Shown: piece after piece, positions 1 to 64,000 of the stretch
Numbering within the stretch: the first letter of the stretch is position 1
Layout of the letters: each line of letters begins with the position of its first letter
Assembly (NCBI RefSeq): GCF_024734405.1
Contig: NZ_CP059556.1
Span: 1,054,001-1,118,000, forward strand
Length of the DNA stretch: 64,000 nt
From: Saccharopolyspora gregorii
Lineage (GTDB): Bacteria > Actinomycetota > Actinomycetes > Mycobacteriales > Pseudonocardiaceae
Direction: 5' to 3'
Made by a program: the position numbers and the translations under genes
Notes under the pieces: model-generated
Told to the model about the DNA's origin: nothing
Database searches by the model: none
What the model saw: only the letters and a program-made list of their open reading frames with translations

Positions 1-173
1 CGAGCTCCTCGTCGGGGGACGACGTCCGCGTCCGACGCTAGCAACGCCGTGCGGCGAGCACAGGTGCCGTTCGAGTCGTCGAGGTTTCCGCGGCGTTGCG
101 GCTTTCCCCGGGATTCCCGTTCGGCCGCAAGGATTTCCGCCGTGCGGACGCGGCCCGTCCGGGAAGTCCGCTT

Positions 174-189
174 GCACCCGGCCGGGTGC
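174..189 (-). terminator. Possible rsgA terminator (16-bp palindrome)
   Basis: A perfect 16-bp palindrome, GCACCCGG followed by CCGGGTGC, lies 3 bp beyond the rsgA stop codon. It could fold as a short hairpin at the end of the rsgA transcript. There is no clear T tract, and termination is inferred. Nothing else was recognised in the first 192 bases. Confidence 0.3.
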
Positions 190-192
190 CGG

Positions 193-1203
193 TCAGGCTT
201 CGTCGCGTCCCGCGCGGGACCGCAGCAGCCGCCGCAGCGAGCTGAGCTGCTCGGTGCGGCCCGCACCCGCTTCGGCGGCGTAGGTGTCGAGGTGGCACTC
301 CGGGTCCGCACCGCCGCCGAGGTGCCCGCAGTTCGACGGGCATTCCTCGGCGGCCTCGGCGAACCCGGTGAAGGCGCTGATCAGGTCGCCGGCGGTGACG
401 TGCGCCAGGCCGAACGAGCGGATGCCCGGGGTGTCGACGACCCAGCCGCCCGCGGGCAGCGGGAGCGCTACCGCCGAGGTCGAGGTGTGCCTGCCCTTGC
501 CGACGCCGCTGACCTCGCCGGTGGCGCGTTCGGCGTGCGGTACCAGCGTGTTCACCAGCGTCGACTTGCCGACGCCGGAGTGCCCGACCAGGGCGCACAC
601 CCGGCCGTCGAGCTGCTCGGACAGGTCCTCGTGCAGCTCGTGCATGTTGGTGACGACGATCGGCAGCGGCAGCGCCGAATAGGTCGCCAGCACCTCGTCC
701 GGCGTGGCCAGGTCGGACTTGGTGAGGCACAGCACCGGGGTCAGCCCGCCCGCGTAGGCGGCGACGAGGCAGCGGTCGATCAGCCCGGTGCGCGGCGGCG
801 GGTCGGCGAGCGAGGCGACGATGATGAGCCGCTGCGCGTTCGCGACCACGATCCGCTCGTACGGGTCGGTGTCGTCGGCGGTGCGGCGCAGCACGCTGCT
901 GCGGTCGGCGACCCGCACGATCCGGGCGAGCGTGTCGGCGCGACCGGACGTGTCGCCGACGAGGTCCACCTGGTCGCCGACGACGACCGGGGTGCGGCCC
1001 AGTTCGCGGGCGCGCATCGAGGTGACCAGGCGGTCCGGGTCCCCGTCGAGCGCGCAGGTCCACCGGCCCCGGTCCACGGCCACGACCATGGCCGTGGCGG
1101 CGTCGGCGTGCTCCGGGCGCCGCTTGCTGCGCGGTCGGGTGCCGCGCCCGGGACGCACCCGCACATCGGATTCGTCCAGGTCTCGCCAGCCGCGGCGGCC
1201 CAT
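193..1203 (-). CDS. rsgA: Ribosome small subunit-dependent GTPase RsgA
   Basis: Circularly permuted GTPase that assists late maturation of the 30S subunit in the cytoplasm. The G4 motif (TKSD) comes before the P-loop (GHSGVGKST) and the G3 motif (DTPG), which is the order diagnostic of the RsgA/YjeQ family. A C-terminal cysteine/histidine cluster (ECPSNCGH and a later C-H) matches the family's zinc-binding knuckle. The start used is the ATG whose first base is shared with the aroA stop (TGATG), giving 336 residues, about the usual length. It is the second gene of an aroA-rsgA operon, a linkage also found in mycobacteria. Confidence 0.93.
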   Translation of the reverse strand: MGRRGWRDLDESDVRVRPGRGTRPRSKRRPEHADAATAMVVAVDRGRWTCALDGDPDRLVTSMRARELGRTPVVVGDQVDLVGDTSGRADTLARIVRVADRSSVLRRTADDTDPYERIVVANAQRLIIVASLADPPPRTGLIDRCLVAAYAGGLTPVLCLTKSDLATPDEVLATYSALPLPIVVTNMHELHEDLSEQLDGRVCALVGHSGVGKSTLVNTLVPHAERATGEVSGVGKGRHTSTSAVALPLPAGGWVVDTPGIRSFGLAHVTAGDLISAFTGFAEAAEECPSNCGHLGGGADPECHLDTYAAEAGAGRTEQLSSLRRLLRSRAGRDEA

Positions 1204-2471
1204 CAGGCCACCGGCTCCAGCATCGCCGACCACATCCCGGGGAAGTCGGGGATGGTCTTGCGGGTGGTCGCGACGTCCTCCACTTCGACGCCGGGGACCC
1301 GCAGGCCGAGGATGGCGCCCGCGGTGGCCATCCGGTGGTCGGCGTAGGTGTGCCAGGTGCCGCCGCGCAGCGGCCGGGGCCGGATCAGCAGTCCGTCGGC
1401 GGTCTGCTCGACGTCCCCGCCGAGGCCGGTGATCTCCCGTTCCAGCGCGGCGAGCCGGTCGGTCTCGTGCCCGCGCAGGTGCGCGATGCCGTGCAGCCGC
1501 GAGGGCCCGTCGGCGAGCGCGGCGAGCGCGGCGACGGTCGGGGCGAGCTCGCCGACCTCGTGCAGGTCGACGTCGACCGGCAGCAGCCGTTCCGGGCCGG
1601 TGGCGGTGAGCCCGCCGGCGTGCAGCGCGACCTCGGCGCCCATCGCGGTGAGGATGTCCCGGAACGCGTCGCCCGCCTGCGTCGTGGCCGACGGCCAGCC
1701 CGGCACGGTGACCTCCCCGGCGGTGGCGGCCGCGGCCGCCAGGAACGGGGTCGCGTTGGACAGGTCCGGTTCGACGTCGAGGTCGAGCGCCCGGATCGGC
1801 CCGGGGGAGACCTGCCAGGTGTTCGGCCGCTGGTCGTCGACGTCGACGCCCGCCTCCCGCAGCATCGCGACGGTCATGTCGATGTGCGGCAGCGACGGCA
1901 CCGGCGGCCCGTCGTGCACCACGGTCACGCCCTGCTCGAACCGCGGGGCGGACAGCAGCAGCCCGGAGACGAACTGGGAGGACGCGGAGGCGTCGATGGT
2001 GACCTGCCCGCCGGGCAGCGACCCGGTGCCGCGCAGTTCGAACGGCAGCGAGTCGCCGGTGATGTCGGCGCCGAGCTCGCGCAGCGCGTCGAGCACCGTG
2101 TCCAGCGGCCGCTTCCGCGCGTGCGGGTCGCCGTCGAAGGACACCGTCCCGTCGGCGAGCGCGGCCAGCGGCGGCAGGAAGCGCATCACGGTCCCGGCGA
2201 GGCCGCAGTCGACGCTCGCGGGCGCGCGCAGCTCGCCCGGTTCGACCAGCCAGGCGCCCTCGGCGCCGTCCCGCACCGCGGTGCCGAGGGAGCGCAGCGC
2301 CGCCGCCATCAGCTCGGTGTCCCTGCTGCGCAGCGGCCCGCGCAGCGTGGACGGCCCGTCGGCGAGCGCGGCGAGCACCAGTGCGCGGTTGGTGATCGAC
2401 TTGGAGCCGGGGACGGGGACCGTCGCGCGGACCGGGCCTGCGGCGACCGGGGCGGGCCAGAGCTGCGTCAT
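1203..2471 (-). CDS. aroA: 3-phosphoshikimate 1-carboxyvinyltransferase (EPSP synthase)
   Basis: Transfers the enolpyruvyl group of PEP to shikimate 3-phosphate in the shikimate pathway (cytosol). The N-terminus carries the substrate-binding motif [11 protein letters not shown]. Other family signatures are a [11 protein letters not shown]-type stretch near the middle of the first domain and the C-terminal YADHRMA plus KTIPDFP motifs. The 422-residue length is normal. The start is the ATG directly before TQLWPAP; a GTG 18 bases upstream is less convincing. The stop overlaps the rsgA start by one base, so the two are probably cotranslated. The gene diverges from the SRAP pair, with about 145 bp between start codons. 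Confidence 0.95.
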
Positions 2472-2615
2472 ACCCCCATGATCCCGCATTCGTCCCTGCT
2501 CAACCGGCCGGGGCCGGGCCGGAGGAGTTCGACGTCGTCGGTGGGTGCTGCGACGATGGGCTCGGGGGCGGCGCGACCCCGCCCCCCTGGCGGCGACGGC
2601 GGAGGTGACCAGGAG

Positions 2616-3356
2616 ATGTGCGGCAGGTACGCCTCCACGAAGGATCCGGCGGCGCTGGCCGCGGAGTTCGCCGCCGACGACCGGACCGGCGGTGGTGCCG
2701 GGGGAGCCGACTACAACGTGGCCCCCACCAAGCAGGTGCCCGCCGTGGTGGCGCGGCACCGCGACGGCGGACCGGCGCGCAGGCTGCGGACGATGCGCTG
2801 GGGCCTGGTGCCGAAGTGGGCGAAGGACCCGAAGATCGGCAACCGCATGATCAACGCGAAGGCGGAGACGGTCGTGTCGAAGCCCGCGTTCCGCGCCGCG
2901 GCGAAGTACCGCCGGTGCCTGCTGCCCGCCGACGGCTGGTACGAGTGGAAGCGCGACGGCGACCGCAAGCAGCCCTACTTCATGACCTCCCCGGACGGGG
3001 CGAGCCTGGCCCTGGCCGGGCTGTGGGAGACCTGGCACGACCCGGCCGCGGCGGAGGACGCGCCGCCGCTGGTGACCTGCTCGGTGCTGACCACCGCGGC
3101 CGTCGGGGCGCTCGCCGAGGTGCACGACCGGATGCCGCTGGTGCTGCCCGCGGACCGGTGGGAGGACTGGCTCGACCCCGAGCGCCACGACGCGTCCGGC
3201 CTGCTCGCACCCTCGCCGGACCTGGTGGCCGCGCTGGAGCTGCGGCCGGTGTCCTCGGCGGTGAACGACGTGCGGCACAACGGCGCCGAGCTCATCGCCC
3301 CGCAGGACGACCCGGACCCGGCGGTAGCGTTGGATCATGCTCGGGATGCGGGGTGA
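2616..3356 (+). CDS. SRAP-domain protein (HMCES/YedK family), copy 1
   Basis: SOS-response-associated-peptidase-fold protein. Relatives (YedK, HMCES) covalently capture abasic sites in single-stranded DNA through the N-terminal cysteine. The start is fixed by the need for Cys at position 2 (MCGRY) and by an AGGAG ribosome site just upstream. All key residues are visible: Cys2, Asn in MINAKAET, Glu in WYEW and His in VHDRMP. Length is 246 residues. A second intact paralogue follows after 6 bp, and the pair is on the strand opposite aroA. Mycobacteria carry a single SRAP gene at this locus. Confidence 0.9.
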
Positions 3357-3362
3357 GTGCTG

Positions 3363-4076
3363 ATGTGCGGTCGCTACGCGGTGCGGCGCGACCCGGCGGC
3401 GCTGGCCGCCGAGTTCGACGCCGTGGACCGCTCGGAGGGGCTGCTCGGCCCGGACTACAACGTGACTCCGACCAAGACGGTGCCGATCGTGGTGCGCCGC
3501 GGCACCGAGCGCAGCGTGCGGCCGGTGCGCTGGGGGCTCGTGCCGACCTGGGCGAAGGACGCCACCAGCGGACCGCCGATGATCAACGCGCGGGCTGAGA
3601 CGATCACCACCAAGCCCGCGTACGCCGAGTCCGCGGCCCGCCGCCGCTGCCTGATGCCCGCGGCCGGCTGGTACGAGTGGCGGCCCGGCGACAAGCGCAG
3701 GCAGCCGTACCTGTGCGCGCACCGCGGCGGGGCCAGCCTCGCGATGGCCGCCGTGTTCTCCGCGTGGTGGTCGCCGGAGAACACCTCCGCACCCTTGGTG
3801 ACCTGCGCCGTCGTCACCACCGACGCGGTCGGCGAGCTCGCGGGCGTGCACCACCGGATGCCGCTGGTGCTGCCCGCGGACAAGTGGGCCGACTGGCTCG
3901 ACCCGGAGCGCGACGATCCGCGCCCGCTGCTCGACCCGGATCCGCGGTTGCTCGCGGAGCTGGACCTGACCACGGTGTCCACCGAGGTGAACAACATGCG
4001 CAACAACCACCCGGGCCTGCTGGAACCGGCGGAGCCGGTGCCCGCACCCGCCGAGCAGGGGGCGCTGTTCGAATGA
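3363..4076 (+). CDS. SRAP-domain protein (HMCES/YedK family), copy 2
   Basis: Second SRAP paralogue of 237 residues. The start chosen is the ATG giving MCGRY, because the catalytic cysteine must become residue 1 after methionine removal; the GTG and CTG codons just upstream would bury it. It keeps the Asn of MINARAET, the Glu of WYEW and the His of VHHRMP, so it should be active like copy 1. The sequence has diverged clearly from copy 1, so this is not a recent duplication. Its stop overlaps the start of the next gene (ATGA), suggesting one operon of three genes. Confidence 0.9.
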
Positions 4077-4684
4077 CCCGCGTGCAGATCGACACCCCGC
4101 ACGGCCCGGCCGCGGCCGAGCTGCACTGCGCCGAGGAGGGCCGGGCGGCGCTGCTGCTCGGGCACGGTGCGGGCGGCGGCATCGCGGCGCCCGACCTGGT
4201 GGCCGCGACTCGCGCCGCCACCGGCGCCGGCGTGCACGTGGCGCTGGTCGAACAGCCCTACCGCGTCGCGGGCCGGAAGGCACCCGCGCCCGCCAAGCAG
4301 CTCGACGCCGCGTGGCTGGCCGTCGCCGAAGACCTCGGCGAGCGCTGGTTCGCGGACCTGCCGCTGCTGTTCGGCGGCCGTTCCTCCGGGGCGCGGGTCG
4401 CGTGCCGCACCGCCGAGGCGGGTACCGCGTCCGCGGTGCTGTGCCTGGCGTTCCCGCTGCACCCGCCGGGCAAGCCGGAGAAGTCGCGGCTCGGCGAGCT
4501 CGACGCCGTCGACCCCCCGGTGCTGGTGGTGCAGGGGGAACGGGACGCGTTCGGCAGGCCCGAACCGGCGCACCGGCGCGAAGTGGTGCTCGTCGCCGGG
4601 GACCACTCGTTGAAGGCCGACGTCGACGCCGTGTTCCGCGGGGTCGAGGAGTGGCTCACCCGGGTCCTGCGGCCGCTCGACTGA
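4073..4684 (+). CDS. Alpha/beta-hydrolase family protein (KANL3/Tex30-like)
   Basis: A 203-residue cytosolic alpha/beta-hydrolase-fold protein. Visible features are an oxyanion-type LLGHGAGGG segment near residue 25, a nucleophile-elbow-like GGRSSGAR with the candidate serine near the middle, and a late GDHSLK containing the candidate catalytic histidine. This matches the small KANL3/Tex30 group of bacterial hydrolases, whose substrate is unknown. The ATG overlaps the second SRAP stop, so it is probably translationally coupled to it. Its stop codon abuts the convergent ybaK stop with no gap. Confidence 0.75.
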
Positions 4685-5164
4685 TCAGGCCCCGGCGATG
4701 TCGGCGACCTGCGCGTCCAGCAACCGGACCAGGTCGGCGGCGGCGAGCTCGATCTCCAGGCCGCGGCGGCCCGCGCTGCAGAAGATCGTGTCGAACGCCT
4801 CGGCCGAGGAGTCGACGACCACCGGCAGCCGCTTCTTCTGCCCCAGCGGCGAGATGCCGCCCGCCACGTAACCGGTGGCGCGCTCGGCGGCTGCCATGTC
4901 GGCGAGCTTCGCCTTCTTGCCGCCGCGCGCCGCGGCCAGCGCCTTGAGGTCGAGCTGCCCGGTCACCGGCACCACCCCCACCACCAGCGCCCCGTCGACC
5001 TCGGCGACCAGCGTCTTGAACACCCGCTCCGGCGGTTGTCCCAGCGCATCGGCCGCTTCCTCGCCGAAGGACTCCGCCCGCGGGTCGTGCTCGTACGCGT
5101 GCACCCGGTGCGCGACCCGCTGCCGGTCCAGCAGCGCGGTCGCCGGTGTTCCCCTGCCTGCCAT
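4685..5164 (-). CDS. ybaK: YbaK/EbsC-type aminoacyl-tRNA deacylase
   Basis: A 159-residue YbaK-family protein. These cytosolic enzymes hydrolyse mischarged tRNA, classically Cys-tRNA(Pro). Family features are [11 protein letters not shown] with the conserved lysine, the [13 protein letters not shown] stretch and a [14 protein letters not shown] motif. The gene converges on the hydrolase gene with no intergenic space and diverges from sigR. Mycobacterium tuberculosis has broken ybaK remnants in the corresponding position between its SRAP/aroA and sigH genes. The start is the ATG giving MAGRGTP. Confidence 0.88.
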
Positions 5165-5182
5165 GCCCTGACCCTAGGAGCA

Positions 5183-5208
5183 GGAATACCCACCGGCCGC
5201 ACCGCGTT
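5183..5208 (+). promoter_or_regulatory. SigR-type promoter (GGAAT-N18-GTT)
   Basis: GGAAT at 5183-5187 and GTT at 5206-5208 are separated by exactly 18 bases, the consensus recognised by SigR/SigH group sigma factors. It lies upstream of sigR on the same strand and would provide positive autoregulation, as in streptomycetes and mycobacteria. Transcription would start near 5215-5218, at or just before an in-frame GTG at 5218 (see findings). Also being close to the ybaK start, the region may hold a ybaK promoter on the other strand. Confidence 0.7.
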
Positions 5209-5388
5209 GGACCGGCCGTGACGGAGTTGACGAACACGTGCTTACTCGAACGGCAGCGGGACCTGCCCGAGCGCTCTGACGCAGGTGAGCGGGGCATCGG
5301 GCGGGTATCCTCGAAGTGGGTCCATGCGCAGGACGGCATGGGTTCGTCGCCAGCAGCCACCTCTTCCTGGCGGCGGGAAAGGATCCCG

Positions 5389-6060
5389 GTGGTCAACACC
5401 CCGGAGCAACCCGGCACGGCGGGGACCGCCGGCGGCGATGCCGCGGCGGCCGAGCCGGAGCAGGTCGAGGAGACCGACCAGCAGCGCGTGGCCCGCTTCG
5501 AGCGGGACGCGATGCCGCTGCTCGACCAGCTCTACGGCGCGGCGCTGCGGATGACGCGCAACGCGCCGGACGCCGAGGACCTCGTGCAGGAGACGTACTT
5601 GAAGGCCTACTCGGCGTTCAAGTCGTTCAAGCAGGGCACGAACCTGAAGGCGTGGCTGTACCGCATCCTCACCAACACCTACATCAACGGCTACCGCAAG
5701 CGGCAGCGGCAGCCGCAGCAGCAGCCGACCGACGAGATCGCCGACTGGCAGCTCGCCCAGGCCGAGAACCACACGTCCACCGGGCTGCGCTCGGCCGAGG
5801 TGGAGGCGCTGGACCGGCTGCCGGACTCCGACGTGAAGAACGCCCTGCAGCAGTTGGCGGAGGAGTTCCGCATGGTCGTCTACTTGGCCGATGTGGAAGG
5901 CTTCGCCTACAAGGAGATCGCCGAGATCATGGGGACGCCCATCGGCACGGTGATGTCGCGGCTGCACCGCGGCCGCAGGCAGCTGCGCGACATGCTCACC
6001 GACGTGGCGCGCGACCGTGGTTTCCTCAGGGAGAAAAAGCAGGAGGTGAGCACCTCGTGA
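5389..6060 (+). CDS. sigR: ECF sigma factor SigR/SigH (thiol-oxidative stress)
   Basis: RNA polymerase sigma factor of the SigR (Streptomyces) / SigH (mycobacteria) group, which directs the disulfide-stress regulon. Region 2 is recognisable by [25 protein letters not shown] and [20 protein letters not shown]. Region 4 is recognisable by [22 protein letters not shown]. The GTG at 5389 is used because it gives an N-terminus of family length (223 residues) and is preceded by an AAAGGA ribosome site. An ATG at 5338 and a GTG at 5218 are in frame and could give longer isoforms. The stop overlaps the rsrA start (GTGA), coupling synthesis of the sigma factor to its inhibitor. Confidence 0.93.
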
Positions 6061-6392
6061 CGTGCGAACATGACGAGGCGTCCTGCGAGGACGTGCTCGC
6101 CGAGGTGTGGCTGTTCCTGGACAACGAGTGCAACCAGGACCGGCGCGCGGCGCTGCAGGAGCATCTCGACGAGTGCGGGAGCTGCTTGGAGCACTACGGC
6201 TTGGAGGAGCACCTCAAGGAGCTGCTGCACCGCAAGTGCGGCGGCGAGCACGCCCCTTCGGACCTGCGGGAACGGTTGCGCAGCTCGATCCGCGAGACGG
6301 TGCTTCGGCAGGCGGACGTGACGGTCGAGCGCGGGCCGGACGGCACCTCGGTCGAGGTGCGGGCCAAGAAGCGGACCTCTTCGGCCGACTAG
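6057..6392 (+). CDS. rsrA: Zinc-binding redox-sensing anti-sigma factor RsrA
   Basis: A 111-residue anti-sigma factor that holds SigR inactive and releases it when its thiols are oxidised. The zinc-binding anti-sigma signature HLDECGSC (H-x3-C-x2-C) is present, together with an early cysteine (VTCEH) and other cysteines as in RsrA. The GTG start overlaps the sigR stop by four bases. A strong hairpin follows the stop by about 25 bp, so sigR-rsrA appears to be a closed two-gene operon. Length and position match RsrA and mycobacterial RshA. Confidence 0.92.
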
Positions 6393-6418
6393 TACCGGCC
6401 ACGCCGCGAGACGAAGAA

Positions 6419-6447
6419 GAGCCCCGGACCACATCGGTCCGGGGCTC
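6419..6447. terminator. Bidirectional terminator hairpin
   Basis: Perfect 12-bp stem (GAGCCCCGGACC and its complement) with a 5-base loop. It lies between the 3' ends of rsrA (+) and the bL37 gene (-), so it can serve both transcripts. Confidence 0.8.
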
Positions 6448-6482
6448 TCGCATGCGTGCGGCGCGCGGAGCGCACCGTCACG

Positions 6483-6560
6483 TCAGCTGCCGTTGGGGCG
6501 CTTGCCGTGGTTGGCCTTGTTCTTGCGCCGGTCCTTCTTCTTGCGGGAACGCTTTCCCAT
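6483..6560 (-). CDS. Small 50S ribosomal protein bL37
   Basis: A 25-residue, extremely basic peptide beginning MGKRSRKKKDRRK and ending with the conserved NKANHGKRPN motif. This matches the tiny actinobacterial large-subunit protein bL37, first recognised in mycobacterial ribosome structures. Automated gene callers often miss it. A GGGAGGG-type ribosome site precedes the ATG. Its place between the sigR-rsrA operon and pdtaS agrees with conserved actinobacterial order, as far as I recall it. Recognition rests on the motif and the context. Confidence 0.8.
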   Translation of the reverse strand: MGKRSRKKKDRRKNKANHGKRPNGS

Positions 6561-6840
6561 GACCCCTCCCTCGCGTCGTCCCGCGCTCCGGCCGGGCAGG
6601 CCGTGGGCGGGGATTGGTTCCTTGCGGAGTTCTGGCTGTCCAGTCTCGCACGTGCGCCACCCGGGCCCGTTGGGTGGCCCGGCACGTGGTTTCCTTGACG
6701 AAACCCGCGTCCGGGCCGTCGCGGAGCGAACTCGTGGAGCGAAGGGTTCGCGCGGAGCCGGTGGTCTCGACCGCCGGGGGCGGTGCCGTGCGGGAGGGCG
6801 ACCTCGACGCCGGTCGCCGAGTCCGGACCGAAGGAGCGCC

Positions 6841-8334
6841 TTGTCGACGCTGAGTGACCTGCTGGCCGAGCACACCGGGTTGTCCGGGGCCGCCGCCGAC
6901 CACCTCCAGCTGGTCGTCGCGGAGTGGCAGCTGTTGTCGGACCTGTCGTTCGCCGATTTCCTGCTGTGGGTCCCGGTCGGCCCGGAAGACGCCACCGAGG
7001 ACCGGTTCCTGTGCGTGGCGCAGGCCCGGCCGACGACCGCGCCGACCGCGCACCCCGAGGACGTGGTCTCCACCGAGGTCACCCCGGAGGATCACCCGCA
7101 GCTGCGGCGCGCCGCGCTGGAGGGGCGGATCTGCCGGGAGGAGGACCCGCGCTGGCACTTGGGCGTACCGGTGCGCCGCGAGACGATCCCGGTGAAGTTG
7201 GACCAGGAGATCGTCGCGGTGCTGAGCCGGGACACGAACCTGGCGGTGCCGCGGGTGCCGAGTCCGCTGGAGATCTCCTACCTGGGCAGCGCCGCCGACC
7301 TGTGCCAGATGATCGCCGACGGCACGTTCCCCACCCCGGAGCCTGCGCCGGACGTGCACACCAGTCCGCGCGTCGGCGACGGTCTGGTCCGGGTGGACGC
7401 GTCCGGCACCGTCGTGTTCGCCAGTCCGAACGCGCTGTCGGCCTACCACCGGATGGGGCACGCCGCGGATCTCGTCGGGGTGCAGCTGGCGCCGCTGACC
7501 AGGTCGTTGCTGTCCGACCCGTTCGACGCCGACGAGGTGGCCCAGCGGGTGCGCCGCGCGGTGTCCGGCGAGCCGAGCATGCGCATGGAGGCGGAGGCGA
7601 AGGGCGCGACGGTGCTGTTCCGCGCGTTGCCGCTGCAGCCCCGCGGTCAGGTCGCGGGTGCGTTGGTGCTGGTCCGGGACGTGACGGAGGTCAAGCGGCG
7701 GGACCGGGCGCTGATGTCGAAGGACGCCACGATCCGCGAGATCCACCACCGCGTGAAGAACAACCTGCAGACGGTGGCGGCGCTGCTGCGGCTGCAGTCG
7801 CGGCGCACCGGCAACTCGGAGGCGAGGCTGGCGCTGGACGAGTCGGTCCGGCGGGTCACCTCGATCGCGCTGGTGCACGAGACGCTGTCGATGTCGGTGG
7901 ACGAACGCGTCGACCTGGACGACGTCGTGGACCGGGTGATCCCGATGATGAGCGACGTCGCGGTGGCCGAGACCGGGGTGAAGGTGAGCCGGGAGGGCCG
8001 GTTCGGCGTCGTGTCCGCCGAGTTGGCGACTCCGCTGGTGATGGTGCTCACCGAACTGGTGCAGAACGCCTTCGAGCACGCGTTCCCGGAAGGCACCGGC
8101 GGGGAGGTCGTGGTGCAGGCGGAGCGTTCGGCGCGCTGGCTCGACGTCGTCATCTCGGATGACGGTCAGGGCCTGCCGAAGGGATTCTCCCTGGAGCGCG
8201 CCGAACGTCTCGGCCTGCAGATCGTGCGAACCCTCGTCGAGTCTGAGCTGCGGGGTTCGTTGAGCTTGCGCGGTCGGGGCCGGCAGCGGGGTACGGAAGC
8301 CGTGTTGCGCGTTCCGCTGAAGTACCGCCGCTGA
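6841..8334 (+). CDS. pdtaS: Sensor histidine kinase PdtaS
   Basis: Cytosolic sensor kinase that signals to an antitermination-type (ANTAR) response regulator; no such regulator is in this window. The first roughly 140 residues form the GAF-like sensor (AEHTGLSGAAADHLQLVV), followed by a PAS-like domain. A HisKA_2 dimerisation domain has the phospho-acceptor histidine in REIHHRVKNNLQT, and an ATPase domain carries ELVQNAFEHAF and DDGQGLP. There are no membrane segments. The start is TTG, supported by GAAGGAG nine bases upstream and by a good match to the mycobacterial N-terminus. Length is 497 residues. The gene converges on whiB1, as in mycobacteria. Confidence 0.92.
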   Translation: MSTLSDLLAEHTGLSGAAADHLQLVVAEWQLLSDLSFADFLLWVPVGPEDATEDRFLCVAQARPTTAPTAHPEDVVSTEVTPEDHPQLRRAALEGRICREEDPRWHLGVPVRRETIPVKLDQEIVAVLSRDTNLAVPRVPSPLEISYLGSAADLCQMIADGTFPTPEPAPDVHTSPRVGDGLVRVDASGTVVFASPNALSAYHRMGHAADLVGVQLAPLTRSLLSDPFDADEVAQRVRRAVSGEPSMRMEAEAKGATVLFRALPLQPRGQVAGALVLVRDVTEVKRRDRALMSKDATIREIHHRVKNNLQTVAALLRLQSRRTGNSEARLALDESVRRVTSIALVHETLSMSVDERVDLDDVVDRVIPMMSDVAVAETGVKVSREGRFGVVSAELATPLVMVLTELVQNAFEHAFPEGTGGEVVVQAERSARWLDVVISDDGQGLPKGFSLERAERLGLQIVRTLVESELRGSLSLRGRGRQRGTEAVLRVPLKYRR

Positions 8335-8367
8335 GCGCCTGACGCCGCAAGCGCGTCGATGGGGGTC

Positions 8368-8395
8368 GGTGAGCCCGATTGCGGGGTGGCTCACC
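8368..8395. terminator. Inverted repeat between pdtaS and whiB1
   Basis: GGTGAGCC and its perfect complement GGCTCACC are separated by 12 bases in the convergent pdtaS/whiB1 interval, 34 bp after the pdtaS stop. It is a likely bidirectional terminator. No T tract is visible. Confidence 0.5.
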
Positions 8396-8587
8396 TGGGG
8401 TCGGTCCGCTCGGTCAGTTCGCCTTGGGGGTGGCCGCTGACCGGCATCGACGCTGATCGACCCCGGTTCTCATCGGGGATGTGCTGTTCTTTCGCGACCG
8501 CCGTGTCGGGGTCGCCCGGGGGGGTTTGCGCGGGGTCGGCCGGGATGCCCTCCGGCCGACCCACTACGCTGCGAGCAGGTCCGCTGC

Positions 8588-8845
8588 TCAGGCGTTGGTA
8601 CGAGCCGCCCGAGTCCGCGAGCTGCGACGCTTCAGGGCACGCCGCTCGTCCTCGCTCATGCCGCCCCAGACGCCGGCGTCCTGGCCGCTCTCCAGTGCCC
8701 ACGCCAGGCACTCGGAGGCAACGGGACAACGCCGGCACACGGCTTTCGCCTCGGCGATCTGCAGCAGCGCAGGACCGCTGTTCCCAACGGGGAAGAACAG
8801 CTCCGGGTCCTCGTCACGGCAAACCGCATCGTGGCGCCAGTCCAT
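8588..8845 (-). CDS. whiB1: WhiB1-type iron-sulfur transcription factor
   Basis: An 85-residue Wbl protein that binds a [4Fe-4S] cluster through four cysteines (AVCRD, AVCRRCPVASEC), senses nitric oxide and partners the principal sigma factor. The turn motif GVWGGMSEDERR and the basic tail KRRSSRTRAAR are intact. Start MDWRHDAVCRDEDPELFFPVG is near-identical to mycobacterial WhiB1 by recall, which fixes the ATG at 8845. The upstream region has two CRP-like sites in the place where mycobacterial whiB1 is CRP-controlled. Confidence 0.95.
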   Translation of the reverse strand: MDWRHDAVCRDEDPELFFPVGNSGPALLQIAEAKAVCRRCPVASECLAWALESGQDAGVWGGMSEDERRALKRRSSRTRAARTNA

Positions 8846-8903
8846 GATTCCTTGCTCCTCGCTAGGCGCGCACATGGCGCGCCGGTAGTTCGTTCGGGGT
8901 GTT

Positions 8904-8919
8904 TGTGAATGCTTTCACG
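8904..8919. promoter_or_regulatory. CRP-like binding site 1 upstream of whiB1
   Basis: TGTGA-ATGCTT-TCACG matches the CRP/Rv3676 consensus TGTGA-N6-TCACA except for the last base. It lies about 59 bp upstream of the whiB1 start, which is on the minus strand. Confidence 0.65.
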
Positions 8920-8932
8920 GAGTCCGTGTGCT

Positions 8933-8948
8933 TGTGAATGCTTTCACG
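8933..8948. promoter_or_regulatory. CRP-like binding site 2 upstream of whiB1
   Basis: A second copy with exactly the same 16 bases as site 1. It is centred 29 bp further from whiB1, just under three helical turns. Paired CRP sites are known at the mycobacterial whiB1 promoter. Confidence 0.65.
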
Positions 8949-9033
8949 AACTGCCGTGATGTCAAGAGTTCGATCTCGTGTCGTGAGCCAACTCACCTGA
9001 AAGATCGACGTCTCGTGACCAGGGGTTCTGAAT

Positions 9034-9070
9034 GATCGCTGGTCAGGGGCGGGGCCGTCGATCAGCGATC
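9034..9070 (-). terminator. Possible terminator of the lipid-kinase gene
   Basis: GATCGCTG and CAGCGATC form a perfect 8-bp stem with a 21-base loop, beginning about 20 bp past the stop of the minus-strand kinase gene. The long loop makes it only a moderate candidate. Confidence 0.4.
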
Positions 9071-9089
9071 GGGCTCCGTTACGAGAAGG

Positions 9090-10013
9090 TTATACAGCGA
9101 CCCGCAGGGCGTCCGGCACGGACACGAACTCGATGACCGAACGCTCGCCGAGGTTGTCGCCGTCCACCTGCAGACGCAACGGCTCCTGACAGGCTACGTG
9201 GATGTGGCCGACATCGGCACGCCGAAGCGCGTTTCTTCCGTGTGGTTTCGCACTACCGCGGAGCATCTGCGCGATGTAGCGCAACACAACGTAAGCGTTC
9301 ATGTCGCGCAGCGCGAACACGCCCAGCCCGGTGTCGAACGTGGTGTCCGGGTTCATCCGCATCGGACGTGAGCCCAGGTACGTCCAGGGGTCGGTGTTGG
9401 CCACGAACGCGGTGTGCAGCCCGGTGACCGGCTCCTCGTCGCCGACCTGCACGGTGATCATCGGTTCACGGCGCGACATGCGGAAGTAGCAGCTCAGCGC
9501 GGTGCGCGCGTAGAGCGCGGGGGTGACGTCGCGGCCGCGGCCGCGGATCTGGTCGACCTCGGCGACCACGTCGGCGTCCCAGCCGACGCCCGCGTTGAAG
9601 GTGAACCAGCGGTCGTTGGCCTTGCCGAGCCCGACCAGCCTGCTGCTGTCGGTGGCGATGGCCTGCAACAACCGGTACGTCGCCTCGATCGGGTCCTTCG
9701 GCAGGCCCAGGGCCCGCGCGAACACGTTCGCCGAACCGCCCGGCACGACGCCGAGGGTGGGCAACCCGCGCTCCGGGACCGGATCGGCGAGCATCCCGTT
9801 GACGACCTCGTTGACCGTGCCGTCACCGCCGTGCGCGATGACCAGGTCCACGCCTTCCGCGACCGCCGCGCGGGCGACCTCGGCGGCGTGACCCCGGTAC
9901 CGGGTCTGCGCGACCTCCAGCTTCACCACGTCGGCCAAGGCGTGGGCCACCACGTCCCGCCCGGCGGCGGTGGTCGAGGTCGCCTGCGGGTTGACGACGA
10001 GCACGGCGCGCAC
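9090..10013 (-). CDS. Diacylglycerol kinase catalytic-domain (lipid kinase) protein
   Basis: A 307-residue member of the DagK/YegS/sphingosine-kinase fold, which phosphorylates lipid alcohols with ATP at the membrane face. Visible signatures are VVNPQAT at the N-terminus, the nucleotide motif AHGGDGTVNEVVNG near residue 85, and PGGSANVFARALG, all intact. The GTG start gives VRAVLVVNP. Mycobacteria have a protein of this family (Rv3218) beside whiB1, so the linkage is conserved. The physiological substrate cannot be read from the sequence. Confidence 0.85.
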   Translation of the reverse strand: MRAVLVVNPQATSTTAAGRDVVAHALADVVKLEVAQTRYRGHAAEVARAAVAEGVDLVIAHGGDGTVNEVVNGMLADPVPERGLPTLGVVPGGSANVFARALGLPKDPIEATYRLLQAIATDSSRLVGLGKANDRWFTFNAGVGWDADVVAEVDQIRGRGRDVTPALYARTALSCYFRMSRREPMITVQVGDEEPVTGLHTAFVANTDPWTYLGSRPMRMNPDTTFDTGLGVFALRDMNAYVVLRYIAQMLRGSAKPHGRNALRRADVGHIHVACQEPLRLQVDGDNLGERSVIEFVSVPDALRVAV

Positions 10014-10530
10014 GACCTGCAGCCTAGGCGAGGCGTTCCCGCGGCTTCGCGGGGTGCGGCCGGACGGTCAGGTCCTGGTCGGTCGAGTCCGCGTTCCTCC
10101 CCTGGTCGGCGACGTGGGACGGAGCGGGACGCTGCGGTCCCGGTCGACCCGACCGGCGGCGGGCTGAGACACCGCGCGGGCCGGGCGCGTCGCGCCGGCT
10201 CCGCTTCGCGGTGCGCCCGCACGGGCGCGGTCGTCGACCACCGGTACCGGTTCGGCGTGGGCGCGCAACCCCGGAGCGCGCCCGCGCCGCTCACCGGAAC
10301 GGGCAGGTCGCGGCGATGATCGGTGGGACACCCCGTTGCCCACGACCTCCGCTGCTGCCATGGCACGATCTTCGCGCCCGCACCCGGCCCGAGCCATGCG
10401 GCGTTCGGGCGGTATTACCCTGGGCAGTGCACACGCAGAGTCACGATCGGTGGTGGGGGCCGGTGGCCGGCCTCCACGGGTCGAGTGTGACCTGCACCGC
10501 AATCCGTCGAGTCCGAAAGGCGATGCCGCC
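10014..10530. other. Intergenic region, 517 bp, no gene seen
   Basis: Divergent interval between the lipid kinase and a small membrane protein. Open frames across it lack ribosome sites and family motifs. No convincing promoter hexamers, repeats or hairpins were found, although it must contain promoters for both genes. Confidence 0.5.
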
Positions 10531-10965
10531 GTGCCGCCCTCCGCTCCTCCGCGCACCGTGCGCATCGCCGCCGTCCTGACCGTCGCCGAAGCGGTGGCGG
10601 GCCTCGCCTTCGTCGTCGCGCTGCTGGTGCGCACCGGCGCCCCCGACCTGGGCGGGGTGAACACGCTGGACCGCACCGACACGTTCGCCGAGGCCGGGTA
10701 CTTCGGCATCATCTCGCTGGCGGTGCTCGCCGCGGGCGTCGGCATGTGGCAGGGCAGGCACTGGGCGCGCACGCCCGCGCTGCTGCTGCAGCTGATCCTG
10801 CTGGGGATCGCCTGGTACGCGATCGGGCCGTCGAAGCAGCCGCTGGTCGGGTTCGCGCTCGCGGTGCCCGCGGTGGCGGTGCTGTGGCTGATGTTCAACA
10901 AGCAGGGCCGGGTGTGGTCGCTGTACGGGCGGCCGCTCAACGGCGGCGGGTCCGGCGAGGGCTGA
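10531..10965 (+). CDS. Small integral membrane protein of unknown function
   Basis: A 144-residue protein with four hydrophobic segments: roughly residues 10-31 (IAAVLTVAEAVAGLAFVVAL), 48-68 (FGIISLAVLAAGVGMW), 75-97 (LLLQLILLGIAWYAI) and 100-118 (VGFALAVPAVAVLWLMF). A short cytosolic-looking tail (NKQGRVWSLYGRP) follows. The GTG at 5' coordinate 10531 is preferred because a GAAAGG lies upstream and the protein then starts just before the first segment. No named domain is recognised; similar four-helix proteins are common in actinobacteria. Confidence 0.7.
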   Translation: MPPSAPPRTVRIAAVLTVAEAVAGLAFVVALLVRTGAPDLGGVNTLDRTDTFAEAGYFGIISLAVLAAGVGMWQGRHWARTPALLLQLILLGIAWYAIGPSKQPLVGFALAVPAVAVLWLMFNKQGRVWSLYGRPLNGGGSGEG

Positions 10966-11156
10966 TCGGCCCCGGCCGGGCGTGCCGGTCGCCGCGCTCC
11001 GGACGCTGAGCCCGCCGGAGCGCGGCGGGCGCGTCGTCGCCGGACGGATCTTCTGCGCGAGGCGTTCCGCGCGGCCCACGGCGGCGCTGAACGCCTCGGG
11101 GGTGTTGATCACCCGTCCGGTGGGGCTCTGCGTCCCGGCCGCCGGGCGAGGCGGGG

Positions 11157-11636
11157 TCAGGCGCCGAACTCGCGCAGCGCGTCCCCGGTGAGCCGGTGCA
11201 CCGTCCACTCGTCCATGCCGCGGGCCCCGACCGACTCGTAGAACTCGATCGCCGGGGTGTTCCAGTCCAGCACCCACCACTCCAGCCGCGCGTAGCCGCG
11301 TGCGACGCACTCCTGCGCGAGCGTGCGCAGCAGCGCTTTGCCGAGCCCGGAACCGCGCCGCTCGGGCAGCACGAACAGGTCCTCCAGGTAGATGCCGTGG
11401 CGGCCCTCCCAGGTGGAGAAGTTCAGGAACCACAGGGCGAAGCCCGCGACCTCGCCGTCGACCTCGGCGACGTGCCCGAACAGCGCCGGGTCCGCGCCGA
11501 ACAGCGCGCGGTGCAGGTCGGGTTCGGTGAGGTGGCACTCCTCGGCGGCCTTCTCGTACTCGGCCAGCGCGTGCACCAGCCGCACCACCGCGGGGACGTC
11601 GGACTCGGCCACCCGGCGGATGACGTGCTGCGGCAT
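11157..11636 (-). CDS. GNAT-family N-acetyltransferase (spermidine/diamine-type)
   Basis: A 159-residue acetyl-CoA-dependent N-acetyltransferase. The order VHALAEYEKAAEECHLTE, FLNFSTWEGRHGIYLEDLFV and the acetyl-CoA loop RRGSGLGKALL, then WWVLDWNTPAIEFYESVGA, is typical of the spermidine/spermine acetyltransferase-like subgroup. The acceptor is not known from sequence. The gene lies 13 bp downstream of the histidine phosphatase gene on the same strand and is probably cotranscribed with it. Confidence 0.82.
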   Translation of the reverse strand: MPQHVIRRVAESDVPAVVRLVHALAEYEKAAEECHLTEPDLHRALFGADPALFGHVAEVDGEVAGFALWFLNFSTWEGRHGIYLEDLFVLPERRGSGLGKALLRTLAQECVARGYARLEWWVLDWNTPAIEFYESVGARGMDEWTVHRLTGDALREFGA

Positions 11637-11649
11637 CGCTGTTTCCTCG

Positions 11650-12246
11650 CTATCGGATCGGAGCGGGCACGTTGGAGCGTTCGAGCTGGGGGACGCCGCG
11701 CTCGTGCCCGAGCACGGTGATCCCGGCGGGGTCGAGGGCGAACCGGACGCCTTCGGTGACGGGCAGGCCGAGCCAGCGGGCGATCAGCGCCCGGCTGAAG
11801 TGCCCGTGCCCGGCGAGCAGCACGTCCCCGGCGGGGCCGGTGGCGATGCGGTCGAGCAGCGCGTCGGCGCGGGCGGTGACGTCGGCGGGGGATTCGCCGC
11901 CGGGGCAGGGGTGCGTCCACACCGTCCAGCCCGGAACCTGCTCGCGGATCTCCGGGGTGGTGCGGCCCTCGTAGTCGCCGTAGTCCCACTCGGCCAGCAG
12001 CGGTTCGACCTGGGGGGTGAGCCCGGCGAGTTCGGCGGTGCGGCGGGCACGGCCGCGCGGGCTGGCGAGCGCGGTCAGCGGTGCGTCACCGCGCAGGGCG
12101 GTGAGGGTGCGGGCCGCGGCGGTGGCGAGCTCCTCGCCCCGCGCGGTGAGCGGGACGTCGGTGCGCCCGGTGTGCTTGCCGCTGCTGGACCACTCCGTCT
12201 CGCCGTGCCGCAGCAGGAAGACCTTGCGTTCGCCGGATTCCGCCAC
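11650..12246 (-). CDS. Histidine phosphatase (phosphoglycerate-mutase-like) family protein
   Basis: A 198-residue member of the histidine phosphatase superfamily. The catalytic motif LLRHGETEWSSSGKHTGRTD carries the phospho-histidine near residue 15, with Arg before it. A second conserved histidine sits in LLAGHGHFSRAL, and ASPRGRARRTAEL is the family's middle motif. The HTGRTDVPLT pattern is typical of small actinobacterial phosphatases of unsettled substrate. The start is a GTG (VAESGERKV); longer upstream frames are arginine-rich and unlikely. It precedes the GNAT gene. Confidence 0.83.
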   Translation of the reverse strand: MAESGERKVFLLRHGETEWSSSGKHTGRTDVPLTARGEELATAAARTLTALRGDAPLTALASPRGRARRTAELAGLTPQVEPLLAEWDYGDYEGRTTPEIREQVPGWTVWTHPCPGGESPADVTARADALLDRIATGPAGDVLLAGHGHFSRALIARWLGLPVTEGVRFALDPAGITVLGHERGVPQLERSNVPAPIR

Positions 12247-12370
12247 GCGGCGAAGTCTAGGCGGCCGGGCCCGCGGCGCCCGCCGCGCCACCGGTGCGGG
12301 GGCCCGAACGCGAGAACGGCGCCGTCGCGCGGTGTTCCCGCTGCGGCGGCGCCGTTCGGCGACAGCGACC

Positions 12371-12781
12371 TCAGCCCTGCTTGGTCTCCCAGAAGATCTT
12401 CTCGATCTCCGCGATGTAGTCCAGCAGCTCCTGGCCCTTGGCCGGGTCCATGGAACCCTTGGTGCCGGTCGCCCCAGCGGCCTTGGTGGCCTTGTTGACC
12501 AGCTCGTGCAGCTGCGGGTACTTCTCGAAGTGCGGCGGCTTGAAGTAGTCAGTCCACAGCACCCACAGGTGGTGCTTGACGAGCTCGGAGCGCTGCTCGG
12601 CGATGATGATCGCGCGAGTGCGGAACTCGAAGTCCTCGTTGTTCTGGTACTTCTCCTGCACGGCCTTGACGGACTCAGCCTCGATCCGCGCCTGTGCCGG
12701 GTCGTAGACCCCGCACGGCAGGTCGCAGTGCGCGGTGGCTTCCAGGCGCGGGCTGAGGATACGGGACAGTAGACCCATCAT
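12371..12781 (-). CDS. sodN: Nickel superoxide dismutase
   Basis: Ni-containing superoxide dismutase of 136 residues as a precursor. The first 17 residues (MMGLLSRILSPRLEATA) are the leader removed by SodX. The mature chain begins with the nickel hook HCDLPCGVYDPAQ: His1, Cys2 and Cys6 are the ligands. The remainder is the usual four-helix subunit, ending in DYIAEIEKIFWETKQG. It is cytosolic and hexameric in the family. The second Met is an equally possible start. It is divergent from sodX, separated by 107 bp, whereas the two genes are usually collinear in streptomycetes. Confidence 0.96.
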   Translation of the reverse strand: MMGLLSRILSPRLEATAHCDLPCGVYDPAQARIEAESVKAVQEKYQNNEDFEFRTRAIIIAEQRSELVKHHLWVLWTDYFKPPHFEKYPQLHELVNKATKAAGATGTKGSMDPAKGQELLDYIAEIEKIFWETKQG

Positions 12782-12888
12782 TCCTCCCTGACAGTGAATG
12801 CTCCGACGTGCGTGACCCTACTCGTGACGATCTCGTGCGTCTTCCTGGAGGGACCGCTGCGGGGGTGCTCTCGACCGGAGGTGGGACG

Positions 12889-13201
12889 GTGTCCGGGCTG
12901 GATCGGTGGCGGTGGCGCCGGGTGCTGGTGCGCGGGGCGTCGATGGTGCCCGCGCTGCGCGAGGGGGACGTGGTGGTGGTGCGGACCCGCGCGGTCGCCC
13001 GGGCGGGTGATGTGGTGCTGGTGCGGTGGGCGTCGCGACCTGCGCAGCTGTCGGTGAAGCGGGCGGTGCGCCGGGAGGGCGCCGGGTGGCACGTGGTGGG
13101 GGACAACGCGTTCGGTTCGACGGATTCGCGGGAGCTGGGGCCCGCGGCGGTGCTCGGCGTGGTGGCGTGGCGGTTGTGGCCGAGGCCACAGCGGCTCCGC
13201 T

Positions 13202-13203
<2 letters not shown>
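12889..13203 (+). CDS. sodX: Nickel SOD maturation protease SodX (signal peptidase S26-like)
   Basis: A 104-residue S26-type serine peptidase without a membrane anchor. It carries the catalytic serine in RGASMVPALREGD, the general-base lysine in LSVKRAVRR and the family VGDN motif. It is predicted to remove the N-terminal leader of the Ni-SOD so that His1 can bind nickel. The GTG start has an excellent GGAGG site about seven bases upstream. It is transcribed away from sodN. Its stop codon overlaps the left arm of a palindrome upstream of choD. Confidence 0.9.
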
Positions 13204-14886
<1,683 letters not shown>

Positions 14887-14892
14887 GCTCGC

Positions 14893-14922
14893 GGTCGCCC
14901 GGGCCGGTCCGCCCGGGCGACC
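14893..14922. terminator. Terminator between choD and the epimerase gene
   Basis: GGTCGCCCGGGC and its complement form a perfect 12-bp stem with a 6-base loop, between two convergent genes. Likely bidirectional. Confidence 0.75.
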
Positions 14923-14928
14923 CGCCGG

Positions 14929-15540
14929 TCATGCCGCGGCGCGGAGTTCGGCGTAGCGGCGCAGGCAGGCGTCGTAGTCGGGCAGCAGGCCCGCGTCGGC
15001 GGCCGCCGCCAAGGTCGGCGCGGCGCGGTCCTTGTCCGAGAGCACCGGTTCCCCGTCGAGGTGCTCGGCCCACGGCAGGCCCAGTTCCGGGTCGAGCGGG
15101 CTGATCCCGTGCTCCGCCGACGGCGTGAACGGGGTGGAGCACAGGTAGCTCATCACCGTGTCGTCCTCCAGCGCGACGAACGAGTGCCCGAGCCCCTCGG
15201 CGACGTACAGCGCCCGGTACTCCGCGGAGTCCAGCCGCACCGCCACCCACCGCCCGAACGTCGGCGAGCCGACCCGCACGTCCACCACCACGTCGACCAT
15301 CGAGCCGCGCGGGCAGTACACGTACTTCGCCTGCCCCGGCGGCACGTCCGCGAAGTGCACGCCGCGGATCACGCCGCGCGCCGAGACGCTGTGGTTGGTC
15401 TGCCCGAGGCGCAGCGGGTGCCCGACGGCCTCGACGAACGCCGCCTCCTGGAACGGCGCGGCGAACAGGCCGCGGTGGTCGGGGAAGGACTTCGGGGTGA
15501 ACTCGTGCACGCCGAAGATGTCGAAGGACCGGATTTCCAC
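14929..15540 (-). CDS. dTDP-4-dehydrorhamnose 3,5-epimerase family protein
   Basis: A 203-residue cupin of the RmlC family, which epimerises dTDP-4-keto-6-deoxysugars for cell-wall or glycan sugars. Family features are FPDHRGLF near residue 22, GQTNHSVSARGVIRGVHF with the catalytic-type His, VDVVVDVRVGSPTFGRW, and GLGHSFVALEDDTVMSYLCSTPFTP. The GTG start gives VEIRSFDIFGV. The gene is isolated from other deoxysugar genes. It could act in rhamnose supply or in a specialised deoxysugar pathway elsewhere, and the sequence does not decide this. Confidence 0.85.
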   Translation of the reverse strand: MEIRSFDIFGVHEFTPKSFPDHRGLFAAPFQEAAFVEAVGHPLRLGQTNHSVSARGVIRGVHFADVPPGQAKYVYCPRGSMVDVVVDVRVGSPTFGRWVAVRLDSAEYRALYVAEGLGHSFVALEDDTVMSYLCSTPFTPSAEHGISPLDPELGLPWAEHLDGEPVLSDKDRAAPTLAAAADAGLLPDYDACLRRYAELRAAA

Positions 15541-15584
15541 GTCCGCAGCGTAACCACCTGATTTTCCGCTCTTGTCGTGGAGCA

Positions 15585-15741
15585 CTGGGGTGGCGGAACC
15601 TCAGCGGTCCCCTCGCTGCGGGATCGATTTCCCAAGTGGCTCCGCCACGAGGGAAATCGCTGTCCTCGCGAGGGAACCGCTGAGAACCCGCGGGTGGCCG
15701 GGCTGCTCAGGTGGTCGGCGGCTCAGCGGCTTCGCCGCTGA
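15585..15741. repeat. Hairpin-rich intergenic element (TCAGCGG family)
   Basis: The 670-bp gap between the epimerase gene and the malic enzyme gene contains a nested structure. The outer arms at 15601-15616 and 15668-15683 are complementary over 16 bases with one mismatch. Inside them are arms CGATTTCCC/GGGAAATCG and a GTGGC-TCC-GCCAC tip. A separate perfect hairpin, TCAGCGGC-TTC-GCCGCTGA, follows at 15723-15741. The 22 bases at 15585-15606 recur exactly at 20550-20571. No gene was recognised in the rest of the gap (15742-16209); the malic enzyme promoter must lie in it. Confidence 0.6.
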
Positions 15742-16209
15742 CAGGAGACTGCCAAGACCCGCGGGGCGGAGTTCGGGGTCGGTGGTCAGCGGCTCTGCTG
15801 CTAGTGGGGAACGGACGCGGGCCGCGGCTCGGGATGGACGCGGCAGCGGGTGCTGCGGCCCGCCGGGCGTTCGGGGCTGGTTGTCGGGTGCGCGGAAAAT
15901 CGGGAAATGTTGCGCCACCGAGAACTGCCCGCAGGAAACCGCCCGCGTGACGCCCGACCTGCTCGATCAAGTCTGTGACCCTGGTCGCTGACAGCGCGGA
16001 ACCCGCGCTGGCAGACTGGCCGGACCGCAGCGTCCACCGGTTCGCTTTCCCGCACCAGGGAAACCGGCACCGGTCGTCCCGACGCCCGTCGCACCCGGTA
16101 CCGCCCGGGAGCCCTGACGAGCGCGTCGCCGGGTGGCTGTACGCCACCCATTCGCTCCGAAACCCGGGACCGCCCGGTTTTCGCAGGCCATGGCAACAGG
16201 AGGGACGCC

Positions 16210-17412
16210 GTGACCACTGTGAACGATCGCACTCCCCCCGCCGCGAGCGGCGCGGAACTGACCGACGACGAGATCTTCCACGCGCACGAGAGCGGCAAGC
16301 TCGGCGTCGACGTGACCGCGCCGCTGGACAGCGCGCGCGACCTGTCGATCGCCTACACGCCCGGTGTGGCCAAGGTGAGCCGGGCCATCGCCGCCGACGA
16401 GACCTTGGCCGACCGCTACACCTGGACGCAGAACCTGGTGGCGGTGGTCAGCGACGGCACCGCGGTGCTCGGGCTCGGCGACATCGGGCCGCGCGCCTCG
16501 CTGCCCGTGATGGAGGGGAAGTCGGCGCTGTTCAAGACCTTCGCCGGGCTCAACTCGATCCCGCTGGTCCTCGACACCACCGACGTCGACGAGATCGTGG
16601 AGACGTTGGTGCGGCTGCGCCCTTCGTTCGGCGCGGTGAACCTGGAGGACGTGGCGGCACCGCGGTGCTTCGAGCTGGAGCGCCGCCTCATCGAGGCCCT
16701 CGACTGCCCCGTCATGCACGACGACCAGCACGGCACGGCCGTCGTGGTGCTGGCCGCGCTGCGCAACGCCGCGAAGATCGTCGGCCGTGAGATGTCCTCG
16801 ATGCGCGTGGTCATCTCCGGTGCGGGCGCGGCCGGCGTGGCGTGCGCGAAGATCCTGCACACCGCCGGGGTCGGCGAGATCGTCGTGCTGGACTCGCGGG
16901 GCGTGCTGCACTCCGGGCGGGACAACCTCACGCCCATCAAGGAGGAGCTGCTCGGCTACACCAACCCGCGCGGCATCACCGGCGGGCTGGAGAACGCCCT
17001 CGACGGGGCCGACGTGCTCATCGGCGTCTCCGCCGGCCAGATCCCGGAGGAGCTGGTCGCGACGATGGCCGACGACGCGATCGTGTTCGCGCTGTCGAAC
17101 CCGGACCCGGAGGTGCACCCGGACGTCGCGCGCAAGCACGCGGCGGTCGTGGCCACCGGGCGCAGCGACTTCCCGAACCAGATCAACAACGTGCTGGCCT
17201 TCCCCGGCATCTTCAAGGGCGCGTTGCAGGAGAACTCGCGGATGATCACCGACCGGATGAAGGTCGCCGCCGCGGAGGCCATCGCCGAGGTCGTCGCCGA
17301 GGAACTCGCCGCCGACAAGATCGTGCCGAGCCCGCTGGACCCGCGGGTCGCGCCCGCCGTGATCAGCGCCGTCGCCGCGGCGGCCCGCGCGGACGGGGTC
17401 GCCACCGCCTGA
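16210..17412 (+). CDS. NAD(P)-dependent malic enzyme
   Basis: Oxidatively decarboxylates malate to pyruvate. The 400-residue size is that of the short bacterial form without a phosphotransacetylase domain. Signatures are YTPGVAKVSRAI, GLGDIGPRASLPVMEGK with the catalytic lysine, HDDQHGTAVV with metal ligands, and the dinucleotide fold ISGAGAAGVACAKIL. SNPDPEVHPD and GRSDFPNQINNVLAFPGIF close the active site. The GTG start has an AGGAGGGA site upstream. A strong terminator follows. Cofactor preference is not assigned. Confidence 0.93.
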   Translation: MTTVNDRTPPAASGAELTDDEIFHAHESGKLGVDVTAPLDSARDLSIAYTPGVAKVSRAIAADETLADRYTWTQNLVAVVSDGTAVLGLGDIGPRASLPVMEGKSALFKTFAGLNSIPLVLDTTDVDEIVETLVRLRPSFGAVNLEDVAAPRCFELERRLIEALDCPVMHDDQHGTAVVVLAALRNAAKIVGREMSSMRVVISGAGAAGVACAKILHTAGVGEIVVLDSRGVLHSGRDNLTPIKEELLGYTNPRGITGGLENALDGADVLIGVSAGQIPEELVATMADDAIVFALSNPDPEVHPDVARKHAAVVATGRSDFPNQINNVLAFPGIFKGALQENSRMITDRMKVAAAEAIAEVVAEELAADKIVPSPLDPRVAPAVISAVAAAARADGVATA

Positions 17413-17439
17413 TCCCGCCGCGGGGATCGGACATCCGGA

Positions 17440-17475
17440 CCACTGGGGCGCACCGTTCGCGGTGCGCCCCAGTGG
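17440..17475 (+). terminator. Terminator after malic enzyme
   Basis: A perfect 15-bp stem (CCACTGGGGCGCACC and its complement) with a 6-base loop, followed by TCTGT, begins 28 bp after the malic enzyme stop. Confidence 0.85.
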
Positions 17476-17694
17476 TCTGTCCGGTGGGCTTCGCCCGCGG
17501 CGTTCGCGTCATGACCGCCGGTGCCCGTCGTCACACGCGCGGGTGGCACCGATCGAAGGGCGACCAGCGGTTCGCTGCGGAGTCCGTGCCGGTAAGGTCA
17601 GGTCCGTAACTCGCTGTGGTGCCGATCACGTGCGGGATGGTCGGTCTTCGGTCGTGTGCCCGGTGAACGTGGCCGCTACGCAGGAGGGGTGCTG

Positions 17695-20523
17695 GTGACC
17701 GATCGGTACGACGGAACGCCCGCTTCCAGGGCGAGAGGCGTGACGGAACCGGCGGCGGACGGGGCGGCGGGCTCGCTCGACGACGCGGGATTACCCGACG
17801 CACCCGCGATGCTCAGCGCCGCGGACGGCACGGTCCTGCGGGTCACCGAGCAGGCCGTGCGGCTGGCCGGGGTCGCCGACGCGGCCGAGCTGCTCGGTTC
17901 GCGGCTCGGTGAACTCGTGGTGCGCGCCGGATCGGTGTCGCTGCTGCGCGGAGCCCGCGACATCGCGGTGCGGGTGCTGAGCTGGCCCTCGCCGCGGGAC
18001 CCGTCGCTGCGGGTGACCGTGCTGGTGGACGTGCGCGACCTGCTGCCCGAGGACGCCGCCGCCTCCGGTGCGGAGATCGCCGACGAACGCGCCCGCCTCA
18101 TCGAGGCGCAGCGCATCGCGAAGGTCGGCAGCTGGAGCGTGTACCCCGAGACCGGGCAGATGTACCACAGCCCGGTGCTCAAGGAGCTCTTTCACGCCAG
18201 CGGCACCGAGGACGCCTTCGACGGCGTCAACATGATCGTCGCCGTGCGGCCCGACGACCAGCCGAAGGCCGAGGACTTCGGGGCCCGGCTGCGCGCCGCG
18301 CCCGTCGGCAAGCTCGTCGAGGTCGAACTGCGCGACCACACCGACCGCGTCTTCCTGTGCACCGGCCGCGTCGAACGCGACGCCGCCGACCGGGTCGAAC
18401 GCATCGAAGGCACCGTGCAGGACGTCACCGAGCAGCGGCTGCTGGAACGGCAGCTGCGCGACGAGCGCCGCAAGCTGCACGACGCGCAGCGGGCCGCGCG
18501 CCTCGGCACCTGGGAGTGGGACGCCGCCACCGGCATCACCCAGCTGTCGGAGATGATGCGCGAGATCTGCGGGCACCTGCCCGGCGAGGCCACCGGCTAC
18601 GAGAGCTACCTGCAGGGCGTGCACCCCGAGGACCGGGACCGCGTCGACGAGGCCTGGCGCGGGTTGTCCCAGTGCTTCGAGCCCGTCGAGGTCGAGCACC
18701 GCTTCGTGCGCCGCGACGGCGCCATCCGCACCCTGCGCGCCCACGGCACCGCCATCCGCGACCCCGACGGCCGGATGGTGCTCGTCGGCACCGCGCAGGA
18801 CGTCACCGAGCAGCGCACCGCGCTGACCCGGATCGAGCGGTCCACGCAGCGGTTCACCGACCTGGTCGCCGTCACGCCCGTCGGCATCGGCCTGTTCGAC
18901 CAGGACGAGCACCTCGTCGACGCCAACGACGCGCTGTGCGACCTGCTCGGCTACCGGCTGGAGCAGCTGCGCGGCATGAGCGCGCGGCAGATGACGCACC
19001 CGGACGAGCGCGATTCGGGGCTGCGCGCCGCCTCCGACGAGAGCGCCTCGTCCCGCGCCGGGCGGCGGAAGGTGCCGCAGCGGCTGCTGATCCGCTCCGA
19101 CGGCGAACCGGTGTACTGCGAGCTGCACGTCGCGCTGTCGGTGCAGGACGACGGCACCCGGTTCTGGCTCGTGGTGTTCCAGGACATCACCGAACGCCGC
19201 CGTGCCGCCGAAGCGCTGCGCTACCAGGCCACCCACGACGACCTGACCGGGCTGCCGAACCGGGCCGCGGTCAAGGAGCTGCTCGGCACCCTGCTCGGCA
19301 GCTCCGATCCGGCCGGGGTCGCGGTGCTGTTCTGCGACATCGACAACTTCAAGCGGGTCAACGACTCGCTCGGCCACGACGCGGGCGACGAGCTGCTGGT
19401 GGCGTTGGCGCGGCGGCTCGAAGGCGGGCTGCCCGAAGGCTGCACCGCGGCGCGGCTCTCCGGTGACGAGTTCCTCATCATCTGCTCCGACATCGCCACC
19501 GTCGGCGGGCTCGACTCGCTCGCCACCCGGGTGTCCGGGCTGCTGCGCACCGCGGTGCCGGTGCACGGGCAGCTGATCCGGGTGTCGGCGTCCATCGGGG
19601 CCGCGGTGCCCAGCGGTGGTGGTTCCGGCGGGGAGGACCTGCTGCGGTTCGCCGACGCCGCCATGTTCGAGGCGAAGCGGCGCGGCGCGGGCAAGGTGTC
19701 GCTGGCCAGCCCGGCGCTGATGGCCTCCGCGGACCGGCAGCTGCACCTCGAAGGGCAGCTGCGGGAAGCGCTGAACAACGACGGCCTGACGTTGCACTAC
19801 CAGCCGGTGGTGGCCTCCGACGGCACCGTGCTCACCGCCGAGGCCCTGGTGCGCTGGCCGCACCCGGACCGCGGGCTGCTCAGCCCGGACGCGTTCCTGC
19901 CCGTCGCCGAGCAGGGCGACCTGCTGCGCGAGCTGGACCGGTGGGTGCTGCGCACCGCGCTGCGCGAAGCCTCCACCTGGCCGGTGCCGAACGGGCGCCA
20001 GGTCGGGATCGCGGTGAACCTCGCCGGGCTCGTGCCCGGTGGCGCCGACTTCGTGGACGTCGTCGCCGACACCGTCGCCGAATGCGGGCTTGACTGGAAC
20101 CGCGTGGTGCTCGAACTGGTCGAGACCGCGCTGGTCGACCTGCCGTCCCGCACCCGGCAGGCGATGGGGGAGCTCGTCGCGCGCGGCGTCCGGTTCGCGG
20201 TGGACGACTTCGGCACCGGCTACTCCTCGCTGGCGCGGCTCAAGGACCTGCCCGCGCAGATCATCAAGGTGGATCGGCGGTTCGTGGCCGGCGTCGGCGG
20301 CGACCCCTCCGACTTCGCCGTGGCGCAGGCCGTCGTCGGGATGGCGCGGGCCATGGGGCGGTTGTGCGTCGCCGAAGGCGTGGAGACCGCGACCCAGTTC
20401 CACGTGCTGTCCGGGGTGGGGGTGGACGCCTACCAGGGGTGGCTGTTCTCGCGGCCGATGCCGGCGCGGGAGTTCCGGGCGCTGCTGGAGACGGGCCCGC
20501 TCCCGCTGACCAACGACCGGTGA
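17695..20523 (+). CDS. PAS-GGDEF-EAL cyclic-di-GMP signalling protein
   Basis: A 942-residue, apparently soluble protein. After an N-terminal region come several PAS/PAC modules, each ending in patterns such as GTVQDVTEQR, GTAQDVTEQR and FQDITERRR. A GGDEF domain (from ATHDDLTGLPNRAA) follows, and then a C-terminal EAL domain (AEALVRW, VDDFGTGYSSLARL, KVDRRFV). The diguanylate cyclase motif reads SGDEF instead of GGDEF; some SGDEF enzymes are known to be active. The EAL catalytic motifs look intact, so phosphodiesterase activity is likely. The GTG at 17695 sits seven bases after AGGAGG. The gene stands alone. Confidence 0.88.
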   Translation: MTDRYDGTPASRARGVTEPAADGAAGSLDDAGLPDAPAMLSAADGTVLRVTEQAVRLAGVADAAELLGSRLGELVVRAGSVSLLRGARDIAVRVLSWPSPRDPSLRVTVLVDVRDLLPEDAAASGAEIADERARLIEAQRIAKVGSWSVYPETGQMYHSPVLKELFHASGTEDAFDGVNMIVAVRPDDQPKAEDFGARLRAAPVGKLVEVELRDHTDRVFLCTGRVERDAADRVERIEGTVQDVTEQRLLERQLRDERRKLHDAQRAARLGTWEWDAATGITQLSEMMREICGHLPGEATGYESYLQGVHPEDRDRVDEAWRGLSQCFEPVEVEHRFVRRDGAIRTLRAHGTAIRDPDGRMVLVGTAQDVTEQRTALTRIERSTQRFTDLVAVTPVGIGLFDQDEHLVDANDALCDLLGYRLEQLRGMSARQMTHPDERDSGLRAASDESASSRAGRRKVPQRLLIRSDGEPVYCELHVALSVQDDGTRFWLVVFQDITERRRAAEALRYQATHDDLTGLPNRAAVKELLGTLLGSSDPAGVAVLFCDIDNFKRVNDSLGHDAGDELLVALARRLEGGLPEGCTAARLSGDEFLIICSDIATVGGLDSLATRVSGLLRTAVPVHGQLIRVSASIGAAVPSGGGSGGEDLLRFADAAMFEAKRRGAGKVSLASPALMASADRQLHLEGQLREALNNDGLTLHYQPVVASDGTVLTAEALVRWPHPDRGLLSPDAFLPVAEQGDLLRELDRWVLRTALREASTWPVPNGRQVGIAVNLAGLVPGGADFVDVVADTVAECGLDWNRVVLELVETALVDLPSRTRQAMGELVARGVRFAVDDFGTGYSSLARLKDLPAQIIKVDRRFVAGVGGDPSDFAVAQAVVGMARAMGRLCVAEGVETATQFHVLSGVGVDAYQGWLFSRPMPAREFRALLETGPLPLTNDR

Positions 20524-20549
20524 GATCTCTCCGCTCCTGCTGCGCAGCT

Positions 20550-20571
20550 CTGGGGTGGCGGAACCTCAGCG
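20550..20571. repeat. Second copy of the 22-bp repeat
   Basis: These 22 bases match 15585-15606 exactly, including GGCGGAACCTCAGCG. As in the first copy, they lie in a gene-free gap; here it is 377 bp between the GGDEF-EAL gene and the OpuC operon. The following bases (CCCTCCTCGC) resemble the first copy less closely. No other feature was recognised in the gap, apart from whatever promoter serves the operon. Confidence 0.6.
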
Positions 20572-20900
20572 CCCTCCTCGCAAGAGGACCCGCGTCGGTG
20601 CCGGGTGTCCTGGGGATCGCTGCTCGGCTGCTTCGTTCGTCGGCAGGGCGTGCGGGCTGCGGGGCCGGGTTCGGCGGGCCGCGGGGGTGGGTGCGGGTGA
20701 TGATGGCCGGAGCGGGGGACGGGGGCGCCGGGATCTCCGCCGGGGGACCAGATTTCCCGGAACGTGGGAAGAGGCTGTTGGCGGCGGCGGAAAAGATCAC
20801 GTGAGAGTCGTGGATCATCGCGTCATTCCGGCGTTCGAGTTAGGGTCGGCCAGGTTTGCGGCGGTCGGCAAGTGACTGTCGGTGATCCGAGGGGGCTCGG

Positions 20901-21989
20901 TTGATCGAGTTCCGATCCGTGCGCAAGGAATATCCCGGGGGCGCGGTCGCGGTCGACGACGTGGACCTGGCGGTCGAGGCGGGCACGATCACCGTGCTCG
21001 TCGGGCCGTCCGGCTGCGGGAAGACCACCTTGCTGCGCATGGTGAACCGCATGATCGACCCGAGCGCGGGCACCGTGCTCGTGGACGGGCGGGACGTGCG
21101 CGACGCCGACCCGGCGGTGCTGCGCCGCGGCATCGGCTACGTCATCCAGCAGGCCGGGCTGTTCCCGCACCGCACCGTGCTGGACAACATCGCCACCGTG
21201 CCGAGGCTGTTCCGCGGTTCCCGCCGCGACACCCGGCGGCGCGCGCAGGAACTGCTGGACCTGGTGGGGCTGCCGGCCTCGCTCGGCGACCGCTACCCGG
21301 CGCAGCTCTCCGGTGGCCAGCAGCAGCGCGTCGGCGTGGCCCGCGCCCTCGCCGCCGATCCGCCGGTGCTGCTGATGGACGAGCCGTTCAGCGCCGTCGA
21401 CCCCGTGGTCCGCGAAGGGCTGCAGGACGAGCTGCTGCGGTTGCAGGGCGAACTCGGCAAGACCGTCCTGTTCGTCACCCACGACATCGACGAGGCGGTG
21501 AAGCTCGGCGAGAAGGTCGCCGTGCTGCGCACCGGCGGGCACGTCGCCCAGTACGCGGCACCCGACGAGCTGCTCGCCCGGCCCGCCGACGACTTCGTCA
21601 CCTCCTTCATCGGGCGCGACCGCGGCTACCGGCGGCTGTCGTTCACCGACGGCGGTGGGGTCGAACCCGGCGAGGTCCGCACCGCTTCCCTCGGCGACGC
21701 CCCCGGCCGCACCGGCGACGAGTGGGTGCTCGTCCTCGACGCCGACCGCAGGCCCCGCGGCTGGCTGCCGCCGCGCACCACCGCGGACGAACCCCTCACC
21801 GAGGACGTGCTGGTCGCGGGCGGCTCGCTGCACACCCGCGGGACGGCGCTGCGCGGCGCGCTGGACGCGGCGCTGTCCGCGCCGTCCGGGCTCGGCGTCG
21901 TCGTCGACGAGGACGGCGGGTACGTCGGCGTCGTCGGCGCCCGGCACGTGCTCGACGTCATCGAGGCCGGGCGCGGGGAGCGGCCGTGA
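20901..21989 (+). CDS. opuCA: Osmoprotectant ABC transporter, ATP-binding subunit with CBS pair
   Basis: ATPase of an OpuC/ProV-type importer for betaine, choline or related compatible solutes. The Walker A motif is GPSGCGKTT, the Q-loop region VIQQAGLFPHRTVLDNIA is diagnostic of this family, the signature is LSGGQQQRVGVARAL, and Walker B is VLLMDEPFSAVD with the switch VTHDIDEAVKLG. The last 110 residues form a tandem CBS region (VLVLDADRRPRGWL, LGVVVDEDGGYVGVVG), the ionic-strength sensor of OpuA/OpuC ATPases. The start is a TTG after a GAGGGGG site. The stop overlaps the next gene (GTGA). Confidence 0.9.
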   Translation: MIEFRSVRKEYPGGAVAVDDVDLAVEAGTITVLVGPSGCGKTTLLRMVNRMIDPSAGTVLVDGRDVRDADPAVLRRGIGYVIQQAGLFPHRTVLDNIATVPRLFRGSRRDTRRRAQELLDLVGLPASLGDRYPAQLSGGQQQRVGVARALAADPPVLLMDEPFSAVDPVVREGLQDELLRLQGELGKTVLFVTHDIDEAVKLGEKVAVLRTGGHVAQYAAPDELLARPADDFVTSFIGRDRGYRRLSFTDGGGVEPGEVRTASLGDAPGRTGDEWVLVLDADRRPRGWLPPRTTADEPLTEDVLVAGGSLHTRGTALRGALDAALSAPSGLGVVVDEDGGYVGVVGARHVLDVIEAGRGERP

Positions 21990-22654
21990 TCGACGAGCTC
22001 GCGCACTACTTCTCCAGCCCCAGCAACCGCGAGGTGGTGCTGGAATCCCTCGGGCAGCACATCTACCTCGCGCTGGTGCCGCTGGTGCTGGGCGCGTTGC
22101 TGGCGGTGCCCGCCGGGCGGCTCGCGCAGCGGGCGCCGAAGCTGCGCGGAGTGCTGCTGGGCTCGATGAACGTGCTCTACACGATCCCCTCGCTGGCCCT
22201 GTTCGTGATCATCCCCGCGGTGATCGGGACCGGTGCGACCGCCGCGATCAACGTGGTCATCGCGCTGACCATCTACAACGCGGCGCTGCTGGTGCGACCC
22301 GTGATGGAAGGTCTCGACTCGGTGCCCGAGCACGTCGTCACCGCCGCCACCGCCCTCGGCTACCGGCCGCGCCGCCGGTTCTTCGCCGTCGAGGTGCCGC
22401 TGGCGCTGCCGGTGCTGAGCACCTCGCTGCGGGTCGCCTCGGTCAGCAACGTCAGCCTCGTCAGCGTCGGCGCGCTGATCGGCATCGGCGGGCTCGGCCG
22501 GTTGTTCACCGACGGGTTCCAGCGGGACTACCTGACTCCGATCCTGATCGGCGTGGTGCTCACGCTCGCGCTGGCGATGGTCGGGGACCTGCTGATCGTG
22601 GCGCTGCGCAGGCTGTGCACCCCGTGGCAGCGGGCGAGCGCGGGGGGACGCTGA
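21986..22654 (+). CDS. Osmoprotectant ABC transporter permease 1
   Basis: A 222-residue inner-membrane permease of the ProW/OpuCB type with about five to six hydrophobic segments. The ATPase-docking EAA-like loop reads VTAATALGYRPRRRFFAVEVPLALP with the nearby VLSTSLR. The N-terminal region (FSSPSNREVVLESLGQHIYLAL) and LYTIPSLALFVIIP are typical. The GTG start overlaps the ATPase stop by four bases, so translation is coupled. It pairs with the permease downstream to form a heterodimeric channel. Confidence 0.88.
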   Translation: MIDELAHYFSSPSNREVVLESLGQHIYLALVPLVLGALLAVPAGRLAQRAPKLRGVLLGSMNVLYTIPSLALFVIIPAVIGTGATAAINVVIALTIYNAALLVRPVMEGLDSVPEHVVTAATALGYRPRRRFFAVEVPLALPVLSTSLRVASVSNVSLVSVGALIGIGGLGRLFTDGFQRDYLTPILIGVVLTLALAMVGDLLIVALRRLCTPWQRASAGGR

Positions 22655-22655
22655 C

Positions 22656-23345
22656 ATGATCATCAACGAGCTGGTCGCCTGGTTGTCCGACCCGGAGCAC
22701 TGGCTGTCCTCGACGGGGCTGCTCGCCCAGACGGGCAGGCACCTGTACTACTGCGTGCTGTCGGTGCTGTGCGCCTCGATCATCGCGATGCCGATCGGGC
22801 TGTGGATCGGGCACACCGGCCGCGGCGGCGCCACCGTCGTCGTGCTCAGCAACTCGCTGCGGGCGCTGCCGACGCTCGGCCTGGTCACCCTGTTCGTGCT
22901 CGTCGCGGGCATCGGCGAGGCGCCCACGCTGGCCGGGCTGGTGATCCTGGCGATCCCCGCGGTGCTCTCCGGCGCCTACGCCGGGGTGCAGAGCGTGCCC
23001 GCCGAGGTGCGCGACGCCGCCAAGGGCATGGGCATGACCCCGATGCAGCAGCTGTGGCAGGTGGAGCTGCCGAACGCCGCGCCGCTGCTGTTCGGCGGGG
23101 TGCGCACCGCGATGCTGCAGGTCGTGGCCACCGCCTCCGTCGCCGCGTACGTGGGCCTCGGCGGGCTCGGCAGCATCCTGCTCGAAGGCATCAAGACCTA
23201 CGACTACGGCCAGACGCTCGCCGCGGCGCTGTGCATCGCGCTGCTGGCGGTGCTGCTCGACGTGCTGCTGAGCAGGCTCTCGCGAGCCGTCACGCCGCGC
23301 GGCATCCGCAGCGGCCCGCCTGCGGCCGCCACGAGCACCGGCTGA
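22656..23345 (+). CDS. Osmoprotectant ABC transporter permease 2
   Basis: Second ProW/OpuCD-type permease, 229 residues. It begins one base after the stop of permease 1. Hydrophobic segments start with HLYYCVLSVLCASIIAMPIGLW. The coupling loop is DAAKGMGMTPMQQLWQVELPNAAP, a textbook match for this family. The later run TASVAAYVGLGGLGSIL is also typical. The C-terminal 20 residues are Arg/Ala-rich and probably cytosolic. Confidence 0.88.
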   Translation: MIINELVAWLSDPEHWLSSTGLLAQTGRHLYYCVLSVLCASIIAMPIGLWIGHTGRGGATVVVLSNSLRALPTLGLVTLFVLVAGIGEAPTLAGLVILAIPAVLSGAYAGVQSVPAEVRDAAKGMGMTPMQQLWQVELPNAAPLLFGGVRTAMLQVVATASVAAYVGLGGLGSILLEGIKTYDYGQTLAAALCIALLAVLLDVLLSRLSRAVTPRGIRSGPPAAATSTG

Positions 23346-23378
23346 ACACGTGTCCACTGCGACGGGAAGAAGCACGCC

Positions 23379-24260
23379 GTGAAGCGATGGGGAGCGCTGG
23401 CGCTGGCCGGCTTGGCGTTGGTCGGGGTCGCGGGCTGCGGCGGCGACCCGTTCCAGGCCGGGGACGGCACGAACGGGGCGCTGGTCGTCGGCTCCGCCGA
23501 CTTCACCGAGAGCGAACTCGTGATGGAGATCTACGCCGAGGCGCTGCGGCGCACCGGCGCCGACGTCGACACCAAACCCCGCATCGGGGCGCGCGAGACC
23601 TACGTCAACGCCGTCGCCCAGGGCGAGCTGTCGGTGATGCCCGACTACACCGGCAACCTGCTGCAGTACGTCGACGAGAACGATCCCGCCACCGAATCGG
23701 GGCAGGTCTACGACGCCCTGCGGCGGAAGCTGCCGCCCGGGCTGGACGTCCTCGACCAGGCGCCCGCCGAGGATTCCGACGTGCTCACCGTGACCCGCCG
23801 CACCGCCGACAGCGGCATCGGCACGCTGGAGGACCTCGGGCCGCGCTGCGGCGAATTCGTGCTCGGCGCCCCCGCCGAGTGGAAGACGCGGTGGGAGCAG
23901 CGCATCGCCGAGGTCTACGGCTGCACCTTCGCGGAGATCCGCAACCTCGAAGCGGGCACCGTCACCGTGGACGCGCTCACCGGCGACACCGTGCAGGTCG
24001 CGAACCTGTTCACCACGTCCTCGCAGATCGCCGCGAACGACCTGGTGCCGCTGCGGGACACCCGCGACATGTTCCCGGCTCAGCACGTGGTGCCGCTGGT
24101 CGGCGAGGGCAGGCTGACCCCGCCGCAGGCCGAGGCGATCGACCGGGTGTCGCGGGCGCTGACCACCGAGGACCTCACCGAGCTCAACCGGCGGCTCGAA
24201 GTCGACAAGGCCAATCCCACCGATCTCGCCAAGGAGTTCGTCGCCGCAGTGGGTGCGTGA
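23379..24260 (+). CDS. Osmoprotectant ABC transporter substrate-binding lipoprotein
   Basis: OpuAC/ProX-family binding protein of 293 residues, exported and lipid-anchored: signal MKRWGALALAGLALVGVAG with lipobox VAGC and the anchoring cysteine near residue 21. The mature part starts GSADFTESELVMEIYAEAL and has MPDYTGNLLQY and the TVQVANLFTTSSQIAANDLVPLRD stretch usual for choline/betaine binders. The exact ligand is not decided. GTG start after GGGAAGAAG. It is the last gene of the four-gene operon. Confidence 0.88.
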   Translation: MKRWGALALAGLALVGVAGCGGDPFQAGDGTNGALVVGSADFTESELVMEIYAEALRRTGADVDTKPRIGARETYVNAVAQGELSVMPDYTGNLLQYVDENDPATESGQVYDALRRKLPPGLDVLDQAPAEDSDVLTVTRRTADSGIGTLEDLGPRCGEFVLGAPAEWKTRWEQRIAEVYGCTFAEIRNLEAGTVTVDALTGDTVQVANLFTTSSQIAANDLVPLRDTRDMFPAQHVVPLVGEGRLTPPQAEAIDRVSRALTTEDLTELNRRLEVDKANPTDLAKEFVAAVGA

Positions 24261-24424
24261 CACCCCTCGACGCGTCCCGGCGGCCGGAGGAGCGCGCGCT
24301 CCGCGCTGATCCACTCCGACTGCCGGCGAAATCTGATTCCCTTTCGGGCTCGCCCGGTGTCGCCGCATCGTGCGAGCAACCGGTCGACGCAGCGTGACGC
24401 GGTCAACCATGGTGTGGGGCTCGG

Positions 24425-24563
24425 CCCACTTTTGCGCTACTGGAAGTGCTGGAGTTCGGGATCGGTGCGATGGTTTTCTCGCCGATCACCGAGAGGTTCG
24501 AACCTCGTCCTTCTCCGGTGGATCGGTTGAATCCGATTCAGCAACAACGAGGGGAAATCTCGC
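24425..24563 (+). promoter_or_regulatory. Conserved leader of small secreted protein 1
   Basis: About 139 bp upstream of the first small secreted gene match the region before the second gene at roughly nine bases in ten by eye, while sequence further upstream does not. It contains GATCGG and CCGATC arms that can alternatively pair as CGGTG/CACCG, a GAGGTTCGAACCTC palindrome (imperfect in the second copy), the perfect TGAATC-C-GATTCA inverted repeat at 24528-24540, and a GAGGGGA ribosome site. This suggests a shared promoter and structured 5' leader. It matches no riboswitch class I know. Confidence 0.5.
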
Positions 24564-24833
24564 ATGCGTACTTCTACTCGCCTCCTTGGTGCGGCCGCGG
24601 TCGCCGTGGCTCTGCTCGGTGCCGGCTCCACGACGGCGTTCGCCGGTGGGCACGACGACAAGCCGGAGGTCACCAGCGAGTCCGGTGACGGCGGCGCCGG
24701 TGGCAGTGGCGGCATCGGCGTGAACCTGCTCTGCGGCATCGGCATTCTCGGCCAGGGCTCGTGCTCCGCCGCCGAGGGCGGCGACGGTGGCGACACCGAC
24801 TCCGAGACCGGCGTCGGCAACACCGAGGGCTGA
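24564..24833 (+). CDS. Small secreted Gly-rich acidic protein, copy 1
   Basis: An 89-residue precursor with a Sec signal peptide (MRTSTRLLGAAAVAVALLG, cleavage after AFA near residue 27). The mature chain of about 62 residues is Gly/Asp/Glu/Ser-rich with a short hydrophobic centre, VNLLCGIGILGQGSC, holding the only two cysteines nine residues apart. These could form a small disulfide loop on the outside of the cell. Chaplins also have a cysteine pair and a hydrophobic core, but their spacing and motif differ, so I do not call it a chaplin. A near-identical paralogue lies 711 bp downstream. Confidence 0.8.
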   Translation: MRTSTRLLGAAAVAVALLGAGSTTAFAGGHDDKPEVTSESGDGGAGGSGGIGVNLLCGIGILGQGSCSAAEGGDGGDTDSETGVGNTEG

Positions 24834-24842
24834 GAGCTCGAA

Positions 24843-24900
24843 CTTTCCGCCGCGGGAAAGAATGTGCCCGGTCCCCCTCTGCCGAGGGGGCCGGGCACAT
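24843..24900 (+). terminator. Double hairpin terminator after secreted protein 1
   Basis: A small CTTTCC/GGAAAG hairpin (24843-24859) is followed by a strong hairpin at 24862-24900 with arms starting ATGTGCCCGG and ending CCGGGCACAT, about 17 paired bases with one bulge. The same pair of hairpins follows copy 2. Confidence 0.8.
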
Positions 24901-25274
24901 CGCTGTGCGCGCCCGGTGCCGGCGGCATTGCGAATTCGATCGAGCAGCACTCGATGCCAGCTCGTCGAACACCTGCCGAGATCGAATTCCGGAACGGGCT
25001 GGAGATCGTGAAAAACGCCGTTTCGAGGAATGGGAATCTCACGGATCGGCGATATGGGATCACGGATCAAGCCGCCATTCGCCGGAATATCGGTCGACGC
25101 AGGGTGAAAATTGATTCGAACGGGTTATCCGCGTCCCACTTTGGCGCTACAGAAGGTGCTGTAGCCGGGGATCGGTGCGATGGTTTTCTCGCCGATCACC
25201 GAGGAGCTCGAACCTCGATCTCCTCCGGTGGAAGCGGTTGAATCCGATTCAGCAACAACGAGGGGAAATCTCGC

Positions 25275-25538
25275 ATGCGTACTTCTACTCGCCTCCTTGG
25301 TGCGACCGCGGTCGCCGTGGCCCTGCTCGGTGCCGGTTCCGCGACGGCGTTCGCCGGCGGGCACGACGACCCGGAGATCACCAGCGAGTCCGGCGACGGC
25401 GGTGCCGGCGGCAGCGGCGGTGTGGGCCTGAACCTGGTCTGTGGCCTCGGTGTCCTGGGCTCGGGTTCGTGCGACGCCTCCAACGGCGGGAACGGCGGCG
25501 ACTCCGACTCCGTGACCGGCGTCGGCAACGAGAGCTGA
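25275..25538 (+). CDS. Small secreted Gly-rich acidic protein, copy 2
   Basis: An 87-residue paralogue of the preceding protein. The signal peptide is almost unchanged (MRTSTRLLGATAVAVALLG, cleavage after AFA). The mature part keeps the GGAGGSGG run, the hydrophobic centre LNLVCGLGVLGSGSC with the same Cys-x9-Cys spacing, and the acidic Gly-rich ends. Changes in the mature region are mostly conservative, as expected if both copies are expressed and selected. Exported; function unknown. Confidence 0.8.
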   Translation: MRTSTRLLGATAVAVALLGAGSATAFAGGHDDPEITSESGDGGAGGSGGVGLNLVCGLGVLGSGSCDASNGGNGGDSDSVTGVGNES

Positions 25539-25566
25539 TAGCTCGAACTTTCCGCCGCGGGAAAGA

Positions 25567-25603
25567 ATGTGCCCGGTCTCCTTTCCGGAGGGACCGGGCA
25601 CAT
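25567..25603 (+). terminator. Terminator after secreted protein 2
   Basis: ATGTGCCCGGTC and GACCGGGCACAT form a perfect 12-bp stem. It is the counterpart of the hairpin at 24862-24900, with a different tip. It is also near the 3' end of the convergent IclR gene. Confidence 0.8.
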
Positions 25604-25657
25604 CGCTGTCCGGGTCCGTCCCGCGCCGCGCGGAGATCGGGCACGGCGTCCCGCGGC

Positions 25658-26440
25658 TCAGCGGCGGCCGCCGATCTGCTCGTTCACCTCCGCCGCCGCC
25701 CGCCCGACCGCCGCGGCGAGCTCCGGCCACGTCGCCCCGCAACCCGAGCGGCCCGCCGGTTCGCACACGTGCCGGAACGTCACGCTGATCGCCGCCGACG
25801 GCCACCGGTCCGGCCCGAACACCGGGCACGCCACCGAAGCGAACCCGCCGGTCACGTGCCCGTCCTCCACCGCCCAACCCAGGCGGCGCTCCGCGTCCAG
25901 CGCGCGGCGCAACTCCGGCAACGTCCGCGGCCCCCGCTCGGTGCGGCTCGGGAACCCCGCCGGGAACGACGCCCGCACCTGCGCGGCGGGCAGGTGCGCC
26001 AACATCGCCCGCCCCGACGCCGTCAAGTGCGCGGGCAACCGCACCCCCACGTCGGTGACCAGCGTCTGCGCCCGCGACGGGCGCTGCTGCAGCAGGTACA
26101 GCAGCTCACCACCGTGCAGCACCCCCAGGTGCGCGGTGCACCCCACCTCGTCCACCAGCCTGCGCAGCACCGGGCTCGCCAACCGCTCCAGCGGATCGGC
26201 GCGCAAGTACGCCGAACCCAGCTCGAACGCCGCCACTCCCAGCGCGAACCGGCGCTCCTCCGGCAACCGCACCACGAAACCGGCCGCCACCAGCTCCGCC
26301 AGCAAGTGGTACGTCGTCGACCGCGGCAACCCCAGCTCCCGCGCCAGCGCCCCCGCCGACACCGGCGCCGCCCGGCCCGCCATCGCCGTCAAGATCGCCA
26401 GCCCGCGCCGCAGCGCGGGCACCTCGCTGCTGGCTCCCAC
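25658..26440 (-). CDS. IclR-family transcriptional regulator (probable hut regulator)
   Basis: A 260-residue IclR-type regulator. The N-terminal winged helix reads ALRRGLAILTAMA, VSAGALARELGLPRSTTYHLLAELVAAGFV. The C-terminal effector domain includes VGCTAHLGVLHGGELLYL, the HLTASGRAMLAHLP motif typical of IclR ligand domains, and ASVACPVFG. The GTG start (VGASSEVPALRR) has a GGAGGTCC site just upstream. It is divergent from hutH, so it probably controls the histidine-degradation operon in response to a pathway metabolite such as urocanate. That role is inferred from position only. Confidence 0.87.
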   Translation of the reverse strand: MGASSEVPALRRGLAILTAMAGRAAPVSAGALARELGLPRSTTYHLLAELVAAGFVVRLPEERRFALGVAAFELGSAYLRADPLERLASPVLRRLVDEVGCTAHLGVLHGGELLYLLQQRPSRAQTLVTDVGVRLPAHLTASGRAMLAHLPAAQVRASFPAGFPSRTERGPRTLPELRRALDAERRLGWAVEDGHVTGGFASVACPVFGPDRWPSAAISVTFRHVCEPAGRSGCGATWPELAAAVGRAAAEVNEQIGGRR

Positions 26441-26535
26441 CGGACCTCCCCGCGACGTCTGGAATCCCAGACGGAACCACCCTAACCGGGCTTCTGCGCC
26501 GCGCCACACCCGTGTGACATGGAGGAATGCGACAC

Positions 26536-28062
26536 GTGCACAAGTTGGTGGCCGGCGAGCTGACCCGGCAGCAGGTCGTCGACATCGCCCGCGGCGGCAC
26601 CGCCGTCGAGCTCGACCCTGACACCGAACGCGCCGTCGAAGCCACCCGCAGGCACATCGACGCGCTCGCCGCCGCCGAGGAACCCACCTACGGCGTCTCC
26701 ACCGGGTTCGGCGCGCTCGCCGTCCGGCACATCCCCGCCGAACGGCGCACCGCCCTGCAGCAGTCCTTCGTCCGCTCGCACGCCGCCGGCGCCGGGCCCG
26801 CCGTCGAAGCCGAAGTGGTGCGATCCCTGATGTTGCTGCGGCTGCGCACCATCAGCACCGGGCACACCGGCGCCCGGCTCAGCACCGCCCGCGCCCTCGC
26901 CGCCGCGCTCAACGCGGGCATCGTGCCCGTCGTGCACGAACACGGCTCCCTCGGCTGCTCCGGAGACCTCGCGCCGCTCGCCGCCGTCGCGCTCGCCCTC
27001 ACCGGCGAAGGCCACGTGCTCGCGCCGGACGGGACCACCCGCCCCGCCGCCGACGCGCTCGCCGACGCCGGCATCGAACCCGTGGTGCTCGCCGAGAAGG
27101 AAGGCCTGTCGCTGACCAACGGCACCGACGGCATGCTCGGCATGCTGGTGCTCGCGCTGCACGACCTCGCCGAACTGCTGGAGATCGCCGACCTCACCGC
27201 CGCGATGAGCGTCGAAGCGCTGCTGGGCACCGACCGGGTCTTCGCCACCGACCTGCACGCGCTGCGCCCGCACCCCGGGCAGGCCCGCTCCGCCGACCGC
27301 ATCCACCGGCTGCTCGCCGGATCCGAGATCGTCGCCAGCCACCGCGGCCCCGGCTGCACCCGCGTGCAGGACGCCTACTCGCTGCGCTGCGCACCCCAGG
27401 TGCACGGCTCGGCCGCCGATGCCGTCGCGTTCGCCGAGACCGTCGCCGACCGCGAACTCGCCGCCGCCATCGACAACCCCGTCGTCCTCGACGACGGCCG
27501 CGTCGAATCCAACGGCAACTTCCACGGCGCCCCGCTCGCGCACGCCCTCGACTACCTGGCGATCCCGCTCGCCGACGTGGCGAGCATGGCCGAACGCCGC
27601 ACCGACCGGATGCTCGACGTGGCCCGCTCGCACGGGCTGCCCGCCTTCCTCGCCGACGACCCCGGCGTCGACTCCGGGCACATGATCGCGCACTACACGC
27701 AGGCCGGAGTCGTCGCCGAGCTCAAACGGCTCGCCGCGCCCGCCTCCGTCGACTCCATCCCCACCAGCGCCATGCAGGAGGACCACGTGTCGATGGGCTG
27801 GGCGGCGGCCCGCAAGCTGCGCCGCGCCCTCGACGGGCTGCGCACCGTGCTCGCCGTCGAACTGCTCACCGCCGCCCGCGCCCTCGACCTGCGCGCGCCG
27901 CTCGCGCCCGCGCCCGGCACCGCCGCCGCCCGGGACCTGCTGCGCACCCGCGTGCCGGGGCCCGGACCCGACGCGCACCTGGCCCCGCAGATCGCCGAGA
28001 CCGAAGCGCTGCTGCGCTCCGGTGCCGTCAACACCACCGTGCAGGACCACCTGGGAGGCTGA
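26536..28062 (+). CDS. hutH: Histidine ammonia-lyase
   Basis: Deaminates histidine to urocanate, the first step of the Hut pathway. The catalytic tyrosine is in [11 protein letters not shown], and the electrophilic MIO cofactor would form from the tripeptide Cys-Ser-Gly in [20 protein letters not shown]; most histidases have Ala-Ser-Gly. [10 protein letters not shown] and the C-terminal [16 protein letters not shown] are family motifs. The GTG at 26536 is preferred because GGAGGA ends immediately before an in-frame ATG at 26527, too close for that ATG to be used efficiently. Length is 508 residues. First gene of the hut operon; hutU follows after 2 bp. Confidence 0.94.
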
Positions 28063-28064
28063 GC

Positions 28065-29729
28065 ATGAGCACCGGACCCCGGCCCGTGCGCGCGGCGCGC
28101 GGCACCACCCGCACCGCCCGCTCCTGGAGCACCGAAGCACCGCTGCGGATGCTGCAGAACAACCTCGACCCGGACGTCGCCGAACGCCCCGACGACCTCG
28201 TCGTCTACGGCGGAACCGGCCGCGCCGCCCGGAACTGGGCCAGCTACGACGCCATCGTCGCCGAACTCCGCGCCCTCGCCGAGGACGAGACGCTGCTGGT
28301 GCAGTCCGGCAAACCCGTCGGCGTGCTGCGCACCCACGAATGGGCGCCGCGGGTGCTGCTGGCGAACTCGAACCTCGTCGGGGACTGGGCGAACTGGCCC
28401 GAATACCGCAGGCTCGACGCGCTCGGGCTCATGATGTACGGGCAGATGACCGCCGGATCGTGGATCTACATCGGCACCCAGGGCATCCTGCAAGGCACCT
28501 ACGAGACGTTCGGCGCCGTCGCCGCCAAGCGCTTCGGCGGCAGCCTCGCCGGAACGCTCACCGTCACCGCCGGACTCGGCGGCATGGGCGGCGCGCAACC
28601 CCTCGCCGTCACCATGAACGGCGGCGCCGCGCTCGTCGTCGAATGCGACCCCGAACGCGCCCGCCGCCGCGTGCAGCACCGCTACCTCGACGTGCTCGCC
28701 GACGACCTCGACGACGCCGTCGAGCAGGCCGTCGCCGCTCGCGACCAGCGCCGCGCCGTGTCCATCGGCGTCATCGGCAACGCCGCCGAAGTGCTGCCGG
28801 AACTGCTGCGGCGCGGCGTGCCCGCCGACATCGTCACCGACCAGACCTCCGCGCACGACCCGCTGTCCTACCTGCCGCGCGGCGTCGACCTCGACGACTG
28901 GGCGGACTACGCGGCGCAGAAGCCCGACGAGTTCACTACCCGCGCCCGCGACTCCATCGCCGAGCACGTCGAAGCGATGGTCGGCTTCCTCGACGCGGGC
29001 GCCGAAGTCTTCGACTACGGCAACTCGCTGCGCGGCGAAGCCGCCGAAGCCGGCTACGCGCGCGCCTTCGACTACCCCGGCTTCGTGCCCGCCTACCTGC
29101 GGCCGCTGTTCTGCGAGGGCAAAGGCCCGTTCCGCTGGGCCGCGCTGTCCGGCGACCCCGCCGACATCGCCGCCACCGACCGCGCGATCCTCGACGAGTT
29201 CGGCGAGGACGAGCACCTGGCCCGCTGGATCCGGCTCGCCGGGGAGAAGGTCGCGTTCCAAGGGCTGCCCGCCCGGATCTGCTGGCTCGGCTACGGCGAA
29301 CGGCACCGCGCCGGGCTGCGGTTCAACGAACTCGTCGCCTCCGGCGAGGTGTCCGCGCCGCTCGTGCTCGGCCGCGACCACCTCGACAGCGGATCCGTCG
29401 CCTCCCCCTACCGGGAGACCGAGGGGATGGCCGACGGATCCGATGCCGTCGCCGACTGGCCGCTGCTCAACGCGCTGGTCAACACCTCTTCCGGCGCCAC
29501 CTGGGTGTCGGTGCACCAGGGTGGCGGCGTCGGCATGGGCCGCTCGCTGCACGCCGGGCAGGTCACCGTCGCCGACGGCACCGAGCTCGCCGCCCGCAAG
29601 CTCGAACGCGTCCTGACCAACGACCCCGGCACCGGGGTGCTGCGGCACGCCGACGCCGGCTACGACCGCGCCCGCGACGTGGCCGCCGAACGCGGGCTGC
29701 GGCTGCCGATCGCGGGGGAGGGGCGATGA
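28065..29729 (+). CDS. hutU: Urocanate hydratase
   Basis: NAD-dependent urocanase of 554 residues, producing 4-imidazolone-5-propionate. Signatures are [18 protein letters not shown] near the N-terminus, [20 protein letters not shown], the NAD-binding [20 protein letters not shown], the [13 protein letters not shown] segment, and the late [18 protein letters not shown]. All are in family order and the length is normal. It sits between hutH and the M20 amidohydrolase gene, and its stop overlaps the latter's start (ATGA). Confidence 0.96.
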
Positions 29730-30925
29730 GCACGTCCCGGCTGCTCGCCGAACTCGACGACGTCGGCCGCGACCGGCGCCGCGGCGGCTACTCCCGGCAC
29801 GTCTTCGACCGCGGGGAACGCGAACTCCGCGAGTGGTTCACCGAACAGGCCGGGCGTCGCGGCCTGCAGGTCGAGACCGACCGCAACGCGAACCTGTGGG
29901 CGTGGTGGGGAGAACCGGGCGACGACGCCGTCGTCACCGGCAGCCACCTCGACTCGGTGCCCGGCGGCGGGGCCTTCGACGGGCCGCTCGGCGTGGTGTC
30001 CGCGCTCGCCGCCGTGGAGTCGTTGCGCGACAGCGGGTTCCGGCCGCGGCGACCGCTCGCCGTCGTCGCGTTCGCCGAAGAGGAAGGCGGCCGGTTCGGG
30101 GTGCCGTGCCTCGGTTCCCGGCTGCTCAGCGGCGGCATCAGCCGCGACGCCGCCTGTGCGCTGCGCGACCCCGACGGCACCACCTTCGCCGAAGTGATGC
30201 GCGCCGCCGGGCACGACCCGGAACGCGCCGGGCGCGACGACGCGGCGCTGCGGCGCATCGGACGCCTGGTGGAACTGCACGTCGAACAGGGCAAGGGTCT
30301 CATCGACCTGCACCGGCCCGTCGCCGTCGCCGACAGCATCCTCGCGCACGGGCGCTGGCGGTTCCGGTTCCGCGGCGAAGGCAACCACGCCGGGGCCACC
30401 CCGATCGGCGACCGCCGCGACCCCATGATCCCCGCCGCCCGCACCGTGCTGGCCGCCCGCCGCGAAGCCGCCGCCCGCGAGCAGGCCCGCGCCACCGTCG
30501 GCCGCGTCGAAGCCACCCCCGGCGGCACCAACGTCATCGCCTCCGCGGTGGACCTGTGGCTGGACGCCCGAGCCCCGCTGCACCCCGCCGCCCGCGCCCT
30601 CGTCGACGAGATCGCCCGGCACGCCCACGAGCACGCCCACGACGAAGGCTGCACCGTCGAGATCACCGAAGAGTCCTACGGCGACACCGTGCACTTCGAC
30701 CCCGGGCTCCGCGACGAACTCCGCGCCCAGCTCGACGACGCTCCCGTGCTGCCCACCGGAGCCGGGCACGACGCCGGAGTCCTCGCCGCCCACGCGCCCA
30801 CCGCCATGCTGTTCGTCCGCAACCCCACCGGCGTCAGCCACGCGCCCGAGGAACACGCCGAACCCGACGACTGCGCCGCGGGCACCAGTGCGCTCGCCGA
30901 CGTCCTCCGGAGGTGGACCGCATGA
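29726..30925 (+). CDS. M20-family amidohydrolase (allantoate/N-carbamoyl type) in the hut operon
   Basis: A 399-residue binuclear metallo-amidohydrolase similar to allantoate amidohydrolases and N-carbamoyl-amino-acid amidases. Metal ligands are seen in [33 protein letters not shown] and [22 protein letters not shown] belongs to the dimerisation domain. No HutG is present, and this gene occupies its place between hutU and hutF with coupled starts on both sides. The likely role is the last step, N-formyl-L-glutamate to glutamate plus formate. That is inference from position; allantoate hydrolysis cannot be excluded. Confidence 0.85.
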
Positions 30926-32232
30926 CCTACTGGTGCGAACACGCCTGGCTCGACGACGGGCCGCAGGCCGGCGTGCTCGTCGACGTCGACGGCACCACCA
31001 TCACCGCCGTCACCCGCACCGACGACCCGCCCGCCGGAGCCACCCGGCTGCCCGGGCTCGTCATCCCCGGCCTCGCCAACGCCCACTCGCACGCCTTCCA
31101 CCGCGGGCTCCGCGGGCGCGCCACCGGACGCGGCACCTTCTGGACCTGGCGCGAGCAGATGTACGCGCTCGCCGGACGGCTCGACCCCGACAGCTACCTG
31201 CGGCTCGCCACCGCCACCTACACCGAGATGGCGCTCGCCGGGATCACCTGCGTCGGCGAATTCCACTACCTGCACCACCCGCCCGGCGGCGGCCGCTACG
31301 ACGACCCCAACGCGATGAGCGCCGCGCTCGCCCAAGCCGCCCACGACGCGGGCATCCGGCTCACCCTCCTCGACACCTGCTACCTCACCGGCGGTTTCGG
31401 CACCCCCGCCGAAGGCGTGCAGCTGCGGTTCAGCGACGGCGACGCCACCGCCTGGGCCGACCGCGTCGACCGGTTCCGCGTCGACTGCGGCCGGGTGCGC
31501 CTCGGCGCCGCCGTGCACTCCGTGCGCGCCGTCCCCGCCGGGCAGATCCCGCACCTCGTCGGCTGGGCGCAGCGCGGCGGCACCCCGCTGCACGTGCACC
31601 TGTCCGAACAACGCGCCGAGAACGACGCCTGCCGCGCCGCCCACGGCCGCACCCCGACCGAACTCCTCCACGAGCACGGCGCCCTCGGCCCCCGCACCAC
31701 CGCCGTGCACGCCACCCACCTCACCGAGCACGACCTGCGACTGCTCGGCGACACCGGCACCGGCAGCTGCCTGTGCCCCAGCACCGAAGCCGACCTCGGC
31801 GACGGCATCGGACCCGCCCGCGCGCTGCACGACGCGGGCAGTCCGCTGTCCCTCGGCAGCGACGGGCACTCCACCATCGACCTGCTCGCCGAAGCCCACG
31901 CCGTCGAAGCAGGACAACGGCTGCGCGCCGAAACCCGCGGGCACTTCGACACCCCGCGGCTGCTCGACATGGCCACCACGAACGGGCACCGCGCCCTCGG
32001 CTGGCTCGACGCCGGACGCATCGCACCCGGGCAGCGCGCCGACCTCGTCGCGCTCGACCTCGACGGGCCCCGCCTCGCCGGAATCCCCCTGGGCGGCGTG
32101 CCCACCGCCGCCCGCGCCGACGACGTCCGGGACGTCATCGCCCACGGCCGCGCCATCGTCCGCGACCGCGCCCACGAACACGTGCCCGACCCGGCCCGGC
32201 GCCTCCGGCGGGTGCTCGCCGAACTCAGCTGA
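30922..32232 (+). CDS. hutF: Formimidoylglutamate deiminase
   Basis: Amidohydrolase-superfamily enzyme of 436 residues converting N-formimino-L-glutamate to N-formyl-L-glutamate and ammonia. Metal-binding His pair in [14 protein letters not shown], other conserved stretches [45 protein letters not shown], and the Asp in [10 protein letters not shown]. HutF marks the five-step route rather than the direct HutG formiminoglutamase route. The ATG overlaps the preceding stop. HutI follows after 22 bp. Confidence 0.93.
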
Positions 32233-32254
32233 CCACCGACGCGGACGGAACACC

Positions 32255-33415
32255 ATGACCAGCACCGCCATCACCGGCATCGGCGAACTCACCACCAACG
32301 ACGACGAGCTCGGCACCCCCGGCGACGCCGCGCTCGTCCTCGACGGCGACCGCATCGCCTGGGTCGGACCAGCCCACCGCGCACCCGCCGCCGACACCTC
32401 CGTCGACGTCGGCGGCCGCGCCGTGCTGCCCGGCTGGGTCGACAGCCACACCCACCTGCTGTTCGCCGGCGACCGCACCGCCGAGTTCACCGCCCGCACG
32501 AACGGCGAGCCCTACGCCGCGGGCGGCATCGCCGTCACCGTCGACGCCACCCGCGCCGCCACCGACGACGAACTCCGCGCCACGCTGCGCCGCCACCTCG
32601 CCGAAGCCGCGTGGAACGGCACCACCTGCGTCGAGACCAAGACCGGGTACGGGCTCACCGTCGCCGACGAACTCCGCGCCGCCCGCATCGCCGCCGCCGA
32701 AGCCGACGACGTCACGTTCCTCGGCGCGCACCTCGTGCCGCCCGGCGAAGACCCCGACCGCTACCTCGACCTCGTCCGCGGCGACATGCTCGACGCCGTC
32801 GCACCCCACGTGCGCTGGTGCGACGCGTTCTGCGAACGGGGCGCCTTCGACGCCGAGCAGACCCGGCGGGTGTTGCGCGCCGCCGCCGACCGCGGACTCG
32901 GGCTGCGCGTGCACGGCAACCAGCTCGGACCCGGACCCGGCGTGCGGCTCGCCGTCGAACTCGGCGCCGCCAGCGTCGACCACTGCACCCACCTCGAAGC
33001 CGAGGACATCGCCGCGCTCGCCGGATCGGGCACCGTCGCCACCCTGCTGCCCGCCTGCGACCTCTCCACCCGGCAGCCGCTGCCGCCCGCGCGGGAACTC
33101 CTCGACGCCGGGGCGACCGTCGCGCTCGCCTCCAACTGCAACCCCGGTTCCTCCTACACCACGTCCATGGCGTTCTGCGTCACCACGGCCGTGCTCCAGA
33201 TGCGGATGACCGTGCCCGAAGCGATCCGCGCCGCCACCCTCGGCGGGGCGCGGGCGCTGCGGCGCGACACCGGCGACGGGGCCGTCGGCGTGCTCCGGCC
33301 CGGTGCGCGCGCCGACCTGCACGTCCTCGACGCGCCCAGCGCCTCCTGGCTGGCGTACCGGCCCGGGGTGCCGCTCACGCACGCGGTGTGGCGAGCGGGG
33401 GAGCGGGTGCGGTGA
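32255..33415 (+). CDS. hutI: Imidazolonepropionase
   Basis: Amidohydrolase-superfamily enzyme of 386 residues opening the imidazolone ring to N-formimino-L-glutamate. Metal-binding histidines lie in [12 protein letters not shown], the substrate loop in [12 protein letters not shown], and further ligands in [14 protein letters not shown] and [23 protein letters not shown] is typical of HutI. It is the last gene of the hut operon. Its stop codon is already part of the first unit of a 29-bp-period repeat array, so the array begins with no spacer. Confidence 0.94.
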
Positions 33416-33581
33416 GGAAGGGAACCTTCCTGTCACGAGGGCGAGGAAGGGAACCTTTCGATCACGGGCGCGGTGAAGGGAACCTTCCGGTCACGACGGG
33501 CGGAAGGGGGACGTCGCTGCCACGGATGCGGTGCGGGGAACCTTCCTGCCATCCGTGGGATGACGGGAACTTTCCGGTCAT
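33414..33581 (+). repeat. Array of six 23-bp repeat units, 29-bp period
   Basis: Units start at 33414, 33443, 33472, 33501, 33530 and 33559, exactly 29 bp apart: 23 bases of repeat and 6 of variable spacer. The consensus is a GAGGAAGGGAACCTTCC-type palindromic half followed by a GTCAC tail. The fourth unit is degenerate. The array begins inside the hutI stop codon and ends about 20 bp before the DUF6104 stop. No protein is encoded here, since a 29-bp period breaks every frame. Confidence 0.85.
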
Positions 33582-33600
33582 CCCGGAGCAGGGGAGCTGC

Positions 33601-33777
33601 TCAGTCGTCGTCCGCGTCGTCGCGGGCGAGGAAGGTCGCGAGGCGCTCGGTCGCGTCCTCGAACGCCGGGTTCAGGTCCACGAAGACCCGCATCCGGTCC
33701 GCGAGCCACGCCAAGGTCACCTCGTCGTCGCCACGGCGCTCCTCGAGCTCCTCGATGCCCCGGTCGGTGAAGTACAC
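33601..33777 (-). CDS. DUF6104 family small protein
   Basis: A 58-residue acidic protein, VYFTDRGIEELEERRG at the start and LATFLARDDADDD at the end. It matches the conserved actinobacterial DUF6104 family as I recall it. The GTG at 33777 is chosen because GGAGGAGGAG lies about five bases upstream and the family begins at YFTDRG. Function unknown; cytosolic, with no signal or membrane segment. In streptomycetes a similar gene lies near the 2-oxoglutarate dehydrogenase gene. Here a toxin-antitoxin cassette separates it from kgd. Confidence 0.78.
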   Translation of the reverse strand: MYFTDRGIEELEERRGDDEVTLAWLADRMRVFVDLNPAFEDATERLATFLARDDADDD

Positions 33778-33826
33778 CGTCTCCTCCTCCACGTGCGAAC
33801 CGGCGGCAGCGCACCGCCGGAGCTGA

Positions 33827-33874
33827 CAGCAAGGGAACCTTACTGTCACACGTGGCAGGAAGGTTCCCTTCATC
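33827..33874. repeat. Inverted pair of 23-bp repeat units
   Basis: A plus-oriented unit (33827-33849) and a minus-oriented unit (33852-33874) meet tail to tail as GTCAC-ac-GTGGC with a 2-bp centre. Part of this pair is included in the 80-bp direct repeat that flanks the toxin-antitoxin genes. Confidence 0.75.
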
Positions 33875-33932
33875 GCACCCCTCCGGGCGCGCAAAAAGGG
33901 CCGCCGGTTCCCGGAGGAACCGACGGCCCGCG
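33853..33932. repeat. Direct repeat A flanking the toxin-antitoxin genes
   Basis: Eighty bases that recur at 34637-34718 (82 bp there) with no mismatch apart from a short A/G/C difference in the A-rich linker. It comprises one repeat unit, a GC-rich linker and a complete terminator hairpin. The two copies bracket the toxin and antitoxin genes. Confidence 0.85.
33898..33929 (-). terminator. Terminator after the antitoxin gene
   Basis: GGGCCGCCGGTTCC and GGAACCGACGGCCC pair with one mismatch around a CGGA loop, 14 bp past the antitoxin stop on the minus strand. The identical hairpin follows kgd. Confidence 0.8.
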
Positions 33933-33942
33933 GCAGGCCCGG

Positions 33943-34296
33943 TCAGCCCGCTTGGGTGGCGGGCCGGACGATCCGTTCGGCTTGTTCGAGCAGGCTCCGC
34001 AGCTTCCGCGCTTCGAACGCGCTGATCCCGGTGACCTGAGCGGTCGTGCGGTTCGCCGCAGCGACGCAGACGGTCCGGATCCACTCGGACTGGCTGAGGC
34101 CCGCGGTCGCCGCGGCTTCGCGGATCGCCGCTGCCTCCTCGCGGCTCATCCGGAACGAGGTCGACACGTTGAGCGGCTGGGCCACCTCGACCGCGATCTC
34201 TTCGGCGTCGTCGAAGTCCGCTTCGAGCTCCTCGCGGTGCAGCTGGTGCCATTCGGCCTCGTCGGAAGCTGCACCATCGTGCGGGTCCCGGGTCAT
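33943..34296 (-). CDS. Ribbon-helix-helix antitoxin (BrnA-like)
   Basis: A 117-residue predicted antitoxin. The middle part, NVSTSFRMSREEAAAIREAAATAGLSQSEWIR cut here by description, has the pattern of a CopG/MetJ ribbon-helix-helix DNA-binding domain around residues 45-80. The acidic N-terminus (EAEWHQLHREELEADFDDAEE) could be the toxin-neutralising part, though in many BrnA proteins that segment lies elsewhere. The ATG at 34296 overlaps the toxin stop and has a GGGAGG site; a GTG-type longer start is not needed. Toxin-first order is typical of brnTA. Confidence 0.72.
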   Translation of the reverse strand: MTRDPHDGAASDEAEWHQLHREELEADFDDAEEIAVEVAQPLNVSTSFRMSREEAAAIREAAATAGLSQSEWIRTVCVAAANRTTAQVTGISAFEARKLRSLLEQAERIVRPATQAG

Positions 34297-34538
34297 GTCG
34301 CCTCCCAAGCCGTGATCGGACGAACGGTCGAGGACGGTTCGTCGTAGGCGATGGCCACCAAGATCGGGCGGCCGCCGCGCGTGCGGCCGAGCAGGAGGTG
34401 CGACGCGGCCCTGGCTCGCTTGTTCCGAGCCACCTTCGTCGGGTTGGAGATCGCCTGGTCGATCTCGTCCGCCGAGACGCCGTGGCGGGTGGCGTGCTCC
34501 AGATTCGCGTCATCCCACTCGATCGACTCGATCCGCAT
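34293..34538 (-). CDS. BrnT-like toxin
   Basis: An 81-residue basic protein resembling the BrnT/RelE-fold ribonuclease toxins: IEWDDANLEHATRHGVSADEIDQAI at the N-terminus, a central HLLLGRTRGGRPILVAIAY, and the terminal VRPITAWEAT resembling the usual R-I-I-S-A-R-x-A ending. BrnT toxins cleave RNA. Its gene overlaps the antitoxin gene by four bases and is preceded by AT-rich palindromes likely bound by the antitoxin. The pair is flanked by long direct repeats, a sign of insertion. The identification is by pattern, so a related DUF4258-type toxin is possible. Confidence 0.7.
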   Translation of the reverse strand: MRIESIEWDDANLEHATRHGVSADEIDQAISNPTKVARNKRARAASHLLLGRTRGGRPILVAIAYDEPSSTVRPITAWEAT

Positions 34539-34548
34539 GGCCGATCAA

Positions 34549-34580
34549 TGTATTACACAGGTTAGTTCGCGTATTACGCG
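34549..34580. promoter_or_regulatory. Toxin-antitoxin operator/promoter
   Basis: Two TATTAC boxes lie 21 bp apart (34551 and 34572), two helical turns. The second is the centre of the perfect palindrome CGCGTATTACGCG (34568-34580), the first of the imperfect TGTATTACACA (34549-34559). On the minus strand the boxes read GTAATA and could overlap the -10 region. The site is notably AT-rich and begins 10 bp upstream of the toxin start, fitting autoregulation by the ribbon-helix-helix protein. Confidence 0.55.
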
Positions 34581-34610
34581 GCGGCAAGGTGGGGAACGTC
34601 GCCCTCGGCC

Positions 34611-34658
34611 GATGAAGGGAACCTTCCGGTCACCACTGGCAGGAAGGTTCCCTTCATC
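34611..34658. repeat. Inverted pair of 23-bp repeat units downstream of kgd
   Basis: Plus unit 34611-34633 and minus unit 34636-34658 face each other tail to tail with a 2-bp centre, as in the pair at 33827-33874. The minus unit is the beginning of direct repeat B. Confidence 0.8.
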
Positions 34659-34718
34659 GCACCCCTCCGGGCGCGCAAAGAACGGGCCGCCGGTTCCCGG
34701 AGGAACCGACGGCCCGCG
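34637..34718. repeat. Direct repeat B flanking the toxin-antitoxin genes
   Basis: The second copy of the 80-bp sequence at 33853-33932. It differs only in the linker between GCGCGCAAA and GGGCCGCC. It contains the terminator used by kgd. Confidence 0.85.
34684..34715 (-). terminator. Terminator after kgd
   Basis: Fourteen-base arms GGGCCGCCGGTTCC and GGAACCGACGGCCC with one mismatch and a CGGA loop, 18 bp past the kgd stop. Identical to the hairpin at 33898-33929. Confidence 0.82.
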
Positions 34719-34732
34719 ATCGTGCGCAAGGA

Positions 34733-37700
34733 TCAGGCGAAGGCGTTCTGCACCACTTCGGCCTGCTCCACGTCGTGCACGGCCTTGAGGCCGGTGGCCG
34801 GGGCGGCCATCGGGCGCCGCGACACGCGCTTGAGCCCGCGCATCCGCTCGGGGAACAGCTCCGGCAGCGCGAGGCCGAGGAACGGCCACGGGCCCTGGTT
34901 CGCCGGTTCTTCCTGCGCCCACCGGATATCGGTGGCGTTCGGGTAGCGCTCCAGCAGCGCGCCGAGCTTGCGGTGCGGCAGCGGGTACAGCTGCTCGAGC
35001 CGCACCAGGGCCGTGTCGGTGTGGCCCTGCTTCTCCTTCTCGGCGGCGAGGTCGTAGTAGAGCTTGCCGGAGCAGAACACGATCCGGCGCACCGCCGACG
35101 GGTCCGGCTGCGCCGGGTCGTCGATCACCGAGGTGAACTTGCCCTCGGTGAAGTCGGCGACGGAGCTCGTCGCGGCCTTCATCCGCAGCATCGACTTCGG
35201 CGTGAACACCACCAGCGGACGGTGGATGCCGTCCAGCGAGTGCCTGCGCAGCAGGTGGAAGTAGTTCGCCGGCGTCGACGGCAGCGCCACCGTCATCGAC
35301 CCCTCGGCGCACAGCTGCAGCCAGCGCTCGATGCGGGCCGAGCTGTGGTCGGGGCCCTGGCCCTCGTGGCCGTGCGGCAGCAGCAGCACCACGTCGGAGC
35401 GCTGCCCCCACTTCGCCTCACCGGACGAGATGAACTCGTCGATGATCGACTGGGCGCCGTTGAAGAAGTCGCCGAACTGCGCCTCCCACAGCACCAGCGC
35501 GTCCGGGTTGGCCACGGAGTAGCCGTACTCGAAGCCCATCGCCGCGAACTCGGACAGCGCCGAGTCGTAGACGAGGAACTTCGCCTGGTCCTCGCCGAGG
35601 TTCTGCAGCGGGGTGTACTCGGTGCCGTTCTTCCGGTCGATGAGCACCGAGTGCCGCTGGCCGAAGGTGCCGCGCCGCGAGTCCTGGCCGGTGAGCCGCA
35701 CCGAGCGGCCCTCCATCGCCAGCGACCCGAACGCGAGCAGCTCGCCGAAGCCCCAGTCGATCTCGCCTTCGCGGGCCATCTTCGCGCGCCGCTCCAGCAC
35801 CGGCTTGACCCGCGAGTGCGGGGTGAAGCCCTCGGGCAGGTCGACGTGCGCGTCGGCGATCCGCTCCAGCGTGGCCGGGGAGATCGCGGTGACCAGCTTC
35901 GTCGGCACCTGCTGCTCGGACTCCACCGAGGGGCTGGGCTCCGGCGGGTGCTTCTCCAGCTCGCGGACCTCGTTGAACACGTGCTCCAGCTGGGAGGCGT
36001 AGTCCTTGAGCGCCTTCTCGGCCTCTTCGACGGTGATGTCGCCGCGGCCGATGAGGGACTCGGTGTAGGTCTTGCGCACGCTGCGCATCTTGTCGATGGC
36101 GTCGTACATCGCCGGCTGCGTCATCGACGGGTCGTCGCCCTCGTTGTGACCGCGACGGCGGTAGCAGACCATGTCGATCACGACGTCCTTGCCGAACGCC
36201 TGGCGGTACTCCACCGCCAGCTTCGCCACCCAGACGCAGGCCTCGGGGTCGTCGCCGTTGACGTGGAAGACCGGCGAACCGATCATCTTCGCCACGTCCG
36301 TCGAGTACTTGCTCGACCGCGAGTGCTCCGGGGCGGTGGTGTAGCCGACCTGGTTGTTCACGATCACGTGCACAGTGCCGCCGGTGCGGTAGCCGCGCAG
36401 CAGCGACAGGTTCAGCGTCTCGGCGACCACGCCCTGACCGGCGAACGCGGCGTCGCCGTGCAGCAGCACCGGCAGCACCGTGAAGCCTTCCTGGCCCTTG
36501 TCCAGGATGTCCTGCTTGGCGCGGACGATGCCCTCCAGCACCGGGTCCACGGCCTCCAGGTGCGAGGGGTTCGAGGTCAGCGACACCTTCGTCTCGCCGT
36601 CGCCGAACATGCGGAAGTACTTGCCCTCCGCGCCCAGGTGGTACTTGACGTCACCGGAACCGTGCGCCTGGCCCGGGTCCAGGTTGCCCTCGAACTCGCG
36701 GAAGATCTGCGAGATCGGCTTGCCGACGATGTTCGCCAGCACGTTCAACCGGCCGCGGTGCGGCATGCCGATGACGACCTCGTCGAGGTCCGCGGCGGCC
36801 GAGGAGTCCAGCACCGCGTCCAGCAGCGGCACCACGGTCTCGGCGCCCTCCAGCGAGAAGCGCTTCTGCCCGACGTACTTGGTCTGCAGGAACGTCTCGA
36901 ACGCCTCGGCGGCGTTGAGCTTCGAGAGGATGTACTTCTGCTCGGACTGCTCCGGCTTCTCGTGCGGCTTTTCGACCCGATTCTGCAGCCACTCGCGCTC
37001 GTCCGGCTCCAGGATGTGCATGTACTCGACGCCGACGGTGCGGCAGTACGAGTCGCGCAGCACGCCCAGCACGTCGCGCAGCGACATCCGCTCCTTGCCG
37101 GCGAACCCGCCGACCGCGAACTCCCGGTCCAGGTCCCACAGCGTCAGGCTGTGCGAGAGGACGTCGAGGTCCTCGTGCCTGCGCTGCCGGTAGTTCAGCG
37201 GGTCGATGTCGGCCATCAGGTGGCCGCGGGTGCGGTAGGCGTCGATCAGCTCCAGCACCCGGGCGGTCTTGTCGACCGCGCCCTCCGGGATGTCCTGGGT
37301 CCAGCGGATCGGCTCGTACGGGATGCGCAGCGACGAGAAGATGTCGTCGAAGAACTTGTCCTCGCCCAGCAGCAGCTGGTGCACCTTGCGCAGGAAGTCG
37401 CCGGACTCGGCGCCCTGGATGACCCGGTGGTCGTAGGTCGAGGTCAGCGTCACGATCTTGCTGATGCCCATGTCGACCAGGGACTTTTCCGACGCGCCCT
37501 GGAACTCGGCCGGGTAGTCCATCGCCCCGACGCCGATGATCGCCGACTGGCCCTTGGTCAGCCGCGGCACCGAGTGGTTCGTGCCCGACGGGCCCGGGTT
37601 CGTCAGCGAGAACGTGGTGCCCGCGAAGTCGTCCGCGGTCAGCCCACCGGTGCGGGCCTTGCGGATGATGTCCTCGTAGGCCTGCCAGAACTGCTGGAAG

Positions 37701-38455
37701 GTCATCTCCTCGCAGCCCTTGATGGAGGCCACGACGAGGTTGCGCGAGCCGTCCTTGGCGGGCAGGTCGATCGCGAGACCGAGGTTCACGTGCTCCGGGG
37801 TGACCACCGCGGGCTTGCCCTTGGCGTCCTCCCCGTAGTGGCGGTTCATGTTCGGGTAGTCCCGCATCGCCCGCACCAGCGCGTAGCCGATGAGGTGCGT
37901 GAACGAGACCTTGCCGCCCTTGTTCCGCTTCAGGTGGTTGTTGATCACGATGCGGTTGTCGAACAGCAGCTTCGCCGGGACCGCCCGCACGCTCGTCGCG
38001 GTCGGCACCTCCAGCGACTGCTCCATGTTCTTGGCGATCGCCGCGGCCGCACCGCGCAGCGGCTTCGTCTCCTCACCCGCACCGGAGCTCTTCACCGGAG
38101 CCGCCTTCGCGGCCTGCTGCGGGGACGGCTTCGGCTCGGCCGCCTTGGCCGGCTTCGGCGCGGGGGCCTGCGCCGCGGCGGCCGGGCGAGCCTGCCCGTT
38201 GCCCTCGCTGCGCGTGGCCGTCGCAGTAGTCGTTCCCGACACCGTTGTCGTCGTCGCGGTCGACCCGGCTCCTGCCGCGGCGGTGGAGTTGTCAGCGGCT
38301 ACCGAGACCGAGGTCGCCTGCCCCGGCTTGTAGTCGGCGAAGAACTCGTGCCACGCGGAGTCCACCGAAGCGGGATCTTGGAGGTACTGCTCGTACATCT
38401 CCTCGATCAACCACTCGTTGGGGCCGAACTGTGACGCAGGGCTGCTGCTGGACAC
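34733..38455 (-). CDS. kgd: Multifunctional 2-oxoglutarate decarboxylase/dehydrogenase Kgd
   Basis: A 1240-residue actinobacterial fusion of an E2-like succinyltransferase domain and the thiamine-dependent E1 of 2-oxoglutarate dehydrogenase (TCA cycle). An N-terminal E1 helix ([18 protein letters not shown]) is followed by an Ala/Pro/Thr-rich linker to about residue 130. The transferase domain has [21 protein letters not shown] and [17 protein letters not shown], and the E1 part has [14 protein letters not shown], the thiamine motif [11 protein letters not shown], and [16 protein letters not shown]. The start is a GTG ([15 protein letters not shown]). It stands alone with its own terminator. 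Confidence 0.95.
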
Positions 38456-38818
38456 GGCTGGCGTTCGCCTCGATCCATCTGCTCGTGATGTACACACACT
38501 CAAGTACCAGGCTAGCGGTCCGTTTAGTGCGGTTGGCACACAGTGCGGGCCTGGTGGAGAAGAGTTCGGTCACAGGATCGATCAGGAAAGTCCCTCACCA
38601 GGCAAACATGACCCGTTCGGGCGTGGTCCTCGATCACTGGCATCCGTACTATGCGCCGACTCGCCGCCGGTGCTCCGGTCGGCCTCCGCCCCGTCTGTCG
38701 CCTGCGGACGGCACAACGTTTCGGTCACGACCGCTGTTCCCGCCGTTCGGGACGACCCGGTCCGACCGGCGAGAACAGGTGACGCGGCGTGCCCGGACTC
38801 ACCCGCGCGGTGAGCACG
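38456..38818. other. Intergenic region, 363 bp, upstream of kgd
   Basis: Separates the kgd start from the 3' end of the ABC exporter gene. It is less GC-rich near kgd and should contain its promoter, but I could not pick hexamers with confidence. No repeat unit, hairpin terminator or small gene was recognised. Confidence 0.5.
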
Positions 38819-41800
38819 TCAGGGGGAGGTGCGGAGCGGGTCCTGCGCCGAGTCACCGGGCCGCACCGGCTCGTGATCGGGCCCGCCCGGTCCCGGCGCG
38901 TGATCACCGGCCCGCCACAGCCGCGCGTAGTGGCCGTTCCGCGCCAGCAGCTCCGCGTGCGCACCGTCCTCCACCACGCGGCCGCCGTCGACCACCACGA
39001 TCCGGTCCGCCCGCGCCGCCGTGCCCAGCCGGTGCGCCACCACGAACGTCGTGCGCCGCGCCGCCAGCCGATCGCTGGCCGACACCACCAGCGACTCCGT
39101 CGCCGGATCCAGCGCGGCCGTCGCCTCGTCCAGCAGCAGCAGGTCCGGCCGCACCAGCTCCGCACGCGCCAGCGCCACCAGCTGCCGCTGTCCCGCCGAC
39201 AACTCCCGGCCGCGCTCGCCGACCTGCTGGCGGAACCCGCGCCGCAACATCGCGATCCCCGGCAGCGCGCCCACGTCCCGCGCCGCCGCCTCCACCTCCG
39301 CGTCCGACGCCGACGGCCGCCCGTAGGCGATGTTCGCGGCCACGTCCCCCGCGAACAGGTAGCCCTCCTGCGGGACCACCGCCAGCCGGTGGTGGAAGCC
39401 GGACAGCTCGTAGCGGCGCACGTCCACCCCGTCCACCAGCAGCTCGCCGCCGGTCACGTCGTAGAACCGGGCCAGCAGCTTCACCAGCGTCGACTTCCCC
39501 GCACCCGTCGGGCCCACCAGCGCCACCGTCGTCCCCGGCTCCACCCGCAGCGACACGTCCCGCAACGCGTCCCGCTCCGCACCCGGGTAGCGGAACGACA
39601 CCGACCGCAGCTCCACCGCGCCCGCCAGCCGGTCCGGCACGGCCACCGGCGCCGCGTCCTGCGGCACCGACGTCGGGGTCCGCAGCAGATCTCCGATGCG
39701 GCGCAACCCCACCCGCGCCTGCTGATAGCCGTCGAACACGCCCGACAACTGCTGCACCGGCGAGAAGAACATCCCCAGGTACAGCAGGAACGCCACCAGC
39801 ACCCCCGCGGTCAGCTCGCCCGAGGCGACCCGCGTCGCGCCCACGCCCAGCACCGCCGCCTGCGCCAGCTCCGACAGCAGCGCCGTGAACGGGAAGTACG
39901 TCGCGATGTAGCGCTGCGCCCGCAGCCGCGACCGCCGGTACGCGTCGCTGCGCTGCGCGAACACCTTCGCCGAATAGCGCTCGCGGCGGTGCGCCTGCGC
40001 CACCCGCAGCCCCGACACGTTCTCCTGCAGGTCCGCGTTGACCGTGCTGACCCGCTCCCGGGCCTCCGCGTACGCCGTCGACGACACCCGCCGGAAGATC
40101 ACCGTCGCCACCACCAGCGGCGGCAGCACCGCCAGCGCCACCAGCGCCAGCGACAGGTCCGTCACCAGCAGCGCCACCGCGATCCCCACGATCGTGAACG
40201 CGCTCACCACCGCCGTGGCCAAGCCCGTCTGCAGGAACGACGACAACGCGTCCACGTCCGTCGTCATCCGCGTCATGATCCGGCCCGCGAGTTCCCGCTC
40301 GTAGTAGTCCAGCCCGAGCCGCTGCAGGTGCGCGTAGCTGCGCACCCGCAGCAGGTACAGCAACGTCTCGCCGGTGCGGGCCGTCACCACCGTCTGCACC
40401 TTGATCACCAGCCAGTTCACCAGCACGATCACCGCGCCGACCGCCGTCACCAGCCACAACGTCCCCGGATCCCGCGCGTCCACCCCGCCGTCCACGCCGT
40501 GGCGCACCAGCGACGGCAACGCGACGGACCCCAGCGCGTCCGCCGCCACCAGCAGCACCGTCAACGCCAAGCCCCACCGGATCGGCCGCAACAACCGCGC
40601 CAGCCGGAACCCCGGATCGGGCGCCGTCGCGTCCACCCCGGGCAGCCGCGGCGCCGCCACCGCCGGCGGCAGCGCGCGCAGGCCCTCCGCCAGCTCCGGC
40701 GTCAACGGCGTCGCCGCACCCGAACCGCCGCGAGTACCGCGCACCCCGCCCGGCACCGCCACCGCGCGCGTCCGCTCCGGTTCCTCCGCCGCCGGCCACA
40801 GCTCCGCGGTCGGGGCCGCATCGGCCGGCACCGGATCCGGCTCCGCCGCACCCGCCGCGTCGATCTCCTCCCCGGGACCGGCCAGCAGCGAGCGGAACAA
40901 CCCGCACCGCTCCCGCAGCTCCTCCTGCGTGCCCACGTCCACGACCCGGCCCGCGTCCAGCACCGCGACCCGGTCCGCCAACGCCAACGTCGACCGGCGG
41001 TGCGCGATCAACAACGTCGTGCGCTGCGCCGTCACCGACCGCAACGTGTCGTGGATCGCCGCCTCCGTCGCCGGATCCACCGCCGACGTCGCATCGTCGA
41101 GCACCAGGATCCGCGGATCCGACAGCAGCGCCCGCGCCAACGCCACCCGCTGGCGCTGGCCACCCGACAACGTCAGGCCCCGCTCACCGACCAGCGTCCC
41201 GTAACCCTCGGGCAGCGCCGCGATGAAACCGTGCGCCTCCGCCGCGCGCGCCGCCGCCTCCACCTCCGCGTCCGTCGCGTCCGGGCACCCGTAGGCGATG
41301 TTCCCGCGGATCGAATCCGAGAACAGGAACGCCTCCTCGAACACCACGCCCACCGCCGAACGCAGCGACTCCAGCCGCAGGTCCCGCACGTCGTGCTCGG
41401 CCCCGCCGTCCGCCGCGCCGATCCGCACCGCACCGTGCTGCACGTCGTAGAACCGCGGCAGCAACAACGACACCGTCGACTTGCCCGACCCCGCCGGACC
41501 CACCAGCGCCACCGTCTCGCCCGGCTCCACCAGCAGCGACACGTCCCGCAACACCTGCTGGTCCCGGGTGTAGCCGAAACCGACCCCGTCCAGCCGCACC
41601 CGCAGCGGCACCTCCGGCAGAGCCACCGCACCCGGCCGGTCCCGCACGTCCGGCCGCGAATCGATCAGATCCGTGATCCGCTCCATGCCCGCCCGCGTCA
41701 ACTGGCCCTGCACCAGCACGCTCGCCATCATCCGAGCCGGGCCGCCCAACATCGCCACGTACGCCGCGAACGCCACGAACGTGCCCAGCCCCACCTGGCC

Positions 41801-42625
41801 GTGCAGCGCCATCCAACCGCCGAGCCCCAGCACCCCCACCTGGCCCGCCGCGGGCAGCACCGACAAGCTCGCCTGCGGGAGCGACGTCATCCGCGCCGTG
41901 CGCAGCCGCTCCGCGAACAACCGGCGCGCACCCGACTCCAACCGGGCCACCTCGCGGGCCTCCTGGCCGAAGCCCTTCACCACCCGGACCCCGGACACCG
42001 TCTCCTCGACCTGCTGGGCGATGTCCGCCGCCCGCTGCTGCGCCGACCACGTCGCCGGGAACAACCGCTTCTTGCTGCGCGCCGACACCGCCGCGATCAA
42101 CGGCACCACCACCAGCACCACCGACGTCAGCAGCGGCGACAACCACACCATCGCCACCAGCGCGAACGCCATCAGCACCACGGTCCCGGCCGCCAGCGGC
42201 ACCATCGACAGCAGCGCGTTCACCAGCTGCAGATCGCTGATCGCCCGCGACGCCACCTGGCCCGTGCGCAACGCGTCCTGCTTGCCGCCGTCCAAGCGCT
42301 GCACCGAGCCGAACACCGCGCGCCGCAGGTCGTGCTGCACGTCCAGCGCCAACCGGCCCGCCGAATAGCGGCGCACGAACGCCGCCCCGAACCGGAACAC
42401 CCCCAGCCCCGCCAACGCCGCCGCGAACCACCACAACCGGTCGGTATCGCCCGCCACCGCGTCGTCCACCGCCGTCTTCGTGATCAGCGGGACCAGCGCC
42501 TCCAAGCCCACCGCCGCCACCGACGCGCCCAACGCCAGCAGCATCGCGACCGGGTGCCGCCGGCAGGCGGCGAACAATCGGCGGATCCAACCAGGACGGG
42601 AACATTCGCTGCCGGAGTCGCTCAC
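38819..42625 (-). CDS. Fused full-length ABC exporter (two TMD-NBD halves)
   Basis: A 1268-residue membrane protein with the exporter half-unit twice. The first half has about six membrane helices to residue 310 and an NBD with GPAGSGKST, LSGGQRQRVALARALL and Walker B VLDDATSAVD, where Asp replaces the catalytic Glu. An Ala/Pro-rich linker (around residues 600-670) joins it to a second half with GPTGAGKST, LSAGQRQLVALARA and a canonical LLLLDEATAALD. One ATP site is therefore degenerate, as in heterodimeric exporters. Fused exporters of this kind (for example mycobacterial Rv0194) export drugs; the substrate here is unknown. GTG start. Confidence 0.9.
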   Translation of the reverse strand: MSDSGSECSRPGWIRRLFAACRRHPVAMLLALGASVAAVGLEALVPLITKTAVDDAVAGDTDRLWWFAAALAGLGVFRFGAAFVRRYSAGRLALDVQHDLRRAVFGSVQRLDGGKQDALRTGQVASRAISDLQLVNALLSMVPLAAGTVVLMAFALVAMVWLSPLLTSVVLVVVPLIAAVSARSKKRLFPATWSAQQRAADIAQQVEETVSGVRVVKGFGQEAREVARLESGARRLFAERLRTARMTSLPQASLSVLPAAGQVGVLGLGGWMALHGQVGLGTFVAFAAYVAMLGGPARMMASVLVQGQLTRAGMERITDLIDSRPDVRDRPGAVALPEVPLRVRLDGVGFGYTRDQQVLRDVSLLVEPGETVALVGPAGSGKSTVSLLLPRFYDVQHGAVRIGAADGGAEHDVRDLRLESLRSAVGVVFEEAFLFSDSIRGNIAYGCPDATDAEVEAAARAAEAHGFIAALPEGYGTLVGERGLTLSGGQRQRVALARALLSDPRILVLDDATSAVDPATEAAIHDTLRSVTAQRTTLLIAHRRSTLALADRVAVLDAGRVVDVGTQEELRERCGLFRSLLAGPGEEIDAAGAAEPDPVPADAAPTAELWPAAEEPERTRAVAVPGGVRGTRGGSGAATPLTPELAEGLRALPPAVAAPRLPGVDATAPDPGFRLARLLRPIRWGLALTVLLVAADALGSVALPSLVRHGVDGGVDARDPGTLWLVTAVGAVIVLVNWLVIKVQTVVTARTGETLLYLLRVRSYAHLQRLGLDYYERELAGRIMTRMTTDVDALSSFLQTGLATAVVSAFTIVGIAVALLVTDLSLALVALAVLPPLVVATVIFRRVSSTAYAEARERVSTVNADLQENVSGLRVAQAHRRERYSAKVFAQRSDAYRRSRLRAQRYIATYFPFTALLSELAQAAVLGVGATRVASGELTAGVLVAFLLYLGMFFSPVQQLSGVFDGYQQARVGLRRIGDLLRTPTSVPQDAAPVAVPDRLAGAVELRSVSFRYPGAERDALRDVSLRVEPGTTVALVGPTGAGKSTLVKLLARFYDVTGGELLVDGVDVRRYELSGFHHRLAVVPQEGYLFAGDVAANIAYGRPSASDAEVEAAARDVGALPGIAMLRRGFRQQVGERGRELSAGQRQLVALARAELVRPDLLLLDEATAALDPATESLVVSASDRLAARRTTFVVAHRLGTAARADRIVVVDGGRVVEDGAHAELLARNGHYARLWRAGDHAPGPGGPDHEPVRPGDSAQDPLRTSP

Positions 42626-42697
42626 CAGGCCAGGTTAGGTGCCGGGGACGACGGGGATCCGGGGGCGCGGCGGCGGCGCACCGGCGCTCACCTGAGC

Positions 42698-42865
42698 GAG
42701 GAGGGGAACCTTCCGGTCATCGACGTGAGGAAGGGAACCTTCCTGTCACGGGTGCGAGGAAGGGAACCTTTCGATCACAGGTGGGATGAGGGGAACCTTC
42801 CTGTCACGGGTGCGAGGAAGGGAACCTTTCGATCACAGGCGCGATGAAGGGAACCTTCCTGCCAC
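42698..42865 (+). repeat. Array of six 23-bp repeat units, 29-bp period
   Basis: Units start at 42698, 42727, 42756, 42785, 42814 and 42843, all exactly 29 bp apart, all in plus orientation. Two alternate sub-types are visible: tails CTGTCAC and CGATCAC. The array fills the gap between the exporter start (42625) and the ABC-2 permease stop (42934). Two strongly degenerated units may continue to about 42920. Confidence 0.88.
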
Positions 42866-42933
42866 CGCCCCGCACGAAAGAGGGGACCTCCCCACCCGAG
42901 CAGGAAGATCCCCTCCGATCGAACAGCGCCACC

Positions 42934-43782
42934 TCAGGTGATGTCGCGCCGCCCGCTGAAGTACCAGCCGCCGAGGACGAACAGCGCCGCGTACCCGGCG
43001 AAGGTCAGCATGCTCAGCCACCACGGATGCCCGTAGGACCCGCCGAAGACGAAGTGCAGCACCTCGAACAGCCCTTGCGGCACGTACTGCTCGTCGGGCC
43101 CGGCGGTGGCGCTGATGAAGATCGGTACGGCGAGGTTGCCGACGATCCCGCTCCCCGCGGCCCCCGGCAGGTAGGCGCTCACCCCGGACGCGTCGGAGCC
43201 GACGAGGAACAGGTCGACGATGAACTCGAACACGAACTTGTAGACCAGCAGCACGATGATCACGATCACCGGGTTGGCGACGAGAGCGCCGAACCCGACG
43301 CCGAGCAGCGTCCACAGCACCATCGCGAGGAGCCCGGCGGCGCACACGATGAGCCAGTCCGGACCTTCGCCGAACCCGTCGAGCCCGGCGCCCGCGATCG
43401 CGCCGAGGCTCGCCGACAGCACGTTGACCAGCCCGTACAGCAGGCCGAGGTTGGTGTAGGCGATGAGCTTCGCCCCGAGCACCGCCCCGCGCGGGTTGCC
43501 GGTGAGGTACGTGGTGGTGATGCTCTTGTTCCGGTACTCCCCGGCGAACGCCAGCGCCCCCACCAGACCGGCGAAGATCGTGCTGAAGTTCGTCGACATC
43601 GACATGGTGAGCAGGCCCAGCGGCAGCGGCCGCCCGATCTCCTGCTCGATCGAGGACATGTAGCCGAACCCGGTGCCCATCCAGCTGGCGCCGAAGCTCA
43701 GCAGCGCCACGGGGATGAGCAGCGCCCACCACAGGTTGGTGGTGAAGAGCTTCCGGAACTCGGACTTGACCAGGCCGTCCAT
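42934..43782 (-). CDS. ABC-2 type transporter permease
   Basis: A 282-residue inner-membrane protein with six likely helices: one near residues 18-36 (LWWALLIPVALLSFGASW), then around FSTIFAGLVGALAFAGEY, LGLLYGLVNVLSASLGAIAG, LIVCAAGLLAMVLWTLLGVGF, VIVIIVLLVYKFVFEFIV and a C-terminal WLSMLTFAGYAALFVLGGWYF. This is the ABC-2 permease layout. The ATG shares a base with the stop of the ATPase gene, so the two form one transporter. Substrate unknown; the ATPase belongs to the drug/lantibiotic-export type. Confidence 0.85.
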   Translation of the reverse strand: MDGLVKSEFRKLFTTNLWWALLIPVALLSFGASWMGTGFGYMSSIEQEIGRPLPLGLLTMSMSTNFSTIFAGLVGALAFAGEYRNKSITTTYLTGNPRGAVLGAKLIAYTNLGLLYGLVNVLSASLGAIAGAGLDGFGEGPDWLIVCAAGLLAMVLWTLLGVGFGALVANPVIVIIVLLVYKFVFEFIVDLFLVGSDASGVSAYLPGAAGSGIVGNLAVPIFISATAGPDEQYVPQGLFEVLHFVFGGSYGHPWWLSMLTFAGYAALFVLGGWYFSGRRDIT

Positions 43783-44804
43783 CAGGCGCCACCTCCGAAT
43801 CCGCCGTGCTGCTGGTACGGGTTGGGGCCGCCGGGCGGTGCCCAGCCGCCGGTGCCGGGTGGCGGACCGCCGGGCGGGTGCTGGTTGCCGACGTACTGGC
43901 CGCTGGTGAGCTGGAAGAACAGCCGTTCGAGGTCGACCTGCTCCTCCTGGATCCCGTAGACGGCGACCCCGGCCTGCAGGGCCAGTTCGGCCACCGACCG
44001 GGAGTCGGAGCCGGTGACGGCGATCCGCCCGTCGGGCAGCGGTTCGACCGCCAGCCCGGCCGCCTGCAGCGCGTTCACCAGCGCCTGCGGATCACCGGCC
44101 TGCACGAGCACCCGGTTGCGCTGCTGCGCCCGCAGCTGGTCCAGGTCGCCGTTGTAGACGCACTCGCCGCGGCTCACGATCACCACGTGGTCGACGGTGT
44201 GCTCCATCTCGCGCAGCAGGTGGCTGGAGACGAGCACGGTGCGCCCGGACGCGGCGAACGACTTCAGGAAGCCGCGCAGCCACGCGATGCCCTCCGGGTC
44301 GAGCCCGTTGGCGGGTTCGTCCAAGATCAGTACCTGCGGATCGCCGAGCAGCGCCGTGGCCAGCGCCAGCCGTTGCCGCATGCCCAGCGAGAAGCCGCCC
44401 GCGGCCCGGTTCGCGGCGCCGGTCAGCCCGACGAGGTCCAAGGCGTGGTCGACCTGCTGGTCGGGCACGTTCATCGCCGCCGAATAGCAGCGCAGGTGGT
44501 TGCGCGCCGTGCGGGACGGGTGGAAGCTCTGCGCCTCCAGCACCGCCCCGACCACGGTGGCGGGGTTGCGCAGCTGCGCGAAGGGCACCCCGTTGACGGT
44601 GGCGGTTCCCGACGTCGGGTTCACCAGCCCCAGCACCATGCGCAGCGTCGTCGTCTTGCCGGATCCGTTCGGGCCGAGGAACCCGGTCACCACACCGGGG
44701 TGAACGGCGAAGCTGAGGTCGCGGACCGCGCTGACCGGCCCGAAGTTCTTGCTCAGGTTCTGCACCAGGATCCGGCCGCTGCCGTCGTGCACACGCTCCT
44801 CCAT
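43782..44804 (-). CDS. ABC transporter ATP-binding protein (ABC-2/CcmA type)
   Basis: A 340-residue ATPase: Walker A GPNGSGKTTTLRM near residue 45, signature FSLGMRQRLALATAL, Walker B VLILDEPANGLDPEGI, switch VSSHLLREME. After the NBD, residues about 225-300 form the small C-terminal domain common in this family, and the last 35 residues are an unusual Pro/Gly/Gln-rich tail (HPPGGPPPGTGGWAPPGG and on). It pairs with the overlapping permease gene. Likely efflux; no substrate can be assigned. Confidence 0.88.
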   Translation of the reverse strand: MEERVHDGSGRILVQNLSKNFGPVSAVRDLSFAVHPGVVTGFLGPNGSGKTTTLRMVLGLVNPTSGTATVNGVPFAQLRNPATVVGAVLEAQSFHPSRTARNHLRCYSAAMNVPDQQVDHALDLVGLTGAANRAAGGFSLGMRQRLALATALLGDPQVLILDEPANGLDPEGIAWLRGFLKSFAASGRTVLVSSHLLREMEHTVDHVVIVSRGECVYNGDLDQLRAQQRNRVLVQAGDPQALVNALQAAGLAVEPLPDGRIAVTGSDSRSVAELALQAGVAVYGIQEEQVDLERLFFQLTSGQYVGNQHPPGGPPPGTGGWAPPGGPNPYQQHGGFGGGA

Positions 44805-44919
44805 CGTCGCTCGGCCCCGCAGGGTGCTCGCGAGCGCGGGACGCGGACGATCACGCTCGGGCGCGGGGCCGGTCCCATCCTGCCTGACCGGCCCGCGCCG
44901 ACAGGGAGGAGTTCGGAAA

Positions 44920-45414
44920 TCAACCGGTCCCGTGCTGCGGCCAGGCGATGGGCCGTTCCGGCCCGGGCCGGCGCGCCGCGGCGGGCCGGCCGTCCTCGGG
45001 GCGGGGGGAACGGTGGTGGCGGACCGGTGCGCTGCTCGGCCAGCGGCCGGTGGGCTGCCGCCCCTCGGCGTCCGGGCCGGGCTCGTCCGCCGGGCCGTGG
45101 CGGCCGGTCGGGGCGGCGGGCGCGGTGCGGTCGCCGATGAGGCCGCGGTGCACCATCAGCCACGACTCGCACGGCCAGCTGCGGCTGCGCACCGCGCCGG
45201 AGCAGGCGGGGCAGCGGCCGTCGGCATCCGGGTGGTGAGCCTCCAGCAGGGCCCGGAGCCCGCTGGTGAGGCGGTGCAGCTCGGACCTGGCGACCGGTAA
45301 CAGCTCCTCGGTGCCGCCTTCGACGGCCACCCGCTCCAGCCGGGCCAGCCGGTCCAGGACGGCCTCCCGCATCTTCGCGTCGTCCACGTGCCACTCCCCG
45401 CGTCGTACGGTCAT
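44920..45414 (-). CDS. Hypothetical actinobacterial protein with a Cys-rich motif
   Basis: A 164-residue cytosolic protein of unknown function. Residues 1-70 are charged and probably helical ([37 protein letters not shown]). A short possible zinc-binding patch follows, [21 protein letters not shown]. The last 70 residues are Pro/Arg/Gly-rich and look disordered. Small proteins with the H-x-D-x-x-G-x-C-x-x-C and W-P-C pattern occur widely in Pseudonocardiales, often of unassigned role. The ATG at 45414 is the most upstream plausible start; a GTG ([10 protein letters not shown]) is an alternative. Confidence 0.6.
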
Positions 45415-45632
45415 CGCGCGCGCTGATCGGGGCGGAGAACGCGGGCCCCGGTGGCGCCCGCGACGAGCACCGCCGCAGATCGCCGCGGCTTGGCGCACTC
45501 CCATCGGCAGCTCACCCGGCCGACTGCACCGAACTCACTCGGTCGAGTGGATTTCCGGTCGTGGCGGGGAACCGGGCGTTCGTCACGCTGCGCACGTCGG
45601 AAATCAAGCGTTCGTGTCCTACACTGGGACCT

Positions 45633-45696
45633 GGCGGCCTGCTCCCGGTGACCCCCAGGCCGGTTGAGCGGGCCGCCCTCTAACCCCTTCCGGGGT
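45633..45696 (-). terminator. Hairpins downstream of ald
   Basis: Reading from the ald stop, a small ACCCC-TTCC-GGGGT hairpin (45683-45696, plus strand) is followed by a larger one with 12-base arms at 45633-45644 and 45666-45677. They probably end the ald transcript. The rest of the 358-bp gap (45415-45772) shows no gene; a structured RNA gene cannot be ruled out but I see no known family. Confidence 0.45.
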
Positions 45697-45772
45697 GTTC
45701 TCACCTCCACGAGTGAAACTCGCCGGTCTCGCCGCGCAGTGGTCTCGGATGGTCTCGCGGTTGCGGATCGGT

Positions 45773-46888
45773 TCAGACCAGCACCGCGTCCGGGGCCGTG
45801 CTCGGCAGCCCGTGCGCCAGCGCCACCGCCTCGCTCACCAGCAGCCCGCCGTGCGCGTTCAAGCCCCGGGCCAGCGCCGCATCCGCCCGGCACGCCGCCC
45901 GCCAGCCCTGATCGGCGATCCGCAGCACGTACGGCAACGTCACGTTCGTCAACGCGTACGTCGAGGTGTTCGGCACCGCGCCCGGCATGTTCGCCACGCA
46001 GTAGAACACCGAACCGTGCACCCGGAACGTCGGATCCTCGTGCGTCGTCGGCCGCGAATCCTCGAAGCACCCGCCCTGGTCGATCGCCACGTCCACCAGC
46101 ACGCTGCCCGGCTTCGACCGCGCTACCAGCTCGTTCGACACCAGCTTCGGCGCCTTCGCACCCGGCACCAGCACCGCGCCGATCACCAGGTCCGCCGCCC
46201 GCACCGCCGACTCCACCGCGTACGCGTTCGACGTCACCGTGCGGATCGCGCCCCCGTGCGCCGCGTCGATCTCCCGCAGCCGGTCCACGTCGGTGTCCAG
46301 CACCTGCACCTGGGCGCCCATGCCCGACGCCACCCGCGCCGCGTTCAACCCGGCCACCCCGCCGCCGATCACGACCACCCGCGCAGGCGGCACCCCGGGC
46401 ACGCCGCCCGGCAGCACACCGCGACCACCCTGCGGGGTCAGCAGCGCCTGCGCGCCGACCTGCGGGGCGAGCCTGCCCGCGACCTCGCTCATCGGCGCCA
46501 GCAGCGGCAACCCGCCGCGCGCCGTCTGCACCGTCTCGTAGGCGAGAGCCGTCACCTCGGCGCGCAGCAACTCGTCCGTCAACTCCGCCGACGCCGCCAA
46601 GTGCAGGTAGGTGAACAGCACCTGGCCCGCCCGCAGCCGCGGGAACTCCTCGGCCACCGGCTCCTTCACCTTCAGCACCAGCTCGCCCTCGGCCCACGCG
46701 TCCGCCGCGGACGGCACGATCGTCGCGCCCGCCGCCGCGTAGTCCTCGTCGGGGATCGACGAACCGAGCCCGGCGCCGGCCTCCACGAACACCGCATGCC
46801 CCCGCGCGGCCAGCTCGTGCACCCCTGCCGGGGTGCACGCCACCCGGTACTCGTGGTTCTTCACCTCACGCGGCACTGCGACCTTCAC
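45773..46888 (-). CDS. ald: Alanine dehydrogenase
   Basis: NAD-dependent L-alanine dehydrogenase of 371 residues, interconverting alanine and pyruvate plus ammonia (some homologues also aminate glyoxylate to glycine). It begins KVAVPREVKNHEYRVACTP with the substrate-binding Arg, then KVKEPVAEE with the conserved Lys, LFTYLHLAAS with the catalytic His, the NAD fold VVIGGGVAGLNAARVASGMGA and VDVAIDQGGCFEDSRPTTH. GTG start. It is divergent from the glycine-riboswitch operon, with a perfect 52-bp palindrome between. Confidence 0.95.
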   Translation of the reverse strand: MKVAVPREVKNHEYRVACTPAGVHELAARGHAVFVEAGAGLGSSIPDEDYAAAGATIVPSAADAWAEGELVLKVKEPVAEEFPRLRAGQVLFTYLHLAASAELTDELLRAEVTALAYETVQTARGGLPLLAPMSEVAGRLAPQVGAQALLTPQGGRGVLPGGVPGVPPARVVVIGGGVAGLNAARVASGMGAQVQVLDTDVDRLREIDAAHGGAIRTVTSNAYAVESAVRAADLVIGAVLVPGAKAPKLVSNELVARSKPGSVLVDVAIDQGGCFEDSRPTTHEDPTFRVHGSVFYCVANMPGAVPNTSTYALTNVTLPYVLRIADQGWRAACRADAALARGLNAHGGLLVSEAVALAHGLPSTAPDAVLV

Positions 46889-46958
46889 CCGGTCCGCCTC
46901 CCGACACCACGACCGAACACCGACCCCAGCATCATCCGCCCGGCGTCCGCACCCCGCC

Positions 46959-47010
46959 GCGAGGAAGGGAACCTTCCGGTCACCGGTGACCGGAAGGTTC
47001 CCTTCCTCGC
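46959..47010. repeat. Perfect 52-bp palindrome made of two repeat units
   Basis: Two 23-bp units (46961-46983 plus, 46986-47008 minus) meet tail to tail around CG. Every base from 46959 to 47010 is complementary to its partner, so 26-bp arms could form an uninterrupted cruciform. It lies 71 bp upstream of the ald start and 22 bp upstream of the -35 box of the glycine-riboswitch promoter. Confidence 0.95.
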
Positions 47011-47031
47011 TGTGATCCGGGCGGCTGGGCG

Positions 47032-47059
47032 TTGACACCCGCCCACGTCCGTTTATCGT
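47032..47059 (+). promoter_or_regulatory. Promoter of the glycine-riboswitch operon
   Basis: TTGACA at 47032-47037 and TATCGT at 47054-47059 are spaced 16 bp, a good principal-sigma promoter. Transcription would begin near 47066, about 30 bases ahead of the riboswitch. Confidence 0.7.
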
Positions 47060-47095
47060 TGCCGGGCACGACCACAACCGCACAGCGCCGCAGAA

Positions 47096-47284
47096 CCCGA
47101 GCGGGAGAGACCCTGCGCAACGCAGGGCGCCGAAGGAGCAAACCCTCCCCGCAAAACTCTCAGGCACCCATGACCGCTCGGGCGAGGCCACTCTGGAAAG
47201 CGCGCGCCCCGGCGCCGCACCCACGGTGCAAGCCGCGAACCACCGCGGCGAAGCTCTCAGGTCCCGAAACAGAGGGGGAGGCCC
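47096..47284 (+). promoter_or_regulatory. Tandem glycine riboswitch
   Basis: Two glycine aptamers in series. Aptamer 1 (47096-47182) is closed by CCCGAGCGG/CCGCTCGGG and has GGGAGAG, CGCCGAAGGAGCAA and ACTCTCAGGCA. Aptamer 2 (about 47187-47284) has CTCTGGAAAGC, GGCGAAGCTCTCAGG and ACAGAGGGGGAGG. The 3-4 base linker is typical. A GGGCAC/GTGCCC hairpin (47294-47307) lies between aptamer 2 and the gcvH ribosome site and may be the expression platform. Glycine should turn on the downstream gcvH-sdaA genes. Confidence 0.93.
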
Positions 47285-47328
47285 GCGAACCCAGGGCACA
47301 CCCGTGCCCGCGATGGTGAGGAGCCTCC

Positions 47329-47703
47329 ATGTCCCTGCCCGAACAGCTGCGCTACACCGAAGAGCACGAGTGGATCGAGGACCGCGGCGACCTGGTGCGC
47401 ATCGGCATCACCCCGTACGCGGCCCAAGCGCTCGGCGACATCGTCTACGTGCAGCTGCCCGAGGTGGGCGAGCGGATCGAATCCGGCGCCTCCTGCGGTG
47501 AGCTGGAATCGACCAAGTCCGTCAGCGACCTGTTCGCGCCCGTGACCGGCGAGGTCGTCGCCGTCAACGCGGCCGCCGCCGACGACCCCGCGGTGATCGG
47601 CTCGGATCCGTTCGGCGAGGGCTGGCTGCTCGAAGTGCGTGCCGAGCAGACCGGTGCTGTGCTCACGGCCCAGGAGTACGCCCAGTTCACCGGTGGTGAG
47701 TAG
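47329..47703 (+). CDS. gcvH: Glycine cleavage system H protein
   Basis: Lipoyl carrier of the glycine cleavage complex, 124 residues. The lipoylated lysine lies in GELESTKSVSDLFAP; the N-terminus (YTEEHEWIEDRGDLVRIGIT) and YAAQALGDIVYVQLPEVG are conserved. GAGGAG precedes the ATG by about five bases. It is the first gene after the glycine riboswitch; gcvT and gcvP are not in this window, so this operon supplies only the H protein. Confidence 0.95.
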   Translation: MSLPEQLRYTEEHEWIEDRGDLVRIGITPYAAQALGDIVYVQLPEVGERIESGASCGELESTKSVSDLFAPVTGEVVAVNAAAADDPAVIGSDPFGEGWLLEVRAEQTGAVLTAQEYAQFTGGE

Positions 47704-47727
47704 GCCGGGGCTGAGGGGGACGGAGCT

Positions 47728-49080
<1,353 letters not shown>

Positions 49081-49125
49081 GAGCGCTTCGTCTCGCCCGG
49101 CGCTCGAAACCGCGCGGGGCGGTGA

Positions 49126-49234
49126 GAGCAGGGGAACCTTCCTGTCACGTCGCAGGCGTGGACCACCGGCGTGAGTCGATGCGAGCAGGGGAACCTTCCT
49201 GTCACCGGTGCGATGAGGGGAACCTTCCTGTCAC
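49126..49234 (+). repeat. Repeat array downstream of sdaA (three clear units)
   Basis: Plus-oriented 23-bp units at 49126, 49183 and 49212. The last two are 29 bp apart, the first two 57, roughly two periods with the middle position decayed. An isolated inverted half-unit, GGAGGTTCCCTTGCAG, lies at 49326-49341 in the ohrR promoter region. Confidence 0.8.
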
Positions 49235-49362
49235 GCTCGGCCTCGTCCGGAGCCGTGGTGGCCGGTGTGGTGGAGTGCGGCGGTGGTGTTCCGGCGGGCC
49301 GCGCGGTGGTGGCTCCGGATGACGGGGAGGTTCCCTTGCAGAATTTAGGATGCGCACAACTC

Positions 49363-49376
49363 AGTTGCGCGCAACT
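49363..49376. promoter_or_regulatory. Probable OhrR operator
   Basis: AGTTGCGCGCAACT is a perfect 14-bp palindrome, 39 bp before the ohrR start. It overlaps a wider imperfect inverted repeat (GCGCACAAC-TCA-GTTGCGCGC). Autoregulation by OhrR is the natural reading, by position. Confidence 0.6.
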
Positions 49377-49415
49377 TGAATTGGGGCTAATGTCGGCCAC
49401 GTGCAGGAGGCGGGG

Positions 49416-49934
49416 ATGAGCGCGGACTCGGCGCTGTCGCTGGACCAGCAGGTGTGCTTCGCGCTCTACAGCGCGTCGCGCTCCTTCACCAACCTGTACC
49501 GGCCGTTCCTCGACGAGCTGGGACTGACCTACCCGCAATACCTGGTGATGCTGGTGCTCTGGGAACACGACTCGCTGGCGGTCAAGGACCTCGGGGCGAT
49601 GCTCAAGCTGGACTCCGGGACGCTGTCGCCGCTGCTGAAACGGCTCGAAGCGAGCGGACTGGTGGACCGGCGGCGCAGCACCCGCGACGAGCGGTCCGTC
49701 GAGATCGGACTGACCGAGCGGGGGCGGGAGCTGCGGCAGCACGCCGAGCAGATCCCGAACCGGGTGCTCGCCGCCAGCGGCATGGAACTCGAGGAGGTGC
49801 TGGCGCTGCGCTCCACGCTGCACCGGCTCACCGCCAACGTGGACCAGGCCGCGCACCGGGCCAGGGCCGCCGTCGCCGACGGCGTCCCCATCACCGACGA
49901 ACTCCTGCGCGGGACCACGACACAAGGAGACTGA
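49416..49934 (+). CDS. ohrR: MarR-family peroxide sensor OhrR
   Basis: A 172-residue winged-helix repressor that senses organic hydroperoxides through a reactive cysteine. That cysteine is visible near residue 15 in LDQQVCFALYSASR. The DNA-binding part reads LTYPQYLVMLVLWEHDSLAVKDLGAMLKLDSGTLSPLLKRLE by motif, with the wing in RRRSTRDERSVEIGLTERG. The ATG at 49416 is chosen for the AGGAGG site six bases upstream. It is 1 bp upstream of ohr and cotranscribed with it. Confidence 0.9.
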   Translation: MSADSALSLDQQVCFALYSASRSFTNLYRPFLDELGLTYPQYLVMLVLWEHDSLAVKDLGAMLKLDSGTLSPLLKRLEASGLVDRRRSTRDERSVEIGLTERGRELRQHAEQIPNRVLAASGMELEEVLALRSTLHRLTANVDQAAHRARAAVADGVPITDELLRGTTTQGD

Positions 49935-49935
49935 G

Positions 49936-50355
49936 ATGGCAGCGTTGTACACCGCCGAAGCGACCGCGACCGGGGAAGGGCGCGGTGGCCGCACCCGCTC
50001 CTCCGACGGAGTGCTCGACCTCGACCTGGCGGTCCCGCGCGAGATGGGCGGCCCCGGTGGCGACTCCACGAACCCGGAGCAGCTGTTCGCCGCCGGTTAC
50101 GCAGCCTGCTTCCACAGCGCGCTGCAACTGGTCGCCCGCAAGGCGAAGGCGAACATCGCCGACTCCTCGGTGACCGCCCAGGTCGGCATCGGCAGCAACG
50201 GCGCGGGCGGGTACGCGCTCGAGGTCACGCTGTCGGTCAGCCTCCCCGGCGTCGACCAGGAGCAGGCCCGGCAGCTCACCGAGCAGGCCGACGCGGTGTG
50301 CCCGTACTCCAACGCCATCCGCGGGAACGTCCAGATCGACCTCGCGGTCGCCTGA
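49936..50355 (+). CDS. ohr: Organic hydroperoxide resistance protein Ohr
   Basis: A 139-residue thiol peroxidase of the OsmC/Ohr family, reducing organic hydroperoxides in the cytosol. Both catalytic cysteines are present: the peroxidatic one in GYAACFHSAL and the resolving one in ADAVCPYSNAIRGN. The catalytic arginine is probably in the N-terminal GRTRSSDG. Cotranscribed with ohrR, followed by a terminator hairpin. Confidence 0.94.
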   Translation: MAALYTAEATATGEGRGGRTRSSDGVLDLDLAVPREMGGPGGDSTNPEQLFAAGYAACFHSALQLVARKAKANIADSSVTAQVGIGSNGAGGYALEVTLSVSLPGVDQEQARQLTEQADAVCPYSNAIRGNVQIDLAVA

Positions 50356-50367
50356 CCTCCGCTCGGC

Positions 50368-50396
50368 GCGCCCGCCTCGGATTCCGGGGCGGGCGC
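50368..50396. terminator. Terminator between ohr and the DUF202 genes
   Basis: GCGCCCGCC and GGCGGGCGC form a perfect 9-bp stem with an 11-base loop, directly between convergent stop codons at 50355 and 50399. Confidence 0.6.
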
Positions 50397-50398
50397 CG

Positions 50399-50725
50399 TC
50401 ACATCAGCAGCACGTACACCGCGCCGATCGCGCCGGCCAGCAGCGCGAGCGCGGTGAACGCCGCCTGCAGCACGCCGTCCGGCAGCGGTTTCGCCGCGCG
50501 CAGGTTCCGCTCCGCCTGCCGGTGCCTGCGCCACGACGCGACCGCGATCACCGCCGCCAGCGGCAGCGCCACCGCGGCGCACACCGCGGCCGCGACCGCG
50601 CTGCGGTGCGCCAGCAACCGCAGCAGCACCATCAGGCCCACCACGAACGTCAACCCGGTCCGCAGCCAGGCCAAGGTCGTGCGCTCGACCTGCAAGCCCG
50701 GATCCCACGGGCCCTGCCCCGGCAC
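50399..50725 (-). CDS. DUF202 family membrane protein
   Basis: A 108-residue inner-membrane protein. The N-terminal GLQVERTTLAWLRTGL motif is the DUF202 signature. Three hydrophobic segments follow (LTFVVGLMVLLRLLAH, VAAAVCAAVALPLAAVIAV, VLQAAFTALALLAGAIGAVYVLL). The GTG start is 2 bp after the stop of the other DUF202 gene. Function unknown. Confidence 0.8.
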   Translation of the reverse strand: MPGQGPWDPGLQVERTTLAWLRTGLTFVVGLMVLLRLLAHRSAVAAAVCAAVALPLAAVIAVASWRRHRQAERNLRAAKPLPDGVLQAAFTALALLAGAIGAVYVLLM

Positions 50726-50727
50726 GC

Positions 50728-51126
50728 TCAGAACCCGTTGACCAGCAGCAGCACCGTCGCCGCCACGCCGACCACGCCGAGCCCGAACCCGAGGACCGGC
50801 GCCAGCTTCGGCGGCGGCAGCGGGGCCTTCGTGCGCAGCGCCCGCTCCATCGTCATCCACCGGCCGAACGCCGCCACGCTGCACACCACGCCCGCGAGCA
50901 GCAGCAGTACCGCCAGCGAGGTCCGCAGCGGATCCGGGCCGGGCGACATCGCCGCGTTCAACGCCTCCACGCCGACACCGGCCGCCATCAACGCCAAGGC
51001 GGTGCGGATCCACGCCAAGAACGTGCGCTCGTTCGCCAGCGTGAACCGGGGATCCGGTTCCTCGCCCACCCCGTAGATCCGGTGCGGCCAGCGCCTACAC
51101 GCGGGCTCTTCGTTCTCGGCAGCCAT
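50728..51126 (-). CDS. DUF202/YidH family membrane protein
   Basis: A 132-residue paralogous DUF202 protein of the YidH type: PDPRFTLANERTFLAWIRTALALMAAGVG, then further hydrophobic stretches (LAVLLLLAGVVCSVAAFG, VLGFGLGVVGVAATVLLLV). First gene of the two-gene pair. YidH/YidG-type pairs are common in bacteria; their role in the membrane is not established. Confidence 0.82.
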   Translation of the reverse strand: MAAENEEPACRRWPHRIYGVGEEPDPRFTLANERTFLAWIRTALALMAAGVGVEALNAAMSPGPDPLRTSLAVLLLLAGVVCSVAAFGRWMTMERALRTKAPLPPPKLAPVLGFGLGVVGVAATVLLLVNGF

Positions 51127-51233
51127 ACCGCCACCGTAGTGCGACCGGAGCAGCGCGAATCCGTCGAGGGGGCGATGCCGCGGGGCACCGGCGCGGCGCT
51201 CGGCCGGATCCGGTGCCCTGCGGACGGGAGAAC

Positions 51234-51629
51234 TCAGAAGTCGAACACGGCCCCCGCGGCGGACGCCGCCACGCACTGGTTGCCGAACTCCTTCTCGAAG
51301 TGCACCGGGCGGCCCTGCCAGGTGCCGTGCGCCGTGCCGACCACCGGCTTCAGCTCCATCGTGCACTGGCCGGTGTGCGCCTGGCCGAGCTGCTCGAAGT
51401 CGCCGCCCGCCGTGGTCAGGCTGTCGCAGGCCGCCGCCGCGTTCGGGTGCGAACCGCCCACCGGCTCGCAGCGCAGCGACACCGTGCGCGGCAACTCCGC
51501 CCGGTCCTTCGCCGCGATCGTCAAGGTCAGGTCGCTCTGCGCCGCAGCCGCGCCCGCCGTCGCCGGGGTGAGCACGAGGACGGCCGTCGCCGCGAGCAGA
51601 AGACCGCGGATGAAGCGGGTGGCAGCCAT
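51234..51629 (-). CDS. Secreted subtilisin-inhibitor-like (SSI family) protein
   Basis: A 131-residue precursor with a Sec signal (FIRGLLLAATAVLVLTPATAG, cleavage around AAAA-QS). The mature domain has the four SSI cysteines, LRCEPVGG...ACDSL and GQCTMELKP...FGNQCV, and the conserved GTWQGRPVHFEKEF. The residue two after the third cysteine, the P1 position in Streptomyces SSI, is Met, as in SSI itself. It should inhibit extracellular subtilisin-like proteases. It stands alone. Confidence 0.9.
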   Translation of the reverse strand: MAATRFIRGLLLAATAVLVLTPATAGAAAAQSDLTLTIAAKDRAELPRTVSLRCEPVGGSHPNAAAACDSLTTAGGDFEQLGQAHTGQCTMELKPVVGTAHGTWQGRPVHFEKEFGNQCVAASAAGAVFDF

Positions 51630-51853
51630 GTCGGTGCGCCTCCAAGAGGTAGTGGGGAAGACTCCGCACAGATCTATCGGCAGCGGCCCCGCGATTTCCG
51701 CACCTGCGACCGAAGATCACCAGATCGTGGGGTTCACGGACGGGGAGGTGGTCACCCTCGGCTCATCTGGATCGAGCGCCGTGGCTGGAGTGGATCACTC
51801 CAAAGTGGAGAGGATGAGGCTCGGTGCGGAGGCGTCCGTTCGTTCGAACTTCG

Positions 51854-52051
51854 GTGACCGGAAGGTTCCCTTGCCCGCACCGGTGACCGGAAGGTTCCCT
51901 TGCCCGCACCGGTGACCGGAAGGTTCCCTTCATCGCACTCGTGACCGGAAGGTTCCCCTGCTCGCCCCGGCCCACGCCGGTCGCGTCCGCACCTGCGATG
52001 TGACCGGAAGGTTCCCTTCATCGCACCCGTGACAGGAAGGTTCCCCTGCTC
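51854..52051 (-). repeat. Array of six 23-bp repeat units downstream of the ligase gene
   Basis: Minus-oriented units start (plus coordinates) at 51854, 51883, 51912, 51941, 52000 and 52029. Steps are 29 bp except one of 59, leaving room for a lost unit. The array ends 12 bp before the ligase stop codon. The rest of the 434-bp gap (51630-51853) shows no gene. Confidence 0.87.
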
Positions 52052-52063
52052 GCGGCCGGCCCG

Positions 52064-53752
52064 TCAGCCGTACAGCTCGTCCAGCACCTCGGCGTACTTG
52101 GTGTGGATGACGCGCCGCCGCAACTTCAACGCGGGACTGAGCTCGCCACCCGCCGCACCCCACGGCCGGTCCAGCACGCGGTGCGCGCGCACCTGGCCGG
52201 AGCTGCCCAGCGCGGCGTTGGCCGCGTCCACCGCGCGGTCCACTTCGGCCAGCACCTGCGCGTCGCGGGCGAGCTCGGCGAGATCGGTGGTGCCGATGCC
52301 GTGCGCGGCCGCCCACGCAGGCGCGGTGTCCTCGTCGAGCACGACCAGCGCGACGACGTGCGGCCTGCCGTCGCCGAAGGCGAGCGCGTGCCCGATCAGC
52401 GGGTGCGCGCGCAGCGCGTTCTCCACGACGCTGGGGGCGACGGTCTCCCCGTGCGAGTTGATGATCAACTCGCTCTTGCGGTCGGTGATGGTGAGGTAGC
52501 CGTCGTCGACGTGCCCGACGTCCCCGGTGCGCAACCAGCCGTCGGCGCCCGCCGCCGCCCGGACCAGGCCGTCCTCCTGCAGGTGCCCCGCGCAGACCAC
52601 GGGCCCGCGCACCAGCACTTCACCGTCCTCGTCGATGCGGACCTCGACGCCGGGCAGCGGGGTGCCGACGGTGCCGAAGCGCACCGCGCCCGGCCGGTTG
52701 GTGGTGGCCCAGCCGCTGGACTCGGTCGACCCCCACGTCTCGAAGATGTCGAAGCCGAGCCCGGAGAACAGCTCCAGCAGGTCGCGGCGCAGCGGAGCCG
52801 CCCCGCTCGCGCCCCACACGGTGCCGTCGAGGCCGAGCCCGCTGAGCACCTCGTGCTTCTCGGCCGCGGTGTGCGCGGTGGGCTGGGCGCGGGCGAGGGC
52901 GGCGAGCCGTTCCCACATCCGCGGCACCCCGAAGAACGTGTGCGGACGAACCTGTGGCAGCACCCGCACGGCCTCGGCGATGCCGTTGCAGAAGTGCACG
53001 TGCGCGACGTCGTGGATGGCGCTGTAGACGTTGCCCGCGCGCTCCGACATGTGCGCCATCGGCAGGTAGCACAGGGTCCCGGCGTGCGGCGGCGCGCCCG
53101 TGACCAGCTGCCGGGCGGAGGCTGCGGCGAGCACGTTGCGGTGGGTCAGCACCACGGCCCGCTGCATCCCGATCGCGTCGGGGGAGTAGAGCACGGTCAC
53201 CGGATCGTCCGGCACCACGTCCGCGGTGCGCCGCCGAACCAGCTCCGGGTCCTGCCGCAGCAGCCCGCCGCCGTGTTCGCGCAGCGTCGCCCAGGTGCGG
53301 AAGCGGGTGTCCTCCGCGGGGATCGCGGCCTCGTCGACGACGATGACGTGGCCGAGCGCGTCCGGTTCGCGCAGCGCCGCCGACCAGCGGCGCACGTGGT
53401 GGGCGTTGCCGAGAACGGCGATGTGCGCCCGGCTGTGCCGCGTGACGTCGCGGATCTCGCCGGAGCTCGACGCGGGGTGCACGGCGATCGGCACCGCCCC
53501 GAGGTGCGTGGCGGCGACGTCGGCCAGCCACTGCTCCGCGCCGTTCGACATCATCAGCACCACCGTCTGGCCGCGCTGCAACCCGAGGTCGGCGAAGCCC
53601 GCGGCGAGGTCCTGCACCGCCTCCGCCGCCTCGCCCCAGCTCCAGGTCCGGCCGTCCGCGGTCAGCGCCGGGTGGTCCCGGTGCTCGGTCGCGTTGCGCT
53701 CGAACAGGTGCGGGATGGTCGCGGTCAGCGTCGGTGCCGGTGATGTGCTCAT
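52064..53752 (-). CDS. AMP-dependent (long-chain acyl-CoA) synthetase-like protein with eroded P-loop
   Basis: A 562-residue member of the ANL superfamily, closest in layout to long-chain acyl-CoA synthetases. Motifs A5 (ETWGSTESSGW), A7 (GWLRTGDVGHVDDGYL), A8 (ITDRKSELIINSHGE) and a final ELSPALKLRRR with the adenylating lysine are present. The A3 P-loop, normally YTSGTTGxPKG, reads YSPDAIGMQRA, lacking its Thr/Ser-Gly residues. Catalysis is therefore doubtful or altered. The context (MerR gene, racemase, acyl-CoA dehydrogenase) is fatty-acid metabolism. A paralogue with another role is possible. Confidence 0.82.
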   Translation of the reverse strand: MSTSPAPTLTATIPHLFERNATEHRDHPALTADGRTWSWGEAAEAVQDLAAGFADLGLQRGQTVVLMMSNGAEQWLADVAATHLGAVPIAVHPASSSGEIRDVTRHSRAHIAVLGNAHHVRRWSAALREPDALGHVIVVDEAAIPAEDTRFRTWATLREHGGGLLRQDPELVRRRTADVVPDDPVTVLYSPDAIGMQRAVVLTHRNVLAAASARQLVTGAPPHAGTLCYLPMAHMSERAGNVYSAIHDVAHVHFCNGIAEAVRVLPQVRPHTFFGVPRMWERLAALARAQPTAHTAAEKHEVLSGLGLDGTVWGASGAAPLRRDLLELFSGLGFDIFETWGSTESSGWATTNRPGAVRFGTVGTPLPGVEVRIDEDGEVLVRGPVVCAGHLQEDGLVRAAAGADGWLRTGDVGHVDDGYLTITDRKSELIINSHGETVAPSVVENALRAHPLIGHALAFGDGRPHVVALVVLDEDTAPAWAAAHGIGTTDLAELARDAQVLAEVDRAVDAANAALGSSGQVRAHRVLDRPWGAAGGELSPALKLRRRVIHTKYAEVLDELYG

Positions 53753-54022
53753 GTGGCTCCTCCACTCACGAGGCGGCCACGTGCGTGACGCGAGGTTCGT
53801 GGTGACCTCGCCGATGAAACCGCACCGGAGGCCCGTTTGGCCAGTAGGCGGACGGGTGCCGTCGGGAGCGGGGTGCGGGGGCCCGGCTGCACCGCGTGTT
53901 CGAGGCTCGTGCCTGGCGCGCCCCCGGGTTCGGCCGTCCGAGGAGCCGGCTCGCTCGAACGGGCCGCTGTCCGGATCGCTACCGGTGACCGCCGAGCGCT
54001 CGGCGCACCGGCGGCGGGCCGG
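53753..54022. other. Intergenic sequence upstream of the ligase gene
   Basis: About 270 bp without a recognised gene, lying between the ligase start and a repeat array. Likely to contain the ligase promoter; no hexamers or operators stood out. Confidence 0.4.
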
Positions 54023-54132
54023 GTGACAGGAAGGTTCCCTTCACCGCACCCGTGATCGGAAGGTTCCCTTCATCGCACCGGTGATCGGAAGGTTCCCTTG
54101 CTCGCGCCGGTGGCAGGAAGGTTCCCTTCCTC
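54023..54132 (-). repeat. Array of four 23-bp repeat units downstream of the MerR gene
   Basis: Minus-oriented units start (plus coordinates) at 54023, 54052, 54081 and 54110, exactly 29 bp apart. Tails alternate GTGAC, GTGAT, GTGAT, GTGGC. The last unit ends 3 bp before the stop of the MerR-family gene. Confidence 0.88.
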
Positions 54133-54135
54133 CGA

Positions 54136-54855
54136 TCAGACGTGGTCGCGGATGACGTCGTTGATCGCGTTCTGGAACCCGTTGACGAGCACGTGGATGG
54201 TCAGCGGCCGCAGCTGCTGGGTGGCGACGTGCACCCGTTCCCGCTCTTCTTCGGGCCGTCCGCGTTCGAGGTAGGGCCGCAGCACGTTCGCGGCGAACAG
54301 TTCGCGCAGCTCGACGGCGATCTGCGAGGTGTGCTGCTCGACGATGTCCTTGGCTTCGAGGAGCATGCCCTGCGGCAGGTCGAGGTCGAGGATCTGCAGC
54401 CCGACGCCGAGCATGGCGGAGTTGGACAGCCGCACCCGGCTGAGGTCGTCGTCGAGGGCTTGGAGGATGCCGAGCGAGATGAGCTTGCCGACGAGGTCGT
54501 CGTCGAGCTGCCGCCCGGCGCGCTGGCTGAGCTCGTGCCGGGTGAGGTCTTCGCTCTGGTCGCTGGTCCACGGCGCGAGCAGTGCGCGGTGCAGCGCGAG
54601 GTCTTCGGCCGTGGCGTCGTCGGGGATCCGCTCCAGGTGCCGTTCGATGGCGGAGAGGGTGAACCCGAGCGCTTGCAGTTCCCGGATCAGGTCGAGCCGC
54701 GCCAGGTGGTCGCCGCCGTAGAGGCCCAGCCGCCCGCGGAGCCGGGGCGGGGGCAGCAGACCGCGGGACGCGTAGAAGCGAACGGTCCGCACGGTGACGC
54801 CGGCGCGCGCGGCCAACTCGTCGATGGTCAGCTCTTCGTCCGCGGTTCGGAGCAT
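54136..54855 (-). CDS. MerR-family transcriptional regulator
   Basis: A 239-residue regulator. The N-terminal MerR domain reads LTIDELAARAGVTVRTVRFYASRGLLPPP and LARLDLIRELQALGFTLSAIERHLERIP. The long C-terminal part (from about residue 95) is helical and has no cysteine cluster, so it does not look like a metal sensor. A longer C-terminus of this kind occurs in regulators of lipid metabolism genes. Divergent from the racemase/dehydrogenase operon with 108 bp between; an imperfect GTGACAC/GTAACAC arrangement lies there. Likely controls those genes; inferred. Confidence 0.85.
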   Translation of the reverse strand: MLRTADEELTIDELAARAGVTVRTVRFYASRGLLPPPRLRGRLGLYGGDHLARLDLIRELQALGFTLSAIERHLERIPDDATAEDLALHRALLAPWTSDQSEDLTRHELSQRAGRQLDDDLVGKLISLGILQALDDDLSRVRLSNSAMLGVGLQILDLDLPQGMLLEAKDIVEQHTSQIAVELRELFAANVLRPYLERGRPEEERERVHVATQQLRPLTIHVLVNGFQNAINDVIRDHV

Positions 54856-54963
54856 GGTCGGGGAGCTTACTCCTTGACCGCTGTGACACCAACGATGTAA
54901 CACTGATTGCGTCGCGACACGGTGTCGTGCGCGGCGTGCGGCCGCTGGCGGAGAGGTGCAGGC

Positions 54964-56100
54964 GTGACGGCAAGAGGTGACGGCCCCCTCGCGGGCCTGC
55001 GGGTGGTGGAGCTGGCGGGCCTCGGACCCGCTCCGTTCTGCGGGATGCTGCTGGCGGACCTGGGCGCGGACGTGGTCCGCGTCGGCCGTCCCGGCGGGGC
55101 TCCCGGCGAGCACGACCTGCTGGACCGGGGCAAGCGCGCGATCTCGGTGGACCTCAAGCACGAGCAGGGCCCGGAGACGGTGCTGGCGCTGGCCGAACGC
55201 GCCGACGTGCTCATCGAGGGCTTCCGGCCGGGGGTCGCCGAACGCCTCGGCGTCGGCCCCGAGCAGTGCTGGGAGCGGAACCCGAAGCTGGTGTTCGGCC
55301 GGATGACCGGCTGGGGCCAGGACGGTCCGCTGGCGCAGACCGCGGGCCACGACATCGGCTACATCGCGTTGAGCGGCATGCTGCACGCCATCGGCCGCAG
55401 CGGTGGCCCGCCGCAGGTCCCGGCGAACCTGCTGGGCGATTTCGGCGGCGGCGCCCTGTACCTGGCGGTGGGCGTGCTGTCCGCGGTGCTGAACGCGCGC
55501 AGCACCGGGCAGGGCCAGGTCGTCGACGCGTCCATCGTGGACGGTGCCGCGCACCTGGGTTCGATGCTGTTCGGGTTCGCCGCCGCCGGCGCGTGGCAGG
55601 AGCGGCGCGGCACGAACCTGCTCGACACCGGCGCGCCCTACTACGACGTGTACGAGACCTCCGACGGCGAGCACGTGGCGGTCGGCGCGCTGGAACCCAA
55701 GTTCTACGCCGAGCTGGTCGACCGACTCGGCCTCGACGACCTCCCGGACCGCGACGACGCGGCGAACTGGCCCGCGCTGCGCGAGCGGTTCGCCGCGACC
55801 TTCGCGAGCCGCACCCGCGCCGAGTGGACCGAGGTCTTCGACGGTTCCGACGCCTGCGTCGCCCCCGTGCTGTCCATGAGCGAAGCCCGGGAGCACCCGC
55901 ACCTGCAGGCCCGCGGCACCCTGCCCAGCCCCGGTGGCGTGCTGCAGCCCGCGCCCGCACCGCGGTTCTCCCGCACCCCGAGTTCACCGCCGCGCCCGGT
56001 CCCCGCCCCGGACACTGCGGTGCTGGCCGACTGGCAGGTGCCCACCGCGGCGGACCTGCTGGCGTCCGGCGCGATCCACCAGGCCCGAGAGGAAGCGTGA
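54964..56100 (+). CDS. CaiB/BaiF CoA-transferase family protein (alpha-methylacyl-CoA racemase type)
   Basis: A 378-residue class III CoA-transferase-fold enzyme. LAGLRVVELAGLGPAPFCGMLLADLGADVVRV is the N-terminal signature. It keeps the residues of alpha-methylacyl-CoA racemase: His in TAGHDIGYIALSG and Asp in ANLLGDFGGGALYL, with a Glu of the later segment. This enzyme epimerises 2-methyl-branched acyl-CoAs before beta-oxidation. GTG start after GGAGAGG. Operon with the acyl-CoA dehydrogenase gene (overlap GTGA). A CoA-transferase function cannot be excluded. Confidence 0.88.
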   Translation: MTARGDGPLAGLRVVELAGLGPAPFCGMLLADLGADVVRVGRPGGAPGEHDLLDRGKRAISVDLKHEQGPETVLALAERADVLIEGFRPGVAERLGVGPEQCWERNPKLVFGRMTGWGQDGPLAQTAGHDIGYIALSGMLHAIGRSGGPPQVPANLLGDFGGGALYLAVGVLSAVLNARSTGQGQVVDASIVDGAAHLGSMLFGFAAAGAWQERRGTNLLDTGAPYYDVYETSDGEHVAVGALEPKFYAELVDRLGLDDLPDRDDAANWPALRERFAATFASRTRAEWTEVFDGSDACVAPVLSMSEAREHPHLQARGTLPSPGGVLQPAPAPRFSRTPSSPPRPVPAPDTAVLADWQVPTAADLLASGAIHQAREEA

Positions 56101-57248
56101 CCCGCATGCGCAGGGAACTGTTCGAAGCCGAGCACGAGGCGTTCCGCGAGACCGCCAAGGCGTTCATCGCCAAAGAACTCCTCCCGCACCAGGAGGAGTG
56201 GGAGGCCGCGGGCGTCGTCAGCCGCGACGCGTGGCTGGCCGCCGGCGAGCAGGGCCTGCTCGGCATCGCCGTCGACGAGACCTACGGCGGCGGGGGAGTC
56301 GACGACTTCCGGTTCAACGTGGTGTTCGACGAAGAGCTCGTCAACGCCGGTATCAACGGCTTCGGCGTGCCCGTGCACAGCGACATCAACATCCCCTACC
56401 TGACCCGGCTGGCCACCGAGGAGCAGAAGCGGCGCTGGCTGCCCGGCTTCTGCACCGGCGAGATCATCAGCGCCATCGCTATGACCGAACCCGGAGCGGG
56501 CAGCGACCTGCAGGGCATGCGCACCACCGCGGTCCGCGACGGCGACCACTACGTGCTCAACGGGCAGAAGACGTTCATCTCCAACGGCATCAACGCCGAT
56601 CTGGTGATCGTCGCCGCCCGCACCGACCCGGACGCGGGCGCGCAGGGCATCAGCCTGCTCGTCGTCGAGCGCGGCATGGACGGTTTCGAACGCGGCCGCA
56701 ACCTGGAGAAGATCGGGCAGAAGTCCCAGGACACCGCCGAGCTGTACTTCAACGACGTGCGGGTGCCCGCGGCGAACCTGCTCGGCGAAGAGGGCCAGGG
56801 CTTCATCTACCTGATGCAGAACCTGCCGCAGGAACGGCTGTCCATCGCCGTCGCCGCCGCCGCCAGCGCCGAGAAGATCCTGGAGATCACCAAGCAGTAC
56901 TGCCGGGACCGCACCGCCTTCGGCCGCCCCATCGGCAAGTTCCAGAACACCCGTTTCGAACTGGCCGAGATGGCCACCGAGGTGCAGATCGGCCGCGTGT
57001 TCGCCGACCGTTGCGTCGCCGACCACGTCCGCGGTGAACTGAGCGTGGAACACGCCGCCATGGCCAAGTGGTGGCTCACCGAGATGAACAAGCGCGTCGT
57101 GGACCGCTGCCTGCAGCTGCACGGCGGCTACGGCTACATGCTGGAATACCCCGTCGCGAAGGCGTTCCTCGACTCGCGCGTGCAGACCATCTACGGCGGC
57201 ACGACCGAGATCATGAAGGAGATCGTGGGGCGCTCGCTGGGGATCTGA
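56097..57248 (+). CDS. Acyl-CoA dehydrogenase
   Basis: FAD-dependent acyl-CoA dehydrogenase of 383 residues, first step of beta-oxidation. Signatures: AMTEPGAGSDLQGMRT in the middle, IGQKSQDTAELYFNDVRVP, RTAFGRPIGKFQNTRF, and the C-terminal LHGGYGYMLEYPV followed by IYGGTTEIMKEIVGRSL, where the catalytic Glu lies. A GTG at 56097 overlapping the preceding stop and behind GAGAGGAAG is used; ATG at 56106 is the alternative. Length is normal. Confidence 0.93.
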   Translation: MTRMRRELFEAEHEAFRETAKAFIAKELLPHQEEWEAAGVVSRDAWLAAGEQGLLGIAVDETYGGGGVDDFRFNVVFDEELVNAGINGFGVPVHSDINIPYLTRLATEEQKRRWLPGFCTGEIISAIAMTEPGAGSDLQGMRTTAVRDGDHYVLNGQKTFISNGINADLVIVAARTDPDAGAQGISLLVVERGMDGFERGRNLEKIGQKSQDTAELYFNDVRVPAANLLGEEGQGFIYLMQNLPQERLSIAVAAAASAEKILEITKQYCRDRTAFGRPIGKFQNTRFELAEMATEVQIGRVFADRCVADHVRGELSVEHAAMAKWWLTEMNKRVVDRCLQLHGGYGYMLEYPVAKAFLDSRVQTIYGGTTEIMKEIVGRSLGI

Positions 57249-57265
57249 GTCGGAAGAGGTGCGGC

Positions 57266-58414
57266 ATGGACTGGATGGTCACCCCCGCGGCGGACCGGGC
57301 GCTGTCCGACGTGCTGCCCTCCGCGCTGGCCGCCCTCGGCACCGCCGGGTTCACCGACGTGCTCGGGATCCCGCGGTGCCGTTCGGCGGCCGTGCTGCTC
57401 GTCGACGGGCTCGGCTGGTCGCTGCTGCGCGAGCACGCCGCCGACGCGCCGGCGCTGAACTCGCTGGCCACCGGTGAGCCGCTCGTCGCCGGATTCCCCA
57501 CCACCACCGCCACCAGCATCACCTCGCTCGGCACCGGGCGGCGCGCCGGTGAGCACGGGATCGTCGGCTACACCTTCGCCGAACCCTCCGGCGGTCTGCT
57601 GCACCCGCTGGCGTGGGTGAGCCGCGGCGCCGACGGGCGGCGGCGCGGGCTGCTCGACGAGTGGCCGCCGGAAATCGCCCAGCCCACCCCGACCGCGCTG
57701 GAACGCGCCGCCGAAGCCGGGGTGGCCGTCCGCTCCGTCGCGCCCGCCGAGTTCGGCGGGACCGGGCTGACCAGGGCCGCGCTGCGCGGCGGCGAGTTCC
57801 GCGGCGTGCACGCGCTCGGCGACCTCGGTGCGGAACTGCTCGCCGCGCTCGCCGAGCCCGGGCCCGCGCTGTGCTACGGCTACCACGGCCACCTCGACCT
57901 CGTCGGCCACGTGCACGGGCCCGGTTCGTTGCCGTGGCGGATCCAGCTCGCCCAGGTCGACCGGCTCGTCGACTCGCTGCTGCAACGGCTGCCCGCCGAA
58001 TCGGTGCTGCTCGTCGTCGCCGACCACGGCATGGTCGCCGTCGACCCGGCCGACGCCGTCGACGCCGACTCCGAACCCGCGCTGCGCGCCGGGCTGCGGC
58101 TCATCGGCGGCGAACCCCGCGCCCGCCACCTCTACCCGCTGCCGGGGGCGCGCGACGACGTGCTGCACGCCTGGCGGGACGTGCTGGGGGAGCGCGGCGC
58201 CGTCGTGACCCGCGAGCAGGCCGTCGACGACGGGTGGTTCGGCCCCGTCGTCACCGACGAGGTGCGCTCGCGCATCGGCGAGGCCATCGCCGTGCTGCGC
58301 GACGGCGCGGTCGTGCGGTCCGCGGCCGAACCCGGCGAATCCGCGTTGCGCGGCCACCACGGCTCGCTCACCGCGGCCGAACAGCACGTGCCGCTGCTGA
58401 TCGCGCGGGGATGA
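57266..58414 (+). CDS. Alkaline phosphatase superfamily protein (nucleotide pyrophosphatase-like)
   Basis: A 382-residue metallo-phosphodiesterase/phosphatase-fold protein without a signal peptide. Zinc/metal ligands and nucleophile are seen as LLVDGLGWSLL, the Thr nucleophile in FPTTTATSITSL, HGHLDLVGHVHGPG, VVADHGMVAVDP and GHHGSLT. Homologues in actinobacteria are annotated as nucleotide pyrophosphatases or phosphodiesterases; the substrate is unknown. It is 17 bp behind the acyl-CoA dehydrogenase gene with a GGAAGAGGT site, so probably cotranscribed, though functionally unrelated. Confidence 0.82.
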   Translation: MDWMVTPAADRALSDVLPSALAALGTAGFTDVLGIPRCRSAAVLLVDGLGWSLLREHAADAPALNSLATGEPLVAGFPTTTATSITSLGTGRRAGEHGIVGYTFAEPSGGLLHPLAWVSRGADGRRRGLLDEWPPEIAQPTPTALERAAEAGVAVRSVAPAEFGGTGLTRAALRGGEFRGVHALGDLGAELLAALAEPGPALCYGYHGHLDLVGHVHGPGSLPWRIQLAQVDRLVDSLLQRLPAESVLLVVADHGMVAVDPADAVDADSEPALRAGLRLIGGEPRARHLYPLPGARDDVLHAWRDVLGERGAVVTREQAVDDGWFGPVVTDEVRSRIGEAIAVLRDGAVVRSAAEPGESALRGHHGSLTAAEQHVPLLIARG

Positions 58415-58523
58415 GCGCGGCGCGCCGGTGACCGGTCGCGTCCGGGCGGCCGCCGGGAACGGTTCCGGGCTCGTGGTCGCCGGTGACGGTCCGTCGGTGC
58501 AGCGCCGATCGCGTTCGTCCGTC

Positions 58524-58583
58524 CTGCGTCGGCCGGTTCTGCGTCGGCCGGTTCTGGGGTCGCGGGTTCTGCGTTCGTCGGTT
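58524..58583. repeat. Four tandem 15-bp repeats downstream of the YbaB gene
   Basis: CTGCGTCGGCCGGTT occurs twice in succession (58524-58553), followed by two divergent 15-bp copies (CTGGGGTCGCGGGTT and CTGCGTTCGTCGGTT) up to the stop codon of the YbaB/EbfC gene. It could be a minisatellite, since the unit is a multiple of three. Confidence 0.7.
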
Positions 58584-59083
58584 CAGCGGAGGAAGGAGTC
58601 GCGGGAGAAGTCCTCGTCACCGGGGTCGTCGTCGCGGCGGGGCCGGTTCGGGCGGGACCGCGGCGGCTGGGCGGGCCGGTCGGCCGCGGGCGGTGCCGGT
58701 CTCGGCGCGGGTTCCGCCGCCGCGTCGACGTCCGCGGGCGGCTGCGCCCCGTGCGCCTGGTAGGCCTCGCGGAACTGCTCGGCCCGATCGCCCAGCACCG
58801 GTTCCACGGTGGCGTTCATCGTCTCCGCGGCCCGCTGGGTGGCCTGCCGGATGGTCTGCACGATCGTCTGCTGCAGCTCGGTGTGCGAGCAGCGCATCGC
58901 CTCCGGGCTCAGCCGCAGGTCGAGCACCGCGCCGGACGGGGCGACGGTCACGGTGACCGCACCGTCCTGGCTGCGCGCCTCGCCGCGGATCTCGCTCATC
59001 TTGTCCTTGAGCTGCGCCGCGGCCGCCGCCTGCTCCTCGAAACGGGACAGCATCTCCCGGACGCGCTGCTGGGCGCTGGACAT
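58583..59083 (-). CDS. YbaB/EbfC family DNA-binding protein
   Basis: A 166-residue protein with the YbaB/EbfC nucleoid-associated domain in the first 100 residues: MSSAQQRVREMLSRFEEQ, GEARSQDGAVTVTVAPSGAVLDLRLSPEA, then a long helix. A Pro/Ala/Arg/Asp-rich disordered tail (PAPRPAPPAADRPAQPPRS and on) makes it longer than the 100-residue basic form. Such extended versions in actinobacteria are often found beside secretion genes, but none is here. It is on the minus strand between unrelated plus-strand genes. Confidence 0.82.
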   Translation of the reverse strand: MSSAQQRVREMLSRFEEQAAAAAQLKDKMSEIRGEARSQDGAVTVTVAPSGAVLDLRLSPEAMRCSHTELQQTIVQTIRQATQRAAETMNATVEPVLGDRAEQFREAYQAHGAQPPADVDAAAEPAPRPAPPAADRPAQPPRSRPNRPRRDDDPGDEDFSRDSFLR

Positions 59084-59238
59084 GAAAAGTCTCCCCGACT
59101 TCCGAACGTTTTCAGAGAGCGTAGCCAGTGCTGGTGGCGCGCCGCGGACGTTCCGCGGTTTCCGCTCCGCGCCGAACCTCGGAGGTGGTGACGAGGAGCA
59201 CAATGGGGGTGCGGCGACGCCTCGTCGGCCTCTTGTAT

Positions 59239-59292
59239 CTATGCGGCGATCCGCCTAGAGTTCCCGACGGCCGGAATGTTGTTTCCGCATAG
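59239..59292. promoter_or_regulatory. Inverted repeat in the glc promoter region
   Basis: CTATGCGG at 59239 and CCGCATAG at 59285 are perfect complements 38 bp apart, ending 30 bp before glcD. They could be two half-sites for one regulator, but no regulator gene is adjacent. Confidence 0.35.
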
Positions 59293-59322
59293 CGAAATCC
59301 TCAGTGGTGAGGAGGCGTGCCC

Positions 59323-60807
59323 ATGTCCACCACCAGCGCCACGACCGCCCCCGACCTCGACCGGCTCGTGCGGCACCTGCGCACCGCGCTGCCCGAACGC
59401 GCGGTGATCACCGATCCGCAACGGCTGCGCACCTACGAATGCGACGGGCTCGCCAGCCACCGCGTCGTGCCCGCCGTCGTCGTCCTCCCGGAAACCACCG
59501 AACAGGTCCAGCACGTCGTCACCGCCTGCGCCGAGCAGGACGTGCCGTTCGTCGCGCGCGGCTCCGGCACCGGCCTGTCCGGCGGGGCGCTCCCGCACTC
59601 CGACGGCGTCCTCATCGTCACCGCCAAGATGCGCCGCATCCTCGACGTCGACATCGCCAACGAACGCGCCGTCGTCGAACCCGGCGTCATCAACCTCGAC
59701 GTCACCCGCGCCGCCGCCCCGCACGGCTACTACTTCGCGCCCGACCCCTCCAGCCAGCAGGTCTGCTCCGTCGGCGGCAACGTCGCCGAGAACTCCGGCG
59801 GCGCGCACTGCCTCAAGTACGGGTTCACCACCCACCACGTGCTCGGGCTGCAGGTCGTGCTGCCGAACGGAGAACTCGTCGAACTCGGCGGCACCGCCCG
59901 CGAAGCACCCGGCTACGACCTGCTCGGCGCGTTCATCGGCAGCGAAGGGACCCTCGGCGTCGTCACCCGGATCACCGTGCGGCTGCTGCGCGCACCCGAA
60001 GCCGTGCAGACCCTGCTCGCCGGCTTCCGCACCACCGACGACGCGGGCGCCGCCGTCTCCGCCATCATCAGCGCCGGAGTCACCCCCGCCGCCATCGAGA
60101 TGATGGACGCGCTCGCCATCGAAGCCGCCGAACAAGCCGTCCACTGCGGATATCCCGACGGAGCGGGTGCCGTCCTCGTCGTCGAACTCGACGGGCCCAC
60201 CGCCGAAGTCGAGCACACCTTCGCCGAGGTGAAGCGGCACTGCGACCGGCACGGGGCCTTCGAGATCCGCGTCGCCGCCGACGACCAGGAACGCGCCACC
60301 ATCTGGAAAGGCCGCAAATCCGCGTTCGCCGCCGTCGGCCGCATCAGCCCCGACTACATCGTCCAGGACGGGGTGATCCCGCGGACCGCGCTGCCCGAAG
60401 TGCTCGGCCGCATCGCCCGCCTCTCCGCCGACTCCGGCGTCCGCGTCGCCAACGTCTTCCACGCCGGAGACGGGAACCTGCACCCGCTCGTGCTGTTCGA
60501 CGACGCCGAGGACGGCGCCGCCGAACGCGCCGAAGCCGTCTCCGGCGCCATCCTCGACCTCTGCATCGAACACGGCGGCTCCATCACCGGGGAGCACGGC
60601 GTCGGCGCCGACAAGGTCAAGTACATGGGGCGCATGTTCACCGACGACGACCTCGACACCATGCAACTCCTGCGGTGCGCGTTCGACCCCGCCGGGATCT
60701 GCAACCCCGGCAAGGTGTTCCCCACGCCGCGGCTGTGCGGCGAAGTCCCCGGACCCCGCCGCGGCGTGCACCCGCTGACCGAAGCAGGATTGGCGGACCA
60801 GTTCTGA
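59323..60807 (+). CDS. glcD: Glycolate oxidase, FAD-binding subunit GlcD
   Basis: FAD-linked 2-hydroxyacid dehydrogenase subunit of 494 residues, oxidising glycolate (or D-lactate). Signatures are RGSGTGLSGGALP in the FAD PP-loop, SVGGNVAENSGGAHCLKYG, GYDLLGAFIGSEGTLGVVT and the C-terminal NVFHAGDGNLHPLVLFD with HGGSITGEHGVGADKVKYM. The ATG at 59323 lies eight bases after GAGGAGG; a GTG at 59317 is too close. Overlaps glcE by one base. Confidence 0.92.
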   Translation: MSTTSATTAPDLDRLVRHLRTALPERAVITDPQRLRTYECDGLASHRVVPAVVVLPETTEQVQHVVTACAEQDVPFVARGSGTGLSGGALPHSDGVLIVTAKMRRILDVDIANERAVVEPGVINLDVTRAAAPHGYYFAPDPSSQQVCSVGGNVAENSGGAHCLKYGFTTHHVLGLQVVLPNGELVELGGTAREAPGYDLLGAFIGSEGTLGVVTRITVRLLRAPEAVQTLLAGFRTTDDAGAAVSAIISAGVTPAAIEMMDALAIEAAEQAVHCGYPDGAGAVLVVELDGPTAEVEHTFAEVKRHCDRHGAFEIRVAADDQERATIWKGRKSAFAAVGRISPDYIVQDGVIPRTALPEVLGRIARLSADSGVRVANVFHAGDGNLHPLVLFDDAEDGAAERAEAVSGAILDLCIEHGGSITGEHGVGADKVKYMGRMFTDDDLDTMQLLRCAFDPAGICNPGKVFPTPRLCGEVPGPRRGVHPLTEAGLADQF

Positions 60808-62045
60808 TGACCACCACCCGCGCCGCCCTCCACGACCGGCTCGGCGACCGCCTCCGCGACGCCACCGAACACGACGAGATCGCCGGCATCCGGCCCCGCT
60901 GGGTCGTCACCGCCGCCGACACCGCCGACGTCGCCGACGCGCTGCGCGCCGCCGCCGAACACGACCTCACCGTCGTGCCCCGCGGCTCCGGCAGCAGACT
61001 CGACTGGGGACCGGCGCCCACCTCCGCCGACCTGCTGCTCGACCTCGCGCCCTGCACAGGCATCCTCGAACACGCCGCGGGCGACCTCGTCATCAGCGCC
61101 CGCGCCGGAACCCCGCTGCGCGCGCTGCACGACACCGCCGCCGCAGCAGGTCAACGGCTGCCCATCGATCCGCCGCAGCCCACCGCCACCGTCGGCGGCG
61201 TCGTCGCCACCGGCACCTCCGGACCCGCCCGGCACTACTTCGGCGGAATCCGCGACCTGCTCATCGGCATCACCGTCGTCCTCGCCGACGGGACCACCAC
61301 CACCTCCGGCGGCAACGTCGTCAAGAACGTCGCCGGATACGACCTCGGCAAGCTCTACACCGGATCCTTCGGCACCCTCGGCGTCATCACCGAAGCCGTG
61401 TTCCGGCTGCACCCCCTCGCCGCCGAACACCGCTGGATCAGCAGCACCACCCACGACCCCGGCGACGCCGCAGGCATCGTCGACGCCCACCGGCACAGCC
61501 AGGCCATGCCCACCGCCATCGAACTCGACCGGCCCGAACCCGGCGGACCCATCACCATCACCGCGCAGCTCGAAGGCCGCCCCGACGCCACCCACGCCCG
61601 CGCCGACGCGCTCGCCCGCACCGTCGGCGGCGAAGTCCACGAGCACCCGCCCGGCTGGTGGGGCGCGCACCCCTTCCCCGCCGACGGCACCGGCCTGCGC
61701 ATCGGCACCGAACCGGCCGCGCTGGCCGACCTGCTCCGCGCCGCCGACCGAGCCGCCACCCGCACCGCACTGCCGCTCGCGCTGCGCGGCGCCGCCGGAC
61801 TCGGCGTCCTGCACGCCGGACTCCCCGGCACCGCCGACCCCGCCGCCACCACCGAACTCGTCACCGCGCTGCGCGCACTGCCCGGCTACACCGCGCTCGA
61901 ACGCGGCACCCCCGCCGTCCGCGCCGCCCTCGACCCGTGGGGGCCGCGACCCGCCGCGCTCACCGCGCTCGACCGGCAGCTCAAGGACCGCTTCGACCCC
62001 GGACACCGACTCGCCCCCGGCCGCCACGCGGGAGGAATCCGATGA
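60807..62045 (+). CDS. glcE: Glycolate oxidase, FAD-binding subunit GlcE
   Basis: A 412-residue second FAD-binding subunit. It shares with GlcD the PP-loop region PRGSGSRLDWG, PTATVGGVVATGTSGP, and SGGNVVKNVAGYDLGKLYTGSFGTLGVITEAVF. The C-terminal half is less conserved, as expected for GlcE. The start codon shares a base with the glcD stop; its own stop overlaps glcF (ATGA), so the three subunits are translationally coupled. Confidence 0.9.
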   Translation: MTTTRAALHDRLGDRLRDATEHDEIAGIRPRWVVTAADTADVADALRAAAEHDLTVVPRGSGSRLDWGPAPTSADLLLDLAPCTGILEHAAGDLVISARAGTPLRALHDTAAAAGQRLPIDPPQPTATVGGVVATGTSGPARHYFGGIRDLLIGITVVLADGTTTTSGGNVVKNVAGYDLGKLYTGSFGTLGVITEAVFRLHPLAAEHRWISSTTHDPGDAAGIVDAHRHSQAMPTAIELDRPEPGGPITITAQLEGRPDATHARADALARTVGGEVHEHPPGWWGAHPFPADGTGLRIGTEPAALADLLRAADRAATRTALPLALRGAAGLGVLHAGLPGTADPAATTELVTALRALPGYTALERGTPAVRAALDPWGPRPAALTALDRQLKDRFDPGHRLAPGRHAGGIR

Positions 62046-63373
62046 CCGACACCGAACCCGACGACGTGCTCCGCGGCGGAGCGTTCGACGCGCTGCACCC
62101 GCCGCAACGCGAACTCGTCGACGACTGCGTCCACTGCGGGTTCTGCCTGCCCAGCTGCCCCACCTACGACCTGTGGGGCGAAGAGATGGACTCGCCGCGC
62201 GGCCGCATCTACCTCATGAAGGAAGGCCTCGAAGGCGAACCCATGACCGACACCATGGTCGGCCACATGGACGCCTGCCTCGGCTGCATGGCCTGCGTCA
62301 GCGCCTGCCCCTCCGGAGTGCAGTACGGCACCCTCATCAACGAGACCCGCGCCCAGATCGAACGCAACCACACCCGCGGGCGCTGGGAGAAGCTGCTGCG
62401 CACCGCGATCTTCACCCTCTTCCCGCACCCGCGCAGGCTCCGCGCGCTCCGCGGACCCCTCGCCCTCTACCAACGGCTCCGCATCGGAGCACTGCTGCGC
62501 CGCACCGGGATCACCGACGCGCTGCCGCCTCACCTGCGCACCATGGAATCTCTCGCACCGCCCATCACCCGGGCGCCCCGGCTCGGCCGCCGCGTGCCCG
62601 CCCGCGGACCGCGCCGCGCCACCGTCGGCATGATCACCGGCTGCGTGCAGAGCGCCTTCTTCCCCGACGTCAACGCCGCCACCGCCCGCGTCCTCGCCGC
62701 CGAAGGGTGCGACGTCGTCATCCCACCCGCGCAAGGGTGCTGCGGCGCGCTCAGCGAACACTCCGGCCGCGAAGCCGAAGCCACCGCCTTCGCCCGCGCC
62801 CTCCTCGACACCTTCGAGCAGACCCGCGTCGACCACGTCGTCATCAACTCCGCGGGCTGCGGCTCCACCCTCAAGGACTACCCGCGGCTGCTGCGCGACG
62901 ACCCGCACTACGCCGCCAAGGCCGAACGGTTCGCCGCCCAGGTCCGCGACATCACCGAACTGCTCACCGAACTCGGACCCGCCGCCACCCGGCACCCGCT
63001 GCCCGCCGCCGTCGCGTACCACGACGCCTGCCACCTCAGCCACGGCCAAGGCATCCGCCGCCAACCCCGCGACCTGCTGCGCGACATCCCCGGCATCGAA
63101 CTCCGCGAAATCGATCGCGGCGAACTGTGCTGCGGCTCCGCCGGGATCTACAACCTGCTCCAACCCGACGCCGCCCGCGAACTCGGCGACCGCAAGGCCG
63201 GCCACGTCCGCGACACCGGCGCGCAACTGCTCGTCACCGCCAACCCCGGGTGCTCCATGCAGATCCGCGCCGCCCTCGAACGGCGCGGGGAAGCCATGCC
63301 GATGGCGCACACCGTGCAGGTGCTCGACGCGGCCATCCGCGGGGTGGGGGTGGACGGGTTGCTGCGGGGTTGA
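62042..63373 (+). CDS. glcF: Glycolate oxidase, iron-sulfur subunit GlcF
   Basis: A 443-residue subunit with two [4Fe-4S] ferredoxin motifs (CVHCGFCLPSCPTY and CLGCMACVSACPSG) and two CCG domains (QGCCGALSEHSG, ELCCGSAGIYN) that pass electrons to the membrane. Motifs are complete. Last gene of glcDEF; 280 bp with a repeat array separate it from the permease gene. Confidence 0.93.
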   Translation: MTDTEPDDVLRGGAFDALHPPQRELVDDCVHCGFCLPSCPTYDLWGEEMDSPRGRIYLMKEGLEGEPMTDTMVGHMDACLGCMACVSACPSGVQYGTLINETRAQIERNHTRGRWEKLLRTAIFTLFPHPRRLRALRGPLALYQRLRIGALLRRTGITDALPPHLRTMESLAPPITRAPRLGRRVPARGPRRATVGMITGCVQSAFFPDVNAATARVLAAEGCDVVIPPAQGCCGALSEHSGREAEATAFARALLDTFEQTRVDHVVINSAGCGSTLKDYPRLLRDDPHYAAKAERFAAQVRDITELLTELGPAATRHPLPAAVAYHDACHLSHGQGIRRQPRDLLRDIPGIELREIDRGELCCGSAGIYNLLQPDAARELGDRKAGHVRDTGAQLLVTANPGCSMQIRAALERRGEAMPMAHTVQVLDAAIRGVGVDGLLRG

Positions 63374-63381
63374 GCGCGGGG

Positions 63382-63521
63382 GTGGCAGGAAGGTTCCCTT
63401 CATCGCACCGGTGACCGGAAGGTTCCCTTGCTCGTGACCCGACGGCCGGAACCTCGGCGTCGGCGCCGCGTGACAGGAAGGTTCCCTCCACCGCACCGGT
63501 GACTGGAAGGTTCCCTTGCTC
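63382..63521 (-). repeat. Repeat array downstream of glcF (four clear units)
   Basis: Minus-oriented units start (plus coordinates) at 63382, 63411, 63470 and 63499. The 59-bp step contains a degraded unit near 63441. It begins 9 bp after the glcF stop and lies ahead of the permease promoter region. Confidence 0.85.
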
Positions 63522-63654
63522 GGAGCCCGCAGCGGACGTCTCGTCAAGGCGCTGAGCGCACCCCGAACCCGGGCCGGACGGCGCTACCAGCGGCAGTGGT
63601 GCGCGGTTATCGTCGCCGTCTCGGCCCGTCGGCCTCCGCCACGAAGGAGTGGTC

Positions 63655-64000
63655 GTGTACCAACAGATCCTGGCCCCGCTGTTCGGTTCGCTCGGCTGGA
63701 GCGCCCTCGCGGCCGCCCTGCCGCTGCTGGTCCTGTTCGCCCTGCTGGGCGTCGCGCGCATGACCGCGTGGAAGGCCTCGCTCATCGCGTTGGCCGTCGC
63801 GCTCGCGGTCGCGGTGTTCGTGTACCCGATGCCGGTCGACCAGGCCCTGCTGTCCGCCGTGCTCGGCGCGGCCTTCGGCTTCTTCCCGATCCTGTGGATC
63901 GTCATCAACGCGATCTGGATCTACCAGATGACCGTCACCACCGGGCACTTCGACGTGCTGCAGCGGAGCTTCTCCCGGGTCAGCGGGGACCGGCGGATCC
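63655..64000 (+). CDS. L-lactate/glycolate permease, LctP family (3' truncated by window)
   Basis: The first 115 residues of a LctP-type permease, cut by the end of the window. Helices begin WSALAAALPLLVLFALLGVAR, then SLIALAVALAVAVFVYPMP, and the family motif GAAFGFFPILWIVINAIWIYQMTVTTGHFDVLQRSFSRVSGDRRI in parts. Escherichia coli GlcA and LldP belong to this family, so with glcDEF upstream it probably takes up glycolate or lactate. GTG start behind GAAGGAG. Confidence 0.9.
   Translation, partial: MYQQILAPLFGSLGWSALAAALPLLVLFALLGVARMTAWKASLIALAVALAVAVFVYPMPVDQALLSAVLGAAFGFFPILWIVINAIWIYQMTVTTGHFDVLQRSFSRVSGDRRI

Follow-up and report, generated by a model that had tools for sequence, protein, structure and literature searches.

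A 29-bp palindrome family confined to one chromosomal domain in Saccharopolyspora gregorii and its relatives: a possible REPIN-like system with a non-RAYT partner

The window, a stretch of 64,000 nucleotides from the chromosome of Saccharopolyspora gregorii (genome G000, 6,344,421 bp; the other G-numbers label the genomes compared with it, and the g-numbers their groups), carries copies of a short palindromic unit, arranged as follows.

33409..33582, plus strand: direct array of five units, starting at the stop codon of hutI (gene named by eye)
33822..33879, no strand: tail-to-tail inverted pair, its two cores 29 bp apart
34606..34663, no strand: tail-to-tail inverted pair
42693..42866, plus strand: direct array of six units with an exact 29-bp period
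46956..47013, no strand: inverted pair in the gap that separates ald (named by eye) from a glycine riboswitch
49121..49235, plus strand: direct array of three units, with steps of 57 and 29 bp
51853..52056, minus strand: direct array of six units
54022..54137, minus strand: direct array of four units
63381..63526, minus strand: direct array of four units, with steps of 29, 59 and 29 bp

The six arrays described in an earlier note on this DNA (at 33414, 42698, 49126, 51854, 54023 and 63382) were all found again at those positions, and its count of about 35 units agrees with the 34 detected in the window by a 35-bp weight matrix; the same matrix gave 103 units in the 204 kb around the window and no match in one first-order Markov sequence used as a control. 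The three tail-to-tail pairs in the window all have the 29-bp distance. The dense domain of G000 has the leftmost array as its left boundary, and G003 and G004 carry units in that gap too; the gap with the pair at 46956..47013 has such a pair also in G003, G004 and G018. As for known RNA families, the window contains two glycine riboswitch aptamers at gathering score and nothing else.

Regarding structure, each unit forms an imperfect palindrome of 29 bp with consensus ggtGCGAgGAAGGGAACCTTCCtGTCACc, and unit ends join at CACCGGTG. The 6-bp spacer, first described as variable, is not free: it belongs to the palindrome, so that the 29-bp period is the unit length, and the selection on phase that had been proposed is not required, the period being loose in several relatives. 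Units occur in two layouts, direct arrays or tail-to-tail inverted pairs, with 29 bp from centre to centre in either. The strict period itself was borne out in G000: for neighbours closer than 150 bp, the same-strand steps include 33 of exactly 29 bp (the next commonest are 59 bp, three times, and 58 and 51 bp, twice each), and the opposite-strand steps comprise 22 of exactly 29 bp, corresponding to 22 exact inverted pairs, and 2 at other distances. Both layouts keep the strict spacing in g1 (G000, G003 and G004) and in g14. It is not general in g26: G224 holds 29 bp in its inverted pairs (23) and not between units on the same strand, spacing in G130, G160 and G283 is loose (31-56 bp for the most part), and four same-strand steps of 29 bp occur in G247. 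The one inverted pair that was folded, at 46956..47013, has a predicted 24-bp DNA stem (-32.3 kcal/mol, z -8.3), while three single units gave z values of -0.2, -2.9 and -1.8.

The family is confined to one chromosomal domain. All 81 exact cores, AAGGGAACCTT, of the G000 genome lie at 1,087,418-1,209,215 (122 kb, 1.9% of the genome), and confinement to the orthologous domain is near-complete in seven further genomes, spread over three genera of which one is by inference Saccharopolyspora (74/75 exact cores inside the domain in G130, 37/37 in G224, 87/88 in G160 and 81/82 in G283); none of the 103 units around the window falls within a called gene. Each genome has 67-128 units over 120-290 kb, and the domain sits 0.87-1.44 Mb from dnaA in eight genomes of 4.8-9.6 Mb; among the three genera it is found on either chromosome arm, and within any genome it occupies one side of the origin only. 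Unit sites are stable within the genus, hence the units have moved little recently. By pattern, the units are wholly absent from G001 and G002, and they are near absent from G261, with synteny kept; three Actinopolyspora loci examined are without them. No replacement repeat emerged from k-mer counts in G002 or G001, and TTCAATGGAA, considered as a replacement family in G261, was discarded because just four copies occur in 20 kb, all of them in a single gap.

Other identities for the domain were rejected: it is not a mobile island or plasmid, as it consists of syntenic housekeeping DNA (kgd, rho, argS, hom-thr and the atp operon; named by eye), nor an origin array, because it lies at about 1.1 Mb whereas dnaA is at 880. 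The long inverted repeats of the S. erythraea macro-regions, as described in PMC3610266, differ from the 29-bp unit. Another palindrome family met during sampling is genome-wide and not regional.

A single gene is conspicuous. Gene 85 (G000:C1:1136414-1137394, minus strand, 326 aa), 18 kb past the window end, is the only one of 180 region genes present in all seven unit-bearing regions compared (G000 and six others) and not in unit-free G002, and G001 has no gene 85 between genes 82 and 87; it was chosen post hoc from the 180, and its link with the units is correlative. Units lie within 700 bp on both sides of it in 7/7 genomes, a property unique among the 40 genes with seven orthologues; at a 250-bp limit, gene 81 outdoes it (6/7 vs 5/7). 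In an eighth genome, G283, units flank the gene on one side and the nearest on the opposite side is more than 1.9 kb away, which brings bracketing to 7/8.

The position of gene 85 within the domain is roughly central. The G283 homologue, added after centrality had been computed elsewhere, lies 383 bp from the mid-range of 219 kb; the offset of the gene from mid-range is 25 kb in both G003 and G018 and 20 kb in G160, its distance to the unit median is 35 kb in G018 and 62 kb in G160, where about 42 kb is inserted beside it, and by mean offset genes 81, 79, 77 and 76 lie closer to the centre. The farthest unit is 72-113 kb away in seven genomes and 163 kb in G160. Gap occupancy in G000 is flat out to 50 kb from gene 85 (28/56 gaps) and then 4/24 at 50-70 kb, 1/20 at 70-85 kb and 0/12 at 85-105 kb; a steady fall of site density with distance was not seen in G160 or G283. 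Finally, a Rhodococcus homologue, 35% identical to gene 85 (PADLOC AbiEi, E 5e-11), has inverted pairs of an unrelated palindrome on both sides.

The gene 85 protein has an N-terminal AbiEi-type DNA-binding region (PADLOC AbiEi, E 6.7e-10; no match to Pfam AbiEi). Its C-terminal domain weakly resembles a nuclease: Pfam MTES_1575 matched below the cut-off in G000 (E 0.014) and G003 (E 2.3e-4), two of the five members scanned, and was not found in the G224, G018 and Rhodococcus copies. The motif PD...ExD...H is present in five gene 85 copies and in the Rhodococcus protein, the distant G261 protein having R for E; at sequence level, a restriction-endonuclease-like (PD-(D/E)XK) assignment is weakly suggested. 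No convincing solved-structure match was obtained, and relatives were found on one plasmid record and none in phages or viral contigs. The gene is intact in G000, G003, G004, G224 and G018, with 22, 21, 21, 20 and 12 exact inverted-pair sites (28-30 bp), respectively, and truncated in G130, G160 and G283, with 3, 3 and 7; the truncation may be a single event in one genus, where the units survive.

The reading preferred here, held tentatively and with somewhat less than even confidence, is a REPIN-like system that spreads locally, with gene 85 as a new kind of partner. The replicating unit would be two 29-bp palindromes in inverted orientation, 58 bp in all, able to form a long hairpin; we infer that the AbiEi-type region of the likely partner, gene 85, reads the palindromes, and that its restriction-endonuclease-like domain may nick or cut them and so drive copying. 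Copies would remain near gene 85, presumably since the protein, the intermediate or the repair template acts locally; direct 29-bp arrays would be secondary, arising by tandem duplication of abutting units. Exact inverted pairs are scarce in the genomes without the nuclease part.

The likeness to REPIN-RAYT systems lies in short intergenic palindromes, inverted doublets with a predicted hairpin (the 22 exact pairs of G000 and the folded pair), tandem clusters and a protein gene alongside. However, REPINs are RAYT-linked and randomly distributed in extragenic space, according to PMC3116915, whereas these units fill one domain; and the GTAG or CGTC tag that REPs carry at one end, as described in PMC3733652, is in none of the unit consensuses of G000, G003, G004, G018 and G160. 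The presumed partner also differs, as a protein of AbiEi type that may carry a nuclease domain: RAYT (PF01797, Y1_Tnp) was rejected since, among 28 genomes searched, it is missing from 16/19 shown to bear units, G000 included, and it is present in unit-bearing G030, G173 and G283 as well as in G001, G002 and G261. MITEs are short, non-autonomous elements with an inverted-repeat structure, features that the units share, but no parent transposon was identified for them and their copies are locally confined. The REP/MITE-like option of the earlier note survives as a way of working and fails as family membership; the spacing is not random, none of the 103 units lies in a called gene, and the REP features tested do not fit. 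As for the antitoxin AbiEi, its binding site consists of two inverted repeats of 23 bp separated by 3 bp (PMC7319586); the resemblance lies in the related protein region and in a pair of inverted repeats, each of roughly 23 bp, with little sequence between them, while tens of dispersed sites in place of one promoter and the possible C-terminal nuclease domain set the two apart. No AbiEii (DUF1814) family was found among the five gene 85 neighbours scanned (genes 81-84 and 87).

An array of chromosome-organising sites, an option already raised from the sequence, is unlikely but would be the next candidate: a dimeric protein, that of gene 85 or another, would fold or anchor the domain in the manner of matS/MatP or of RacA/ram, and selection would keep the copies. 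It would suit a domain-limited family in orthologous position in three genera on either arm, sites conserved within the genus, a 29-bp spacing that g1 and g14 keep whatever the orientation, and a conservation slightly higher in units than in flanks (65.3% vs 59.4%; 21/26 gaps), but unit-free gaps are more conserved still (69.9%), the domain is on a single side of the origin, and the units are absent from G001 and G002 by pattern, nearly absent from G261, and lacking at the three Actinopolyspora loci, with synteny intact in the first three. Confinement to a single domain recalls matS, a 13-bp site with 23 copies in the Ter region (PMC3116907), whose motif given there, GTGACRNYGTCAC, is not in the unit consensus; unlike matS, the 67-128 units are set in arrays and pairs over 120-290 kb, and, judged by distance from dnaA (0.87-1.44 Mb), the domain does not fit a terminus location.

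Passive local spread, by replication slippage, template switching and gene conversion among nearby copies, with gene 85 a bystander and no dedicated protein, appears improbable. Concerted evolution speaks for it, orthologous copies resembling each other hardly more than paralogues do, and a single base change being present in 41/103 units of G000 vs 3/95 and 2/93 in congeners; so do the tandem arrays and the match between the arms of a pair, which exceeds that of shuffled pairs in G000 (2/2000 shuffles) and G018 (0/2000), and not clearly in G003 (139/2000), G224 (123/2000) and G004 (1256/2000). It is harder to reconcile with the all-or-none presence of the units, the distribution and bracketing of gene 85, and the Rhodococcus parallel; moreover, the homology is short, which makes plain RecA conversion unlikely.

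Operators or terminators for adjacent genes are very improbable despite the strong predicted fold of the inverted pair and although convergent gaps are the type filled most often (9/12), as stop-proximal sites (<30 bp) are no commoner than random (16/121 vs 13%), start-proximal ones (<60 bp) are avoided (8/85 vs 24%), array and gene strands are uncoupled in nine tandem gaps (array/gene -/+ 3, +/- 3, -/- 2, +/+ 1), and a regulon would not end at the domain edge as these copies do, so that the RNA-level 3' signal once suggested is disfavoured.

A broader reading, likewise of somewhat less than even probability, is that AbiEi-nuclease fusions, each with a private family of palindrome pairs, seed copies only near their own gene and form an undescribed class, a locally acting, domain-bounded repeat system, selfish or domesticated, whose members with unrelated palindromes would be those of the Saccharopolyspora relatives and Rhodococcus, with G261 possibly a third. 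No report of the 29-bp element was found in the literature, including a search by the unit letters (of 36 matching papers, the 30 listed have no title on bacterial repeats), in a coverage that mostly excludes subscription journals.

In conclusion, three genera share an orthologous domain that is filled by one repeat family, which is wholly absent from some close relatives. Were selection for chromosome organisation its cause, it would reveal a densely marked, macrodomain-like region in actinomycetes; if the REPIN-like reading is true, it would represent a second route to such elements, based on a protein class other than RAYT, and would show directly over what distance from its own gene a DNA-acting protein, or its product, can act along a bacterial chromosome.

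The repeated unit is a 29-bp imperfect palindrome with the consensus ggtGCGAgGAAGGGAACCTTCCtGTCACc and GAA at its centre; copies abut in two layouts, as direct repeats (head to tail) or as inverted ones that meet tail to tail at ACCGGT, and in G000, the S. gregorii genome, the centre-to-centre spacing is 29 bp in both. The six head-to-tail arrays claimed by the earlier note are present as it stated. A weight matrix found 103 units in 204 kb round the window and none in one Markov control sequence. Regarding their placement, counted on our own rough gene calls, none of the 103 lies inside a gene; start-proximal positions are shunned (8/85 at less than 60 bp, versus 24% at random), while there is no enrichment near stops (16/121 at less than 30 bp, versus 13% at random). 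Among gaps of at least 60 bp, units occupy 9/12 convergent, 19/42 tandem and 5/19 divergent ones, and array strand is not tied to gene strand in the nine tandem gaps whose arrays keep to one strand. Folding predicts a 24-bp stem for one inverted pair (two tail-to-tail units, 58 bp; z -8.3) and weak structures for three single units (z -0.2 to -2.9).

Three other features of the window lie among the units:

47092-47279: two glycine riboswitch aptamers side by side, in the upstream region of a gcvH-like gene (name assigned by eye); ~80 bp separate the first of them from the inverted pair at 46956-47013
33943-34538: a toxin resembling BrnT (match below the cut-off) and a ribbon-helix-helix-like partner, with an inverted pair on either side; no counterpart turned up in seven other regions
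58583-59083: a YbaB/EbfC-type DNA-binding protein within the unit domain, also in the congeners G003, G004 and G005 and not found in the other regions compared

The repeat family and its confinement to one chromosomal domain are firm: 81 of the 81 exact cores in the whole 6,344,421-bp G000 genome fall in 121.8 kb at 1.087-1.209 Mb, and twenty 20-kb samples from elsewhere gave one GGGAACCTT and no array. The unit with its tail occurs in four of the six genomes of the genus (48, 66, 31 and 31 exact matches) and in neither of the other two; all 66 matches of G003 lie in one region, as do all 31 of G004. In a pattern search across a family-wide sample of 297 genomes, counts of at least 13 occurred only in three genus-level groups, g1, that of S. 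gregorii (4/6), g14 (1/1) and g26 (19/22), and the remaining genomes had at most 3 matches each (G240 had 1); the reversed-pattern control gave up to 2, and diverged units, for example those of G247 (g26), escape the pattern. The matches are again regional, with 74/75, 37/37, 87/88 and 81/82 inside the domain in G130, G224, G160 and G283 (all g26), and 12/13 within 123 kb in G018 (g14), whose stray site consists of two opposed units amid unrelated genes.

In contrast to these regional units, a second G000 family, made of GTGAACGGACCGTTCG .. 30 bp .. CGAACGGTCCGTTCAC pairs, is dispersed genome-wide, a nearly self-complementary 12-mer giving at least 158 forward and at least 153 reverse matches. 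Examples on G000:C1 are:

L164, 5220578-5229666
L151, 600990-602966
1217479-1217520

Separately, L163 8303-9440 (G000, ~5.188 Mb) holds 18 copies of GCTGATCCGGAC in 1.2 kb, all spaced by multiples of 3; this is probably a repeat-protein gene. In the G283 genome the Y1 transposase gave 19 matches, of which many are partial and two contain a stop; 22 of the 28 genomes searched have none.

As for the neighbourhood, tblastn with 180 numbered region genes recovered it almost gene for gene in G003, G004 and the unit-free G002, and with inner rearrangements in G018, G160, G224, G130 and G283; the domain is orthologous among these genomes. Its distance from dnaA is 0.87-1.44 Mb; g14 and g26 carry it on the side opposite to that in g1. 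In G000, G003 and G004 dense occupation begins past hutI (name assigned by eye), and in G160 its start falls in that interval as well; a separate occupied site lies near genes 13-18 in G160, G130, G224 and G004. G002 keeps the synteny and has no units, several aligned gaps showing clean absence.

Gap occupancy is largely shared between G000 and G003 (28 gaps have units in both genomes, 2 and 4 in just one, and 54 lack them in both); with G018 the figures are 8, 3 and 7, and 29. In 30 pairs from gaps of identical layout in G000 and G003, orthologous copies are alike at 24.4 of 29 positions, more than shuffled pairs (0/2000 shuffles) and barely above within-genome paralogues (23.0 and 24.5). A T-to-G change marks 41/103 units of G000, versus 3/95 and 2/93 in congeners. 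This change and the small gap between orthologues and paralogues indicate that the units evolve in concert or co-evolve with a protein. Conservation is 65.3% in units, 59.4% in their flanks and 69.9% in unit-free gaps. In an unrooted six-gene tree, G018, which bears units, clusters with three Actinopolyspora loci that have none, and G002, which has none, clusters with the unit-bearing G000, G003 and G004, a mixing which suggests more than one gain or loss of the whole set. G261, the sister of unit-rich G207 in an ald tree, has 78 kb of syntenic DNA free of units and 2 pattern matches genome-wide; its gap adjoining ald (L215, G261:C77:67659-67787) carries inverted AT-rich repeats, TTCAATGGAA/TTCCATTGAA, and the G160 counterpart of this gap holds family units.

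One gene follows the units across these genomes:

G000:C1:1136414-1137394, minus strand: gene 85, 326 aa, 18 kb beyond the window

Alone of the 180 region genes, it was found in each of the six further unit-bearing regions used for comparison (G003, G004, G018, G160, G130 and G224, with truncated copies in the G160 and G130 regions) but not in G002, in a count where the regions are of unequal width and edge genes are not all covered. In the unit-free congener G001, gene 82 is followed directly by gene 87, and three Actinopolyspora loci spanning genes 71-81 or 72-81 have no gene 85 match. Units lie within 700 bp on both sides of gene 85 in 7/7 genomes, which holds for no other of 40 genes with orthologues in all seven; at a 250-bp limit gene 81 does better (6 genomes versus 5). 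With G283 the tally becomes 7/8, because units there lie 106 bp from the homologue on one side and more than 1.9 kb away on the other.

In G000, 28/56 gaps within 50 kb of gene 85 are occupied and 0/12 beyond 85 kb (Mann-Whitney p 3.3e-6 for 112 gaps; p 2.4e-4 within 82 kb), the profile being a shoulder near 50 kb with no slope. The peak of sites per 10 kb is within 5 kb of gene 85 in six genomes; a steady fall of density away from it was not seen in G160 and G283. Among 91 genes, it is the most central when they are ranked on largest offset (0.27 of the span) and comes fifth on the mean offset; of the sequence compared, G283 and the right-hand part of G160 alone were added once this centrality had been seen, and the genomes are dependent because they share synteny.

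Offset of gene 85 from the mid-range and from the median of the units (kb)
G000: -11; +6
G003: +25; -13
G004: -2; +5
G018: +25; +35
G224: +12; -6
G130: -4; +7
G160: +20; +62
G283: -0.4; +12

Residues 25-179 of the gene 85 product match AbiEi profiles (E 6.7e-10), and residues 247-302 weakly match the REase model MTES_1575 (E 0.014; 2.3e-4 in the G003 copy; no match in the G224, G018 or Rhodococcus copies). P241 D242 ... E253-x-D255 ... H260 is invariant in five copies and retained in Rhodococcus. In G130, G160 and G283 the match ends near residue 200, and these genomes have 3, 3 and 7 sites with exact inverted pairs (28-30 bp), versus 12-22 in five genomes with intact gene 85; same-strand spacing is loose in these three, but also in G224, where gene 85 is intact.

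The sole homologue in the plasmid collection, from Rhodococcus ruber (35% over 297 aa), offers an independent parallel: it is flanked on both sides by inverted pairs of another palindrome, with arms of 22-26 bp and 3 nt between them. Across the 74 kb of its record there are six pairs of this kind; three of these lie no more than 0.8 kb from the homologue, and one overlaps the annotated end of a coding gene. The core, at up to 2 mismatches, occurs 16 times versus a Markov mean of 3.2. By our own arithmetic (6 sites, ~57 gaps, one homologue), chance would give a named gene two neighbouring occupied gaps ~1 time in 100. AbiEi itself is known to bind a pair of 23-bp inverted repeats with 3 bp between them (PMC7319586), a geometry that fits that of the inverted pairs here. 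G261 has a different gene of AbiEi type (26% across 245 aa when compared with gene 85) directly past hutI, lying between two identical inverted pairs, their sole copies in 78 kb; this further parallel is only suggestive, because a similar hairpin recurs in two other loci and R replaces the catalytic-looking E in the protein.

In conclusion, the unit family works like a REPIN, yet it is not classed as one, because, of the REP/REPIN features tested, it shares the hairpin-forming inverted doublet but not the RAYT, the tag or the genome-wide spread. Gene 85 is a plausible partner of the family on correlative grounds, and we infer that its protein may copy the units and act locally.
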